A stretch of DNA of 64,000 nucleotides, taken from the NCBI GenBank assembly GCA_905221615.1, contig CAJNDT010004680.1:62001-126000 (forward strand), in the 5' to 3' direction. The translations under genes were made by a program, and so were the position numbers. The notes under the pieces were generated by a model that had not been told where the DNA came from, ran no database searches, and saw nothing but the letters and a program-made list of their open reading frames with translations. This stretch comes from Symbiodinium sp. CCMP2592 (lineage: Eukaryota; Sar; Dinophyceae; Suessiales; Symbiodiniaceae). Shown one piece after another: positions 1 to 64,000 of this stretch. Each line of letters begins with the position of its first letter. The first letter of the stretch is position 1.

Positions 1-36
1 AAAAGGAACCTGCTGTGGAGCCTATGGGTATACCCT
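1..36. repeat. Foldback element F6, right half at window edge
   Basis: AAAAGGAACCTGCTGTGGAG then CCTATGGGTA is the F6 right arm. Confidence 0.6.
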
Positions 37-40
37 AATT

Positions 41-233
41 ATACGGGGCTTCATAGTAAGATGTGAATTCAAGGGTATTGGGCTCTTTGGGTCTCTTGTT
101 TGAAAGCTTCTGCATAGCTGCGCAGAAGGAAAAGCATACTTGTAAAACCTGCAAAACCTCGAAAAATACATACATTCTCGATGTGTCTGCGCGCGATATT
201 CCTTGAGTTAAGGGGTATTGGGCTCTCTGGGTG
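41..233. repeat. Foldback family F1, two half copies
   Basis: Arms carrying GGTATTGGGCTCTCTGGG-type ends at 67-93 and 197-233. No complete hairpin. Confidence 0.6.
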
Positions 234-510
234 ATCCGGGCAATCTTGCGACATGTGCATCCGCAAAGACTCAAACGATTGCAGTATGGCTCAAGACTCA
301 CGAATGTGAACTTTATAGGCGCTCATCCTTTGATCTTCTTGAATACTAAAGTCTGCCTGCCAAAAAGGCATCTGGCCTAGAGAAGAGCTTCGCGCCCAAA
401 CCCTATAGAGGAAACCCCACGCAAACCGTGTAGTCCAGCGGTTTCGAGTATATTCCTACAAATCCGAGAACCCATATATCGCCTACCGGAACCCTGAAGC
501 CCCCCCAGAC

Positions 511-555
511 CTTGCCCGGGATCCGCTCGGCGAGGGCAGGCACGGCCTCGAGAAC
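511..555 (-). CDS. OPR gene exon, module B
   Basis: Encodes VLEAVPALAERIPGK. Acceptor GAAG before GTT, donor GTCTGG after AAG. It is the most downstream module in the window; the next A module would lie left of the edge or has decayed. Confidence 0.65.
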
Positions 556-3500
556 CTTCGACGGCCATGAAATCCCAAAGGGTTAGGGTTTAGGGTTTAG
601 GGTTCAGGGGCCCTCAGCCCCCAAAACCCCAACCGGCCGTAATCTAAAACCACGGTTATATAAAACCCTAAACATTTGGAACCTTCAAAAAACAACATTT
701 TGCATCCAGGCCTCCTGAAACCCCTAAACCCCTTATATAACCCTTGAACCTCTCAAACCCCAAGACCATCAACCTCCGGTGCGGAGGACTTGAGGATGGA
801 GGCGGCCCAGAGGCAGTTGGAGAGCTCCTGTCTTAGGGCCTATATAGTTCAGTTTGTTTTAAAGTTTTTTAGGGTTTCTATAGCCTCTTCGGTGTTTAAG
901 GTTTAGGGTTTAGTGTTTATAGCTTAGTTTGGTTTAAGGTTTATAGGGTTTCTATAGCCTGTTGGGCGTTTAAGGTTTAGGGTTTAGTGTTGATAGCTTT
1001 GTTTGGTTTAAGGTTTAGGGTTTAGGGTTGAAATAGACTTTGGGGGTTGGGGTTTAGGTTTAGTGTTAAAAATTGTTGGGTTTAGGTTCAGGGCTTGTAA
1101 GGGATCTGTAGGGTTTAGAGACTAGGGATTGGGGTAGTTACAAGTAGTGTTATAAGTGGTGTCAGTGTATGTTAAACCGACACTTGTGAAGCAGGTTTCT
1201 GGAACAGCTGTCTTGTGTGCCTCGCCTTTCGCAGCACCGAGGAGGGAGGGTTGCGGTCGTGCTTGAGAAATCAGCTGACAGGGTCAGGGCTACAACTTCT
1301 GAGGACGGGGTTCCTTTCAGAGTTCGTTTCAGCCTGTGGGCAGGCTTCAACATTCGACACGTCTTCGGGGAAGACCTTTCAGCATTCAGAGGCCGGGGGC
1401 CTACTTTCCACAAGGGGTTCATAGGGTTTAGGGGCAGGTCCGGGCTATCATTTTCACATTGGTAGCGGAGCCCGGCCTGTCATAGTGTAGGGGTACACTG
1501 TGTAAACAGGGGATTTTAGATCCGAGAGAGTAGGTCCAGAATCGTCGAGCCATGGCTAGTGAAGGGACGGAAGCAGCAGGCAGTTCAGCCGGTGGAACGC
1601 TGAGCAACCTCCCCTGGCAGCAGATTCCTAAGTTCACGCCGGGAAGTACGAACGTTGATGAGTACACAAAAAGATTACAGTTCATTAGGGATCTGTGGCC
1701 AGATGAGCACATTCACTTGCTTGGTCCCAGAGCAGCTCTAATGGTCGAAGGGTCTGCCTTTCAGAAGGTGAGCCGGATCCCAGCCGACAAGCTCAAGAGC
1801 AAAGATGGTGTGAAAATCCTCGTGGAAAAGCTGGGTGGTGCGTGGGGGCGTACAACGGTGGAAGACAAGTACTTTTACTTTGAGCAGGCGATCTTCCAGA
1901 CCCAGCAGAAGAGTGATGAATCAAACGACTCGTATGTTGCTCGGCATGATGCTCATTTCGAAGAGTTGATCTCTCGCAGCGTTCAGCTGGAGGAGGTCAG
2001 AGCATATGTGCTACTGCGGCACTCCATGTTGAGCCCTGAGGACAAACGGAAGGTCATCGTGGAAGCGGGTGGCGACTTGACCTACGCAGGGACTGTGAAG
2101 GCAGTGCGCCTCCTCGGGTCCCGGTTCTTTGGGGAGCTTCAAAATCGTGGTGCGGCTACTGCAGGTGCTCGCGGCCAAGAACGAAACAAAGTGTATAACA
2201 TCAACCTGGCCGAAGATGACGGGATTGATGAGGTTCACGTGGCCGTGGTGCCAGAGAGCGAGCCGAGCGATGAGGAGATCGTGGCCTTTTTCATGGAGCA
2301 GAACGACGAGGATGCCATCTACATCGCGGAGTTTGAGGACCACATCGTGGATGCAGTGCAGGAGTCATCCCTAGCTCCTGTTTTCGCTACTTACCAAGAA
2401 GCTCGCCAGCGTTTGAGGGAGAAAGCTCGCAACCGCGGATATTTTCCCGTGGGTGGAAAAGGCCGCGGAAAAAGCAAGAGCGGGACGCGTCAGCAGAAGG
2501 GAAGTGCCTTCGATGGTGGTCGACGCCGCAGCTTAGCAGAACGCATTGCTTCGAGCAACTGCAAGCTGTGCGGAAAGAAGGGTCACTGGAAGCGAGAATG
2601 CCCCCAGGCTCGTGATGAAGGAAACAAGAAGGAGGTGACCTTGTACTCCCAGACCGAAAACCTCCACCTCTCCTCGACCGAGGTTCTCCACTCCTTGCCC
2701 GAGGATGCCGAGCTCTACTTCGCGACCGATGGTGATGAGGACTTCGACGAGAACCGCGGAGATGAGGCTCAGATACCGATAAGAACCGCAGCGAGGGAGA
2801 ATCGAATTCAGTCAGAAGAGCAGATGTGTCTGGCGGTTTTCTCACCTAAGGTGCCGAAAAGTCCAGATTTTATTAATGCTCTTGCATGTCGTTTGTTAAT
2901 GCCTGACAGGACAGCTAGACAGACAGCCACGCGGCTGACCGGCCTGGGACAAGACCAGGCACTTGCTTCTGTGAGTCGGGACAGTGAGCAAGGCTCTTGC
3001 GGGGAAGTTTTGCAGCATGGGAAGCCGTACACGTTTGAAGACCCGGTTGCTCTGGTTGTTACTCATGGCGCGGAGGGTGTCCTTGATACAGGTGCTAGCC
3101 GGACTGTTGTAGGGAGCCGTCGGGTCAACAACATTTTGCAAGGGCTTCCCAGTCAGTGTCGTGATAGGGTGCGCAAGGCACGGTCAGATGTGACATTCCG
3201 TTTCGGCAACAGTGGCACGCTGACTGCAAAACATGCTCTGCTTCTCCCGACTGCAGAAGACACTTGGATTCGAGTCGAAGTAGTACCAGGCGACACTCCA
3301 CTGCTTATTTCTAACCGGCTATTGTACGACGTAGATGCGGTAGTCCATGTTCGCAGGGGTGTGTTAGAAGTAGGTGGCCGAACGGTAGAGCTTAGAAGGG
3401 ATGAAAGAGGCCTGTCACTGGTAGATCTCACGCAACTGTTGCTAGGGAACGTGGCGCCCATCTTGCATGCAGACGGCAGCCTGCCACAGCAACACAGCAT

Positions 3501-6500
3501 CGACAGAACACTCTTACCACAGCCACCAGTGGATCAACACTTTTACGGAGCTCACCCCACGACAGCAGCATCCCGGATACATGCCGTCGGCGAAAGTCAA
3601 GAAGATCAAGGAAGTGGTGGATCAGCTCCCAGAGGAGCTGGACCAGCCTTTATCGGGGGAGGACGATCACGATCTTTCCGAGGAGCACCTGGCGATCGAC
3701 CAGTACTTGACGGTTCAATATGTCAAGCCACCACACATCTCGACGCTTCGCCAATGGGGGGAAGTTGTGCTGCCACAGGGCAAGCACAAGCACAAGACAC
3801 ACAACGAAGTATTCAGCAACGATCTGACGTATGCCATTCTCATGGCTCGGAAGACCTCTCTGACGTCGTCATGGGCGCTGTCGTTCAAGAACTACAGCCT
3901 GGCACGATTGAAGGGGATGGCTCAGGCGGCCCAGGACCAGATCAATACGGATGCCAAGAAGCCAACCACGAGTCACGGTCCGGGTCCAAAAGCCAGCAAG
4001 GGCAGAGCCAAGGGCTACAAGACGGAGGGCCGGATGCGACCGGTGGACACCGAGGGGGGCGAGTTCTCGGAGTGGAGGATTTGTGCCCCGGTGACCGCGG
4101 CAAGTTCGGAGATTGGTGCCCCGGTGACCGCCTCAAGCTTGGCGAGTGCAGCGTCAAGCCAGGAGGTGACCGCAGTTGCCAACAAGAGGGGAGCGCCCAG
4201 CACCGGGCCGTCGCCGATCAAGGCGGAGTTGACGGCCGATCAGAAGCTCGACATCATGACCCGGAAGGCGCTCCTGCAGAGGGAGCTCGAGCACCTCGAG
4301 CAGTTCGATGCGACGCCGGACCCGGCGATCACGGATCGTCAGTGAGTGAGTCGAGTGAGACTGGTGGTCTCAAGCCGTCTTGTGAGGTAGCAGCCGGGGT
4401 AGCTCACCTTTGTAAACAAATTGATGAATGTATACTCCACATAGAGATGCAACTCACTTCATCCGCATTGACGAAGGAACCGGTTGCCTTTTCACGATAT
4501 CGACTTCCAGGACTAGATGTCTTGGAGATTACTACCAGCGGTGACCAGGTCTCTAAGGAAGTATGCCGGCACAAAGGGAGGGCAATTGCTCTGAAGGAGC
4601 CGACTGAAAAGAAGTTGTGGAATTGGATCCACATGTATGAGCCTCGTCACCTTTGGATCAATTGTCCCAGCGGCAAGAATACAAGGAAATGGTGGTCTCC
4701 CAGGTTGCTTTCTGACCTTTATCATCATCAACTACATCAAGGACGGCATCTGCATATTAGGGGAGACCATGATTTCTTTGTGGAGCCGAGTGCCGAGCTT
4801 CAGGAGATTCATGAGGGGATGTTGTGTGCAATCCATTCGCTGCCGGAGCTTTCAGGCTGCCGGGTACCTCCTGGTAATAACTTTCTCCAGCAGGTGTCCT
4901 ATGTCTACACCACATCCCGAACCATGTTTAATGCGGTGGATACCCGACAAGTTCCGGAGGAGAATTCGCACCGAGGAAGCTCCAGCAACCACGTCACACC
5001 GACACCACGAAAGCACTGCCACAACAGCCGACTGGCAGCACTGGCAGCACAGGCACTCATCAGTGACAAGGGGTTGCCTCTATATATGCTAGAGCTGTTG
5101 GTAGGGGAGGACCTTAAGCGCAGCTCGCCTGAGAACCCTGATTCGAATCAAAGTGCTGGTAGTGCTAGAGCTGCGATTCAACAAGTGTTGAAGCGCCGAC
5201 GGTTGTGGCAGAAAACTCCACCGCCGCCAGACTCCACGACTTCGTCCGATGCATCTTCTAGTGGACAGGAGGGCTGGAAAGAGGTTCTTGCGCACTGTAG
5301 TCCTGAAGTACCGCGTAGGGCCCGAAAGGTTTTTGAAGTTGGTAGTTCAACGGTGGATAAGATTCAAGCCCTAGTGCCATTTGAAGTGCGGCATGTGGTC
5401 GCAGGTCGTGGCACCTGCCGGTATCAGCTTCCGAATGCTAAGTGGTATGCCGAGGGACGATCCAATGAGGATATTCCTATTAGATTTACGGTTGTAGTGG
5501 TGAGGGGTACCGGGGATATTCAGGTTGATGGTGAGGAACATTGGGTTAGCTTACCTAAGTACAAACAGAATCGGAAAGGAACTCCAGCGAGGATCAGTCT
5601 CACTGTGTTTGGGGCTCCGCGAGAGTCGCGAGTGCTGCAGCCACCGCCTTCTGATGTGACCGCGGGTGCAGCCCCAGATTTCGAAGCTGAGCCTCAGAGT
5701 GAGCCCAATCTCGGAACTCATAGGCCTGTTGATGTAGCCCCTTTTGGTCCCCCAAAGAGTGTTCCACGGCATGGGCCGGGTTATTTTGCATTGTCTGAAT
5801 CCGAGAAACGGGAACTCAGGAGGCTTCATAACAATCTGGGCCATCCAAGCACTGAGACTTTCGTCAAGTTCTTAGGTGAGCGGAAGGCTGAGCCAAAGAT
5901 CATTAGGGCGGCTAGGGATTTCTGCTGTGATGTCTGTTTTGAAACCACGGCTCCAAAGTTAGCAAGGCCCAGCCACATTCATCAAGATCTTGATTTCGGC
6001 GATGTCATAGGCATCGACGTGGCCTATTGGACCAGCTCTGCCGGGAAGACATACATGTTTACCCATGTTCTTGATGAAGGCACGCTGTTTCAACAGGCCA
6101 CTTCGGCAGGCCGAACTTCGCGCGAACAGTTTTCCGCACTCATGGACATGTGGCTCAAATGGGCTGGCCCTAGTCAACTGTTGTATTGTGACCCAGCGGG
6201 AGAGTACACGGGAGAGGAGTGGAGAGAGTTTATGCAGAGAGAGGGCATTTGCAATCGGATTTGCGCCGCAGAGTCTCACTGGCAAATCGGCCGGACGGAA
6301 CAGCATGGCAAGCTACTCAAGAATATGCTCTCTCGCATGGACTCCCAAACACCAATCACTGATGAGTCGGAGTTTCGGTTGTGTTTAAGGGCAGCAGTCC
6401 ATGCGAAGAACTCTTTGAGCAGGGTAAAAGGGTATACGCCGGAACAGTTAGTGTTTGGGAAGATGTCACGCTTGCCAGCTTCGTTAATCGCCGATGACAA

Positions 6501-9500
6501 TGCCGCGACGCAAACATTAGCAGCCAGTAGTCTTCCAGAAGGGGTATCGTTTAGAAAGGCCTTGCAGCGGAGAGAGGATGCTCGCGTAGCCTTTGTCAGG
6601 GTTGATAACGACAATGCGTATCGGAGGGCGCTTCTCAGTAGGTCACGACCGGCATGTCAAAAGTTTGATCCTGGAGACTGGGTGTGCTATTGGCGCCGGC
6701 AGAAGAACGGGAGCCAGAACCGAGGCGAAAAGGGGCGATGGCACGGACCAGCGCAAGTAGTGTGTGCGGACAATCGTATTGTTTATCTCAGTCATAGTGG
6801 TTTCCTGGTCCGGGCGTCACCCGAACAACTTCGCCCAGCTTCTTTGAGAGAGTGGCATTCCGTAAGTCAGCAGCCGCAACAACCTACCAGACCGTCAACC
6901 AGTCACGTAGTAGATCTAGTGGGCACAGGGGTTTTACCCAGTAGGGAAGACGTAGAGGTTCAAGGAGAGGTTCCCGAAAGTAGTCCTCCAAACGCGTCCG
7001 ACCTGACTCCCATCACGGACTTGCCTGTTGAAGTAGCTTTACCACCTGGGGATGCCACCATGGGTGTTCCAGAGCAACCTGAAATGGAGGTCTCCCCAGT
7101 AGTCTCAGAGGTTCCGGATGCTACGATGGAGCCTCATGACATACCCGTTCCCGACGATGAAGACGATGACCTTCTTTTCGGGGATGCCGAAAGTTTTCTG
7201 GTGCATCCTACTGGAAGTCAGGCATGGGAATTGCAGGTCCATGAAACGAGCGTTCCGTTTGAAAACCTTCCAACTCCTGAGCAATCTTTGCAGTATGTAT
7301 TGCTAGCCACCGCTGAGAAAAAGAAACGCGTGGAGGTTCGTTTGAAGGACCTCAGTCCCACAGAGCGGCAGCAGTTTGAAGGGGCTAAGAGTAAGGAGGT
7401 TGGTGCATGGCTTGATCATAGGACGGTTCGTAGGGTTGCCGCAGGGACGCTTGATGATTCCCAGCTCATGCGTTGCCGATGGATCCTCACGTGGAAGCCA
7501 CCGGAAAAAGAAGGAGGGCCCAAGAGGGCCAAAGCTAGGCTGGTAGTTTTAGGGTTTGAGGATCCCGGTTTAGCAGAGATACCCAACGACGCTCCAACTT
7601 TAGGGAAGGATGCTCGCCAACTGTTGCTCCAAAAGGTGGCTTCCCAGCGATGGACGTTGATTAATTTCGACATTTCCACAGCGTTTCTGCAAGGAAAGGG
7701 AGATGGTAGGAAATTAGGGATTATTCCGCCTGAGGAACTGAAGCAGGCTTTGGGAATGCGGAAGGGCGAACAGTGTCAGCTAGATGGGGGTGCTTATGGC
7801 AGGGTGGATGCTCCTTTCCTCTGGTTTCAGACCCTGAAGCAGACGCTGGAGAGTCTAGGGTTTGTGCAGTGTCCGTTCGACGCCTGCACCTTCAGCCTCG
7901 TGTCGCGACAGAGTGATGGATCACCGAAGGTTCACGGCGTACTAGGGGTTCATGTAGACGACGGTATTGGTGGTGGTGACCAATATTTTTCAAAGGTGAT
8001 CCAACAGCTCAGAGATATCTACTCTTTTGGGTCTTACGAGGAGGGAGATTTTACGTTCACCGGCATTCGGTTTAAGCAGTGGGATGATGGGAGCATTGAG
8101 ATGGACCAGGTGAGGTATGTTGAAAAGATTGAACCCATTCAGATTTCCCGTAGTCGTCGACAAGACCCCACGGCCAAGCTCAATCCCAGCGAAGTGCATG
8201 AACTCCGTCGAATTAACGGTAGCCTTCAGTATGCTGCCGTTCATACTCGTCCGGACTTAGCCGCCAAGGTAGGCTATCTACAGTCTAGAATTCCGAAGGC
8301 GGAGGTCAGGCACTTAATCGAGGCCAATCGAGTCTTGCATGAAGCCAAAACGCATCCCGTGTCCATCATGATAGTTCCGATTCCCGAGGAGCATGTAACG
8401 TTCTGCACTTTTTCTGATGCTTCTTTTGCTACTTCGAAGGATAACAACTCGTATCAGGGGACACTCGTGATCAGTACGGATTGGCGCATGCTTCAGAATG
8501 AACAAGCCGTGGTTGTTCCAGTTGCTTGGTCCAGTAAGAAGATAGCTAGGGTGGTTCGGAGTACTCTCAGTGCAGAGGTAGTTGCCCTATGTAACTCGAT
8601 AGATCGCATGTCCTGGCTCCGGTTACTGTGGGAGTGGATGAAGGACCCAAGCATTGATCTGGCCAACCCGGAACTCGTTTTAGAGCGGGCTCCGAAGTCG
8701 TCCTTGGTCACGGACTGCAAGAGTGCATACGATATTGCTACTAAGACTGCTGTGCCTGCTTGCTCTGAACTTCGGACTCAGTTAGAGTGTCTTCTTCTGA
8801 GGGAGCGTCTGAAAGAGAACTGCGCTATGCGCTGGGTGCACTCTAAGGCTATGCTAGCGGATTGTCTAACAAAGGTTATGGATGGGGCTACTCTCAGACA
8901 GGTGCTCTTAGGGGGTAGTTATGCTCTATTCGATGAGGGCGATGTACTTCGGAATAGGGCGGGTCAAAGACAATCGCTGAAGTGGTTACGTGACGCCCAG
9001 ACGCAGGATTCGCAGAAGCCTGCTCAGAATATGAATACTTGAGCTCAGAAAATAATTTTTGACGAGTGTTAAACCGACACTTGTGAAGCAGGTTTCTGGA
9101 ACAGCTGTCTTGTGTGCCTCGCCTTTCGCAGCACCGAGGAGGGAGGGTTGCGGTCGTGCTTGAGAAATCAGCTGACAGGGTCAGGGCTACAACTTCTGAG
9201 GACGGGGTTCCTTTCAGAGTTCGTTTCAGCCTGTGCGCAGGCTTCAACATTCGACACGTCTTCGGGGAAGACCTTTCAGCATTCAGAGGCCGGGGGCCTA
9301 CTTTCCACAAGGGGTTCATAGGGTTTAGGGGCAGGTCCGGGCTATCATTTTCACAAGTGTACTTATAAGTGATATTAACGGACTTCTAACCCCACTTCGT
9401 GAAACAAACCCCTCGGAAATTCGTGCCCCACACCCGCCTGTGAATTGAACTCCTGGGAACTGTCCGGTATGCGCTGTGAAATGGCCGGCACCACCTGGCA

Positions 9501-12500
9501 GCAAGCTACATGTTGTGGAAAACAAGAAGTTGTTCAAACAATGGCCTACCCAGAGACAACAATATCCCTTATTAGGACTATTCCAAGTCAAACTAGGGAT
9601 CTCAACATAATTTAAGGTATATTCCGGAATTCAAGGATAGTGGAGGCTCTGGGTACGTGAGGAGCCCCGAAAGACAAGCCTCCTGAAACCACTATAACTT
9701 CAGGTATATTCCGTGATGCAAGGATATCGGAGTCTCTGCGTACTTGGGGAGCCCCGAAAGATAAGCCTCTTGCTCGCGGGATAGTTGGACTCCCTTTCTC
9801 TTTGGCGCATTTCCTGCGTGCATGGATACACACATGTTTGCACGCATCCCTACATGGTAACTATGGATTAGCTCGTGGCTTCAGTCCCAGCTTTCGCACT
9901 CCAGGAAATAGCGTGGAACTGGCATTTGCATGGCTCGTCTTCACTCATGAGGACACCTCATACGGGCTCTGTTCTGTCGGAAACTCCCATGTTTGATGTT
10001 CAAGCAACTTCCTCGTGTCAGGATTCAAACGCATATGTCGATTCTTGTATGGTCTACGGAAATTTAGTGTTCAGCGTTCATCCGGACTTTTGTGGTGGGT
10101 CGGACAGGCAACGAAGGTTCAGGACTTAATTATGGTTGGGGGCCACCAACATAAGCACCCCTTCTAGCCCCCGCGGCCTGCAACGCAGCTGGTGCAGCGG
10201 CTTCGAGGTTAGCAGCCGCCCAGAGACAGCTTGAAAGGTCCTGCGTGGAACGACAATGCCGGTTTTCTGGGTTTTTAGGAATACTAGAGCTGTTAAGAAT
10301 CAGGAACAGTAGGGCTTTCAGGAATATCAGGGCTTTCAGCTTTCAGGGTTTCTGTTGAATGCCCTGCACCCTTTGACTTCTGCACGAAGCATCTGAGCTT
10401 TAGGGGTTTGCGGCTTGAGTGTGCATTTGCAAGGTTCTCTGGACGAATCCGGTTAAGACTTCACTGGCTAAGCAGCTGTGTCATAAGATTCTACCGCCCA
10501 CTGGGCCTCCAACTTTACCCAACATTACGAAGGCCTCTATCTATCTGTCTATTTACCTATCTTTCCATCCATCTATCTAGCGACCAGCTTTCAATGGTTA
10601 TTCAGGGTAACGCAGGAACCTGATTAAGAAACCTTGGGTCTTTGTTTGGGTTCCTTTTATGAACCCTACTATTTTGGTGTTATAGGCCCAGGGTTTCCGT
10701 TCCGACATTACTAACCCCTACAGTAGAAGCCCAAAAGTTGGAAACCCAATCCTTAAGAGCAATGTATATGGAATCCCAGCACTATTTGGCCTTCATCCGG
10801 TTTCCAACTCTATGGGGTTTACGGTTATACTATAGAACCCTACTATAGATCCCTTAAAGAGTTTTTAAGGAACCCTGTAAAGGAACCCTCTTCTAGTTAC
10901 TGTAAACCTGGCCGGGTCCTGTGGGTTCATCTTGCTCGCTTTTTCCGGAATGCTCAGGGCCAGGGCAGGGACTGCTTCCAGAATTCCAGGCGTAGCTTCT
11001 TGCAGCGTCGCGGCCTTGGGAGTTTAGGGTTTGGGTATGACTTGGGATTCAGGGCTTATAGGACTTAACAATTTCAAAAAAGCAAAATGAAAAAACATCT
11101 GAAAGTCGCTCTTCCATTCTTGCATGAATTCTAAGAGCTGTAAGACAAAAGCACTCAAGCCCTAGGACCTGCAAAAAAGGCACTCAGCTCACAAACTCCA
11201 CACTGTGGGACCTACACAAAAGGGCATTCTCAGGTTGCGGCGGCCCAGAGGCACATTGACATCTCCTGGGCTCACTAACCAGGAGGCCGAATGGATCAAC
11301 TTGCGTTTCATACTGGTTCCTTCAAGGAACAGGTCCCAAAAACCCTAAACCCTAAACCCCTAAACCCTAAACCCCTAAAAGAAGATAAAGCATGGTACTC
11401 CAGAACCCAGTCTCTTGAGCGTTGAAGTCTTTGACCTTCTCGGGGATGCCTTGCTGCCGGCTCTTTTTGAGTTTAGCCTTCGATTTCGGGTAAGCGCGGC
11501 ACCTTTAATATTACAGGGGTCGAGAAGGGTCCTGTAAGGATTGATTGTGGATATTGGTCAGACTCCTATAGTGCAGGGATGAGGGCGTCATTAGGAACGA
11601 CTGAGAGCTGGAATACATTCGAACCAAAACTTCAACCGTCAGGGACTGGCACACAAGCTCCCCTAAACCCCGAAACCCAAACCCCTAAACCCCTAAACAG
11701 CACACATCTAAATGCTCCGGTGCCATGCTGGCCGCCCCCTCCCGTTGGAATTCTCGGGACCGGGTTACGCTCTGCCAGGGCATCCACGACTGCAAGCACC
11801 TCTTGCTTGAAGGATGAGTTTTCTAAGGGCCTGCCCAGGGTTCCTTAAAAAGGGTCCGATTAGGGTTGCTATAAAGGGGTATTATTGGGGGGTGTAATAT
11901 AGGGGCCTTATCTAATAGTTAGTTAGCTATATTAATATATTAGTTCGAGCATCTATGGCTTCTACAGGGGTTCGATAACATTAAAGCTTTCAGCCGGTGC
12001 ACAGCTCGGAAGAAGATGTGGAGGGACCCAGGGACGCCCATACCCCTCTATTCGTTGTAGCCTCAAGTTTTGAGGATCTCTGCTGAAGATTCTTGTCGGC
12101 TAGGGATCAACCATTCTGAGCCCATGGTCTGGTGGTCTTGAAGTTGGGCGCCATCTTCCTGGCTCTGAGACGGCCTTGTTCGAGCCTTAAGCATCGACCC
12201 TAGGTGCCTAAACCCTTCTTGCATCTAGCCTGCAGGGGACCCTAACCCCCAATACCCCTAAAGACCCGAAACCCTGAAGCCCTAAACCTAGGTAGCAGAC
12301 GCGAGCTGGAAGTACACTACCAGGGCGACACGGGACGCTCACGTGCTGACGTGGGGGGTGGTTATTTGGTTTCGAATTAAAGGCCCTGGGATTCAAGTTC
12401 TGAGGTCTGTGTCGACACTAAAACTCACAATCAACACTCGGAACATCTCTTCGGTGCTTTCTGCTAGCCTTGTGGCTTGCATAGACATAAGTTCAGACCG

Positions 12501-14231
12501 TCTGGGAAGCCCTTTCTAGACTAAAGCCGAAACATTTTCCCCACCCGACCTCTGGGGCAAAGTCCTTGAGCGTGGCGGCGGCCCAGAGGCAGTTGGATAT
12601 ATGCTGGGGTCGCATCCTCTGCGAAGCTTGAACAGTCAGACACCAGCCCGATGATCTCATGTCTTATGACAGTCAGGAGCACCCGGAGGGTTCCTGATAG
12701 AGTTCTGGCATAATGCCCCCCGACCCCAACCCTCAACCCTATTCTACATCTATCAATATTACCCATAAGCCGGGAGCCAGGATGTGACCCATCAAGCTCA
12801 AGGTGCGGGATGTTTGACATGTGCTCTCACCACAGCCGGGGGCTAAATTGTATGAGTCCGCGTGTATTAGTGGGCTTTCAGGGTTTATGCTTGCCAGGCC
12901 TAAGGGTTTCTATTTTGGTTTCTATATTTTTTGAGGTTCGGAGTTAAGCACTGCTTGGCACACTCTCTCGGTTGTCCTGAGCTGCAACACCACTCGACAG
13001 CCACCCCTCACTATGTGAACTACGTCTCCCCTTCTTAGGGTTCACCCGACCAGGCCTCAGGGATCTTGAACCTGAACAAGATGAGCCGACAAATGTGCTG
13101 TCATCATCTCAGCGCAGGTCGAAAAACAAGTTCTATTAGTAATGAAGGCAATCATGTAGACGAGCGTAAACCTCTAGCTAAGGACCTGAAAAACCCCTAG
13201 AGCTCATTAAGCGATGCAGCAGGTACCTGGGTTATGGGTACTCTAAGCTCTTTTGAAGCGCTTCTAGAGTTAAGATCACTCCCGTCAAGGAAGTGAACTT
13301 CCGATGGACCATGCACACTAGATCTTGACCAGCTATGGAGTACAGTATCGACTGTCATTCCCGTGTCAGGGCGCTTAGCCACTGTTGTGGTTAGGATCCT
13401 ACAATACAGGTACGTGTACCCAAACAGTATATACGTACCTATATAGGGAGTACTTTGAAGCAAATTATATACTATTTGCGTACATGGACCCCCTAGGGAA
13501 CCCCCATTCTGCAGGAAATTCTGCACCTCGGGACCCTGTCATAGCGGAGGTCCTGGAGGTCAGCTTGGGAACCTGCTTCGTAATAGCCGGTATCGCCCCA
13601 AGCACCTGTCAAACAGCTCTTTGCCGGCAATGGTATGTGAGCATAATAATTTAGCGACATCGGTTACATGATGAAAGCTTACATTAAAGTATTCTGGCTG
13701 GCCTTGTATCTCCTTCATGGGACGCGAAGAAGCACTGAGCTGAGGGGGATTGGGGGTGGGTGCATAGGAGTGTCCTATTCAAGAATCCCCTCGACACGTC
13801 CAAGGCAACAATTGCATCATGTCACTAAACCCCAAAGCCCCTACCCAAAAAAACGAAAACCCCAAACCCAAAACTGAACCCACTGTGCCTGCAGTATCAA
13901 CTGTGCCACCTCCCATTGGCGTGCCAGGTGCTCTCGAGAAACGGAATCTGTCAGATGATCCTCAAGCCCTGAATCCCAAACCCCTAAATCCTAAACCCTA
14001 AAAGTCCTAAATCTTCAACTCTCCGTCGTGCTCAGTCCTCAGAAGCGAATTGGATCCCGGAGTATTTCGGGTTAGGCCTTAGGTGCTCTTCCTCTCAGCG
14101 CCTGCGGGGCCGCACCGCGAAGATGAGCTGAAGCCCACAAGCTATTCGCCAAGTCTTGACAATTGAAGTTGGCCACCTGGCAAGCTGAGGACATGCGCCG
14201 CTGTCGGCGGGCTTGCACTTTCCGAAAAACC

Positions 14232-14262
<31 letters not shown>

Positions 14263-17200
14263 TATATATATAAACATACCTATATATATATATATATATA
14301 TACATGTGTGCATCTGTGTGTCTATGGTTTACGGCTCTTGCGGTTCATGTCCACGCGATCAGCCTCTTGGCCGGGCTTGCTTCTACTCCCTCTGGAAGGC
14401 TATGTCATCCTCTAGTCTTGCGATGTACCCCCAATTCAGCTAGTGTGCTGGGTTCTTGTTAAGGAATTTATTTTCAGTTACCACTTCAGGTATCTATAAT
14501 GAGCCATATGGTTTATTATGGTAACTTGTATTAAATTCCTTAGCAAGAACCCAGCAGTTCATTGTCAGGGAGCCCCGGTGCTTCGAAACCGCTTGTACTC
14601 TTGATGTGAACTTGCATGTAAGCCAAAAGCTACCGTTCTAAGGTTCCTTACTATGGTCTGTCGGTTTGCTTGTATACCCTAAACCCTGAACCCTGAAGGA
14701 GAGAGGGTTTTTGGGCTACAGGACAAGACGGACCAGGTTTGTGGTCTGAGCTTCGCAGTATCTTTGAGATGCCGAGCGGAGTCAGTCAGGATCTCTGTTC
14801 AGAAACGTTCAGAACACTAGGAAGCCTCCTTGCGTCTGCTTGGAGTAAGCATGCTACGATGCCGGGAGAGACGGTCGTCTGCGAACAAAGGTGGTCGTTT
14901 GCGACAGGTTTGAGGAACGGCAGCAGGTTCCGCATGTCGAGCATCCCAGAAGTTCCCATATATAACTATAAAAAGCTCCAGTGCCCTGTTGTTATATCTT
15001 CTAATGCAAGCACTCTGTCACTCTGCAGGACTCGATATGTCTGCTCATGCGGTGTCCTCTGCGACATTGAGAAGACGAACCCGAACTCAACGGCCCAGCA
15101 ACTCTACCATCCGGGCGCGTTGTTTGCTGGAGAGGAAGTTGGTGGCGGCCATGCTTGCAAATGAGCGTGCAGAACGAGGGCTACGTTCAAATTTTCTGCT
15201 TCGGGGATCTGCGTATGACACGACATTTGTGAATGTGACAAGACACTTGGGCCTGTATCAAACTCTTGTGCACACATCTTTGGCCTGTCTGGTTAGATGA
15301 CTAGGTGACTAGGCTAGCCAGTGAATGGCGAGGAGCGGTGCCAGATTGTCTTTGCAGCAGTGTGGGAGTTTCAGCAATTTGAGCCCCACCCGATCAAATC
15401 AGATTGGGCCGCCTGCTCCGGCACGGCCAGCGCCAGTGCCTCAACTGCTCGCAGCACCTGGCGAGGAAGCCATTACTTATTACACAGAACCCCCAAAGTA
15501 AATACAATAACAGCCCAAGGTCTATAAGAGGCTGCAACTCTACAAGAGGCTATTCTTCTATAAGAGGCTATTGTTCTACATCCTTTTGGGGTCCAAGTAG
15601 GTTTCACTCTTTTCTCGGCGTGTTGGCCAGACAGATTGACTATCGTCTACCTGAAACCCTCGCTACCATACAAGGTGAGCACATGTACTTTAGGGGCCTA
15701 CATGTCCGAAATGAATACCAATACCATGTCTTTGGTGGCTTCCTGCTTCTAAGTGGAATAAGTGGAATAGATATACCACAAAATCATGATCTAATTATGG
15801 AAGCCCTTCATATTACACCTTCTGCCTTTCTCGAGGTCGGCCAGATGGGCTCTTGGAAGCCCGACTTTCAGATTTCAAGATCCAATGCTGCAGCAGAAAC
15901 ATCTATAGATTCCTTTAAGGGTTTAGGGTTTCACTTAAGGACAAGCCCAAAGCTGGGGTTTAGGGTTTAGGGGTTTAGGGTTTAATCCTTTTAGGGGTCC
16001 TACAACTACTTTAAATATATACTGTCTGGTCCTTAGTAAAGAATGGGGGAAGGGGTTATTGGGACTAACCTTTGGGATTATATAGGGCCTGCTATAAGGA
16101 TCCATTCCCGCATTCCCCACTAGGGTGGTGTCATATTTACGGTCCTTTTTTGGGTCCATATTATAGTACGGCACCTAATATTCAGGGTACCCAAAAAGGG
16201 ACCATAATTTTGACAACCATCCACTAAGAATCAGAGAGCCCAATGCCGCAGCAAAAACATCCGAAAGCTCACGAGTATCAAGCCGACATGTCTGATCCGG
16301 GGCCAAGAAGTGTGTGTTTCCTAACGTAGGAACCTGATCAAAGAAACCTTGGGTCGTTGATCCTATGATATTTTGGGGGTTATAGGACTAGGGACTAGGG
16401 CTTCTTAATCGGTTTCCTACACTACCCATAGGCACCACACTAGTTCCTTTTTGGAATTACCTTATCGGATCCTAAATATGAATCCCCAAAAGGAGCTACT
16501 ATGGAGCCTATGGGTAAACCCCCCATCCCTAAATCCTCAGCCCTAAACCCCACCGTTCGCCTCCGGCGCAGAGTCTCGCAGCGTGGCGGCCGCCCAGAGA
16601 CAGCTGGCAAGCTCTCGGGGTATCATGCGGCTTACCTGGACAAATGAATAGGGCACCTTTACGGGTTACTATAAGGGTTATACTATAGGGGTTTAGAGTT
16701 CTTAGTAGGCTGTCTGGTTCTCAGTAGGGAATTGGGGAATTGGTTGGGACGATTATTGGGGATTATATAGGGACTACTGTAGGGATCCAGAACCAGACAA
16801 ACAAGCCCAAAGTAAAGGGTCTTAAGTTTCTGAACAGTAGAACGTAGGGTTTCTATTTCAGGAATTGCGACTGTGATTTGGGGAAGTATCCCGCATACCA
16901 ATAACTAGGACCCTTTGGGAAGGGCTGGTGGAAGTCGGGTTTAGAGTGTATGATGAGTTGAGGCCCCGGTGTCGATGGGAGGCAGGGATTGTGCGAAAGG
17001 TCTTTCTCAAGGAGGGACTGGTGGAAATAAACATGTTGAGAAGGACATCTTCACCAGAAGCGGAACTACCCGATGGTTCCTTTGGGGACAAACATCCATA
17101 GAGCCCAACACCTCATAAATGAGCAATATATGTCAAACCATGATACGAATTCGGCCATATAGAACCTAAGGTGCATGACTGAGCTTAGTTGGGTTTTGGG

Positions 17201-20200
17201 CTCTGTGGGTATCAGGCCCCTAGATTTCGCAGCCTGTTTTTGGAGTCCTTGACGGGAACATGGCTGAGAACCTAAAAACCCCGGGTCTGAAAAATTACAC
17301 CGTCAACCACCAAAACCATACTTTTGCGTAGGGCTTTGAAATTTCTATATGATTAGAATCTACAAAAAACAGATTGGGGCTCCGAGACCCCCAAAACCTG
17401 CGCGAACCCTGCAAAACCTACCTTGTCGAGGGTTCTTATGATGATTGTCTGGTAGGCTATTTGGGGTTAAGGTAAACCCTAGACCTAGAGCACACGAACT
17501 GACCAGACGGATATCTCAGACAACCCAGCGTGATGAAAGCCTGTCACCCGTATTTTACTCCGAGGTGTAAGACCTATAGGGTCATACCCTGCCCATGTTT
17601 TACGGTACCTAATTTCATTGTTAGGATCTGCTACATGGAAAAGTAGGTGTCCTAAAAAAGGGGTATATTATGACCACACAAGGGATGGTGACCGGACTGA
17701 ACTCGTTGCCCGAAAGCTCGGATCTGTACACACATGTGGCAGTATATGCGGGTTTCCGAAAATGGGGGACCCTAAAATAGTACCCTATAAATGGTAGGAT
17801 CCTTATTATAAGGACCCCCAAATAAGGTACCCCTATTTTCGGAAACTCCCATATAGTGCAAGCCCAATACCCTCACAAGCGGCACCCTGCTATATGTCTA
17901 TATAAGCCTAAACAAACTGCTCACACCGACTCTTCGCAGTTGGAAAATGGACGGGCCTTGATAATCAAGTCAGGGTTGGGGCTTCCCGTGCAGTGAAATT
18001 GTTATGAAGGGCCCATAGTATTGCAATGTACTGCTATGATGTATTCAGACTCTCATAATGAAGCTTAGATTCCTAGGAAACACACGGGCCTTCTTGGGAA
18101 TCTCCACAACCACTGCGCCCACTGCCTGTAGCACCTGGCTCGCGAGCCCGCCCTCAGATTACGGTTTAGTAGAGTTTATGTGAACTTCTTTTTGTAGACA
18201 GCCTAGAGCAGCCTACTTAAGGGTTTTCAGGTTTAATTGAGCTTTAGGCTTAAAAGCGTTTGCCTATAGAAGGTAGGCATGTGCTACGCGGCGGCTGCAC
18301 CTTGAATTAACTGAAGTTACCCTTCGAAAAAGAATCTTTTCCTAAACTTCACTCGCGTAACGCTCGATTGTAGACCCTGAGCAACATAACCCTGAAGAAA
18401 CCAAACCCTTATCAAACTATGTAAGGCAATGCCTTAACAAATGTGTGCGTGTGTCTATATATATATATATATCATATAACAGCCCGAAACATGAACAAGG
18501 CCTGAGCACTTTCAGGCCTTCCTGGCTCCGCGAATACTCTTTACTTGGGAGTCGACTCCTCGTGTCATAAACACAAGCAAACGTGCACATGCGGGTGGGT
18601 GTAGAGTTTCGGGATACACCAGCCCACAAGAGCATGTGATTATACATGTACATGTATGCATGCCCCAGAAAGCCAGTTTCACTTGGCATCTTTCTGTGCG
18701 CGTACATACATATATACAACATACATTGGTACACATGTACACATGCATGTGTAGCTGGAGACGTGCTTCGTTTCTTACAAAACTGACGCTTCTTCGTGCT
18801 GGTGCCTGCCGGCCCACACTGCACTGTACACACAGGACATACCGTTGAGGCTGAGGGTTACGTTCTTCTCGCATTTTTTTCCCTCCTACCAGGGTGTAGG
18901 GTTTACATTGGGATTCCGGTGTCCAGGGTTTAATTAATAGCCAACGATCTATATCGTGCTTAGCACCTCCGGTGATCTTTCGCGAAGCTTGGCAGCGGCC
19001 CAGAGGCAGTTCGACAGGTCCTTCCAGGTGCGCAGAAAGCGCAATCATTCTTCATGGGGAATACTTGGAGGTTATAAGGGTGGTTGTAACTGGGCTTGTA
19101 AGTCCCCTAATATGGGTTATAAGTATAGTTACCCTACTTATCACCCTACTTATAACTCCAAATAGACGTGAATAGATCAGACAACATGAAGACTCCTCAA
19201 CCAGATGTCAGACAGAGCCGAAAATACATAAGACATAATAAAAACAATAATAGTAACTAATATATATATATATATATATATATATAGGACTATATGATCA
19301 TAGCACATTCTCTCAGAGTTTCAAGCTGAAGCCATACAAGCCCCTGCTCCTCTGTAGATTCGGGACAATAGGGCTTCCGACTTTCGAAGCTGGGAAAAGG
19401 CCTCGCGAGGCGTCTGGACCAGCGTGGGGCTTCAGGGCCTTTAACTTTAGGGAGTGTGTGGGAGTTCCTGTAGCTCTGGCCGACCGACACTTTCCCTACA
19501 ATAATGTGCTCCAACATGTGACAAGCGCCTCAACCCCAAATCCTGAAACCACTGTCGGTCTCCATGTAAATAAACTTGCTGATCAGTTAGTTAATACCCA
19601 AGGGTTAATTTTCAAGCATCCCCGTGTTGAGAGATTGGAAATAATTATCAACCTTCGCCGCAAAATCCGATCAACCCACTATAAATGCCGCAACCCTCAA
19701 CCCTCACCCTGAAACTTATAGTACCCTTATAGGAACCCTGCTCCCTTAAAGGAACCCTAACCCCTATCCCCCCCCGCTCCCCTGTAGTGCCAATTTCAGC
19801 TCCAAGGTCCTGTGGAACCATCTGCCCTGCTAACCGGCCCAGGTTGGTGGCAAGCGGTGGTACTGCTGCCAGCACCTCTCACAGCAGGTTCAAGGGTTGT
19901 TTTTTCAAGTGCAATGGTGTTTAAGGTTTCAGGGCCCAATAATTCACTTTTAATCGTTTAAAGTTTTTTCCCTCTCGCATTGCTATGGAGTCTATGCCCA
20001 CTCGCGAGGTCTGACTTTGGGGATTTACAGAGTGTATTGCACAGGGCCCAGGGTTTCAGGGCCCAATAACCCACTTTTGATCGTTTAATAAGGTTTCGGC
20101 GCTCACACTCGGACAATCCAGGCGAAGCACATGGTTCGGAGTCTGGGAAACTGAAACGCAACTAAAGGAAGTAGTCAGGATGATATCGTGTAAGGTTTAG

Positions 20201-23200
20201 GGTAGGGCCTGGGGTTTCAGGGCCCAAAAACCCTTTATGACAAATGAACTCACTAACAGCTGCCCTCTATGGGTTGCAGGTAGAGCCTGGAAGTATGGGG
20301 TAGTGAACTCTCTTGAGAACTTGCACCACGACGAGGGAGTGACCCAAACCCAACGGGACGCAGAACCATGCGGAATCAAAGCTCGACGTTTGCGACATGG
20401 GCTAAGGCCAGGCGGTGGAACTGTAGAGGGACCCGACCCCAAACCCTGAAGCCCGAAACCCTAAACCCTAAAGCCTTAGCCCCTAAACCCCTACCTTAAC
20501 CCTGAAGGACCTACCTTTTTAAGGACCTATATAAGGAAATCATGATAAGGAACCAAAATAACGGTGGTTTTTTAGGGTTAAGGTAAACCCTACAGCACTA
20601 AATGCCATGGGAGCAGGAAACCTCCGGCACAGCATCCTGAAGCGTCGCAGCTGCCCAGAGCGAGTTTGATATCTCCTGAATCACTAGGACCACCCAAATG
20701 GCCCTTTAATAGAGTCCTTAGGGCCCTTAAATCGTGGATAGTTGGGGTATATTAAAGGGTAGTGGGGGGGGGTCCAGGCAACTCATGTGGTTCAGGTTAG
20801 AACTTCGGGCTTGGCAGCTTGCAGGATTGTTTTTTGGCGTTTTACGGGTTCTCTGATCTGTTGAAGGGCTTCTCAAGTCTTGTAGATTTCGAGAGGGTTT
20901 GATGACGAGTTCTGCACTCTTCGAGTTTTCGGTGGGCTTAGAATTGGTTTTGAGCCGTTTCCAAGTTAGGAGTAGTATTTCATGTACTGCGCACGTCCTA
21001 AACTTGCACGCGCTCTTAAGAAATTGATGCGCGATTTCCTTCGGCACAAGTCTTGAAAGATGCCCAAAACGGCTTTTCCTGTAGTGCCTCTTACGAAAAC
21101 CCGCTGTGGAGGCCCTCAGGCGGCAAGGATCCCACAAACCCGAACCCAGGTTGTGCTAATGTAGGAACCCGATTAAGAAACCTTGGGCCTTTATTAGGGT
21201 TCCTTATATAAATCCTACTGTTTTGGCGTTATAGGCGCAGGGTTTCTTAATCAGGTTCATATATTAAACCGCTGAACGCAGATAACACTGCCAGCTTCAT
21301 TGTAGGCTTTGAAGGATCCAATCTCAGAGAGCCCAATACGCCGTAGTTAAGGAATATAGCTTAAATCATAATATGAAGCCCCTATCTAATGATTTATTCC
21401 TTAATTATAAGGGGTATTGGGCTCTCTGGGATACAGGCAGCCATAAATAGCTTGAGCCCCAGAGACCCGACAAGATCCTTCCTAACTAATAGCGTGACCA
21501 CAAAGACCCCGGCAGACAACGATGCACCCAAAAAAGCAGCTAAGACCAATGCCCAAAACGTCTGATTCTAACATGACGGCCCCACCAGCTTCTTTGTAAT
21601 TCATTCATCACAACCATCAGAAGGCATAGGCCACGCCTGGGGATTGAAGTCGTCGACCTTGCGCCGAATCTGTGGCACCAGGACTGGCGCCGCAGGCAAG
21701 GCTTCCAACCTCGATTCGAAGTAGTGCGGTTTTGGCCCAATCAAGGGCTTGGGTTCTAGACTGCTGCTGCTACTGCTACTCCTGCTCATGCTGCTTGCTG
21801 CTACCACAACAAGAACAACAACAACAAGCTACTACTACTACTACTACTGCTACTACTGCTACTACTGCTACTACTACTACTACGACGACGACGACGACGA
21901 CTACTACTACCACTGCTGCTACGGCTACGGTTACGGCTACGGCTGCTACTACGACGACGACGACCACTAGTACTTCCACCGCTGCTGCTTCTATTACGAC
22001 GACGACTCCCACTTCTACTATTTCTATTTCTTCCGGGAGGGTTCAAGGCTTATTTGGCTTGTTGTTTGTGTTTGGCTTCGGTTTTGACCGCGTAGTTTGG
22101 GCCCCCCTGCATCCTGCGTTGCTAGACCAGGCCCGCTTGTAACTATGGCCGTTAACCCTTGTCGTGGCTCGTGTCGGGCTGTTAGCGGTACCGATGGCCA
22201 GCACAAGTCAGCACGACAATCGGAATTCTGCGGCTTTCTGCTCTTGCAGATTCTGCTTTAGGAAACAGGGTTCAGGTTCTTAAGGGTTGAGAATTGAAGG
22301 TTTCCGAGTTAAGAAAATCTGTGCAAACAGCCAGTCACGAAATCAAAGCCTTCAAACACCCCTCGATTTGGGGTTAGAAGTTGTATTGTGGAGTCTCCTG
22401 GTCTTGGTCACTTGTCTTCTTCGTTTTCTGGGGGTCACGGTGCTGCATTGGTGTAAACATCAGGGCTAAGCACGTGTATTTCATGCAATGTATCCTTTTT
22501 GAACCCAGACTCTGCCGATCAGGGTACGAGGATGCCCAGTAACCTAGGAATAAAAAGGGCTCCCTTTTTGGTACTGGGTAACTTTATAAGGAACCCAGGA
22601 CTACAAAAAGGGAATAAGGGTACTACTGGGCTCCTAGGGTCCTGGGGTATCCTAAACCCTAAACCCTGAGACCCTAAACCCAGGAAGCCTGATCCAGAAG
22701 GGTTCTAAACCTCCGGCCCACCCAAAGAGTAAGAGTAGGGTCCATACCACGAGGTCTGACAAAATGCAGGGGCTCCTTGACTTATCAGAAACATTGCGGT
22801 GGAAGCACGAACTTAAGCTTTAAATTCTGTATTCGATCCTTCTTTTTCTCTCTCATGCACTTGGACTCATGGTTGCCGGAACCGAAATCTCATTCGCACG
22901 AAACCACTTAGGGTGGCTAAGGGTTTCTGCTTTTAGTTGATATCCGACTTGGTGCAGTTGAAGGTGAAAGAGAACCGAGGTTTGGGACATGGCTTGGGTG
23001 TCGAAGGTGATAGCGCTCAAAAAGATACGACTGGCTGACTGCTTCGTGGCAGCGGCCGTCCGCCGCAAACGTGGCAAAAAGATCGACTCCTTTTCAATGC
23101 CTTTCACCCACTAAAAATACTGGTATTGGGGGGTACTTCCCCAAATCAAGATAGTAATTACTTCAAAAGAAGCCCTACATTCTACGACTGTTCTTCAGGT

Positions 23201-26200
23201 ACTTCGGACCCTTTGGGAAATAAGAAGCCAGGGTAGACCCGCAACTGTCTTTCAGACAGGACGACTGCACATCGTTTGCCAACAAGCCTGCCGGGCCAAG
23301 TGGCGACTTCTCTGCCAAAGTAGCTGTTGCCCACAGGCTGTTGGACAGGTCCTTAGCTAGCACATTCTCTCCTTGCCATGGCAATTGCCCACCTCGGGCC
23401 AAGTTTTTTCTGAGTACACAAGACGCACGGCACGCCCCTAAAGTCAAAATGGCCCGAACCCAGTGATATCCCGAGATGACACTGACTAGATTTGAGGGTT
23501 AGAGGCAAGTTAGAGGTTTACACAGTGCGTTTAGAGCTTATTGAATAAAGTTGGGTAAGAACTTCAAGAAGCAGGGCTGGTTGTTCAGCAGCCCGGCGTT
23601 CCCCAACCCAAAACCGCCATGCTGAAAGAGCGGCGGATCGCAAAGACATGAGCATCTGTGCACTCCCCCGAAGTTTCACTTTGTACCTGGCCGAATCTGA
23701 AGACGCCGAGCAGTCTTGAAACTGCGGTCCTCTAACACCTGCCCTGCAAAATGCAATTCTGAAGGTCTGAAGCGAAACGTGCAGCTCATATGTGACCATA
23801 TCCTGCTTTACTTGGACGATCTGAGTGTATACAAACACATGATGTTCGACCATCCCAGTCCGCATGTCCAGTACTGACAGTCGTCATCATACGAAGTTGG
23901 CTCCACGGCCGTCACCGGTCGCAAGCAAAGACTAGCAAACATAACGTGATCAGCGCTAGCGTCTTGACCGGACATGTCGGCAACGTGCTGCGGCAGCTGC
24001 GCAACAAGAGCCGCGACCTTGGTGCAGTAACGAATCTGGCATAAATGTGAAGCCTTTTTTTTCTGGGGAAGTTTTGATTGGGGAAAGAAGAGAATCGAAT
24101 GAAAGGGAAGGCTCAGAATGTCTAGTGTTTCAGGGCATCGGGATGTGTGACCGTGTAATGTACGGCATAAGCTGTTGTTTGGGCCAATGTGCTGCGGGTT
24201 TGTTCCAAGTGCAACTGCGCATGTGAGCCTACCGCAGCTGTAAACCCGCAGCAGGCCATTGCAATTTTTGTTTCGAGCAGCTGTGCAGGAGATCTAAATA
24301 GTTAAAATGGCATCAGACTGACCGCAGAATGTTTCCCGACATTCAGAATCTCCGCAACCACGACTGGTGGCTGATTGTTGTGGCTCACAGGTTTACGAAC
24401 TGGCAATGACTAGGGATCCTTTTGCTTGTCAAGTGTCTCAGTCGCTGCTAATGGACGCTTACAGTCTAGAGTTAGTTAGGAACTCGATATGTTATTAGCA
24501 GGTTCCCAGCGCTTCCGGAACAATTCGCATGAAACGCACTCGTACTGCCTTACGGCACTCTGAATTGCAACACCTTCGGCAAGTTCAGGATTCCGGTGCC
24601 CATCGACTCTGTTGATGATATAAATCCTGCATGACCCATAATAAGGGTTATACCATAATTCCCTTTATTCTTTATTATGGGTAATGCAGGATTTATATCA
24701 TCAACGGCTACTGAGCACCACGGGCTTTCTCTACGTGGATGTCTCCTGCACAACTCAGCAACCAGCCACTAGCAGAACCGTTTCTGAGGGCCCAATAGAT
24801 AATCAACTCCATCCAGCAATTACGGCATAGAGAGTATGTGGGGCATGTAGGGATTGCAATTTAGATGTAGATTCTTGAAATACCCAGTATTGGGGTCTCT
24901 GGGACCAGGTACGGGCACCTTCAGGAAAACCATAACCACAGAATCATCATGCTAATCGTAATAGTAGTAATAGTATGGAAAATGACAACAAGACTTCATA
25001 ATAATAACAATAACAGTAGTAACAACAATGGTAATACCAATAATCTCTTGTGATACTAATCGACGAGAATAAAGAAATGTTTAACAGCACTGCTGACCGT
25101 GGGGAGTGTGTCATATGCAAAAAAAGACGTCGCACTCCCATACCCAAAGCGCAAGCAAAGCGCCACGTTGCGCAACTCCGGCATGTCGCGAAGCTTCGCC
25201 AATGCCCAGAGGCACATGGCGAGGTCCCGGGGACCCATCTGCAGCGAAAGAGGGCTCTGGGTTTATCAAATGGGAAAAGGAGGGACCCTTAATGGGGACC
25301 CCGACCTGGGCTATATAATGGGTATATAATAGCTATATCAAGGGTATATACCTAGGGGTCCTTATTAAGGGTCCCTCCTTTACCCTTGGAGTTTAGAGTT
25401 TTACGCTCTCGCAACTCGGACAAGCCAGATGAGGTCTCTTGGGCGCGTTGAACTTTACCGAGAGGGTTCAGGGTTTAGGGTTTTGTAGGGTTTAGGACTT
25501 TGGTTTGTTTGATTTAGGGGCCTTATAATAGGACCCGTAAAATAGTATTAATGTAGTGTTCAAGTTTGTGAGGCAAGGACAAACATCTGCCTTCAGGTGA
25601 CATAACCTTCTGTTTGGCAGGATCCCTCACAAAATGAACAATGCAGTGTCCATGTGGGTTTTCGTCGGTTAGGGTAGGTCCGTTTTTTCCAGACTTGGAG
25701 ACCAACACTCCCAGGCCAGGCACTTTAGTTTGAATCGCTCTACAGCTATGCTTGCCCCTCACTAATTTGTTAAACCCAGCACCCTCAAGACAAGCTCCCA
25801 AAACACCCTTCCTCTCTCTCCACCCCGCAACCCTAAACCCCCTTAACTTAAGAAATTGCCCCCAAGGGCACCTGTCTGGCTTCCTTTCCCAGGCGAGCCG
25901 ACATGGCGGGCAAGGTCTCGAGCACGCTGGGCGCAGACCCCTGCAGAGACAGTCTCACGAGGACCCTCCAAGGAGCCCCTGCTCCCTAACAGTGGTTATT
26001 TGGGGTATAGCGGGCTAAGGTTCAGGGTTTAGTGTAACCGAGACCCTAGATAATCTACCTTTCTAGGGTCCCTTATGCTGTTTTCCTTGTAATAGTTCTG
26101 AAAAAAGCAGGTACCTAAGGTTCGAGGAAGGGGGTAAAGTCTAGGGCTCAGGGCTTTTGACGATTGGGTTTAGGACAGGTTATTGGGCAGCATGCTCCCG

Positions 26201-26369
26201 TTCTAAACCACAGTTTGCTTCTGTGGGTTCCTTAGAGGTTTCGAGAATAAACTCAACACTGGCAAGAGCGAATCCGAAACCTTGTCAGGGTTCTTATGAA
26301 GGAATTTACTTTATGTTCCCAAAATGCGGGTATATACCAAATGGTGTGTCTATATGTACATATTGTATG

Positions 26370-26416
<47 letters not shown>

Positions 26417-29400
26417 GTATATGGAGTTTCCACATTATGGTAACTTAGATTGATTTCTTTAGCAGAAACCGCGATGTAGATTCCAATTGCCAAATCTTTC
26501 CTTCCAGAACCGCGGGTGCTTTTTCAAGAAACTGCTGACTACTAGGACCAGGCGCATGTGTGTCCTAGACATGAAACGGACAGGTTCACCACCCTAAACC
26601 CTAAACCCTAAACCCTAAACCCTAAACCCTAAACCCTAAACCCTAAACCCTAAACCCTAAACCATGGTTCACCGAACAAAAAACAGGAACTCGGAAAGTG
26701 AACCTAAAGGCCCTCCGTACTTGGAGGTTCATTCTAAGTTACAAGTGGGGTTATATAAGTCCCCCGAATATGGGGTATAAGTATATAGTTACCCTACTTA
26801 TTTCCCTACTTATAACTACCCATGAACCTCCAATCCAAGCTCAAGCCCTAAACTAAACCCCAAATACCCTAAAACCAGCGAAGCCCTTCAGCCTAAACCG
26901 ACTCCGACCCCCTGAAGTCCTAAAGCCCAAGCACCTAAACCTCTTAGAACCCTAAACCCCTAAACGCCTAAACCCTTAAACTCTTAAACCCCTTAACCCC
27001 AAACTCTATACGCCCTATAAACCCTAAACCCTTAAACCCCTAACCCCTAAACCCCCAAAGCACAAGCACCTAAGTCCCATAACCCTAAACCCTTAAACCC
27101 CTAACCCCTAAACCCCCAAAGCACAAGCACCTAATTGGCCTAAGTCCCTTAACCCTAAACCCCTAAACCCCAAAACCCCCTAAACCCCCAAAGCACAAGC
27201 ACCTACTTGGCCTAAGTCCCTTAACCCTAAACCCCTAAACCCCAAAACCCCCTAAAACCCCCTAAACCCCAAAACCCCCAAAGCACAAGCTGCCCAGCTG
27301 GCCTTCATGACGGCAGCAGCCCAGATCGTACTCGTGAGCTCCTTATCAGTTCGAGCTACCCTTCTCTGTACCTACAGATCCGTTAAAGGGGTCTATAAGG
27401 GATCTATAGTATGGTTCTGGGTTTAGGGTTAGATATAGTTCAACAATTCAAGGGTCGGAAGTAGCAATAGCATCCCTTGAACAAATCTCCGTCGAATTAT
27501 ACTACAGTTCCCCTTAGTAGTTTCATGCCCCTACACAAAGCCCGGTAAAGACCTACGGAGCTGTCTTCAACAACCCTACTCTAGCTATTAAAGGCCGCCG
27601 TCGTACATCGTGACATCGTCGTGGAATCTTCGAGCTTACACTGTACAGGTCGTGCACCATCAAGCACGTGGATCACTCGGGCTGCGGCTTATTGGAACGC
27701 TCTTCGGACTTGTTTTTGTGAAATCTGTCGGAAAGGCCACCCCAAGCCAATTGCGAATCGGCACAGTATCTATAGGCTCTATGGTAGCTCCTTTTTGGGG
27801 CTCATATTTAGGATCCTAGAAGGTAATTAAATCCCAAAACGGAACTACTATGGAGCCTATGGGTAGCTAGAACTTAAGAGGAGCAACCGGCGAGGACGCA
27901 AAATTTATTGATATTCAAGGGTCCGCGTCTTTGCATTCAAGCATATAGTGGGCCTATTCCAAAGGGTCCTAGGTACTGGTATGGGGGGGGGTACTTCCCC
28001 AAATCAAAATAGTAATTACGTTTGTAGAAACCCTACATTCTACTACTTAGGTAAGTAGGGCCCTTTGGGCTTGTCTGTCTGGTTCTGGATCCCTGTAATA
28101 GTCCCCAAGAACATCCCCACGAATAGTCCCAATAACCCATTCCCCCATTCCCTACTAAGAACCAGACAGTAGACCTTAATTGAAACCCTAAACCCTTTAT
28201 AAGGACCCTTTGGTACATAAGAACCAGACAGTAGACCTTAAGTGAAACCCTAAAACCGTTAAGGACCCTTTGGTATATTTGTGGTAAAGGTCCCGCGCGG
28301 TGAAGTCCGTGGACTTCTGGGCAATCCCTTTGACGATGGCGGGAACCATGTTGAGCACAACAGAGCTCTCCTACCACCAGGCGGAAGGGAAGCTCCACAG
28401 AGAGCCCAATACCCCTTAATTAAGGAATATATCTTACATCATTAGGGGCTTCATATTGTGATTAAGCTATATTCCTGAATTGAGAGGTATGGGGCTCTAT
28501 GGGCTGGTGTATACTTGGAGGTTCCTGGGTAGTTATAAGTTATGAGTGGGGTTATAAGTAGGGTAACTATACTTATCACCCATATTGGGGGACTTATAAG
28601 CCCACTTCTAACTACCCATGAACCACCAAGTAGTCCTCCTTTGGAGAATGTTCAAACCGCTCGTTGAAGCTTGCTTGAGATTTGCTGTGCAAAAAGCTTG
28701 CCTACAGATGCCGGCTACGCCACGACTTGGTAACCCTAAACTCTAAACCCTGCTGCAAAAGAGCCTCTGACCCGAACGCACGACACCTTCAACCGACTGT
28801 AACTCCCGAAAGACTGGCACGCCTGAAGTCGAAACACGATGCCCCCGAAAACTCAGGAGCCCTAAAACAGAGGAAAAAACATGGCATCCTTATTCCCCCA
28901 AAGCCCATTCTATACTCACTGAAGCTCCTATCAAAAACCGAAAACTCGTACACAACATTCTGAAACACAACTAGTATTCTAACTATTCATGACCACCCTG
29001 CAGTAGGCTCTATTTTAACCGTATCAACTGCGCTATTGTTGACAACCAAGCCCGGGCAGCGGCGGACCCTTTGAGTGCAGGTTTGGTACCCGAGTTCCGG
29101 ACCTATCAAACCCAGAAACCTCAATGCTGAAACCCGGTGAAAATTCTTGTAGGGCCTCAGAATTCCAGTATCACGGGGATTCTGAGCATACACACAGTTG
29201 CCGAGTTCATAAGCGCCAAAAAATCTAAAACATCAGTTCTAATTATAGAGGATTGCTTTCACTCAAAGAAGTGAAAAGTGCAGTCATGCAGCTACTCGAT
29301 CAATCAGGCCGTTGGATCTGTCTGGGCCCCGGGGAATCGAAAACCTGGCTCCTCTTGCAGATTGGCCGCGGCCCAGAGGCAGTTGGACAAATGCTGAGGA

Positions 29401-32400
29401 GCCATACCTTCGGCTGGCACATGCTTTTTTGCACGCTCCTTCAGGTTCTTGTTCTGAAGGCCGGTTTTCGTCTGCATGGGCGGTCTACGGCCTGGAGTCT
29501 TTGGGTTAAGTTCTCTGACACTCACACTCGGACAAGCCTGGCAAGGTCTCTGACGGCGGCAAAGGCAAAGGAGGTTTGTGTGTGCTATCGAGAGTGAAGC
29601 ACCTCACCCCGGTCCTTTAGGTGAAGTTTGGCATCCGAACACGACTCTCTGTAAGCAAAGGCTTCCAGCAAAGACCAAGCGATATAGAAGCCTGCTTAAA
29701 TAGTATCGGGTTCTGGGGTCTAGCGCAGTAGAGTCAGATGCGGAATCAAAGCGAGTACCATTTAAACAGCCCAGTCTATAAACCCCAAAACCCTCAACCC
29801 TTTGTGTTCAGAATCAGGGCTCGGGGTATGTTTCATGAGGATGATAACCTGAACCCCAACACTCCACATGTACAAAAGCCGAAACCTTCGTTGCTCAGTT
29901 CACAACTCCCCAAAAGTCCCTAAACCCTAAAGCCGAAACCACTTCCCTCCCCGCCAAAGGTCGGTCCACGACGAACGGAACCCGCTCCACCATCGAGGGA
30001 ACTGCGCTTAGCACCTCTTCAGAGCCGTTTCGGGAGCTTCTGGTTCAGCTTACGGGCCTTAACAATGAGAATACAGCTTTGGGGTATGCTCTACGATAAT
30101 TATAAAAAGGAAGTCCCAAACTAGCATTGGTAACTATTTTGGCTCGTAAGCCGCAATATTAAGGCTTTAGGAGTTGAAGGGTGCTTTGCGGGGTTGACTT
30201 ATGGGAGAAATTGCTTCAGAGACCTTCTTGCATCCTCTGCTGGGAAGTAAATGCTTCATGGACCTACTTTCCGATGACCTCGGAAAGAATGCCTGAATCT
30301 CCTAATATGCGGTGTCTGACCTACTTATAGTCATCGTCCCAGTATAATGCAGATAACGCGGAACCAGGCGGCACATCCTGAGATCCGAAAGCCGGAGGCC
30401 GGCCCATAAACCCACGTGGAGTTGCCAATTCCAACCCCTTAACTAGATGCTTTAAACCACTAAAATTGGAGTTTCGGTGTGTATTCTAGCAGAAGCTCAA
30501 GGAATCCTGAGGAATGCGTTGGACCATGCCTGAAATTAGACAGGGCCAAACTTTCTGATTCGATTTGCATTCCTTGATTAAGTAAGTCGTATTGTGCTCT
30601 CGGGACAAGGCCCCAACGAACCTGCAGACAAACCAAGGCCGATGAATCCCAAACAATAGCCCGCAGACGATACTATAGCCTCCGTAACCATAGGAAAAAC
30701 TCTAAGGGCAGGAGATATTGTTACCGATGTTTGAAGCCTCGATGCTGTGCCCCTGGAAGGTTTAGGCGTTGTGCAGGATGTCAGGTGGTGTTGAGTGGGA
30801 TGTTCGCAGGGCTTATAAAGAGTTTCAACAAGGTTCTACGGCAACTCATGTACAGTAGAAGCCAGAAAGTTGGAACATTGTTATCCTCATTCCCTTAAGG
30901 TAAAGTAGAGGAAATCCCAGCACTAATCGTCCTAAGTCCATGTTCCAACTTTCTGGGGTTCACTATAACCCTAAACCCTAAACCCTAAACCGTTGCAGAA
31001 GTCTAAGGCCCCAAGAGGAGTGAGGGGATTCGGTTCCTAATCCTACACTGTGCTTAGAGACTGTTTGGAGGGTCTACCCATAGGCCCCAAAGTAGTTCCT
31101 TTTTCAGAATACCTAATAGGATTCTATATATGAACCCCCAAAAGGAACTACTTTGGGGCCTTAGGGTAACCCCACAAACACAAAAAAAACATAACTACCT
31201 CCCGATGTCCACAAACATTTCAAAGCAGCCCACCTCGGGCAATTCCTCTCTCAACTTGACAGCTGCCCAGAGGCAGTTGGACAAATCCTGGGTCGACTAT
31301 AAGGACGGCAGGAAACATGATTTTTTGGCTCCGCTTTAAAAAATACAAAGACAAGGATGACAAACAACATGAAGAATGTCCAAAATTGACCAAGCGTCCT
31401 GGGGAATCATGCCTCTTGATCTCTCCTGCAGCTCACGTTTAGGAGGCCTTGTGGCCCTTTAACGTCGATATCCTGTTCTGCCGAAGTCAGTTCATGGCAT
31501 GAACACGCATGAACAGTAGGCGCATCATGATTACGTACCTTCTTCAGAAACGTGGAAGAGGAGCGGTCCGGTTTGGAGTTGTCGCGTGGAGAATTGCGGG
31601 TGCCGAGCTCGGGTGGAGGAAATGAATGCCGTAAAACACCAACTGTCTTCGAACGAAGATGCAGGCATCTTCGTGTGTACGGAAGTATCAGGTGACGGTT
31701 TGAGCTCTTGTGGGGTTGAGAAGCTGGAGCGAAAAATTGGGTTCGAGATGCTGCCAAGCACAATCATGCACTTGACGGTCACACACACAGAACAGCTGCA
31801 GAAAGCTGCCCGCAGCCAGGCCCCAACCCCCGAACCCTTGAAAGTAGCAACATAGGGCCTGTGAAGCCCGAATGAGTGCCCGCCATCTCTAAGCCCATAT
31901 AGGATCAGGACCGTAGTGCTAAGAATGTGGCTTGGGGGTCTAGCAAAGTCTCACTAAACGGAACCTACCGGCCTTGACAGACATCCTTATCTGCGATTCG
32001 GTGATTGTCTTCGTAGAGCTTGGAAAGTTCTAGCATTCTCTGCTAGGACCTCATGTCTGATTCTAACCTTTCATTTACGAAGAGGATGGACGAACTTTTA
32101 CTAACCAGTGGTTTTGTGGGCTCCATGGCTCTTTAGCTCCTTATTTAATAGGGACTATCATCATCCCTGGCTCCTTAGCTCCTCCAATATCAATGGTTAG
32201 TCTATGCAAACAGCTGACGTTCTCAGCCCGACTTCAACGGAATATCACCTCGAAGGTCTACGGTCTACCTTAGAAGCTGCCCCAACCCTGCAATAGTGAT
32301 CATAAGGATTATATAGGATTATATTAGGGCCCTATTATATTCCTATTATACCACTATTACAGGGTGGGGCCCATACTCAGGTAAGTTGTAGTTAGACCCT

Positions 32401-33288
32401 GAGCTCCTATGTAGACCCCAAGACTTACATACCTGACCCCCTTTTTTCAGACAGGTCTCCTCGCACCGGAAACCGAAACCCTCAAACCCGAAACTTCATG
32501 AAATGGACTTATACACGGAATCTTTTCCGCGGACCCAAGTTAGGGGCATACTGAGCATAGTCTAGCTTCGAAGCCTACAACCCCTACAGTTCGCCAAGCA
32601 ACCGCGATGCGCTGCACAAGGCTGGGAACAGCTCCGAGCACTTCCGGCGCCGCAGCGGCAAGATGAGCCGACGCCCAAAAAGAGTTGGAAAGCTCTTGCA
32701 GGTTAAAGTCCATCACCTTGCCAAGGTTATTACGAGAAGGCCATCGAGGGTCCTGCTATGTAATACTTGATGTGTTAGGGTTTATGGTTTAGGGTTCAGA
32801 CTTTTAGGATCTACTTCCTATGCTTACTTGGGTGAACGGACTTTCTGAAGGAAACCAGCTTTGCTCCCCCCACCTTGCTTGGTATCTGCTCTGCAATCGC
32901 AGGAACGGCTCCGGCCGCCTCGGGCACGACTCCTCAGGGACTGAATACCCAGAGACTCCAATATCCCTTAATCAAGGAATAGACCTGAAATTAGAGGAGG
33001 ATCGGACCTAATATGATTTAAGGTATATCCCTGAATTCAGGGATATACCTTAAATTCGCCTCGGCCCTGGTGGAAGCGGTCAGAGGTTCCTATTCGGATT
33101 CCTTCTATTCCCCACCTCTTAATCCCCTCCCCAGTGACCCCACCCCCAAAATTCGCGCCACGCGCCCCCCCCCCCCGCTTAAAAATGGAAACGTGTCGAT
33201 TAGCCCCAAGGTCCGGTGGTGAATTCTCTCCTCCACTAGATTTTGGCTGTCTGTAGGCAGTCCCACCCAATTTCCTCCTTTTCGCCCC

Positions 33289-33373
<85 letters not shown>

Positions 33374-36156
33374 CTCCCCCCTGCCCCCCTCCAGGCAAAG
33401 TTCGGAAATAGCGTTGCTTTGGGCAGCACAGCACGCGGCTCCACGACCTAACCTTCTCATAGCATCGGAGATTCAAGCATCGCTATCGCCAGCTAGGGGC
33501 TATGTCGAATATCAGGCACAGAACGCGGAGATGCTACAATGGTTACATCAACCTCTTGCTGCCTTCTTGAGACAAGCCCTCTGCCTTACGCTGCTCTGCC
33601 CTGCTTTGCCCTGCCCTACAATTAATACAAGTGCGATTCCAACTGTTGTTATTTTCGTACAAGAGCTTCCTGCTGCGCCGGATGGTAGCCAGTCGCCGCA
33701 TGCGCGAAAAGCCGGGCCGAGGCGGACGACGCGAAGCGTTTCAAATTATAGTAGGATCCCTTATATGTTTTGAGGTAGATTCCTTAATTAAGAGATATTG
33801 GAGTCTCTGAACACCCTAGGCTCCCCAAAAAAGGCTTCGGCGCCCACAGCAGTCAAGTGCTCACAAATTCGTAGGATTATATGGGAGTTTCCGAAAAAAG
33901 GTACCCTAATAATACAGTACCCTAAATATTAGGATCCTTATTTGAAGGACCCCTCAGAAAGGTACCCCTAATTTTCGGAAACCCCCATATTCACACCCAA
34001 AACCCCACAAAACCCTGAAAGCCAAAAGCTTCCGCTACCAGTGCTCCTCGCATCTTCGCCGCCGCCCAGAGGCAGTTTGACAAGCCCTGGGGAATCATGT
34101 CTCCAGCCTTGGCAGCTTGAAGACTCATGGGACTTAGTAAGTAAGAGCTCTTAAAGGGCTCCTTAAAGGGATCTATAGGGCTCCTTAAAGGGATCTATAT
34201 GGGGTTTAGGGTTTAGGGTCTACTTGAAGGCTCATGGGACTTAGTAAGTAAGGTTATAAGTAGGTTATAATTAGGATAACCCCACTTAGGGGACTTATAA
34301 CCCCAATTATAACCTACTTACTAAGTCCCATGATACTCTAAGAGGGCAAACAACCTTTTGCATCCGGGCTTGGGAAGTCGGCCGGGGAAGGTGAAAGAGG
34401 GCAAACAAGCTAACTTGGGAAGCCAAGGGCATTCTGGGGTGTTTAGACTTGTTTAGAGTTTAGGGGTTGGGGTTTAGGGCTGTAAGGTATTATGAAGGGT
34501 TTTCGGGACTGACGTGGAAGCCTGATTAAAAAAAACCGCTGGTTCTCAAAAATATTCTTGATATGGGCTATGAAAATTATAAAACCGCGGGCTTCTATTC
34601 AGGTTTGCACACAGCTGCCAATGCCCCATTTACATGCATATATTTATCAAAATGATGAGATGCAGCTGGCTGAATTTCGGCCATAGAAAACACAAGGTAT
34701 TGCTGTTACTTCTCCCTGCTCCGAAACACATGGGTGTTCGGCCGGCCCTTTAGCCATGCCTAGCTAATTACCTGACCCCTAAATCCTACGTTACACCTTG
34801 CACCTGGCACAACTATAGGACAAGTCAAACTTCGAAGGTGTAGTACAGTTAAGTCCCCATGGGAATATGGCTACAGCTTGCATTCATAGTCCTGACGACC
34901 TGCAGCTGAAATCCTGCATCACCGAACCGAGTTTGCAAAAGTCACGCAAGCCCTCGAAGTCCGAATCCCGACCCAGAGAGCCCAATACCCCTTAATTAAG
35001 GAATATAGCTTAAATCTTAATTAAGGAATATAGCTTAAATCATATAATATGAAGCCCCTAATGGTTTAAGGAAAAAGTCCTTAATTAAGGGGTATTGGGC
35101 TCTCTGGGTTTGTAAAAGTCATGCAAGACCCCGTTGCCCGAAGCCCGATGCAAATCCGATCAGTTCATGATGGGAGGCCCAAAGGGGGGGTTTAAGATTC
35201 TCGGGGTAGGGATTCCTTAATATGAACCCTACTATGGGAACCCTGATCCCTGCTAAACCCCTATAGGCTAACACCCCTTTTGGCCTCCTATGACCGAAGT
35301 CCGAAGCCCGATGCAAATCCGATCAGCCCAGACGGCCCAAGACCCCTTAAGTAAGGAATTCTTCCTTAACTCATTAGGGGCTTCATATTATAGGATTTAA
35401 GCTATATTCCTTAATTAAGACTTAAATTTAAGCCATATTCCTTAATTAAGGGGTATTGAGCTCTCTGGGAGTTCCGCCCCGCGCCAGCCTTCTCTCGGAC
35501 GGCGTCTACCAGCTCAGGGAAGAGCGGTGCATCTTCGTCCCCAATCTCCTCGTGAAGCACCTCTCTAGAGGCTGTGGCCCGAGCCGCGCTATGTAGAATA
35601 ATAGCCTTTTCTAGGTTTCGGGCCATTATTTTACCTACTTTTGAGGGCCTGGGTAGGGTATCTTCGGGTTTTGGGGTTGTCCCGAAGCCCTGAACCGATA
35701 GTCGTAGCCCCAAAGAGCTCCCAAGCCCCCTGTAGACACATTACTAAAACTTAACAGTGGTTGGGGTTCAGGGTTCAGGGTTTAGGGGGTGGCCTGAAAG
35801 TCATAAGTCCTCAACCCAAAGCACCGAAGACCTCAATTCAGAGCCTAGGATTCTCGGACATGGCGCGGCCACGGCCCAAAAGACGTTTGCCACGTTCCGG
35901 GAGGGCAAAGCATCCTCATGTTCTAGGGTTTAAGGTTAATTAGGGTTTTTTTGACACTCACTCTCGGACAAGCCTGGGGGTTTAGGGTTTAAGAGTCGGA
36001 CAGCCTGTTGCCTTCAACCTTGACTTTCCTTATGGTCATACGGCTAAAGAGCTATTAAAGTCGCTGCTACTACTATGATTACTCTTAGTGTTGCCAATGT
36101 GATGAGAATCACTTTTGCTGCTGCTATTACAGGCATTGCTGCTAGCAATAGTGCTT
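511..36156 (-). CDS. Giant multi-exon OPR-like repeat gene (locus span)
   Basis: About 30 short coding segments, mostly 45-110 nt, lie in the same orientation and alternate between module A (consensus DLSNCLWAAAxL...APE) and module B (consensus VLxxVPAIAxxI...MxPQ). Joined in descending coordinate order they make OPR-like repeats of about 37-40 aa; OPR proteins bind organellar RNA through paired helices. Most A modules are exactly 54 nt, start after AG and end before GT or GC. Coding sequence is only about 5% of the span. Introns are full of foldback elements and telomere-like tracts and hold a whole retrotransposon. The 3' end is off the left edge and the 5' end was not found. Individual exon edges are inferred. 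It could be a decayed copy, but strict module order and kept frames argue for a working gene. Confidence 0.75.
774..827 (-). CDS. OPR gene exon, module A
   Basis: 54 nt encoding ELSNCLWAASILKSSAPE. Acceptor CAG, donor GTTGAT. The 218-bp intron to the next exon both starts and is followed by GTT after AG. Confidence 0.75.
875..1025. repeat. Tandem repeat, two units of about 75 bp
   Basis: GGGTTTCTATAGCCT through GTTTGGTTTAAGGTTTA occurs twice, rich in TTTAGGG-like steps. Confidence 0.7.
1130..1163. repeat. Left part of an F3-like foldback split by the retrotransposon
   Basis: GGGTAGTTACAAGTAGTG and TTATAAGTGGTG resemble the F3 left arm. The continuation lies at 9362-9405, after the copia element. 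Confidence 0.45.
1164..1169. repeat. Target-site duplication, left copy
   Basis: AGTGTA directly before the 5' LTR. The same six bases follow the 3' LTR at 9356-9361. Copia elements usually duplicate 5 bp, so one base may match by chance. Confidence 0.85.
1170..1458 (+). repeat. 5' long terminal repeat
   Basis: A 289-bp LTR beginning TGTTAAACC and ending TTTTCACA. It differs from the 3' copy only at 1339 (G here, C at 9236). It should hold the element's promoter and polyadenylation signals, but I could not place them. It contains a short telomere-like stretch near 1425-1437. Confidence 0.96.
1460..1472 (+). promoter_or_regulatory. Primer binding site, initiator-Met-tRNA-like
   Basis: TGGTAGCGGAGCC starts one base after the 5' LTR. 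It resembles the complement of eukaryotic initiator methionine tRNA 3' ends (TGGTATCAGAGCC in plants, TGGTAGCAGAG in animals), with one or two differences. This is the usual primer for copia elements. The exact host tRNA is not in the window. Confidence 0.7.
1552..9042 (+). CDS. Copia gag-pol polyprotein, 2496 aa, uninterrupted
   Basis: Retrotransposon structural and enzymatic polyprotein. Gag fills roughly residues 1-350 and ends in a CCHC zinc knuckle (337-350, CKLCGKKGHWKREC). Aspartic protease has the DTGAS active site at D512. A probable Rossmann-like domain starts near L988. Integrase has the HHCC zinc site (H1426 to C1462) and D1489, D1547, E1583, which gives the expected D,D(35)E spacing. 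Reverse transcriptase has FDIS at D2040 and the VDD catalytic pair D2136/D2137. RNase H has D2289, E2342 and D2388. Gag and pol are in one frame with no frameshift, as in many plant and protist copia elements. The first ATG after the primer site is taken as start. Residues about 670-930 are low in complexity because a second frame there carries the better-looking protein. Confidence 0.95.
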   Translation: MASEGTEAAGSSAGGTLSNLPWQQIPKFTPGSTNVDEYTKRLQFIRDLWPDEHIHLLGPRAALMVEGSAFQKVSRIPADKLKSKDGVKILVEKLGGAWGRTTVEDKYFYFEQAIFQTQQKSDESNDSYVARHDAHFEELISRSVQLEEVRAYVLLRHSMLSPEDKRKVIVEAGGDLTYAGTVKAVRLLGSRFFGELQNRGAATAGARGQERNKVYNINLAEDDGIDEVHVAVVPESEPSDEEIVAFFMEQNDEDAIYIAEFEDHIVDAVQESSLAPVFATYQEARQRLREKARNRGYFPVGGKGRGKSKSGTRQQKGSAFDGGRRRSLAERIASSNCKLCGKKGHWKRECPQARDEGNKKEVTLYSQTENLHLSSTEVLHSLPEDAELYFATDGDEDFDENRGDEAQIPIRTAARENRIQSEEQMCLAVFSPKVPKSPDFINALACRLLMPDRTARQTATRLTGLGQDQALASVSRDSEQGSCGEVLQHGKPYTFEDPVALVVTHGAEGVLDTGASRTVVGSRRVNNILQGLPSQCRDRVRKARSDVTFRFGNSGTLTAKHALLLPTAEDTWIRVEVVPGDTPLLISNRLLYDVDAVVHVRRGVLEVGGRTVELRRDERGLSLVDLTQLLLGNVAPILHADGSLPQQHSIDRTLLPQPPVDQHFYGAHPTTAASRIHAVGESQEDQGSGGSAPRGAGPAFIGGGRSRSFRGAPGDRPVLDGSICQATTHLDASPMGGSCAATGQAQAQDTQRSIQQRSDVCHSHGSEDLSDVVMGAVVQELQPGTIEGDGSGGPGPDQYGCQEANHESRSGSKSQQGQSQGLQDGGPDATGGHRGGRVLGVEDLCPGDRGKFGDWCPGDRLKLGECSVKPGGDRSCQQEGSAQHRAVADQGGVDGRSEARHHDPEGAPAEGARAPRAVRCDAGPGDHGSSVSESSETGGLKPSCEVAAGVAHLCKQIDECILHIEMQLTSSALTKEPVAFSRYRLPGLDVLEITTSGDQVSKEVCRHKGRAIALKEPTEKKLWNWIHMYEPRHLWINCPSGKNTRKWWSPRLLSDLYHHQLHQGRHLHIRGDHDFFVEPSAELQEIHEGMLCAIHSLPELSGCRVPPGNNFLQQVSYVYTTSRTMFNAVDTRQVPEENSHRGSSSNHVTPTPRKHCHNSRLAALAAQALISDKGLPLYMLELLVGEDLKRSSPENPDSNQSAGSARAAIQQVLKRRRLWQKTPPPPDSTTSSDASSSGQEGWKEVLAHCSPEVPRRARKVFEVGSSTVDKIQALVPFEVRHVVAGRGTCRYQLPNAKWYAEGRSNEDIPIRFTVVVVRGTGDIQVDGEEHWVSLPKYKQNRKGTPARISLTVFGAPRESRVLQPPPSDVTAGAAPDFEAEPQSEPNLGTHRPVDVAPFGPPKSVPRHGPGYFALSESEKRELRRLHNNLGHPSTETFVKFLGERKAEPKIIRAARDFCCDVCFETTAPKLARPSHIHQDLDFGDVIGIDVAYWTSSAGKTYMFTHVLDEGTLFQQATSAGRTSREQFSALMDMWLKWAGPSQLLYCDPAGEYTGEEWREFMQREGICNRICAAESHWQIGRTEQHGKLLKNMLSRMDSQTPITDESEFRLCLRAAVHAKNSLSRVKGYTPEQLVFGKMSRLPASLIADDNAATQTLAASSLPEGVSFRKALQRREDARVAFVRVDNDNAYRRALLSRSRPACQKFDPGDWVCYWRRQKNGSQNRGEKGRWHGPAQVVCADNRIVYLSHSGFLVRASPEQLRPASLREWHSVSQQPQQPTRPSTSHVVDLVGTGVLPSREDVEVQGEVPESSPPNASDLTPITDLPVEVALPPGDATMGVPEQPEMEVSPVVSEVPDATMEPHDIPVPDDEDDDLLFGDAESFLVHPTGSQAWELQVHETSVPFENLPTPEQSLQYVLLATAEKKKRVEVRLKDLSPTERQQFEGAKSKEVGAWLDHRTVRRVAAGTLDDSQLMRCRWILTWKPPEKEGGPKRAKARLVVLGFEDPGLAEIPNDAPTLGKDARQLLLQKVASQRWTLINFDISTAFLQGKGDGRKLGIIPPEELKQALGMRKGEQCQLDGGAYGRVDAPFLWFQTLKQTLESLGFVQCPFDACTFSLVSRQSDGSPKVHGVLGVHVDDGIGGGDQYFSKVIQQLRDIYSFGSYEEGDFTFTGIRFKQWDDGSIEMDQVRYVEKIEPIQISRSRRQDPTAKLNPSEVHELRRINGSLQYAAVHTRPDLAAKVGYLQSRIPKAEVRHLIEANRVLHEAKTHPVSIMIVPIPEEHVTFCTFSDASFATSKDNNSYQGTLVISTDWRMLQNEQAVVVPVAWSSKKIARVVRSTLSAEVVALCNSIDRMSWLRLLWEWMKDPSIDLANPELVLERAPKSSLVTDCKSAYDIATKTAVPACSELRTQLECLLLRERLKENCAMRWVHSKAMLADCLTKVMDGATLRQVLLGGSYALFDEGDVLRNRAGQRQSLKWLRDAQTQDSQKPAQNMNT
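3467..4345 (+). CDS. Overlapping +1-frame ORF inside gag-pol with ExoX-C-like motif
   Basis: An open frame of 293 codons (including stop) shifted +1 against gag-pol, from the end of the protease region to 4345. From about 3590 it looks like real protein: charged helices, then VKPPHISTLRQWGEVVLP, then a motif starting at 3779 that begins GKHKHKTHNEVF and continues to KTSLTSSW. The G-K-x-K-x-T-x-x-E-V-F pattern recalls ExoX-like C-terminal domains that I remember between protease and integrase in related dinoflagellate copia proteins. In those the domain is in the main frame. So either two offsetting indels moved it out of frame, or it is reached by frameshifting. The main frame stays open but low in complexity. 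Family assignment is from memory, not a search. Confidence 0.55.
   Translation: MQTAACHSNTASTEHSYHSHQWINTFTELTPRQQHPGYMPSAKVKKIKEVVDQLPEELDQPLSGEDDHDLSEEHLAIDQYLTVQYVKPPHISTLRQWGEVVLPQGKHKHKTHNEVFSNDLTYAILMARKTSLTSSWALSFKNYSLARLKGMAQAAQDQINTDAKKPTTSHGPGPKASKGRAKGYKTEGRMRPVDTEGGEFSEWRICAPVTAASSEIGAPVTASSLASAASSQEVTAVANKRGAPSTGPSPIKAELTADQKLDIMTRKALLQRELEHLEQFDATPDPAITDRQ
9067..9355 (+). repeat. 3' long terminal repeat
   Basis: A 289-bp copy of the 5' LTR with one substitution (C at 9236). It is followed directly by the AGTGTA target duplication. Confidence 0.96.
9356..9361. repeat. Target-site duplication, right copy
   Basis: AGTGTA directly after the 3' LTR, matching 1164-1169. Confidence 0.85.
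9438..9494 (-). CDS. OPR gene exon, module B
   Basis: 57 nt encoding VVPAISQRIPDSSQEFNSQ. Acceptor CCAG, GC donor (GCGGGT). The intron below it, about 8.6 kb, holds the copia element; without it the intron would be about 0.4 kb. Confidence 0.65.
9548..9780. repeat. Foldback family F2 fragments with tandem duplication
   Basis: A partial left arm at about 9548, then two direct copies of about 80 bp (9610-9690, 9697-9777). Each has an F2 right arm (AAGGATA...GGAGTCTCTG) and AGCCCCGAAAGAYAAGCCTC. Confidence 0.65.
10187..10240 (-). CDS. OPR gene exon, module A
   Basis: 54 nt encoding DLSSCLWAAANLEAAAPA. Acceptor CGCAG, GC donor (GCGTTG). Confidence 0.7.
10609..10710. repeat. Foldback element F7
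   Basis: Arms AGGAACCTGATTAAGAAACC / GGTTTCCGTTCC (diverged). Followed closely by an F15 copy. Confidence 0.75.
10721..10818. repeat. Foldback element F15, copy 1
   Basis: AGTAGAAGCCCAAAAGTTGG start and GGTTTCCAACTCTATGGGG end; shares AATCCCAGCACTA with copy 2. Confidence 0.7.
10919..11014 (-). CDS. OPR gene exon, end of module A plus module B
   Basis: 96 nt encoding AATLQEATPG followed by ILEAVPALALSIPEK and then ASKMNPQ. The acceptor AAG follows a CCCTAAA-like stretch. The first residues complete the A module begun at 11242-11265. The segment is followed by GACCCG, either a GA donor or further coding sequence. Confidence 0.65.
11242..11265 (-). CDS. OPR gene micro-exon, start of module A
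   Basis: Encodes EMSMCLWA after acceptor CCCAG. Direct reading soon hits TGA, but a GC donor after TGG GCC joins in frame to the exon at 10919-11014 and restores a consensus repeat. That would make a 24-nt exon. Confidence 0.5.
11338..11375. repeat. Telomere-like tract
   Basis: CCCTAAA units with CCCCTAAA variants. Confidence 0.8.
11761..11799 (-). CDS. OPR gene exon, module B
   Basis: Encodes VLAVVDALAERNP after acceptor GAG, with GTCCCG as donor. The frame stays open a few codons further, so the 3' edge is uncertain. Confidence 0.55.
12550..12603 (-). CDS. OPR gene exon, module A
   Basis: 54 nt encoding HISNCLWAAATLKDFAPE. Acceptor CCCAG, donor GTCGGG. Confidence 0.75.
13527..13605 (-). 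CDS. OPR gene exon, module B
   Basis: Encodes VLGAIPAITKQVPK and, after a short link, SAMTGSR. Acceptor GACAG, donor GTGCAG. Confidence 0.6.
14102..14176 (-). CDS. OPR gene exon, end of B plus module A
   Basis: 75 nt encoding VANFNCQ then DLANSLWASAHLRGAAPQ. Acceptor GCCAG, GC donor (GCGCTG). Confidence 0.65.
14231..14302. repeat. (GT)n(AT)n microsatellite
   Basis: TG repeats followed by TATATA runs. Confidence 0.9.
14447..14555. repeat. Foldback element F16, copy 1
   Basis: Arms GCTGGGTTCTTGTTAAGGAA / TTCCTTAGCAAGAACCCAGC, mirrored ATTTATTTTCAGTTACC inside. Confidence 0.85.
15108..15153 (-). CDS. Possible OPR gene exon, weak module B
   Basis: Encodes MAATNFLSSKQRARM after acceptor GCAAG, with donor GTAGAG. 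The match to module B is weak. It is listed because it sits where a B module is expected, between A modules at 16.6 and 14.1 kb. Confidence 0.35.
15690..15812. repeat. Foldback element F13, diverged, reversed
   Basis: Shows F13 landmarks on the minus strand (ATAATTAGA, GGTATTGGTA) but is much altered. Confidence 0.45.
16021..16120. repeat. Foldback element F11, diverged
   Basis: CTGTCTGGTCCTTAGTAAAG start with GTTATTGGGACT core; right arm weak. Confidence 0.6.
16123..16222. repeat. Foldback element F5
   Basis: Arms GGGTGGTGTCATATTTACGG / CCATAATTTTGACAACCATCC around GTACGGCACCTAATATTCAG. It begins 3 bp after an F11 copy. Confidence 0.85.
16324..16431. repeat. Foldback element F7
   Basis: Arms CGTAGGAACCTGATCAAAGA / CTTCTTAATCGGTTTCCTAC. 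Confidence 0.8.
16432..16519. repeat. Foldback element F6
   Basis: Arms CTACCCATAGGCACC / GGAGCCTATGGGTA. Joined to an F7 copy. Confidence 0.8.
16561..16635 (-). CDS. OPR gene exon, end of B plus module A
   Basis: 75 nt encoding VSRMIPR then ELASCLWAAATLRDSAPE. Acceptor TCCAG, GC donor (GCGAAC). Confidence 0.7.
16711..16799. repeat. Foldback element F11
   Basis: Arms TGTCTGGTTCT / AGAACCAGACA; core GGGGATTATATAGGGACTAC. Confidence 0.8.
16806..16919. repeat. Foldback element F10 (part of F11-F10 composite)
   Basis: Ends AGGACCCTTTGGG; contains GATTTGGGGAAGTAT. Joined to F11 at 16711-16799. Confidence 0.7.
16984..17048 (-). CDS. OPR gene exon, module B
   Basis: Encodes VLLNMFISTSPSLRKTFRTI, a divergent B module, after acceptor GAAG. 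The 3' edge (GC donor) is uncertain. Confidence 0.45.
17746..17854. repeat. Foldback element F4
   Basis: Arms GGTTTCCGAAAATGGGGGAC / TTTTCGGAAACTCCCAT with a GGATCCTTATTATAAGGACC core. Confidence 0.85.
18967..19020 (-). CDS. OPR gene exon, module A
   Basis: 54 nt encoding DLSNCLWAAAKLRERSPE. Acceptor GGAAG, donor GTGCTA. Reading on gives VLSTI and a stop, so it either splices here or once continued into B. Confidence 0.75.
19062..19160. repeat. Foldback element F3
   Basis: ACTTGGAGG start, GTTATAAGT motifs mirrored as ACTTATAAC, shortened right end. Confidence 0.75.
19259..19287. repeat. (AT)n microsatellite
   Basis: Uninterrupted TA repeats. Confidence 0.85.
19810..19875 (-). CDS. OPR gene exon, module B
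   Basis: 66 nt encoding VLAAVPPLATNLGRLAG then QMVPQ. Acceptor GAGAG. It is followed by GACCTT, either a GA donor or coding D-L. Confidence 0.7.
20622..20675 (-). CDS. OPR gene exon, module A
   Basis: 54 nt encoding EISNSLWAAATLQDAVPE. Acceptor ATTCAG, donor GTTTCC. Confidence 0.75.
21158..21266. repeat. Foldback element F7
   Basis: Arms AATGTAGGAACCCGATTAAG / GTTTCTTAATCAGGTTC. Confidence 0.85.
21323..21430. repeat. Foldback element F1
   Basis: Inverted arms CAGAGAGCCCAATA / TATTGGGCTCTCTG with an inner TTAAGGAATATAGCTTAAAT / GAAGCCCC core. No coding capacity. Confidence 0.85.
21635..21707 (-). CDS. OPR gene exon, module B
   Basis: Encodes LEALPAAPVLVPQIRRK, then V and DDFNPQ, very close to an OPR helix pair. 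Acceptor CGAG, GC donor (GCGTGG). Confidence 0.65.
21749..22022. repeat. Compound triplet-repeat block
   Basis: CTG/CTA/CGA trinucleotide runs that keep every frame open, so translations from here are meaningless. Confidence 0.85.
22529..22638. repeat. Foldback element F8, copy 1
   Basis: Nearly identical to 50407-50516, with only a handful of differences. Ends GGATGCCCAGTA / TACTGGG. Confidence 0.85.
23117..23218. repeat. Foldback element F10
   Basis: TGGTATTGGGGGGTACTTCC then CCCAAATCAAGATAGTAATT, ending GGACCCTTTGGG. Confidence 0.7.
23298..23351 (-). CDS. OPR gene exon, module A
   Basis: 54 nt encoding DLSNSLWATATLAEKSPL. Acceptor GCTAAG. The 3' edge is uncertain because the frame stays open. 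Confidence 0.7.
23964..24017 (-). CDS. OPR gene exon, module B
   Basis: 54 nt encoding VAALVAQLPQHVADMSGQ. Acceptor CCAAG. Followed by GACGCT, a possible GA donor. Confidence 0.6.
24611..24705. repeat. Foldback element F9, copy 1
   Basis: Arms GTTGATGATATAAATCCTGC / GCAGGATTTATATCATCAAC are perfect complements; the match extends inward through ATRACCCATAATAA. Confidence 0.9.
25167..25238 (-). CDS. OPR gene exon, module A
   Basis: 72 nt encoding MGPR then DLAMCLWALAKLRDMPE and LRN. A pyrimidine-rich stretch precedes acceptor GCAG; donor GTGGCG. Confidence 0.75.
25252..25390. repeat. Unclassified foldback
   Basis: AAAGGAGGGACCCTTAATGG / ATTAAGGGTCCCTCCTTT around a TATATAATGGGTATATAATA core. 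Confidence 0.75.
25872..25926 (-). CDS. OPR gene exon, module B
   Basis: Encodes VLETLPAMSARLGKEARQ. Acceptor CCCAG, donor GTGCCC. Confidence 0.6.
26287..26470. repeat. Foldback element F16, copy 2, split by a TA microsatellite
   Basis: GGTTCTTATGAAGGAATTTA left and TGGTAACTTAGATTGATTTC right, with about 40 bp of (AT)n in the loop (26370-26410). Confidence 0.7.
26591..26662. repeat. Perfect interstitial telomere array
   Basis: About ten exact CCCTAAA heptamers in 72 bp, the cleanest in the window. Confidence 0.9.
26718..26832. repeat. Foldback element F3
   Basis: Arms TACTTGGAGGTTCAT / ATGAACCTCCAA with mirrored TTATAAGT motifs. Confidence 0.85.
26935..27295. repeat. Telomere-like minisatellite
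   Basis: Units of about 60-75 bp made of CCCTAAACCCCTAAACCCC runs plus the constant word AAAGCACAAGCACCTA (at about 27056, 27117, 27189). The array ends beside an OPR exon at 27294. Confidence 0.8.
27294..27341 (-). CDS. OPR gene exon, module A
   Basis: Encodes ELTSTIWAAAVMKASW. Acceptor ATAAG, GC donor (GCAGCT). The 3' edge is uncertain. Confidence 0.6.
27770..27867. repeat. Foldback element F6
   Basis: Arms CTATAGGCTCTATGGTAGCT / ACTACTATGGAGCCTATGGG. Confidence 0.8.
27959..28069. repeat. Foldback element F10 (part of F10-F11 composite)
   Basis: Arms CCAAAGGGTCCTAGGTACTG / TAGGTAAGTAGGGCCCTTTGG. Next to F11 at 28071. Confidence 0.8.
28071..28169. repeat. Foldback element F11, inverted
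   Basis: Arms TGTCTGTCTGGTTCT / AGAACCAGACAG. With F10 it repeats, in reverse, the arrangement at 16711-16919. Confidence 0.8.
28293..28365 (-). CDS. OPR gene exon, module B
   Basis: Encodes VVLNMVPAIVKGIAQKS and then DFTAR. Acceptor GAGAG. Followed by GACCTT, the same six bases that follow the B exon at 19810. Confidence 0.65.
28396..28503. repeat. Foldback element F1
   Basis: Same arms and core as the copy at 21323; right arm diverged (GGTATGGGGCTCTATGGG). Confidence 0.8.
28512..28633. repeat. Foldback element F3, inverted core
   Basis: Arms ACTTGGAGGTTC / GAACCACCAAGTA. It lies 9 bp from an F1 copy. Confidence 0.85.
29345..29453 (-). CDS. OPR gene exon, end of B plus module A
   Basis: Encodes NLKERAKKHVPAEGMAPQ then HLSNCLWAAANLQEEPG. 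Acceptor TTCAG, donor GTTTTC. It continues the B head at 29982-30014. Confidence 0.7.
29982..30014 (-). CDS. OPR gene micro-exon, start of module B
   Basis: 33 nt encoding VLSAVPSMVER. Acceptor AGAG, donor GTTCCG. Joined to 29345-29453 it gives a complete B+A repeat. Confidence 0.55.
30853..30960. repeat. Foldback element F15, copy 2
   Basis: Arms CAGTAGAAGCCAGAAAGTTGG / TTCCAACTTTCTGGGG. Confidence 0.75.
31074..31169. repeat. Foldback element F6
   Basis: Arms GGCCCCAAAGTAGTTCCTTT / AAAGGAACTACTTTGGGGCC are perfect over 20 bp. Confidence 0.9.
31234..31287 (-). CDS. OPR gene exon, module A
   Basis: 54 nt encoding DLSNCLWAAVKLREELPE. Acceptor CCCAG, donor GTGGGC. Confidence 0.75.
32279..32371. 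repeat. Foldback element F12, copy 1
   Basis: Arms CCCCAACCCTGCAATAGTG / CACTATTACAGGGTGGGG. Confidence 0.85.
32603..32694 (-). CDS. OPR gene exon, fused A and B modules
   Basis: Encodes (E)LSNSFWASAHLAAAAPE directly followed by VLGAVPSLVQRIA. This is the clearest proof that A and B belong together, since no intron separates them here. Acceptor GCAAG, donor GTTGCT. Confidence 0.7.
32948..33057. repeat. Foldback element F2
   Basis: Left arm CCCAGAGACTCCAATATCCC and an inner TTTAAGGTATA palindrome; right end lost. Confidence 0.7.
33291..33372. repeat. 82-base poly-C run
   Basis: 82 consecutive C on the plus strand, with a smaller C run at about 33164-33177. On the opposite strand this is uninterrupted poly-G. 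Confidence 0.9.
33670..33744 (-). CDS. Possible OPR gene exon, module B
   Basis: Encodes RFASSASARLFAHAATGYHP and AQQ. It sits in the expected B slot. No clear acceptor is seen; a half foldback (33746-33812) abuts the 5' side. Confidence 0.35.
33746..33812. repeat. Foldback element F2, right half
   Basis: TAGTAGGATCCCTTATATG through GATATTGGAGTCTCTG. It abuts a possible OPR exon. Confidence 0.65.
33879..33990. repeat. Foldback element F4
   Basis: Arms ATATGGGAGTTTCCGAAAA / TTTTCGGAAACCCCCATAT. Confidence 0.85.
34039..34115 (-). CDS. OPR gene exon, end of B plus module A
   Basis: Encodes AKAGDMIPQ then GLSNCLWAAAKMRGAL. Acceptor TCAAG, donor GTAGCG. Confidence 0.7.
34117..34340. repeat. Foldback element F3 subtype, with a left partial copy
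   Basis: The complete hairpin is 34221-34340 with GGGACTTAGTAAGTA arms. A left half copy is at 34117-34160. Confidence 0.8.
34972..35108. repeat. Foldback element F1 with inner duplication
   Basis: Perfect CCCAGAGAGCCCAATACCCC arms. The TTAATTAAGGAATATAGCTT core is present twice in tandem. Confidence 0.85.
35327..35469. repeat. Foldback element F1
   Basis: Diverged left arm, good right arm, inner segment duplicated. Its right edge touches a probable OPR exon. Confidence 0.8.
35470..35587 (-). CDS. Possible OPR gene exon, module B head
   Basis: An open stretch encoding ARATASREVLHEE and, a few residues on, PLFPELVDAVREK. Acceptor ACATAG. A foldback of family F1 (35327-35469) touches its downstream edge. 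It fits the B-head slot above the exon at 34 kb. Confidence 0.4.
35855..35895 (-). CDS. Possible OPR gene exon, module A
   Basis: Encodes VANVFWAVA, a divergent LWA core, in the expected A slot. Splice edges are not clear. Confidence 0.3.
36113..36156 (-). CDS. Possible OPR gene exon, module B
   Basis: 44 nt encoding ALLLAAMPVIAAAK. Acceptor ACCAG, donor GTGATT. It fits the next B slot upstream. Confidence 0.4.
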
Positions 36157-36479
36157 CTGGTTCTCCACGGCGAGTATTCGGCTTCGTTACACCGGTGACT
36201 ATTGCTCTTACTACCAAGCATGAGCGCATATGAACGCATTTGTATTGTCTTAACCAACAATCTTAACATGGTAGATGGGGTCTCGTTATCTCAGGCACTG
36301 TTGCTTGGCATAGTGGCTATTGTCGGGGCTGCCTTCGTTGTTGCCGATGCCATCATCACCATGCTAGGGTGTGTTAAGGTTGAGGGCGTCCAGCGTATGG
36401 ACTACAAAAAAAAAAGCAATCAGAAGGCACAGCATAAAACCTGAGCCGGGGTAGACATCCGGATGGCTCAAGGAGCATG

Positions 36480-36800
36480 AAAACCCTAAACCCTAAAGCC
36501 TAAACCCATGAACTGTCAGCACAACGTATATGAATCCTAAACCTCAGACCCTAGGGTTTAGGCCCGACTCGCTTGGATCGAAGGCTCTTGTTGACCTCTC
36601 ACAAAACATTTCTGAAACACAACAATCTTGCAAAATCCCAGGGCAGAATTCATACTCCTATACACTTCGAACGGCACAAACCCACTGCAAACCCAACACC
36701 CTAAACCCTAAACTCTAAACCCTAAATGCTACACCCTAAAATCCTAAACCCTAAATCCTAAACCCTCAACTCTAAATCCTAAACCCGAAAAAACCCCACA
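36480..36800. repeat. Degenerate telomere-like stretch
   Basis: Scattered CCCTAAA, TCCTAAA and CTCTAAA words, densest at 36690-36790. Confidence 0.7.
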
Positions 36801-36863
36801 CCCTACCGAGCTCCTCCTGGAGCATCCTGCGAATCCTGGCCATCAGCCTGGGTCCCAGTCACT

Positions 36864-37005
36864 GCTTGGAGGGTCGGGGGACTTAGCAAGTAGTTATTTT
36901 AGAGACTTATAAGTACCGTAACCATAACCCCAATCAGGGTCCCGTTTCAGGCACTTATAAGTCTACTTATAACCTATACTTACTAAGTCCCCCGACCCTC
37001 CAAGT
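36864..37005. repeat. Foldback element F3 subtype
   Basis: Arms CTTGGAGGGTCGGGGGACTT / AAGTCCCCCGACCCTCCAAG are perfect complements over 20 bp. Confidence 0.9.
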
Positions 37006-37027
37006 GTGGAAGTGACACAGAGGCCCT

Positions 37028-37214
37028 GCTTGGAGGTTCATGGATAGTTCTAAGGGTCCCTTTGAAGGGTCCCTTTAAAGGGATCTATAGGGAATCTATA
37101 AGGGTACAGGGTTTAGTTTAGGGTCTACTTGGAGGTTCATGGGTAGTTACTAGACTTATGAACCATATCAGTGGACTTATAACCATGGAGAAACTGCCCA
37201 TGAACCTCCAAGTA
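37028..37214. repeat. Foldback element F3 with preceding half copy
   Basis: Complete copy 37126-37214; a left arm alone at 37028-37048. Confidence 0.8.
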
Positions 37215-37389
37215 ATGATTAGGTCTTGGGCTATAGAAAGCCATAATTGTGAGTAAGGAGCCCTCAGGACGAATATAGCAAACCTTATTCCGGCTCCTGT
37301 ATTGACCAGTGATTTGGGTTTACGGGTCTCGAGCAGATAGTGGGCACGGGTCTGCATGAGTCTGCTGAACGGTCTGCTCAGACAAAGCC

Positions 37390-37390
37390 A

Positions 37391-37422
<32 letters not shown>

Positions 37423-37432
37423 GCTCTTTCCT
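37390..37432. repeat. (TC)n microsatellite
   Basis: CTCTCT run ending in CGCTCTTTCC. Confidence 0.85.
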
Positions 37433-38025
37433 CTTTGCTCCTATCTCTCTATCTTCCCTTATTGAACAAAATACCCCCTAGAACATACCGGGTTGAGAAA
37501 CCACGGCGCTATTCGGTTCGTAGAGGCCTGGATAATCAGAGGAAGGTTGTGGGGTATAGTATGGCAGAAGTCATATTCCGACCTATCAGGGAATATTGGT
37601 ACTATGCATGCCGACACCCTTCCCCTCTATCTAAACTCCAATCCTCTTAAACCTAGGTTTTCTGAGCAGGAACTGCATTGCAGTAAGCCCGGAATCTCTT
37701 CAGCCACTACAACTCTAAACCCTACACCCCCTAAATTTAACCTAAACCCTAAACCACCGAAAGCCCCGAACCCAAACCCTAAACCCCCAACACCCAACCC
37801 TCTAAACCCCCAAAACCCAAACCAGCAAAACCCTAAACCCGTTACTGTACACCCCCAAAGCCCCCCCCCCCCCCCATAGGTGCCTGGGCCACACTGGGCT
37901 TCTCGCATCCTCGGGTCTCAGCTGACCCTTCTTTTGGAACTTGGCGAGCTTGCTCCTGACTCAGCTGGAAGGCGTATGTACACATGTATATGTGTGTATG
38001 TAGAGAGACAGATAGATAGATAGAC

Positions 38026-38126
38026 GGGTGGTTGTCAAAATTATGATCCCTTTTTTGGTCCCGAATATAGTACGGCACCTAATATTTAGGGTACCCAAAA
38101 AGGGACCATAAGGTTGACAGCCACCC
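38026..38126. repeat. Foldback element F5
   Basis: GGGTGGTTGTCAAAATTATG arm with GTACGGCACCTAATATTTAG core. Confidence 0.85.
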
Positions 38127-38152
38127 AGATAGAAAGATAGCTTTGATATGGA

Positions 38153-38153
38153 G

Positions 38154-38209
<56 letters not shown>

Positions 38210-38213
38210 AAGA
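38153..38213. repeat. (GA)n microsatellite
   Basis: About 25 GA dinucleotides. Confidence 0.9.
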
Positions 38214-39079
38214 TAAAACCGCTTGAGGGATGATTTTACAGAGCCTACACACATTTTGTTGACCTGCAACAAGGCGAGTGTATAGGAAGCAAGGGCTCTC
38301 CATTTCTGACATTGCCAAGATTTCCAGACCTCCAGGTTAACTTCAGGATCATGTCTCATGTTTGTGCCTCTTCATGGATACGATTAGGGAACTGGGGCGT
38401 AAGTTTAGGTGTACGTCTTTCCTGCCGGGTGATGAGGAGCAAACAAGGGTTGAAGAATGATGATACTGGTAATTTCGGGTGCCACCCTGCTCCACAACTT
38501 CTGCAAGTTTGACGCAAGTCCTGTAGCTGTTATGCGACGAGGTTTAAACTGAAAACCAAGGTGTAAGTGTAGAGAAACGACACGGACTGCAGCTGGCCAA
38601 AAGCCTAAATCGAGGCCGTAGCTATGAAACTCTGCAGATCCTCACCTGCTATTCACATCGGTGCTGACCGTGATAATCGAAATGCGTTGGTGGCCATTCG
38701 ATCATGACGGCTGCGCGATGATGATGGCGACACTAAGGGGGATGACTAGCTAATACAAATGAGCAGCTCGCATTTTTACAAACGAAAAAAAAAGATACCT
38801 TGGACTGCAGTGGTCTTGGCCTTCACATCTTCACACCACAACTGCAGAAACTCCCTACAGCAATCTTTCTAGTAAACATGATATAACCCGTGGAAGAAGT
38901 CACTGGAAGCTCAAAGAAACAGCTGACATATACCTTAACACGATCCTAACCCAATCCCCTTACCCAAATCCTAACACGGTTTTGCCTAAACCGCAAATCC
39001 TAAACCCGTGAATCCCAAACCCTAAACCCTATAAATCCGAAACCCCACAATCCTAAACCCACGGAATCCTCAGGCCCAG

Positions 39080-39156
39080 CGAAGAACGACCGAGGAGCAA
39101 GGCGGCTGACACGTGGAACTCGTTGAAGCCCCTCATGTCGACGGCTGGAGCCAGAA
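39080..39156 (-). CDS. Possible OPR-like coding fragment
   Basis: Encodes LLAPAVDMRGFNEFHVSAAL then LLGRSS. The F-N-x-x-x-x-S-x-A-L-x-L-G-R pattern resembles the end of an OPR B helix plus an A helix. Splice edges are not defined. Confidence 0.3.
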
Positions 39157-39409
39157 GGCCTGTGGGATATTGCTTAATACCTAGAATAGGGTTCCTTCAA
39201 AGCGTTCCGTTAAGCGATACTATAAGGGCACTATGTAGGGGCCTTAATCATTAGACTAGGGTTTTGGGCTCCTTTATAGTAGAGTTCAAATAAGCAGCCC
39301 TACTGACGGGTATTGGCCATTGTTTAGGCTTCTATAGTAGGGGTTTGGGGCTTAGGGGATTAAATTAGGGTTTTAAGGTTCAGGGTTCAGGATGTCATCG
39401 GGATGGGAT

Positions 39410-39515
39410 ATGGGTGGTTCTCAAAATTATGGTCCCTTCTTGGGTCCGTATTAGAATGCGGCACCTATTATTCAGGATATGCAAAAAGGGACCATAATTT
39501 TGACAACCACCCATA
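39410..39515. repeat. Foldback element F5
   Basis: Arms ATGGGTGGTTCTCAAAATTA / TAATTTTGACAACCACCCAT. Confidence 0.85.
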
Positions 39516-39916
39516 TGAGCGTAGGGCTTAGGGGTTGGGGCTAGGGGATGGAGGCTTTATGGTTTTAGGGGTTCCTGGCCCAGGAGGTGTATGGGATATG
39601 AGTTTCGGGTAGTTTCAGGTTGTAGGGCAGGGGTGGGTTTAGGGGCCAGGGATTCAAGGTGCGGGGGTCTGGGGTTTAGGAGTAAAGGGCTTTTTGTAAG
39701 CCTTCACTGATCAGCATCGGCCAGGCATGTCAGCAGCAAACCGGTTTGGGGTTCGAGATTTAGGTTCTTCATGGATCAGTCATGATCAGTGGGCTATAAA
39801 GCTCTCACTGTAAAAGGGGACAGTGCGCCGAACCTCCGCGGAAAGCACTTACAAGGGCAAAGAGCCCGAAACCCCCAACCCTAAGCGCTTCAACGCTAAA
39901 CCGCTAAACATCCCGG

Positions 39917-39993
39917 TACTCTCCATTGTAGTTATATATCTAGGATCCCATAAAATAAACCCAACAAGAAACTACAATGGATACTATAGGTCA
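39917..39993. repeat. Foldback element F6, short
   Basis: TCCATTGTAGTT / AACTACAATGGA arms. Confidence 0.7.
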
Positions 39994-40577
39994 CTGAAAT
40001 TAAAAGTCAGTTGCAAAAGCAAACTCGTCGAGGGCAACAGACAACGAGACGGCCATCTCTGTAACCACAGGGTATCATGAAGTAAGCAACTGCGTAAGGG
40101 CATGAAGTACTGAAGTACTTTTTGCCCTCTCGCATGGCCAAAGGCTTATGCCCAGACGCGAGGTTATGTACTTGGGCATCAAATTTTGGGTTAAGGGCTA
40201 GGGGTTTAGGGTCCAGGTTTCTAGGTAGCCCCTCTTCAACAAGGGTACCCTTTTCCTAGTATTATCAGGGGACCCTGAAGTGAACAACGGGCAAAAGGCT
40301 ACTACGCAGGAACCTCGGGGCTCTCTCCGTTGGGTTCCAAGCGGCTGAGGAGAGCCGCGGCTGACTTGGTGTCCGAGATGTCAGAAGTCAAGTGACGAGG
40401 GTTGAGGGCGCCAGCTGGCAGAGTCTCAGCAGCAGGTTTTCAGGTTTAGGGTTCCGAGATTTTAGGGATAGGTGCTAGGGGCGCTTAGGGTTTTGGGACT
40501 TTTTGAGTTGAGGGTGATCTGTAAGGCACATGGCTTGTTTCTAGCAGCTTCAGGGTTTTGTGAAATCTTGGGCTGAA

Positions 40578-40685
40578 CCCAGAGACTCCAATATCCCTTT
40601 ATTACGGAATATACCTTAAATTATAGTAGGATCCCTAACATGATTTAAGGTATATTCCTGAATTAAGGGATATTGGAGTCTCTGC
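40578..40685. repeat. Foldback element F2, complete
   Basis: Arms CCCAGAGACTCCAATATCCC / GGGATATTGGAGTCTCTG around TAGTAGGATCCCTAACATGA. Confidence 0.85.
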
Positions 40686-41215
40686 GAATGTCGAAGCCAC
40701 AGCGCACAGCTCGTAAACGACCCCACGAGCTCGGTCTTGAGACGAACACCATGAGGACGAAACCCTAGACGTCCTAGGCCCCAAACCGCTAAACCCGAAA
40801 CCCACTTAAAAGCTGTGAAACCAAGAACCCGAGTCGTTGAGAAATTGATTTGATCTGGGGGAGTGCGTCTCCGGATTTGAGACACAGCGCTGGATGTGAA
40901 ATACAGGAGCGGCCTTAATAATAAGAACGGGTTCCAGAAAGGGGTTGCCTTCAAAAGGTTATGTAAGCGTTGCTATGAGGGGGATGTCATTTTTACTTCT
41001 CAGACCTCTACAGTAAAAGCTGAGATGCACTCCTGTTTTGGTACGGCCAGTATGGGTCTACTTCAGCGTCCACACTAGGGTCCCTATTCTGAAGCAGCTT
41101 GTGTCCCGGAAAAAGGAGAACACGGACCTCAGCCCAGGCAGTCCAGCTTAAACACCCCATGCCGCGCACTCTACCCACCCAAGTCTCTCCGCAATAACAG
41201 TCTATTGTAGAAGGG

Positions 41216-41301
41216 GCCCCCACCCTGTAATAGTGGTATAATAGGAGTATAATAGGGCCCTAATATAATCCTTATAGTCACTATTACAGGGTGGGGGGGG
41301 C
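41216..41301. repeat. Foldback element F12, copy 2
   Basis: Arms CCCCCACCCTGTAATAGTG / CACTATTACAGGGTGGGGG. Confidence 0.85.
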
Positions 41302-41873
41302 AGCTTCTAAAGTCTATTATAAAATACTCACGGCAAGATATCTTGAATCGGCCTGCAGCTCTGCAGATCTATGACTCTGCAAAGACTCATTCTTCGAACT
41401 CAAGGAACTCGATCCCCTGATTCCTGTAGCTATGCACTTATAACGGCTGAGCATCCTGGCAAAACAAGTTGACTTTTTTGACATGAAGGTGGGATTTTCA
41501 GCATCCCAAAAGGCTAAAGGATACGTACGCAGCCACTGAGGAAAAGGACTCATGAGCCTGAGCCCCTTGAAGAAAGACTGTTACTGAGTTGTCCTTTATG
41601 CCCTTTGAAGATAATTTACTAGTATGGTTCTCTACACAATAGTAGGGGACATGCAAAAAGATCCTCTGAACCCTAAACCCCTAAACCCTAAACCCAGGTT
41701 AAAATCGAGGCACCGCTGTTGACGCGCCCGGGCCTCCCCTTCTTCCGGACTGCCGAAGGCCTGGGCCGCTGCGCCTCGAACAAACGGCTGGCTGATGGAC
41801 AAAATACTTTTCAAGTGTTCAGGTTTAAGACTTCAGGGTTGAATATTGAGATACCTCAAACTACGGTTGATGA

Positions 41874-41963
41874 TATAAATCCTGCATGACCCATAAAAGG
41901 GAATATATGGGAATTATGGTATATTCCTTATTATGGGTAATGCAGGATTTATATCATCAACCG
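41874..41963. repeat. Foldback element F9, copy 2
   Basis: Same perfect arms, loop shortened and partly inverted relative to copy 1. Confidence 0.9.
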
Positions 41964-42486
41964 TATGGGTCATATAGCATCTTCCTCTTTAACGGCAATG
42001 CAGGCTTGGTACACTCAACCGTACATGTTGTCCCTGGTAATTTCTGATCTGCTTTATACTTTGTCCTGAACAACCTCGCACGTTCTGACAGCGTGCTTTA
42101 CAGTGTGGTAGTGCAGCATAAACTCTTCCGTCTCTTTCGTTTGTTTCTCTCTCCGCGTGTGCTGGAGCTTTCGAGGCCGAAGCTCTACAACAGGCAGTGG
42201 ATGAACATCACTCCTAAGCGCTTTGGTGCGCTAGTCATTCAAAATCACCACCAATAAGCTCCAACAGCCGGTAGCAAGGCAGCATTCAATCTCATCAAGC
42301 ACATACTCACCTCAAAAAATCAGGTCGGGAATTCGGGGTTTAGGGTTTAGGTGTGTATGTTTTAGTTTTAGTTTTATTTTTAGCCCTCTATTCCTCTGCC
42401 CGGTTTAGGAGTTTAGGGCTTAGGGTTTTACATGTTCTGGCGGCATGATAAGTACATTAAAAGGTTTTCAAGGCGCAGACTGCACT

Positions 42487-42583
42487 CCCAGAGAGCCCAA
42501 TACCCCTTAATTAAGGAAGGATTGTTTCCTTAAAACATTAGGGGCTTCATACTCCTTAATTGAGGGGCAGAGGGCTCGCTCGG
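42487..42583. repeat. Foldback element F1
   Basis: Intact left arm, degraded right arm. Confidence 0.75.
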
Positions 42584-42647
42584 CTCTAAGCTGGCAAAAC
42601 GGTACCCTGGAGCCCACGAGGACGAGCATCCATCCCAATACTGAGCA

Positions 42648-42740
42648 GTAATATAGGGGCCTTCATGATTAGAATTGGGTTTTGCGGGGTATATTATAAA
42701 TATAAATATAACAAGGAACCCCAAGAATAGTACAGGCCCC
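42648..42740. repeat. Foldback element F13
   Basis: TAATATAGGGGCCTTCATGA through AAGGAACCCCAAGAATAGTA. Confidence 0.7.
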
Positions 42741-43012
42741 TGGAGCAGCTATTCAGCTTTGTGGTCCATTTATAATGTAGGGGCATGAACCAGTAGAATA
42801 CGGGCTTGGTGTCCATTGCAGCTCTTGCTTAAGAACGAGCGCCAAGGTCTAGTATTACTGAATATTCAACTTTTCTTCATCAGCAGCACGGCCTCCCCTT
42901 CGCCGTGGGTGGGCGAGCCCTGACAGATCTGCAGCCAACCGCCGCCTGCGCTGCCGTGCAGTCGCAATGACTTCTCTGTCCTCAGCTATGGCATCAGGCT
43001 GGTTCAGGCCTA

Positions 43013-43116
43013 CTATTTGCTTAAGAAACCCCCAAAAAATAAAAAATAATAATCCCTATATTACCACCATAAGGAATATATTTTTTATTTTTTGGGGGTT
43101 CTTAAGCAACTAGTAG
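43013..43116. repeat. Foldback element F17
   Basis: Arms TTGCTTAAGAAACCCCCAAA / TTTTGGGGGTTCTTAAGCAA continuing into AAATAAAAAATA. Confidence 0.85.
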
Positions 43117-43647
43117 AGGCTTTCATGGCCCTAAGCCCCAACCCCGAAACTCACCAAACTTCTGACTGGCATTTATCGACCGCAGCGCAGAACAAAGTAC
43201 ATTCTGCTTGCTTCTCCTATGCAGATAGAATATGTCACTATGGTACCTTGCTCGGGGATCCTTCTCAACATGACCCTATGAATGAGGGTTCTATATTGGC
43301 CTCCTACATTCGGAGACTGCCATATGCAATCTTGGCCAAAGCCACGTATTTTGCTTTTGTGTAACTAAGTAAGTCCGAATGCTTGCAGCCTGAACGTCAC
43401 TGGGAGCATGCAGGAGCTAATTACTCCTTACACTTGCGAGATCTGGGAGTGTCATTTCTTGAACACCTCTTCAAGATTCACACCCCTCCCTGCACAAAAA
43501 GGCCGAAGCACCCAGGGAGGTTGCGCCAACCTTAGCCGGCGGCATGGCTATAGCAAAGCCGTAGACCCTATAAACCCCAAACCCTAAACCGCAAAAGGTC
43601 AGATATCAACGATGCGCTTGGTCCCTGACACCAGCCCTGAGACTCCT

Positions 43648-43760
43648 GAGCCTCCTGATCACGGAATAGACCTCAACTTATGGGGGGGGTGGGGGTGGGG
43701 GGGAAGGGGATTCAGATTACGATTTAAGGTATCTTCCTTAATTTAACGGGGCTGATTATT
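43648..43760. repeat. Foldback F2 remnant with G-rich insert
   Basis: F2 core (ATTTAAGGTAT) around a run of G with few other bases (about 43683-43712). Confidence 0.45.
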
Positions 43761-44785
43761 TCGGCCTGTGGCCCCTTCAGACTCCAGGAAACTATGCCCC
43801 GCCCAGTGATGAACACCCGGAACCATGAGTTTGGAGTGTGTGTGTGTGTGTATGTATGTGGAAGTGAGATTCCGAGATCCCAAAATCGAACGAGAACACC
43901 TTGTAGAACTCCCATGGGACCCTCTCAGGAACACTATCCCAAGCCCTGCAAAATCTACAGCAGTCCCTCGATAGAAACCCTTGCAACCACCCCCAATCCA
44001 AAGCACCCTAAAATCTGTAATCGGAAACTTTGTACAACTCCCATTGCACCCTCTGAAGAACCCCATAAAGAAACCTTTCAACCACCCCCAAAACTACGCG
44101 CCCAGGAGCGACAGCTCTGAGGATGAGTTCGGCTTCGCCGTACAGGAGCAAAGCCGCGGCCGCAAAGCAAGCAAAAAAACATCGCCGAGACCTCGGGTTT
44201 TGTGGTTTAAAGTTTACCTTAAACTACCAAAACCTACTATTTTGTAGGGCACTTATACATTCCATATTAGGGCTTAATAAGAGCATACAGTAAAGTAGGT
44301 AGTTTGTGGTAGGGATTAGGGTTTAGGGTGTGGTGGGCAGGTAAGCATTTAGGGATTTTACGGTGTGGGGTTCAGAGTGCGCAAGACTTCTATACATTGT
44401 GGCGGGTTTGCGCTGGTGTTCCAGGGCTTCTATTGAGGATTACGGGCACGGCTTTCTTTGTCGGGTTCAGGGTGTAGGGTTTTAGGCTTTGGGGGGTTGT
44501 ATATGTTTGCTTTATACGGTTTAGGGTGTCAGGGTTTAGGATCAGGGATTGGTGGTTGGTCAACAGTTCAGAGTCCAGGGTTGGGTTTAGGTTTGGAAGC
44601 CTGAACCATGACCCACCCTACCCTACACCCGAAAGAAACACCCAAACCCCAATCCTACTATAGGGGCCTTAATAAGCACCTATACTCCTTGTTATCATTA
44701 GAGAAAAGGGCCCCATCTCATCTTAACCACCCAAAACTCAAAGCCTCCAAAAGCCGAAAACGATCGAAAAGCCCACGAAGACGGG

Positions 44786-44890
44786 TAATATGGGGGCATT
44801 AACAATTAGAATAGGGTTTTGGGGCCACTTATATTCTACTTATAATAAGGAACCCACCGAAACAGTATTGGTAATGATTTAGGCCCCTAA
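44786..44890. repeat. Foldback element F13
   Basis: AATTAGAATAGGGTTTTGGG left, AATGATTTAGGCCCCTA right. Confidence 0.75.
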
Positions 44891-45340
44891 AGTAAGAGCT
44901 CGCACAATGTATGAACCGGCTGCTGAGTTTGGATCTGAGTTGTGAGATTTTCTGGGGCGTGGATGTAATTAAGGTGTTTGGGATTAGGTTGTACGTCCTT
45001 TCTAGGTTTTCGGTAAGAATGAAAATAGGCATATCTACTTACACAGTGCCCAGCACCGCTCCACCCGAACTAAATGGGTTTAGGGCTTGGGTTCAGAGTT
45101 CAGCACAAGGTACCTTACACCAAAACCAATACACCCACGAGAATCTTCAAAACATGCTCAAATCCCGGTTCAAGCATCGAAACCCAAACCCCACTCCCCG
45201 AAACCTTAGACACCCAAAGCCCTAAGGCCCATTTCCCATTTACCCATACCCGCTAGTATAGGGGTCAGAGTAATCTACCCCACAACCAAGTCTAATCATA
45301 GCAAACCCAAAGTAGTTTCCGACGGCTCCCGAAACTTTGA

Positions 45341-45418
45341 GTCCATGCAGCAGCCGAATCTGCACAGGCTGTCGAAGCCGCATGGGCACCGCGGCAAGCA
45401 CGGGCAAGCACAATTTCG
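45341..45418 (-). CDS. Possible PPR-like (or OPR-B-like) coding fragment
   Basis: Two frames look protein-like. One gives HAASTACADSAAAWTQSFG, close to dinoflagellate PPR helices. The other gives VLAAVPMRLRQPVQIRLL, close to OPR module B. Neighbouring PPR-like exons favour the first. Splice edges are not defined. Confidence 0.3.
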
Positions 45419-45915
45419 CTCTTGGTTCAGGTTTTATTTTGTGGAAGCTTATACCCCCTCGACCCTTGCTTAGGGTTTTGGAGTTTAGGGTTGAGGCTTG
45501 GGGCGGAAAGCTCGCCTTGCCGTCTGGTGAGGAGTTTGGGTGTCTGCGAGCAGGGGACATTCTGGGTAGATGCTGTTAATTGACTTCCACATAATGCTGA
45601 CAAAAACACCTCTAGGTCCTAAACCCTAAACCCCTAAACCCTGAATGTTAAACCCTGAGCCCTATGAAGGACCCCCCCTATTGAGCCGAGCCAAGGTCAG
45701 CAGCTGTGTTTGCAGGCGGCTTGTGGATTTTGGACCCTAAACCCTAAACCGTAATTATGCACCACGACCTTGTCTAGGGTTGGGTGCTTTGCAAAGCACG
45801 ATAAAGCGCGGCAACGAAGGCGGGAGGAGAAAGCTCCAAGCAGAACCCCTCAAGCCCATTACTTTGCACCCTGGACTTAAGAGCAAAGATTTCGTGCACC
45901 CGGGCAGACTTCCCT

Positions 45916-46330
45916 GCTTGGAGGTTCATGGGTAGTTATTTGTGGGTTGTAAGTCCCCGAGTCTGGGTTGTAAGTATAGTTACCTACTGATAACCCTGCT
46001 TATAACTACCCATGAACCCCCAAGTAAGGCCCTAACCCCTCTACCCTTGTAGAATCCCTTTAGAGCCCTTTAAAGGGACCCTTTAAAGGAACCCTCATAA
46101 CTTCCCCTGAAAACCTCCAAGTAAGGGCCTGAAGACCTCTACCCTTGTCGAATCCCTTTCGAGCCCTTTAAAGGGAAACTTACAAGAAACGCTCATAACA
46201 CCCGTATAGTTGCCCTACTTATAACCCTGCTTATAACGACCCTAAACCCTAAACCCTATAGCCTATAGCCCTATAGGTCCTCTCAGGGAAGCCTACTTAT
46301 AACTACCCCTCAAAACCTCCAGGTAAGGCC
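45916..46330. repeat. Foldback element F3 followed by decayed copies
   Basis: A complete hairpin at 45916-46025, then degenerate CTCCAAGTAAGG units at 46020-46330 mixed with CCCTTTAAAGGG steps. Confidence 0.75.
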
Positions 46331-46344
46331 CTACAGACCCAGAT

Positions 46345-46384
46345 CCTCGCAGGCCCAGCTCCGCCTCGGTAGCTCCGCCAGGAG
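46345..46384 (-). CDS. PPR-like exon
   Basis: Encodes LLAELPRRSWA after acceptor TTGCAG; this matches the L-L-x-E-M-x-x-R second-helix end of PPR repeats common in dinoflagellates. A 120-bp telomere-like array lies about 30 bp before the acceptor. The 3' edge is uncertain. Confidence 0.4.
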
Positions 46385-46412
46385 CTGCAAGGCCCAGGGC
46401 CAGGCCTCTTAA

Positions 46413-46535
46413 GGTTTAGGGTTTAGGGTTTAGGGTTTGGGGTTTGGGGTTTAGGGTTTAGGGTTTAGGGTTTAGGGTTTAGGGTTTGGGGTTTGGGGCT
46501 TAGGGCTTGGGGTTTAGGGTTTGGGGTTTAGGGTT
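46413..46535. repeat. Telomere-like array
   Basis: TTTAGGG and TTTGGGG heptamers over about 120 bp. Confidence 0.85.
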
Positions 46536-46561
46536 GGCAGCAGGGCTTTGGCATTTTGTGT

Positions 46562-46673
46562 TAGCAAGAAAGGGGCCTTAATTAATTAGAATAGGGTTTT
46601 GGGGTATATTATACTATACTGACAATAAGGAACCCCAAAAACAGTACAGGTAATTATTAAGGCACCTATGGTA
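46562..46673. repeat. Foldback element F13
   Basis: AGGGGCCTTAATTAATTAGA left, ATTATTAAGGCACCT right, with GGTATATTATACTATACTGA centre. Confidence 0.8.
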
Positions 46674-46994
46674 AGGCTTTTGTGGGGCTGCTCATGTTCT
46701 GACATATATGTTTTCAAGCATGCTTTAATGGTGAAGGCCCAAATCGCATGCGGGTAGAGCGGCACCCTGGGTTCCTCCGGAAGAAAAGGAGCCTAAGCCC
46801 CAATAACAAGCCCGGAAGCTGTTGTCGGGTGGAGGTTTGGACATTTTCAAGAGAGGCCTTTCTAATATTGGTTAATGTGAGTCTTGTGGGGGGTTAAGCA
46901 AAAACCCCAATGACCCCGAAACCCAATACCGTGAGATCCTATAAAGCCGCAACCCCTATGCACCCTAGGCCCCTTAAGACAGTCGTGGCCTGAC

Positions 46995-47032
46995 CCTTGG
47001 CGCAGGTGTTGATGGCAGCCGAGTAGATGATC
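46995..47032 (-). CDS. PPR-like exon
   Basis: Encodes IIYSAAINTCAKG, matching the Y-N-A-A-I-S-A-C-x-K-G first-helix signature of dinoflagellate PPR proteins. Acceptor CTAAG, donor GTCAGG. Confidence 0.45.
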
Positions 47033-47066
47033 CTTAGAAGCCACGTGCCATCCAGGGCAGTGCAAG

Positions 47067-47180
47067 ATGGGAGTTTCCGAAAATTACGGGTAATTACCTT
47101 ATTTTGGGGTCTCTATATAATAAGGATCCTACTATTTAGGGTACTATATTCGGGTCTCCTTTGTTCGGAAAGTCCCATAT
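47067..47180. repeat. Foldback element F4
   Basis: Arms ATGGGAGTTTCCGAAAATTA / TTGTTCGGAAAGTCCCAT. Confidence 0.85.
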
Positions 47181-47460
47181 GAATGCTGTGCGCTGGACCT
47201 TGCGGCTCCATGTTGCTAACTGAAGGCGGCGTCAGGGCTTAAGGTTAGGGCTATGGGCTTGGGGTTCAGAAACGTAAGTAAAAAATAATGGCCCAACACA
47301 ATAAAAAGGCGATTCTTCTGCAAACTTTTGGGGAGGTAGGGCGCAGACGGCGACAGACCAAGCGGCGTATTCGCTTGAAGTGCATGCTGGGGAAGCTCCT
47401 GCCGGAACTGCGCAATCTGAAACTTATACCCGAGAGCCTGAAGCCGGACCATGTCAGGGT

Positions 47461-47525
47461 TTAATAGGGTTTAGGGTTTTAGGGTTTAGGGTTTAGGGCT
47501 CTTAGGAGGGTTTAGGGTTTAGGGC
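47461..47525. repeat. Telomere-like tract
   Basis: Several TTTAGGG units, broken once by CTCTTAGGAGGG. Confidence 0.8.
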
Positions 47526-47587
47526 ATCTCAAACCCTACTGGGCCCCAGAACGCGCCCTGATTAAACCTACAACCCTAAGGCAAGGC

Positions 47588-47658
47588 TCCTGCAGAAGTG
47601 CGATGGCTGGCTGCCAGGACGCCGAGCGCGTGAGCTGCTTGAGAGCCAAGGTTACTTC
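47588..47658 (-). CDS. PPR-like exon
   Basis: Encodes EVTLALKQLTRSASW then QPAIALLQ, the PPR pattern A-L-x-x-L-x-R-x-x-x-W-x-x-A-L-x-L-L. Acceptor TGCAG, GC donor (GCCTTG). With the exons at 47.0 and 46.4 kb it makes a PPR series in proper order. PPR proteins bind organellar RNA. Confidence 0.5.
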
Positions 47659-48747
47659 CTGCAGTGCGGCTGTAGGGGTTAGGGTTCAGGGCTTTAGGGT
47701 TCAGAGTTTAGGGCGCTTCAAGGGAGTAGGTCTACCTTAACCACAATCTACTTGCTGATAATAAGACTCTACAAAAACTCTGCCTGGGAATTGCTGCTAG
47801 GCAAAATTCTACCATCAAAAGTCAACTATGATAGTTTAGGGTAGGGATGAAGGCCCAGAGTCGAGTTCTTAGGCTTAATTTAATATAGTTGCCATCAGTC
47901 AAGGGTCCATGTACCTGTCTAGTACATGGGCCGTATACAGCTTCGCACGTGGGAACGTGGGAGCATTCGGCTCCCGAAACTCTAACTCATGAGGCTTTTC
48001 AGCGATGTTGGGCCTTGCGGTATTCGGGCTTAGGCTTAGGGCCTAGCCATGTGGCCTGACTCTGTTCTAAATCGTAAACCGCATCCCTACAAGGAAGGCG
48101 CCAATCGAAGGCCCCTCCCGAGAAATCTCAGCGATTAGTAAAGCCAACGACTGGCACCAGCCACGCCAGGGATCGTGCAATATCTTGATAAAAATTTGAT
48201 TTGCTGTCAGGTTTCAGAGTTTCTATCAGATTTGGGAAACTTCGGGATTTGGGAATTTGGGGTATACTACTTGTCAGGCCATCTAAACCCTGAAAGTTGC
48301 AGGTTGAACCATGTCCTTCTCATGCCGAGGAAACTGGCCACCCAGGGGCTGAGCCATACGAAGTACAGCCGGAACCGAGATTCTTGCGCAGCTTCTCAGA
48401 CGAAGGCAAGTTTGTAAGCATCTATGTTATGTGTGTCTGTGCTCGGCCTCAGGATCAAAATCATTCAGCATGCTTACTTGAAGGCACTCTACACTAGTCA
48501 GCTTGAGCCGGGATATGCCTGCAGCAGCACTCGCAAGCACAAGCACATTTGCGCCTCATGCGCATGATGCTACACAGGATGCAAGCGCGAAAAGCCACAC
48601 CAGCTAGTCGACCCTGCTTACGACAAGAAACATATTGTCATGTACCCTACTGAACTGAACCTACCTTCTAGGACCTTCTAAGGTTCCTCATTATAGTTTC
48701 CTTGTATAGTTCCTTACAAATTATAGGGTACTAGGAGTTATGGTGAT

Positions 48748-48862
48748 CGGAGGCCTCAAAAGGTGGGATGAAGGTAGGTGGGATATTCCCAAATAAGAGT
48801 CCTTATATAAGCGATCCTTAATTAATCCTACCTACCTTCATCCCACCTTTTGAGGCCTCCGA
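48748..48862. repeat. Foldback element F14, long near-perfect arms
   Basis: Arms TCGGAGGCCTCAAAAGGTGG / CCACCTTTTGAGGCCTCCGA continue inward through GATGAAGGTAGGT, about 38 bp each with one or two mismatches. Single copy here. Confidence 0.9.
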
Positions 48863-49722
48863 AGTGAGGTAGCGTGGCTTTTCTTGCTCAGGGGGGGCCT
48901 CAGGCTGCTCAGCCACACAAATTTCTTTCCAGATTTCCTGGCTACCGAAAGCCTTGCCGCAACCCTGAATAACCTACTTTGCTAGGGCTCCCTATTATGA
49001 TTTCCCTTGCGCAAGTCCATAAAAAGGTCTATAGGTTAATCAGGGCTAAGGTACACTCTCTAAACCCGATGAATCCTAAACCTTGCACCGCTGCACGCCG
49101 AAGGAACTGAAATCCTGAATCTCCCAGGGACTGTAAGAGGATACCCCTTACTGTTTCGTCCGGCCTTTACATCAAGCGCTAAGCCACCTTTTTGTCTCTA
49201 GGCCGTGCAGTTCTTGCAGCCTTAGTGGTCCAAAATTATGTGCGCTTGCTCTCAACTGCTAAGATACCAACCAAAGAATTCTTGATTAGATGGGTACTAG
49301 CCGCCTAAGGCTGGGATTTGAAGCAACAGTATCCACACAGGTCCAAATACAAATATTTACAAACAGAAGGGTACAGTACCCAGAACCCAGAAGAGCGGGC
49401 GTCGCCAACGCCGTGGGTAGGGAAACTGCACCTCTGCATCCAGGATCTCGACCTTACAGTCGAGTCGGTTTCGGGTTTTGGAAGTTTTGGGTCTATGGAA
49501 CCCTAAACCCTAGGTTCTTGAAAATTTCCTAGAAGCCCGGCTTAGGGGTGAGAGCTTTAGGTTTAGGGTTCTTGCCTCCTAGAGTTTAGGATCTAGGGCT
49601 GATTTCATGAGCAGGTCACTGTTACAGGAGCCATTGTACTGCAAGCCTCTTTTGTGTAAGCAGCTGGGCTTCGACAAAAACTCTGATGTCTGTGGCAACA
49701 CCGGCGGCCGGTCCCTAAACCC

Positions 49723-49805
49723 TACTTGGAGGTTCATGGGCAGTTATTCGCGGGGGTGATAAGTCCGCCAATGTGGGTTATAAGTACAGTTACCCTACGT
49801 ATAAT
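49723..49805. repeat. Foldback element F3, left part
   Basis: Left arm ACTTGGAGGTTCATGGGCAG and core; right arm missing. Confidence 0.7.
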
Positions 49806-49914
49806 ATTATAACCATACTTCTATCTACAGTCCCGTAAGACAGTCTGCCTGAAGCTGCAACCCCTCGTTTCGGGCTCGGGGTCTGCACAAAGAACCTTGT
49901 GCTTGATCGATGAA

Positions 49915-50036
49915 ATAAAATCCGAAACCCGAAACCTGCATACCAGGACCCCGGGAAAAATAACATCCGAAACCCGAAGCCTGCATAATAGGACCCCAAA
50001 AAAACCGAAATCCGAAACCTGTATACTAGGACCCCT
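49915..50036. repeat. Tandem repeat, three units of about 40-46 bp
   Basis: Units carry ATCCGAAACC...CCTGCATA and end RGGACCCC. Confidence 0.75.
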
Positions 50037-50312
50037 AATCACCTAGGAATCAACAGGGCTGCCTGTGGTATAGTGGAATGTTCTATCGGGAGCCTAAGAC
50101 CAGAAAAAGTGAGAAAGGGCCCTACTATAGTAATCTTAGAGTAAAACTTATAGTAACCTGTATAGTAACTGTTCCAGGAGCCTTTGAAGGAACTCTCAAA
50201 AGAACCCTTGAAGGGAACCCTCTGAGGAGGCTTCACAGTTTTGAAGAGCCCAGGGGCCGATCGTTGAACGCGAGAGCAGTTTAGGGTTTAGCGCTTGAGG
50301 CCTTGTGTTTCA

Positions 50313-50400
50313 GGGGACCCTACTTTAGTACCCTAAATAGTAGGATCCTCATAATAAGGACCCCAAGATACGATACCCCCTAATTTTCGGAAACTCCCAT
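50313..50400. repeat. Foldback element F4, left-truncated
   Basis: Core and right arm present. Ends 7 bp before an F8 copy. Confidence 0.75.
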
Positions 50401-50406
50401 TCGGCT

Positions 50407-50516
50407 AGGATGCCCAGTAACCTAGGAATAAAAAGGGCTCCCTTTTTGGTATTGGGTAACTTTATAAGGACACTAGGACTACAAAAAGGGAATAAGGGTA
50501 CTACTGGGCATCTTAG
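50407..50516. repeat. Foldback element F8, copy 2
   Basis: See copy at 22529. Ends AGGATGCCCAGTA / TACTGGGCATCTTA. Confidence 0.85.
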
Positions 50517-50638
50517 GTTTGGGGGTTGGACATCACTCAGGAGCCAACCAACGCCCCGACCGCGATGTTGTCGGCACCTCCCTCGCCGAGAAGCTTCTTG
50601 CACCTGATATCCTAAGGGGTCCTCGAGGGCTTAGGGAT

Positions 50639-50737
50639 TCGAAGTATCTACATGGATGAGACTTGCCCAAACCAAAATGGTAGGTTCCCAGTATAGAAAC
50701 CCTAGTCTCCACGATGCAAGTACTTGGGGCCCTTTGG
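50639..50737. repeat. Foldback element F10, diverged
   Basis: CCCAAACCAAAATGGTAGG core and GGGGCCCTTTGG end. Confidence 0.55.
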
Positions 50738-50889
50738 ATATTCAGGCTCTTCTTACAACCCTCAACACCCCAGTCCTAAGCTATTCCTCGACCACTTGAA
50801 ATCCTTGAATCTGTCGCTGGGAACAACAGCCATACGTCGCTTTGCCCCAATGCTAGGAACCTTATTGAGCAACCCAGGGTTCGAAGATC

Positions 50890-50997
50890 CATGTGGGTGG
50901 TTGTCAAAATTAGGGTACCTTTTTGGGCCCCATTTTAATACAGGGCCTAATATTTAGGGTACCCAAAAAAGGACCATAATTTTGCCAACTACCCATG
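50890..50997. repeat. Foldback element F5
   Basis: Arms CATGTGGGTGGTTGTCAAAA / TTTTGCCAACTACCCATG. Confidence 0.85.
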
Positions 50998-52552
50998 TAT
51001 TGAAATAGAACTCATATTCAAATTCCAGTTGCTCAGCTAAGTTACGCAACCCTTGGCTCCACCATCGGAGTTTCATAGTAGCACCCATATGAAGAACCCT
51101 AACTTGTCACAATCCGGAAATCTCTCTCTGGAGAAGAGACAAGGTTGCTACAAAACTACAGGAGCATTTTCCCGGATACCCCCGAAGCCCTACATAAGCC
51201 ATAACTTTTCGGCCTTCGAAGCTTTCGTGACCCTGAGATCTAAACCCAAGCAACCTCACGTCTATGCCGTCAGAAGCCCTCAAAATGGGAGAGCTCCATC
51301 CCCTGTGAACTTGAGAATGATCCTAGTTCGGATCCCAATTTCATTCATGGTCCATAGTTAAATTAAAGGGTGGCTTAGTATCCGTAATGATTCTGGATAG
51401 GGTTTGGAGGCCTCTTGTACCATAGTTTCTTAGGGAAGTCGGAGTGAAGTGCTACTGTACGGGGCTCTCTGGGTACCTACCAAGGCACACAGGAATCTCA
51501 GGAGTGCCCGCCGCTCGCCGCCGGAGCTGAGCGACCTTCTCAAGGCGTCTTCGTCTTGCCAAAAGAGGCCGTTAATGTAATGTGAGCGCTAAGGACCCTA
51601 AGACCGGTTTAGGGTGTAGGGTTGGGGGCCCTAAACCCTAAACCCTAAAGGCCCTAAAGAGTCATTTGGCAGCTGTTCAGGTTTCTATCTTCGGGAAGGT
51701 AATGATGACCGGAACCGTGTTTCTACCGGCTCCAAGTGTCCACTGATGCAATAACTCCGAGGCCAAGCCCAAGTCAACATGTTCACGTAAGCTCAAGGAT
51801 CTACACGCGGTGGAAGTGGAACTGACAAGATGCGCATTGTTTGACTACCACGACATTGGTCTATTTGTCACGAACTGCTTCCAAATTGATCTACACTGTC
51901 GCCGCTATCGAGCTCGTCGTTCTGCGACAACTCCAGGGCGCAGTCAGTTCATTTCAACATGAAAAGGCTGAAACCACAACCCTGCCACAGACAGAGTGCG
52001 AAAGCATCTGAGATTGCTTGTCCCAATCACACAGGGGCTGCAAGCACCTTGGGTTTAGGGTTAAGGGTTTACGGGGGGGCGTATGACGAAACTATTGCAA
52101 TCTGGGCAACATTCGTTCACTAAGTGAGTGCCCGAGTACTTGGCTCTCTCCCGCTGGCGGAATCTTAAGCTTTGTTGGTCTCCGATTCCTTTACTCCGCG
52201 CTGACGATGACGCTGCCCTCCGCACCCATCTAGAATCTAGACCCAAAGCCCTAAACTTAAACTCTAAACAGGGTGCGAGGGATCAGCAGTCCGTGGCTTG
52301 GGGCCTATCATAACGTTTCGGAGCTCAGAGTTTAGGATTGAAGGTTTTGTGGTTTGGGGTTTCCGCTTTGATACTTCCAGTTTACGGTTAAGGGGTGTGG
52401 ACCCCAAACCCACGACGCAACTCGAAAGTAAAGGCGTCAAGCCTCGAAGCTTTGGCCTGTTGTAACCGGCTCAACGGAGACATACCTTACGCGCGTGCTC
52501 ATGATACTTTCCCCATCGTGCTACACTATAGCACGCGAAAAAGTAGATAACT

Positions 52553-52672
52553 CTAATATAGGGGCCCTAAAAAGGGCCTTAATAATTAGAATAGGGTTTG
52601 GAATTATATGTTATACTATAACTATACATATGATAAGGAACCCCCCGAAATGGCATAGGTAAGTATAAAGGC
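52553..52672. repeat. Foldback element F13
   Basis: Left arm duplicated (GGGGCCCTAAAAAGGGCCTT); right arm diverged. Confidence 0.7.
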
Positions 52673-53504
52673 CGAGTATCCAGCCGAGGCTGGCTCAGGC
52701 TTGGTTTGTTTAAGGCGGCCTCGAGGGGCGGTGGTGGTGGCGGTGGTGGTGGTGGTGTCGGTGCTTGATTCCGGGACTTGAAAGAACTGAAACCTTCACC
52801 GAAGGCTTATAGGGCTTCCCAAACATGGCAATGCGGCCTCTGCCTCCTTCTTTCGCAAAGCTGCACATGCAGCATCTGCCTCCTACCAGGCTCGCGAACT
52901 ACCGACAGCGACGGGTTCAGGATGTACAGAGCTTAGCTTTGCTTAGCAACTGTGTCAAGCACCCGCAAATCAACCCGCAGCATCGAGGTACATTATGTAC
53001 TTGTTCTAATCCAACAGTTGACTATCAAAGGAGCCTTATATTACGGCTACCGGGGGTTTTTGCTCTTATAGTTATACAGTTAAAACAACGGCGAAACCTA
53101 GAATCTACGTGTTCTGAATTGAAGCGCACGCTGCAGCTCTTTGTTTACATCTTGCATTCTTCTTCTACTCCTGGTAAGACACGTCTAATCAACACCATCA
53201 CCACCTTTCCACTACACCATATTCGGAGGAAGTAAAGGGGCCTTCCTGCTATAGACCCCGAAAGTAGTGATGTTCGTAGTATAAAAACACCAGGTACCCG
53301 TGAAGTAAACCCTACAACATAGCCTTAACAATAAAACTCCTTAGGTCGAAAAAAAACCACCCCAGAGCCAGATACCTCCACGACTAGTAGCCATGCGCCC
53401 CTTTAGTCTGTACAATGTCACAAGCGCACCTAACCCTAAACCCTAAACTACAGAATTCCGAAAGCCCCGACATCCTGAACAAAGCCTCAAGCCCTCAACT
53501 TCCT

Positions 53505-53563
53505 CGCAACACGACGAGCCCGAGACAAGGCAAAAGGCGCCTGGAGAGCCTTGGCAAGTTCCT
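53505..53563 (-). CDS. Possible OPR-A-like coding fragment
   Basis: After acceptor GCTTGCAG the minus strand encodes ELAKALQAPFALSRARRVA, which shares the E-L-A-x-A-L spacing of module A but lacks the key tryptophan. Function unknown. Confidence 0.25.
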
Positions 53564-53626
53564 GCAAGCGGAAAGGGTCTTAGGGTTTAGTGATTTAAGG
53601 TTTTCAGATAGATTGCTCTGGGCTCT

Positions 53627-53742
53627 GCTTGGAGGTTCATGGGTAGTTAGCAGTGGAGGTATAAGTCCCCTAAGATGAGTTCGATGTAGACTTACCCTAC
53701 TTATAACCCTACTTATAACTACCCATGAAAGGACCTCCAAGT
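53627..53742. repeat. Foldback element F3
   Basis: Arms CTTGGAGGTTCATGGGTAGT / ACTACCCATGAAAGGACCTC. Confidence 0.85.
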
Positions 53743-53909
53743 GTCTTGTGGCTTTACTATGGGTCCCTGGTTGGGTCCGTCCCAGCCACTCCTCTTTAAG
53801 GGCCACAAGCTCGCCGTCGGATGCATCCGCGCTGTAACCTCTCAGGGCTGGTGGTTGAAGGTCCGGTTGATGGACTGTCAGTGTTTTGGCATTATAAACC
53901 CAATGTCTA

Positions 53910-53922
53910 CAAGAGAGAGGGA

Positions 53923-53966
<44 letters not shown>

Positions 53967-54007
53967 GAGAGACAAAGAGAGAGAGAGAGAGGGGGAGGGG
54001 GAGAGAT
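53910..54007. repeat. (GA)n microsatellite
   Basis: GAGAGA with a few interruptions, ending in G-rich sequence. Confidence 0.9.
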
Positions 54008-54191
54008 GTAAATATGTGATAAACTATATGCATAGTATACACACAACAGGGGCATCAGCGTTCCTCCGAATCTAATACACTGAGATGTCACCTCACACTG
54101 ACAATGTGGTTGTCACGAATCAGGAAGCGAACCAAGCAAACCTTGCGAACGATGGCCTTTGATGCGATGATACAGCAGCATCACTCCTGGT

Positions 54192-54367
54192 CCCCAGAGA
54201 GCCCAATACCCCTTAATTAAGGAATATAGCTTAAATCATAGTATTATGAAGCCCCTAATAATCTATTATAAGGTGTATATTCCTCAATTAAGGAATATAG
54301 CTTCAATCATAATATGAAGCCCCAAAGGAGCTAGCATCCTTAATACAGGGGTATTGGGCTCTCCTGG
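54192..54367. repeat. Foldback element F1, enlarged
   Basis: Good arms. The core is repeated, giving about 176 bp. Confidence 0.8.
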
Positions 54368-55037
54368 TCTCAGAAAATTGAACTCAAGATCTCCTACACC
54401 GAATTGAAGTCCACAGCGGGTTCGGTTTAGGGTTTTGGGTTCCTTGCTCGCATCGAAAGATATCGAAAGATGTTCACAGATCTGGCTCTCAGCTGCAAAA
54501 CCAAATACAGAAATCCAGAAGGAGCTCCGAGCTAATATAGAAGCCTGAATAATTAGTGATGCTTCCCTAAGGGCTCCTGGCCATAAATATGGTATAGTAT
54601 GCTATGCCCCATGCAAACCTTTTTGTAATCATCAACTCCCCACCCCCGTACTACTAGTAACCAACCTTTTGAAGCCTTATGAAGGAACCCTTGAAAGGAA
54701 CCTTCTTCTAAAGGCCAATCATTGAAGCTCCTATATTTTCGTACTGAAGGATAAGCCGGTTACAATCCTCCAACTAACTATTCGTATTGAAGGTTACCTG
54801 AACCCGAAACTCACACGAACAAAACTAAATCGTAGACCGCTAAACTCCTCAAACCCACCTCCTCCAGACTGGCTGAAAGCTCCGGGCACCTTGGAAAGGT
54901 CTGTGGAATCGGGGTTTTGCCAGTTACTTCAAGGGTTGACATATGTGTGACCCTGCGGCCTCTAAAAGGGTTGCTGCATACAGCCGTCCCTGCAAGGGGC
55001 ATGGCGACTCTATGGGTTCTATAAGAGTTCATGTACC

Positions 55038-55144
55038 CGAAGGGTCCTTTGTACTGTTATGGGGGATACTTCCCTAAGTCATAATAGTAATGCCTAATAT
55101 GGAAACCCTACATTCCACTATATCGGTACATTGGACCCTTTGGG
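55038..55144. repeat. Foldback element F10
   Basis: Arms CGAAGGGTCCTTTGTACTG / CGGTACATTGGACCCTTTGG. Confidence 0.8.
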
Positions 55145-55230
55145 GTGACGATTTCTGTGAGGGTTGCTGCTGCAGGGTTTGACAGGGCTTTGGCTTCTGG
55201 ATTTGCTGGGTTGGGGATAAGGCGGATAAG

Positions 55231-55328
55231 GCTTACCCTAAGGCCCCAAAGTAGTTCCGTTTTGGGGTTCATATATAGAATCCTATAAGGTAATCACAAA
55301 AAGAAACTACTTTGGGGCCTACGGGTAG
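55231..55328. repeat. Foldback element F6
   Basis: Arms TACCCTAAGGCCCCAAAGTA / TACTTTGGGGCCTACGGGTA. Confidence 0.85.
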
Positions 55329-55639
55329 GGACAGGTTTTTACTGTTCTGAAACTTCACATGCACCCGGGCTTGGGCTCGATCATGCACCTTCAGCCAGAA
55401 CCCTTACCCCCTGCCGTTTTGCTCCAGGCTTCGTGTACCTAAACTGGTACACCCTAAGCCTTAAGCCAAAACAGAGCCTCCTAAATGTACGGTAAACTAG
55501 AAAAGCCATGAACCCCAAACTCCGTATACCTGAAACCCCTCATCGGCACCGCAGTTGACAGGGAAGCTGCCTCGAGGCCATGCAAGCGACAAAGCTGCTT
55601 CGCCAACTTCACCTGTGCAAGCTCCGAGGATCTCTTTCG

Positions 55640-55775
55640 GGTGTTAGGGTTTAAAGGTTAGGATTTAGGGGTCTAGGGGTTTGAGGTTTTAGGGGATTGA
55701 GGTTTAGGGGTTTAGGGCTTTTAGTGGTTTAGGGTTTAAGGGTTTGGGGGTTTAGGGGTTTAGAGTTTAAACTCA
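55640..55775. repeat. Degenerate telomere-like stretch
   Basis: Mixed TTTAGGG and TTTAGGGG words. Confidence 0.7.
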
Positions 55776-56013
55776 GTTGCTCTAACCCGCCACTCCATCC
55801 AAATGAAGGCACACTTTGGAGTTTAGGGTTGGGACGCCTGTGGCTTAGAGCTTATGATAGGGTTTAGCAATGTAGCATTTATGCCTTTAAGGCTCCATGC
55901 CACGGAGGGTTTACCGAGCATTTAAAATGTACCAACCGTTTTTGCATCAGGACTTGTGCAATCGCCTCAATGTTTGAGCAACACAGAGGTTCAGACATCA
56001 GGACTGATATCTC

Positions 56014-56594
56014 TCATGCCTTGCTCAAAACACGCGAAGGGACAATCTGGAAAACACAAACTCGACCCATAGCCAGTTGCGAAAAATGCACATCACGAAA
56101 GGAAGTCAAGTAACCATCAGCTGCTTGACTGGACACCAAGAGCTGGCAGGACAGTTGATCCCCCATCATAGCCAAATCACACAGACATGACTCTAGACAC
56201 TCCTGGGCATAACACCGCCTCAGCATGCAAGAAATCGCCTTAGAATTGCTGATGCCCAAGGGACCACAACAGCGTACGACATCGGCGATTCTAAGCCAAA
56301 GAATCTCATGCTTCAGAGGTCGATCCCAAGACGACCACGACGTGGGATAGTTGCAGGTGTGCGGCAGCAACTCCAGGTCAACATGTTTTGACCTACAGCT
56401 TTCCGAGTCCAACGATCCTCTGCCTTCTGCCCCAACATGGCTTCAATCTCTGGCAGTCGGTCAGGCTCAGCAGGAAAGGGCATGTTGTAAAAAAGTGCAA
56501 ACTGCTTAAACAAGCCACTGCAGGGGTGTTCTCCCAGACCCTGCACGACGGCCACGAAAATCACGAATGCCACCGAGCAACGAAGCCCGTGCAA
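56014..56594 (-). pseudogene. Unrecognised open region with a frame switch
   Basis: Two long open stretches on the minus strand overlap in different frames: 56594-56313 (93 codons, includes MPFPAEPDRLPEIEAMLGQK) and 56412-56014 (132 codons, includes LWLRIADVVRCCGPLG and DLAMMGDQLSCQLLVSS). Together they span 580 bp with no foldback and little low-complexity sequence. This could be one old coding sequence, perhaps from a mobile element, broken by an indel between 56313 and 56412. I do not recognise the family. Chance openness cannot be excluded. Confidence 0.35.
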
Positions 56595-56680
56595 GGTGAT
56601 CGAAGGGTCGTCGCAACAAGTGTCCCAAGTAACCCCATTTGCGTACTAGCCACTGATGTGCGCAGGACCTAAGCCCTACC

Positions 56681-56781
56681 AGGAGGCTCCATAGTGGTTC
56701 CTGTGTGTGGTTCACATTGAGAATCCTAAAGCCTATAAGGTCATCCCAAACAGTAACTATTATTATGGAGCCTATGGGTAA
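56681..56781. repeat. Foldback element F6
   Basis: GGCTCCATAGTGGTTCC left arm and TATGGAGCCTATGGG right arm. Confidence 0.75.
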
Positions 56782-57056
56782 ACCCTAAGCCCAGTTTTAC
56801 AGCACTTAATATGGGTTATATGTAAGGCTCCTGGCGGGTTCTATAGGGTTAGGGTTTAGGGGAGTTACAAGTGGGGTTACAAGTCCCGTAACGGCCGATA
56901 ACCCCTCAAAAAACCCACCCAACAAACCCACCCTTTGCAACAGGCTTCGTACTTCGCCTGGAGTCGGTCGCCTCTGAAACCCAGCACAACCCACCCTGAA
57001 CCCTAAACCCATGAACCCTTAAAAACACCTAACCACATAAGCCCTGAACTAAACCC

Positions 57057-57165
57057 TACTTGGAGGGGCAGGGTAGTAAGTATGGTTATAAGTAGAGTTA
57101 TAAGTACCCGAAATGGAGTTACCTCACTTATAACCCTACTTACCAAGTCCCCTGCCCCTCCAAGT
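57057..57165. repeat. Foldback element F3 subtype
   Basis: Arms ACTTGGAGGGGCAGGG / CCCTGCCCCTCCAAGT. Joined directly to an F4 copy. Confidence 0.85.
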
Positions 57166-57268
57166 GGGAATTCCCGAAAATTAGGGGTACTGTATTTGGG
57201 GGTATTATAATAAGGATCCTACTATTTAGGGTACTATATTTGGGTCCCCTAATTGTCGGAAACTCCCA
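57165..57268. repeat. Foldback element F4
   Basis: Arms TGGGAATTCCCGAAAATTAG / CTAATTGTCGGAAACTCCCA. Confidence 0.85.
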
Positions 57269-57431
57269 AGTAAGAAAGCCGCCCAGGGCGTCGTTTAGCG
57301 CCTCCGGGTCTCTCAGTGGCTTCGGCAGTTTCGACGCCTCGGGAGCTCTTGGGCTTGGGGTTTGGGGCTTAGAATCAGAAAAAGGGGGTCTTACGAATTA
57401 GAATAGGGTTCCTTTTAAAGGGTGTATGATG

Positions 57432-57542
57432 GGGGTGTGTTTAGTATAGGGGCCTCAATGGTTAGAATAGGGTTTTTGGGTCTATTGTATGATAACCATA
57501 AGGAGGACCCGCCCACAATAGTATTGGTAATTACTTAGGCCA
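57432..57542. repeat. Foldback element F13
   Basis: ATAGGGGCCTCAATGGTTAG left, GGTAATTACTTAGGCC right. Confidence 0.75.
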
Positions 57543-58271
57543 GTGTGCTATAAGGCTTTTAGAGCTAGTTTGTGGGGCCTAGGGCTTAACGTATAGCGTT
57601 TATAGGGCTTGTAGGGTTTATATGGCTTAAAGCTTATGGGCTTGACAGGGTTTATAGGGCTTACTGTCGAGCCTTTAGGGGCCTCTGTTTTTTAATCTCC
57701 ATTTCTATGAAGCCTGCAGGTCTGGGGCTCGAGTTTTGGGACTTTTCAGCGCTCGCTCACAACAGAGACAAGCTTTTTCGGGTGGGGCTTGGGGCTTTTT
57801 CCGAGTTCTGGGTTCAGGGTTGTTAGGGGTTAGAGTGCTCAACAGTTTGACGCTCGCACTCGGACAAAGCCAGGCTTCGGGGCTTCGGCGCTCACGCTCG
57901 GACGGACCAGGCGAGGCATGTGGCTCGAGGTCTGCACTGGAGTGAAACCATTCCGATGGGTTTGTGGGTCGCGAAACCCAATTCTCCGTAAGCATACAAC
58001 CTAGAACAACAAGAAACCAAACTCCCACTGAGTTCTTCCATCAGGCAGGTACCTAGTTGAAGATCTCAGCCACTACGCCAAAGCCGATCACAAACATCGG
58101 GTCAAGGCGTACAGGGGTTTGGACTCGCACTAGGACACAGGAATCACCGCTTAGGGGATGGAGGAGGCTACTGTCGCTACTCTGCACACTCGAAACTTGA
58201 CTTATTCTCCATGCGGCGATGCGACAGCAACTGAATTTTATCAGGTTGCTGCTTTTGTTCTTCAGAAGGAG

Positions 58272-58860
58272 CTATAAGCCTCTGAAACAAGCGGTTGAGG
58301 TCTGCAGCAAACTCGCGATTTCGACATGGTCCTTGTTAATGGCCGTTATCAAAGCTGTGCGGCCGGAGTTGTCTATCACATCCGGGTTGGCACCGGCTTG
58401 CAGCAGCAAGTGCAAGATCTCGAATCCGCCTGCGAAGGACGCCATCATCACCGCTTTTATCGGTCAGGTCCTTATCGGCATCGGCTTCTAGGAGTAGGCT
58501 CACTACTTCGGCGTGGCGTCTGGAAGATGCAAACATTAAAGCTGTGCAGCCGTTGCCGTCTGCCAAATCCTTATCCGCACCGGACTCAAGCAGCCAGCAG
58601 ACGACCTCCACATAACCTCTGCTAGATGCGAGCATCAAGGCATCGCTGCGGACCTCTTTCTCGGGGCCGGCTTCGAGCAGCACGCGAACGATTTCGACTT
58701 GACCTGCGCCAGATGCTATCATCAAAGCTGTGCGGCCGTCGTAGCCTGCCAGCTCTGGATCGGCATCGGCTGCAGCTTCCAGCAGCAAGCTGATGATGTC
58801 GACATCATTTGCCTCAAGTGCTAAACTGAAAGCTCTGCGGCCAGTGGACGCATTCGGATC
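58272..58860 (-). pseudogene. Ankyrin-repeat coding block
   Basis: About five ankyrin repeats with the usual G-x-T-A-L and V-x-x-L-L-x-A-G-A pattern. The reading frame shifts near 58447 (DKSG into MMASFAGGFEIL). It ends IASLLQTSTACFRGL stop. Confidence 0.75.
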
Positions 58861-58923
58861 TTAGGGTTTAGGGTTTAGGGGTTTAGGGTTTAGGGTTTAA
58901 GGTTTAGGGTTTAGGGTTTAGGG
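58861..58923. repeat. Telomere-heptamer block inside the ankyrin coding region
   Basis: 63 bp made of nine TTTAGGG-like units (one of 8 bp, one of 6 bp, one TTTAAGG). Removing exactly these 63 bp joins VESFLQ to DPNASTGRR in frame. It has no GT-AG style edges, so insertion is more likely than an intron. Confidence 0.7.
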
Positions 58924-59002
58924 TTGCAGAAAGGACTCCACCCAGGACAGCGAGGCAAGATCTTCCTGGGAGACGTCGAGCTTCGGAGGATCTGCGAAAG
59001 TC
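58924..59002 (-). pseudogene. Exon 2 of the Ubl-ankyrin gene
   Basis: Encodes TFADPPKLDVSQEDLASLSW then VESFLQ, where the telomere block cuts in and gives an immediate stop (CCC TAA). Confidence 0.6.
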
Positions 59003-59086
59003 CTTAGTTCATGGTTGGGATAGGATCAACACTTTAATTTCTTATCCTTATTAGGTTTAAGTACCCATAAAAATGTAAAATGTTAC
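59003..59086 (-). other. 84-bp GT-AG intron of the Ubl-ankyrin gene
   Basis: Begins GTAACA and ends CTAAG followed by G. Splicing keeps frame from LLLTFVIVG to TFADPPKLD. It is the only intron in the window short enough to define fully. Confidence 0.65.
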
Positions 59087-59320
59087 CCAACTATGACAAA
59101 GGTCAATAGAAGCAGATCCAAGTCCATTGGAGACTCCAGCTTGACAGAATCCTCCAAAGTCTCGCCATGAAGAAGGACCCTCTGCCTGAATCGGGAGAGT
59201 CCACGCAGCTGATGAAGGTACCGCTTCAAGCTTCTCACGTCTTCTATCTCCTCGACAGGTATGCCCACTTCTTCGCCGGCCAGGGAACTCAAACTTGCAG
59301 CCGATCCGAACCTTGATCCA
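59087..59320 (-). pseudogene. Exon 1: ubiquitin-like domain
   Basis: Starts near WIKVRIGCKF and, after a one-base frame change around 59281-59291, continues LAGEEVGIPVEEIEDVR and on through the Ubl fold. It ends at a GTAACA donor. Confidence 0.65.
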
Positions 59321-59356
59321 CTCGTGTAGCAGTCGTAGCAGTTTTTCGTCATCCAC

Positions 59357-59364
59357 GTAGTAGC

Positions 59365-59439
<75 letters not shown>
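59357..59439. repeat. (TAG)n microsatellite
   Basis: About 27 TAG units just upstream of the Ubl-ankyrin gene. On the minus strand it reads as poly-Thr or poly-Tyr in open frames. Confidence 0.9.
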
Positions 59440-59442
<3 letters not shown>

Positions 59443-60004
59443 TGTAGTAACAGTAGCGCGACAGCAGCAGCAGGAGGAGGAGCCGGAGGAGCAGCATAGG
59501 GAGAGGGAGCAGCCTCGGCCTATAGCAGCTTCAAGCAATGCATATGCCAAGTGGTTTCAAACCTCGCAGGTTACAGCCATAAAACTATATACAACCCTGG
59601 AAAGCCCTACCGATTCCACGCTTGGGACAACACCCAGCTCGGCTCGGCCGGCGCAGCCAAGAGCAGTTGGTGCCAGGAGTTTGGCCACGGCCTGCAGACG
59701 CCAACGGGCACGTTGCTTCATCTGCATTGAACCAAACGAACACACAAATTCTTTTTTTGTCATGAAGGAATAGTATAGTAGATATAGTTCACCCAGAGAC
59801 TGATTAGCATGTTATGGTGTAGTCGTCCAAGGGACCGTGAGGTTTTAAAAATCTCTCCCCGTGGTCGGCCCAGCACGCAGGATTCCAAGCTGAGTCTCAT
59901 GCGTAAAGTCCACCCAGCGCCCATCTGGCAGCACGTTCCTGCTCGAGCTACAGGCTTCTGTTATTCTAGCTTCTCGTGTGAAGGCTGGAAAGGGTCATGG
60001 ACAC

Positions 60005-60106
60005 TCGGGGGTGAGGGTGAGGTTTCACAGCCTACTTGCCGTTGCACTCCGACTACTCGGGGGTGAGGTTTCACAGCCTACTTGACGTTGCACTCCGACT
60101 ACCGAC
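60005..60106. repeat. Tandem duplication, about 46-bp unit
   Basis: Two copies of ACTCGGGGGTGAGG then TTTCACAGCCTACTTG and CGTTGCACTCCGACT. Confidence 0.8.
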
Positions 60107-60121
60107 TACCTACCCATCATT

Positions 60122-60245
60122 TCCCAGACCCCTGGGAGGATCTAGAAAGTAGATCCCCTAATTTGGGGGCCTATACTACTAAGGGTACTTTATAGGAACC
60201 CCCATGAAGGGATCTACGTTTTTGGATCCTCCCGGAATTCCGGGT
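60122..60245. repeat. Unclassified foldback
   Basis: GGGAGGATCTAGAAAGTAGATC / GATCTACGTTTTTGGATCCTCCC arms with CCTAATTTGGGGGCC core. Confidence 0.7.
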
Positions 60246-60394
60246 TCCGGGTAAACTCACAAGCCTTGGGCGGTGCAAACAACCGGAGTTTGCCGGACCC
60301 TCGCCCTCCCCACGGAATCGTCCGAAGCTCCATGAAGTGATGCCCAGGACTCATGCCGAATGGTGAACATCCTTTGTAGACTCTCTCTAACGTG

Positions 60395-60494
60395 TGTCTC
60401 GCTCGCTCTCGCTCTCGCTCTCGCTCTCGCTCTCGCTCTCGCTCTCGCTCTCTCTCTCTCTCTCTCTCCCTCTCTCTCTCTCTCTCTGTCTCAG

Positions 60495-60551
<57 letters not shown>

Positions 60552-60553
60552 GG
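60395..60553. repeat. (GCTCTC)n and (TC)n microsatellite
   Basis: About eight GCTCTC units followed by long TC runs with GTCTC interruptions. Confidence 0.9.
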
Positions 60554-60665
60554 CATTTTGTACATCACCAAGGCCCCAAACAATTAAAGCCCTGGGATGC
60601 CCACCAGGCCCAGCGCGCAGCCACGAAGGCAGTTCCAGGATCCTCCGAACCCAAAAAACCACAGT

Positions 60666-60740
60666 GGTGGGTTTAGGGTTTAGGGTTTGAGGTTTTGGGT
60701 TTAGGGTTGCGAGTTTGGGTCTGTAGGGTTTAGGGCTTAA
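60666..60740. repeat. Telomere-like stretch
   Basis: GGTTTAGGG words with TTTGAGG and TTTTGGG variants. Confidence 0.65.
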
Positions 60741-61017
60741 CCTGGCGATGTTGTTTCTTAGGGCTTTTGGGGCTTTTCGCTGTAGGGCTTCACTTACCTA
60801 TTGCGTTAGAAAGCGGTGTCAAAGTGAACCCCCACAAATTTGGATCCTATAGGGTTTGCATAACCAGCCCTAAGAACAAGGAAGCATTCACGGGCTGCAT
60901 AATGGACCCCACAAATGTTTAGGTCTTGAAAGTCTGGCTTCAGGAGTTGTGGGCCCTTTGGAGCGGCTCGACCCGGGAACTAAAACGCCCAAAGCAACAA
61001 GAGATTAAGGGGGCTGG

Positions 61018-61085
61018 GTTAGGGTTCAGGGTTCAGGGTTTAGGGTTTAGGGTTTAGGGTTCAGGGTTTGAGGCTTAGGGCTTGC
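61018..61085. repeat. Telomere-like tract
   Basis: TTAGGGTTCAGGGTTCAGGG followed by three TTTAGGG units. Confidence 0.8.
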
Positions 61086-61321
61086 GTTTAGAAGTAATGA
61101 CTGGGATCACGAAAGCCCCCTCTTCTGCAAGGGCCCGTGATATCGGTGATTAGGATCCCCATTGCCCGATTATCGTCATATGAAAGCTCGTAAGTTTATT
61201 AGCAAGGCATCAACAATAGTAACAACAGTTATGAAAACAAATTTAAGTTGTAGGTGTAGTTGCCAGAAGTACCCTAGCTATAAGGTCCCCTGATCTTTGA
61301 AGCCTGGTTTATTTAGGGTTT

Positions 61322-61450
61322 TCGGGCTGGGTGGTTTCATAAGGACCCTCTGGGGGGGTATAGGGGGCCTTAATCCCTATCATAAGGAAGTATAGTCCCC
61401 TGCCCCCTACCCCTACCCTCCCCCCCATCCCCGAGGGTCCCTATGATGAA
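61322..61450. repeat. Unclassified foldback with G and C runs
   Basis: TCATAAGGACCCTCTGGGGG / CCCCGAGGGTCCCTATGATGA arms. Confidence 0.65.
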
Positions 61451-61484
61451 TTCTTGGGTTTTTAGAGAGCTGGGGGCCTCCCGA

Positions 61485-61593
61485 CCCAGAGAGCCCAATG
61501 TCCCGTGAATACGGAATATGGCTTAAATCATAATATGAAGCCCCTAATAATTTAAGGTATATTCCTTAACTAAGGGGTATTGGGCTCTCTGGG
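61485..61593. repeat. Foldback element F1
   Basis: Near-complete copy with both arms and the GAAGCCCC core. Confidence 0.85.
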
Positions 61594-61649
61594 GATATCC
61601 TGCTTGCCAAGCTCGGAGCCCTGGCTCTTAGCACGGTTTAGGGCTTAAG

Positions 61650-61765
61650 GAAGGAACCTGATTAAGAATCTTTGGGCCTTTGTTCGGGCTCCTTACATGA
61701 ATCCTACCATTTTTTTGGGGGGGGGGGTATAGGCCCAGGGTTTCTTAATCAAGTTCCTACATTAG
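61650..61765. repeat. Foldback element F7 with G-run in the loop
   Basis: Arms AAGGAACCTGATTAAGAATC / GTTTCTTAATCAAGTTCCTA. A T7G11 run sits in the centre. Confidence 0.85.
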
Positions 61766-62361
61766 GGTTGGGGGGATAGTCGCAGCTGTGCCGAAGTGCC
61801 GAAGCAGATGATAAAGCACGAAAAGAGTCATTAACGGAACACTAATTAACCACCAACCTTAAAAACCATATTCATATTAAGACTGATGTTCATATTAATT
61901 TCCAAACTCACCGACGTTCATGTTCATGGCGTATAAAGGATTGAAGCCAATTTTCTCTTTTCTTTGAAATATCTAAGACAGCCCACGGGCCCCTAGGACG
62001 GACCTGTATTAGACTGGGGCGTCTGGCTCAGCAGCTCCCTTCGCCCACAAAAAAGCACCCTCAAAAGACCTCAAGACATCACCTGGGCTGAGTGCCCCAG
62101 TTTAGGGGTGTAGGCGGTTTAGGCCTCTGGGTTTAGGGTTTAAAGGCCTATGGTACTGTTATAGGAACCCTTAATATGATAAGGCTATTCTTATGGGCTT
62201 TATACCCCCGCCCAAAACATGTTAAACCCTAAACACTAATTGATTATGGTAGGGTTATATAACACCCAAAAAATGAAGTCTACCTAATTAGCTACTACAG
62301 TAAGACATGACAAGCAGGTTGGGAGTTTGCGGGAGGTATATTGCAACACGTCCACATATTC

Positions 62362-62477
62362 CTGAGAGAGCCGATCGCCTCTCTATTAAGGAATCTACCT
62401 CAAATTGTAGAGGATTCCATAGTATACTAGGGCTTATAAGCTATATTCCTGAAATGAGAAGTATTGGGCTCTCTAGG
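62362..62477. repeat. Foldback element F1, diverged
   Basis: Arms GAGAGCC / GGGCTCTCT remain; core altered. Confidence 0.6.
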
Positions 62478-63232
62478 TAAATGGGAGTATGTGGACCAGA
62501 GTTTTCTCCCTCTTCGCATGGCTGGGATTCCCTAAACCCTTTGTGCATCGGGGCTGTGAAGTTCTGGCCGAAAATGGGCAGCAAACCCTTGAACCTAGCA
62601 AACCCGGCAACCGAAACTCAGGTGTAGGGTTTATGAAACACCAAAACCGTGAAACCCGAAGCCCTGTTGAGGGGCTTGGAGCCTTGTCGTGACGCTCAAG
62701 AATAGCGAGGCCTTCGAACACCTGGCCAAGACTTCGGCAGTTTTTCGGGTTCAGGTTTTAGAGCTATGAGGTTCAGGGCTTAAGGGTTTAAGCTTCAAGG
62801 TTTAGTTCTTGATTTAAGGGTTTAGAGTTTAAATGTTCAGAACCCTCAACGGTTTCAGGGTGTAGAGACCAAGTGATCAGAGCTTCAGGATCTCGGAGTT
62901 CAATTCTTCGGGGTGGTGAAGGGTTTTGAGCTTCTTTTTTCGCAGGCAAAGAATCCTGAAACCCTACACCCCTACATTGTTAAACCCTTCCAGCCCTATG
63001 GACCCTTCAATCCCCAAGCCCTAGAACCCCAACCTAACTCCCTAAATCCTGAACAGTTAGGGTTTAGGGGAAACCCGAAGCTCACAGCAAACATGCACGT
63101 ATCAACTCGAACCCCCAAAACGGGGGCCTCATAGGGATTGCAAGGAAATGCTGTCTACGAATTTTTTCCAATCCCTACAAACCCAAAGTCTCTAAGTGCT
63201 TGAAAAACTTCTCGAACCCTGAGCCATTGACG

Positions 63233-63261
63233 ACCCTAAACCCTAAACCCTAAACCCTAAC
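63233..63261. repeat. Telomere-like tract
   Basis: Four CCCTAAA units. Confidence 0.8.
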
Positions 63262-63507
63262 CCACAGACCTCCGAAGGAACCCGGAAGCGTTAAACCCTC
63301 TGAGTCAACACCCCAAACTGCGAACCGCTGAAGCATCCCATCAAGGAACTCTTACATACTTACAGAACCCTTACAGGAACCCCTACACTCTAGGGTCCAA
63401 AGGACCCAATAATTAGGTACTCGGGTTTAGGGTAGCGATTATGTAGGTTTCAATTTTAAATTTTGGAGAGTATGTGAGAATCATGTACTTGGACCCATAG
63501 GGCTATA

Positions 63508-63614
63508 GTACCCATAGGCTCCATATAGCTCCTTTTCGGGGTTCATATTCAGAATCCTATAAGGTAATCCCAAAAAAGGAACTACTATTCAGCCTAGTTA
63601 TTCAGCCTCTGGGT
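63508..63614. repeat. Foldback element F6
   Basis: TACCCATAGGCTCCATATAG left arm; right arm interrupted by a small TATTCAGCCT duplication. Confidence 0.75.
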
Positions 63615-64000
63615 AGAGCCAAAAACACTCAGTCGTTGCCTCGAGACCACGCTCGGCGCTTACTCTCCGCGCGTTGGCGTGGCTCTGCCAGGGTGCCAAG
63701 GGCACCTGCGGCTGGGAGAAAGGATTTGGGCTTTTGTTTTGCGGAGCTTTTTCCGGGGGTTTTGGGTTTAGAATTCTAGTTTCAGGAGCTGAAGGGTTTA
63801 GGGTTACTATGAGAGCTACTATAATAGGGTTGCTTTGTTTGGATTTAACTAGCTTGTAGGGTTCGGAGCCTTGCTTTGCGTCGAGTTTCGGGTTGAGACG
63901 TCACGATTCAGGGCGTCGGGCCGCAACGATACATGTTAGCCCTGTAGTTACACTGCTTTGAACTCAACAGATGTAGTACTGCCACCCCTTTCCCCCTTAG

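Follow-up and report, generated by a model that had tools for sequence, protein, structure and literature searches.

Repeated introner-like insertion probably interrupted the repeats of an OPR-like solenoid gene in Symbiodinium sp. CCMP2592

Results

Gene structure

The window analysed here, a stretch of 64,000 nucleotides, is C4679:62001-126000 of the 1.098-Gb assembly of Symbiodinium sp. CCMP2592, a dinoflagellate symbiont of corals whose strain is listed in PMC8045281 as S. tridacnidorum CCMP2592. On its minus strand, a spliced-profile search recovered a gene of 38 exons and 37 introns spanning 41.3 kb, with a single frame of 766 residues that ends in a stop codon and contains no internal stop in any of the 38 exons. 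The median exon measures 56 nt, and the 2,301 coding bases make up 5.6% of the locus, close to the 5% or so estimated in a first-pass annotation of this DNA. That annotation had proposed an OPR-like gene divided into half-repeat exons between positions 511 and 36156. The locus is real but its extent was understated, since four N-terminal exons lie beyond 36156 and the 3' end falls at about base -908.

The two halves of the repeat unit, designated A and B, each have a recognizable core. We scanned 144 kb including the window in six frames for these cores, using a position-specific matrix derived from 29 intact repeats of other loci. All 14 A cores and all 13 B cores scoring at least 10 lay on the minus strand, along which A and B alternate. 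Lowering the threshold to 8 added one B match on the minus strand and one on the plus strand, and at the same threshold the reversed 144-kb sequence yielded no A core and one B core.

The repeat region was then modelled with a cyclic 40-residue profile, thinned of repeats identical at 34 or more of the 40 residues, which allowed introns of any phase that start with GT, GC or GA and end with AG. The alignment joined 32 repeat exons through 31 introns in a continuous repeat register over 37 kb and scored 797.9 bits, as against 16.9-21.6 bits for 11 controls (the plus strand, the reversed sequence, three other stretches and six Markov resamples). On the strength of these controls chance or scattered pseudogene scraps were rejected, and the initial observation that the cores keep to one order, one strand and one frame was borne out. 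Exactly the same 31 introns were returned with flat donor scores and no bonus for AG|G, and also with the intron cost set to 11 or 20; 30 of the 31 were retained when GT was strongly favoured. A model admitting GT donors only was rejected, as it lost 238 bits and altered 23 of the 31 introns. Six exons that the core scan had missed were added by the model (31399-31425, 27303-27341, 25872-25940, 23964-24017, 11415-11449 and 11242-11265).

With a second profile, built from ten paralog N-termini, six further exons were placed upstream, in order, at 184.7 bits compared with 16.1-18.3 bits in three controls. No exons were found 5' of 40391, so that the 5' end of the gene, where a targeting sequence would sit, was not recovered. 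Among the matches listed in our protein searches there was no CCMP2592 gene model at this locus. We infer that this locus is one protein-coding gene whose predicted exons are joined by splicing.

A protein search with the joined translation identified a partial protein of Symbiodinium sp. KB8, which is itself a gene prediction, 79% identical over 453 aligned residues; KB8 probably corresponds to the S. microadriaticum CassKB8 assembly of PMC8045281. Eighteen of our 38 exons are 67-100% identical to the KB8 protein, which continues ungapped across 11 junctions joining well-matching exons and ends before exons 28-38. Three exons of the window gene, of 9, 13 and 25 residues, are absent from it precisely from end to end. 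The two sequences disagree in part: exons 1, 2, 12 and 19 align poorly (4-7 identities in each), KB8 has neither exon 4 nor exon 5, nor three residues of exon 3, and it contains extra residues.

All exons described below lie on the minus strand. The six N-terminal exons (40346-40391, 39099-39159, 37884-37955, 36814-36847, 35867-35914 and 35489-35560) encode a domain common to intronless paralogs. They are followed by repeat exons 34047-34107, whose start was set by the N-terminal profile, 32874-32932 and 32603-32716, with both junctions read through in KB8. The last of these three contains an uninterrupted A+B pair, confirming the fused exon noted earlier at 32603. Next come exons 31399-31425 (27 nt), 31234-31287, 29963-30014, 29352-29407, 28293-28370 and 27303-27341; the 9-residue and 13-residue exons absent from the KB8 model belong to this group, and 29963-30014 aligns poorly there. 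The earlier impression of a B half split at 30014 and 29453 was not reproduced, as the model joins 29963-30014 directly to 29352-29407. Among exons 25872-25940, 25164-25238, 23964-24017, 23297-23351 and 21637-21701, the second is exactly missing from the KB8 model and the fourth aligns poorly. By comparison, identity to KB8 reaches 84-100% per exon in 20622-20675, 19810-19875, 18967-19020, 18090-18134, 16561-16635, 15413-15457 and 14102-14176. Beyond the end of the KB8 model lie 13553-13605, 12550-12616, 11769-11799, 11415-11449, 11242-11265, 10919-11014, 10178-10240 and 9438-9494, then 774-827 and 511-555. The final exon, at -908 to -738 (C4679 about 61092-61262), falls outside the window; it is a second fused A+B exon and carries the in-frame stop.

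The 8.6-kb intron 828-9437 harbours a Ty1/copia-type element on the plus strand, with an open reading frame at 1534-9039 that includes an RVT_2 domain and long terminal repeats at 1170-1458 and 9067-9355. These repeats of 289 bases are 99.65% identical, and the insertion is therefore recent.

Elsewhere in the window, a 174-residue open frame at 58339-58860 (minus strand) has strong ankyrin-repeat matches and is part of another gene, and an open frame at 59086-59556 (minus strand) resembles ubiquitin weakly (E 5.4e-5) and misses the Pfam cut-off. Across the genome, the dinoflagellate spliced leader occurs in 429 exact 21-base copies, 217 forward and 212 reverse; the reversed control pattern occurs in none.

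Protein family

The predicted protein consists of an N-terminal domain and about 16 repeats of 40 residues with two helices each, built around the core LSNCLWAAAKL. It is classed here as a predicted OPR-like alpha-solenoid, in keeping with the first-pass proposal. When a profile of 26 family members, comprising paralogs and homologs but not the window protein itself, was compared with solved structures, it matched mL115 (E 6.3e-12), mL123 (1.2e-7), mS107 (1.4e-6) and RESC6 (4.4e-4), chains that we take to be OPR proteins. The AlphaFold model of P0012, an intronless paralog from the same genome, is a regular solenoid of two-helix, 40-residue units (mean pLDDT 87.5), in which helices 218-231 and 236-255 are followed by repeats of the pair. 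Its best Foldseek matches were mitoribosome proteins of Chlamydomonas and Polytomella, RESC proteins and mitoribosome proteins of Toxoplasma, with mL115, RESC6 and mL123 among them.

The Pfam FAST_1 domain was detected at 42.0 bits (cut-off 27.4) in the intronless paralog on C5208 and at 92.2 bits in a distant MMETSP relative; five other scanned family sequences scored below the cut-off and the KB8 protein gave no match. The RAP domain (PF08373) was absent from four family proteins and four paralog frames, a set to which the window protein does not belong. Chlamydomonas OPRs feature a PPPEW-type motif. The consensus of the 40-residue unit is without this motif, which may not be obligatory in OPRs. 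Because of relatives such as mL115 and RESC6, the window protein would be expected to reside in an organelle and to bind RNA there. An OPR-like family is herewith documented in dinoflagellates; the terms 'octotricopeptide', 'OPR' and 'RAP domain' are absent from the text of a 2026 review of dinoflagellate RNA-binding proteins.

Paralogs

The genome was searched with a single 31-residue query for repeat segments dispersed in random order and strand. It returned at least 62 matches on 11 contigs, always on one strand per contig, these counts being lower bounds and five of the 11 contigs having a single match at the threshold used. Largely uninterrupted paralogs reside on C5208 and in a cluster on C1213, where some joins proposed by the method span separate neighbouring genes or are shorter than 60 nt, and uninterrupted stretches were seen on C4090, C1191 and C4897. 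The repeats of the intronless paralog at C5208:83181-84233 are nearly identical to each other, which suggests recent expansion or homogenisation. The C1213 cluster (168000-184000) comprises at least five OPR-like genes in tandem on one strand with long uninterrupted frames.

Other paralogs, on C3334, C324, C2302, C4457 and C1358, bear introns at various positions of the unit. Three of the 26 introns found in them measure less than 60 nt and were excluded, being probable artefacts of profile alignment. Five of the remaining 23 coincide with one of the window gene's three preferred positions (see below), and 18 lie elsewhere in the unit.

Three of the intron-bearing genes could also be compared over the N-terminal domain. 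Here introns interrupt the profile at positions 15, 36, 60, 72, 88 and 112 in the window gene, at 70, 84, 89 and 111 in C324, and at 7, 23 and 60 in C2302, with weak and distrusted joins at 90 and 99 in the latter. Position 60 is the only one held in common among 13 (15 with the two weak joins). A tree was built from 45 N-terminal domains; C3334 and C4457 are absent from it, and the spliced version stands in for one blast row. The three intron-bearing rows stay apart in this tree, where the label requires three changes, two of them forced by supported branches. C324 groups with the C4090 gene, which showed no intron (96/94 support). Since shuffled labels need 2.8 changes on average, the intron labels are simply not clustered on the tree, whose labelling is coarse (33 of the 45 rows are unlabelled, and C1358 counts as intronless despite two introns in its repeats).

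Intron positions

Within the 120-base unit, the 31 introns of the repeat region are spread over 15 positions. Eight are found at Gln1|x2, seven at Glu19|Val20 and four at Lys34|Val35, and each of the other 12 has a position to itself. The first-pass annotation had envisaged introns at two fixed positions of every repeat; recurrence was confirmed for 19 of the 31, albeit at three hot spots, but not for the remainder.

To relate these positions to nucleotide sequence, we removed near-duplicate units, defined by no more than 8 differences in 126 bases, which reduced 78 intronless units to 60 distinct ones. The commonest AG|G positions in this set were Glu19|Val20 (0.55), Lys34|Val35 (0.42) and Gln1|x2 (0.27), and they coincide with the three main intron positions. 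Overall, AG|G frequency averaged 0.257 at intron positions as against 0.038 at random positions of the same phase (maximum 0.131 in 20,000 draws). Within the window gene itself 24 of the 37 junctions read AG|G. AG precedes the donor in 25 of 37 window-gene introns compared with 6 of 23 paralog introns (p 0.003), and hence either insertion prefers AG|G only partly or splicing selection enriches AG|G with age.

When mapped from the P0012 model, 27 of the 31 introns lie inside helices and 4 in loops, approximately as helix length predicts, and placement at module boundaries was rejected. Given this distribution and the coincidence with AG|G, the introns appear to follow nucleotide targets rather than the modules of the protein.

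Exon lengths are more uniform than if AGG sites had been used at random, none being shorter than 24 nt where 7.4 were expected. Introns fill 24 of 49 AG|G sites, and random filling with a minimum exon of about 24 nt jams at about 27.6. A strong claim of saturation was nevertheless rejected. Although 20 of the 25 unused AGG sites are no more than 24 nt from a junction, the same holds for 73% of all positions, which makes this a weak test.

Donor bases and target duplication

Donors of the 37 introns comprise 16 GC, 11 GA and 10 GT. The GT share of 27% is close to the 0.26 for GT-AG in a table of PMC7789003, where GC or GA make up 73.95%, in a column that appears to be that of S. microadriaticum (matched via its mean intron length of 505 bp).

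Donor identity follows the target. The downstream exon starts with GA after 10 of the 11 GA-donor introns but after only 4 of the 26 others (Fisher p 2.7e-5). Introns at Gln|Asp/Glu have 6 GA and 2 GC donors, and those at Glu|Val and Lys|Val have 7 GT and 4 GC. Examined from -8 to +11 against shuffled pairs, the 5' end of the intron matched its own downstream exon at +1 and +2, and exon ends matched intron ends at -3, with no other excess. The first three intron bases equal the exon start in 13 of the 37 introns (3.2 expected), and the full four-base match is kept in only 6 (1.45 expected). Among the 23 paralog introns, three bases were identical in 9 (2.9 expected) and four in 6 (0.95 expected); the -3 match showed no excess there (7 versus 6.8 expected).

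Shuffling was repeated within position classes, for 19 introns. Matches at +2/+3 still numbered 20 where 12.8 were expected (p 0.0007) and those at +1/+2 remained in excess (p 0.04), while -3 did not (p 0.33); p values for these donor matches are nominal, several offset sets having been tried. The excess within classes fits independent insertions and not the copying of one ancestral intron. As a group, window-gene introns thus display the target-site duplication characteristic of introners.

Introner-like elements

PMC9860276 describes introners of S. microadriaticum whose 4-bp duplications are co-opted as 5' splice sites, with the 3' splice site supplied by the element and rare GC/GA donors; terminal inverted repeats occur in some introner families, not in all. 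The 149-nt intron 11266-11414 of the window gene (minus strand) has introner-like ends. Its first four bases, GAGA, recur at the exon start, and its inverted ends, ctgggttc and ctgggctc, nearly match (pairing judged by eye). As a general mark of the introns of this gene, however, terminal inverted repeats were rejected, because the 31 repeat-region introns showed no excess of them (mean 5.32 versus 5.14 mismatched). Adding the paralog introns produced a small excess (4.37 versus 3.98, p 0.005), with the top scorers coming from C3334.

One intron of the C3334 paralog is a dispersed element of roughly 100-130 bp, CTTAGGGGTACTTAGA...TTCAGTATAG, bounded by GCAC at either end. Of two copies elsewhere, the one near the C1213 cluster is bounded in the same way by AACA, and the one 6.8 kb past the end of the window by TTTA, provided that a single terminal base has changed. 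The C3334 locus holds three more relatives, among them an intron, in which no clean duplication is evident. Where the arrangement is clean, in the C3334 sister gene, the element gives the AG and the duplication gives the donor. Two introns of the same paralog share 76 bases at 89%, and three others start with ctgggctcttg- or ccgggctcttg-like sequences that are largely complementary to their own 3' ends.

One element family has copies at several loci of the sequence analysed. Among the matches listed, none of these copies was identified as an intron of the window gene, nor did comparing all introns against each other reveal a full-length family within the gene. The intron-intron matches listed are many and short, consisting largely of TTTAGGG-like and palindromic repeats. 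Such TTTAGGG/CCCTAAA-like runs and short palindromes, in both orientations, are common to many introns, for example 27302-25941. With inverted ends not enriched, the introner reading of the window gene rests on the duplication signal.

Discussion

Our data argue for repeated, independent introner-like insertion with target-site duplication, after the repeats had multiplied, in an OPR-like solenoid gene, and we regard this history as probable. The repeats would have multiplied first, intron gain following their expansion. Spliceosomal introns would then have inserted, mostly independently, in repeat after repeat, with a preference for the AG|G sites present in unit after unit at Glu|Val, Lys|Val and Gln|Asp/Glu. 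Each insertion would duplicate about four bases beginning with G; the first copy would become the 5' end of the intron, making the donor GA, GC or GT according to the target, and the inserted element, presumably an introner, would supply the 3' AG.

The first-pass annotation had left the choice between intron gain and a gene built by exon-pair duplication. Under the latter, a unit with two introns underwent many rounds of tandem duplication and passed its introns on to each repeat, much as the 19 of 31 introns at three recurrent positions would lead one to expect; several repeats do carry the same position pair, exon lengths of 54 + 66 or 75 + 45 recur, and 5 of 23 paralog introns sit at the same three positions. 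Duplication may account for some introns, but as a general origin we consider it unlikely. Gain is favoured because 12 introns are scattered over other positions and two repeats have A and B fused, because donor bases agree more closely with their own exon than with those of introns sharing the position, and because 18 of 23 paralog introns lie elsewhere in the unit. Moreover, the intron matches listed are short dispersed repeats, often in both orientations, and show no end-to-end, full-length similarity.

Somewhat less likely still is intron loss. In this scenario an ancestral unit had introns at all hot spots, different repeats later shed part of them, and the intronless paralogs arose as processed copies. 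AG|G is frequent at the hot spots of those paralogs, as relics would be, and leader-relic genes, a mark of processed copies, have been reported in CCMP2592 (PMC8045281). Yet xAR codons show no excess of a final G at hot sites (89 of 125) over other sites (171 of 273; p 0.11), and the fetched paralog loci contained no spliced-leader relic with up to three mismatches, so that a processed-copy origin was rejected on this count. Furthermore, the three intron-bearing genes have only one of 13 trusted N-terminal positions in common (15 with the two weak ones), and on the coarsely labelled 45-row tree their rows form no clade. Even so, the intronless paralogs could represent the derived state.

A decayed pseudogene of scattered remnants that are no longer spliced is highly improbable: some repeats have diverged and one intron received a recent copia-type insertion, but the 766-residue frame is open across 38 exons with no internal stop, and 18 exons retain 67-100% identity each to the KB8 protein.

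Repeated insertion may be taken a step further. About 16 near-equivalent targets may have been invaded independently at the same few codon junctions, each donor dinucleotide being copied from its own target codon, in a gene that is near the limit set by a minimum exon of some 24 nt; we see about equal grounds for accepting and for doubting this stronger version. If it is true, target sequence alone explains both the non-canonical donors of dinoflagellates and these intron positions, with no link to protein modules. Inferences of intron gain usually concern individual sites in individual genes. A tandem-repeat gene that has intronless sisters in its own genome instead offers many parallel trials on one target, and allows one to ask whether introns go to AG|G sites, whether GA and GC donors copy the target, and whether protein modules determine where exons end. 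Earlier papers have covered introner gain in Symbiodinium, gain at proto-splice sites and, for dinoflagellates, repeated boundary sequences (PMC9860276, PMC4201569, PMC7789003). Of gain in parallel in the successive repeats of a single gene, each donor being traceable to its own target, we found no report in the open-access literature, most subscription papers being outside this scope.

The family of the window protein resembles the alpha-solenoids of the OPR/FASTK-RAP type, such as Chlamydomonas mL115, Polytomella mL123 and mS107 and trypanosome RESC6, in sequence profile and, for the member modelled, in fold. The window protein differs from them in its 40-residue unit with the LSNCLWAAAKL core and in exons nearly as short as single helices, and the scanned family sequences, which do not include the window protein, have no RAP domain.

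As for the introns, the clean case in the C3334 paralog has the same arrangement as the Symbiodinium introners of PMC9860276, with the duplication as donor and the element providing the AG. What sets the window gene apart from those introners is that the same target recurs in every repeat of one tandem-repeat gene, and that most of its introns are long and have no assigned element family. A further parallel is found in the sPCP genes of Symbiodinium, in which introns were gained at proto-splice sites and where, too, relatives without the introns have junction-like sequences at the corresponding places (PMC4201569). Those genes, however, concern three introns, whereas here 31 introns interrupt the many copies of a single unit and their donor bases can be followed back to the target.
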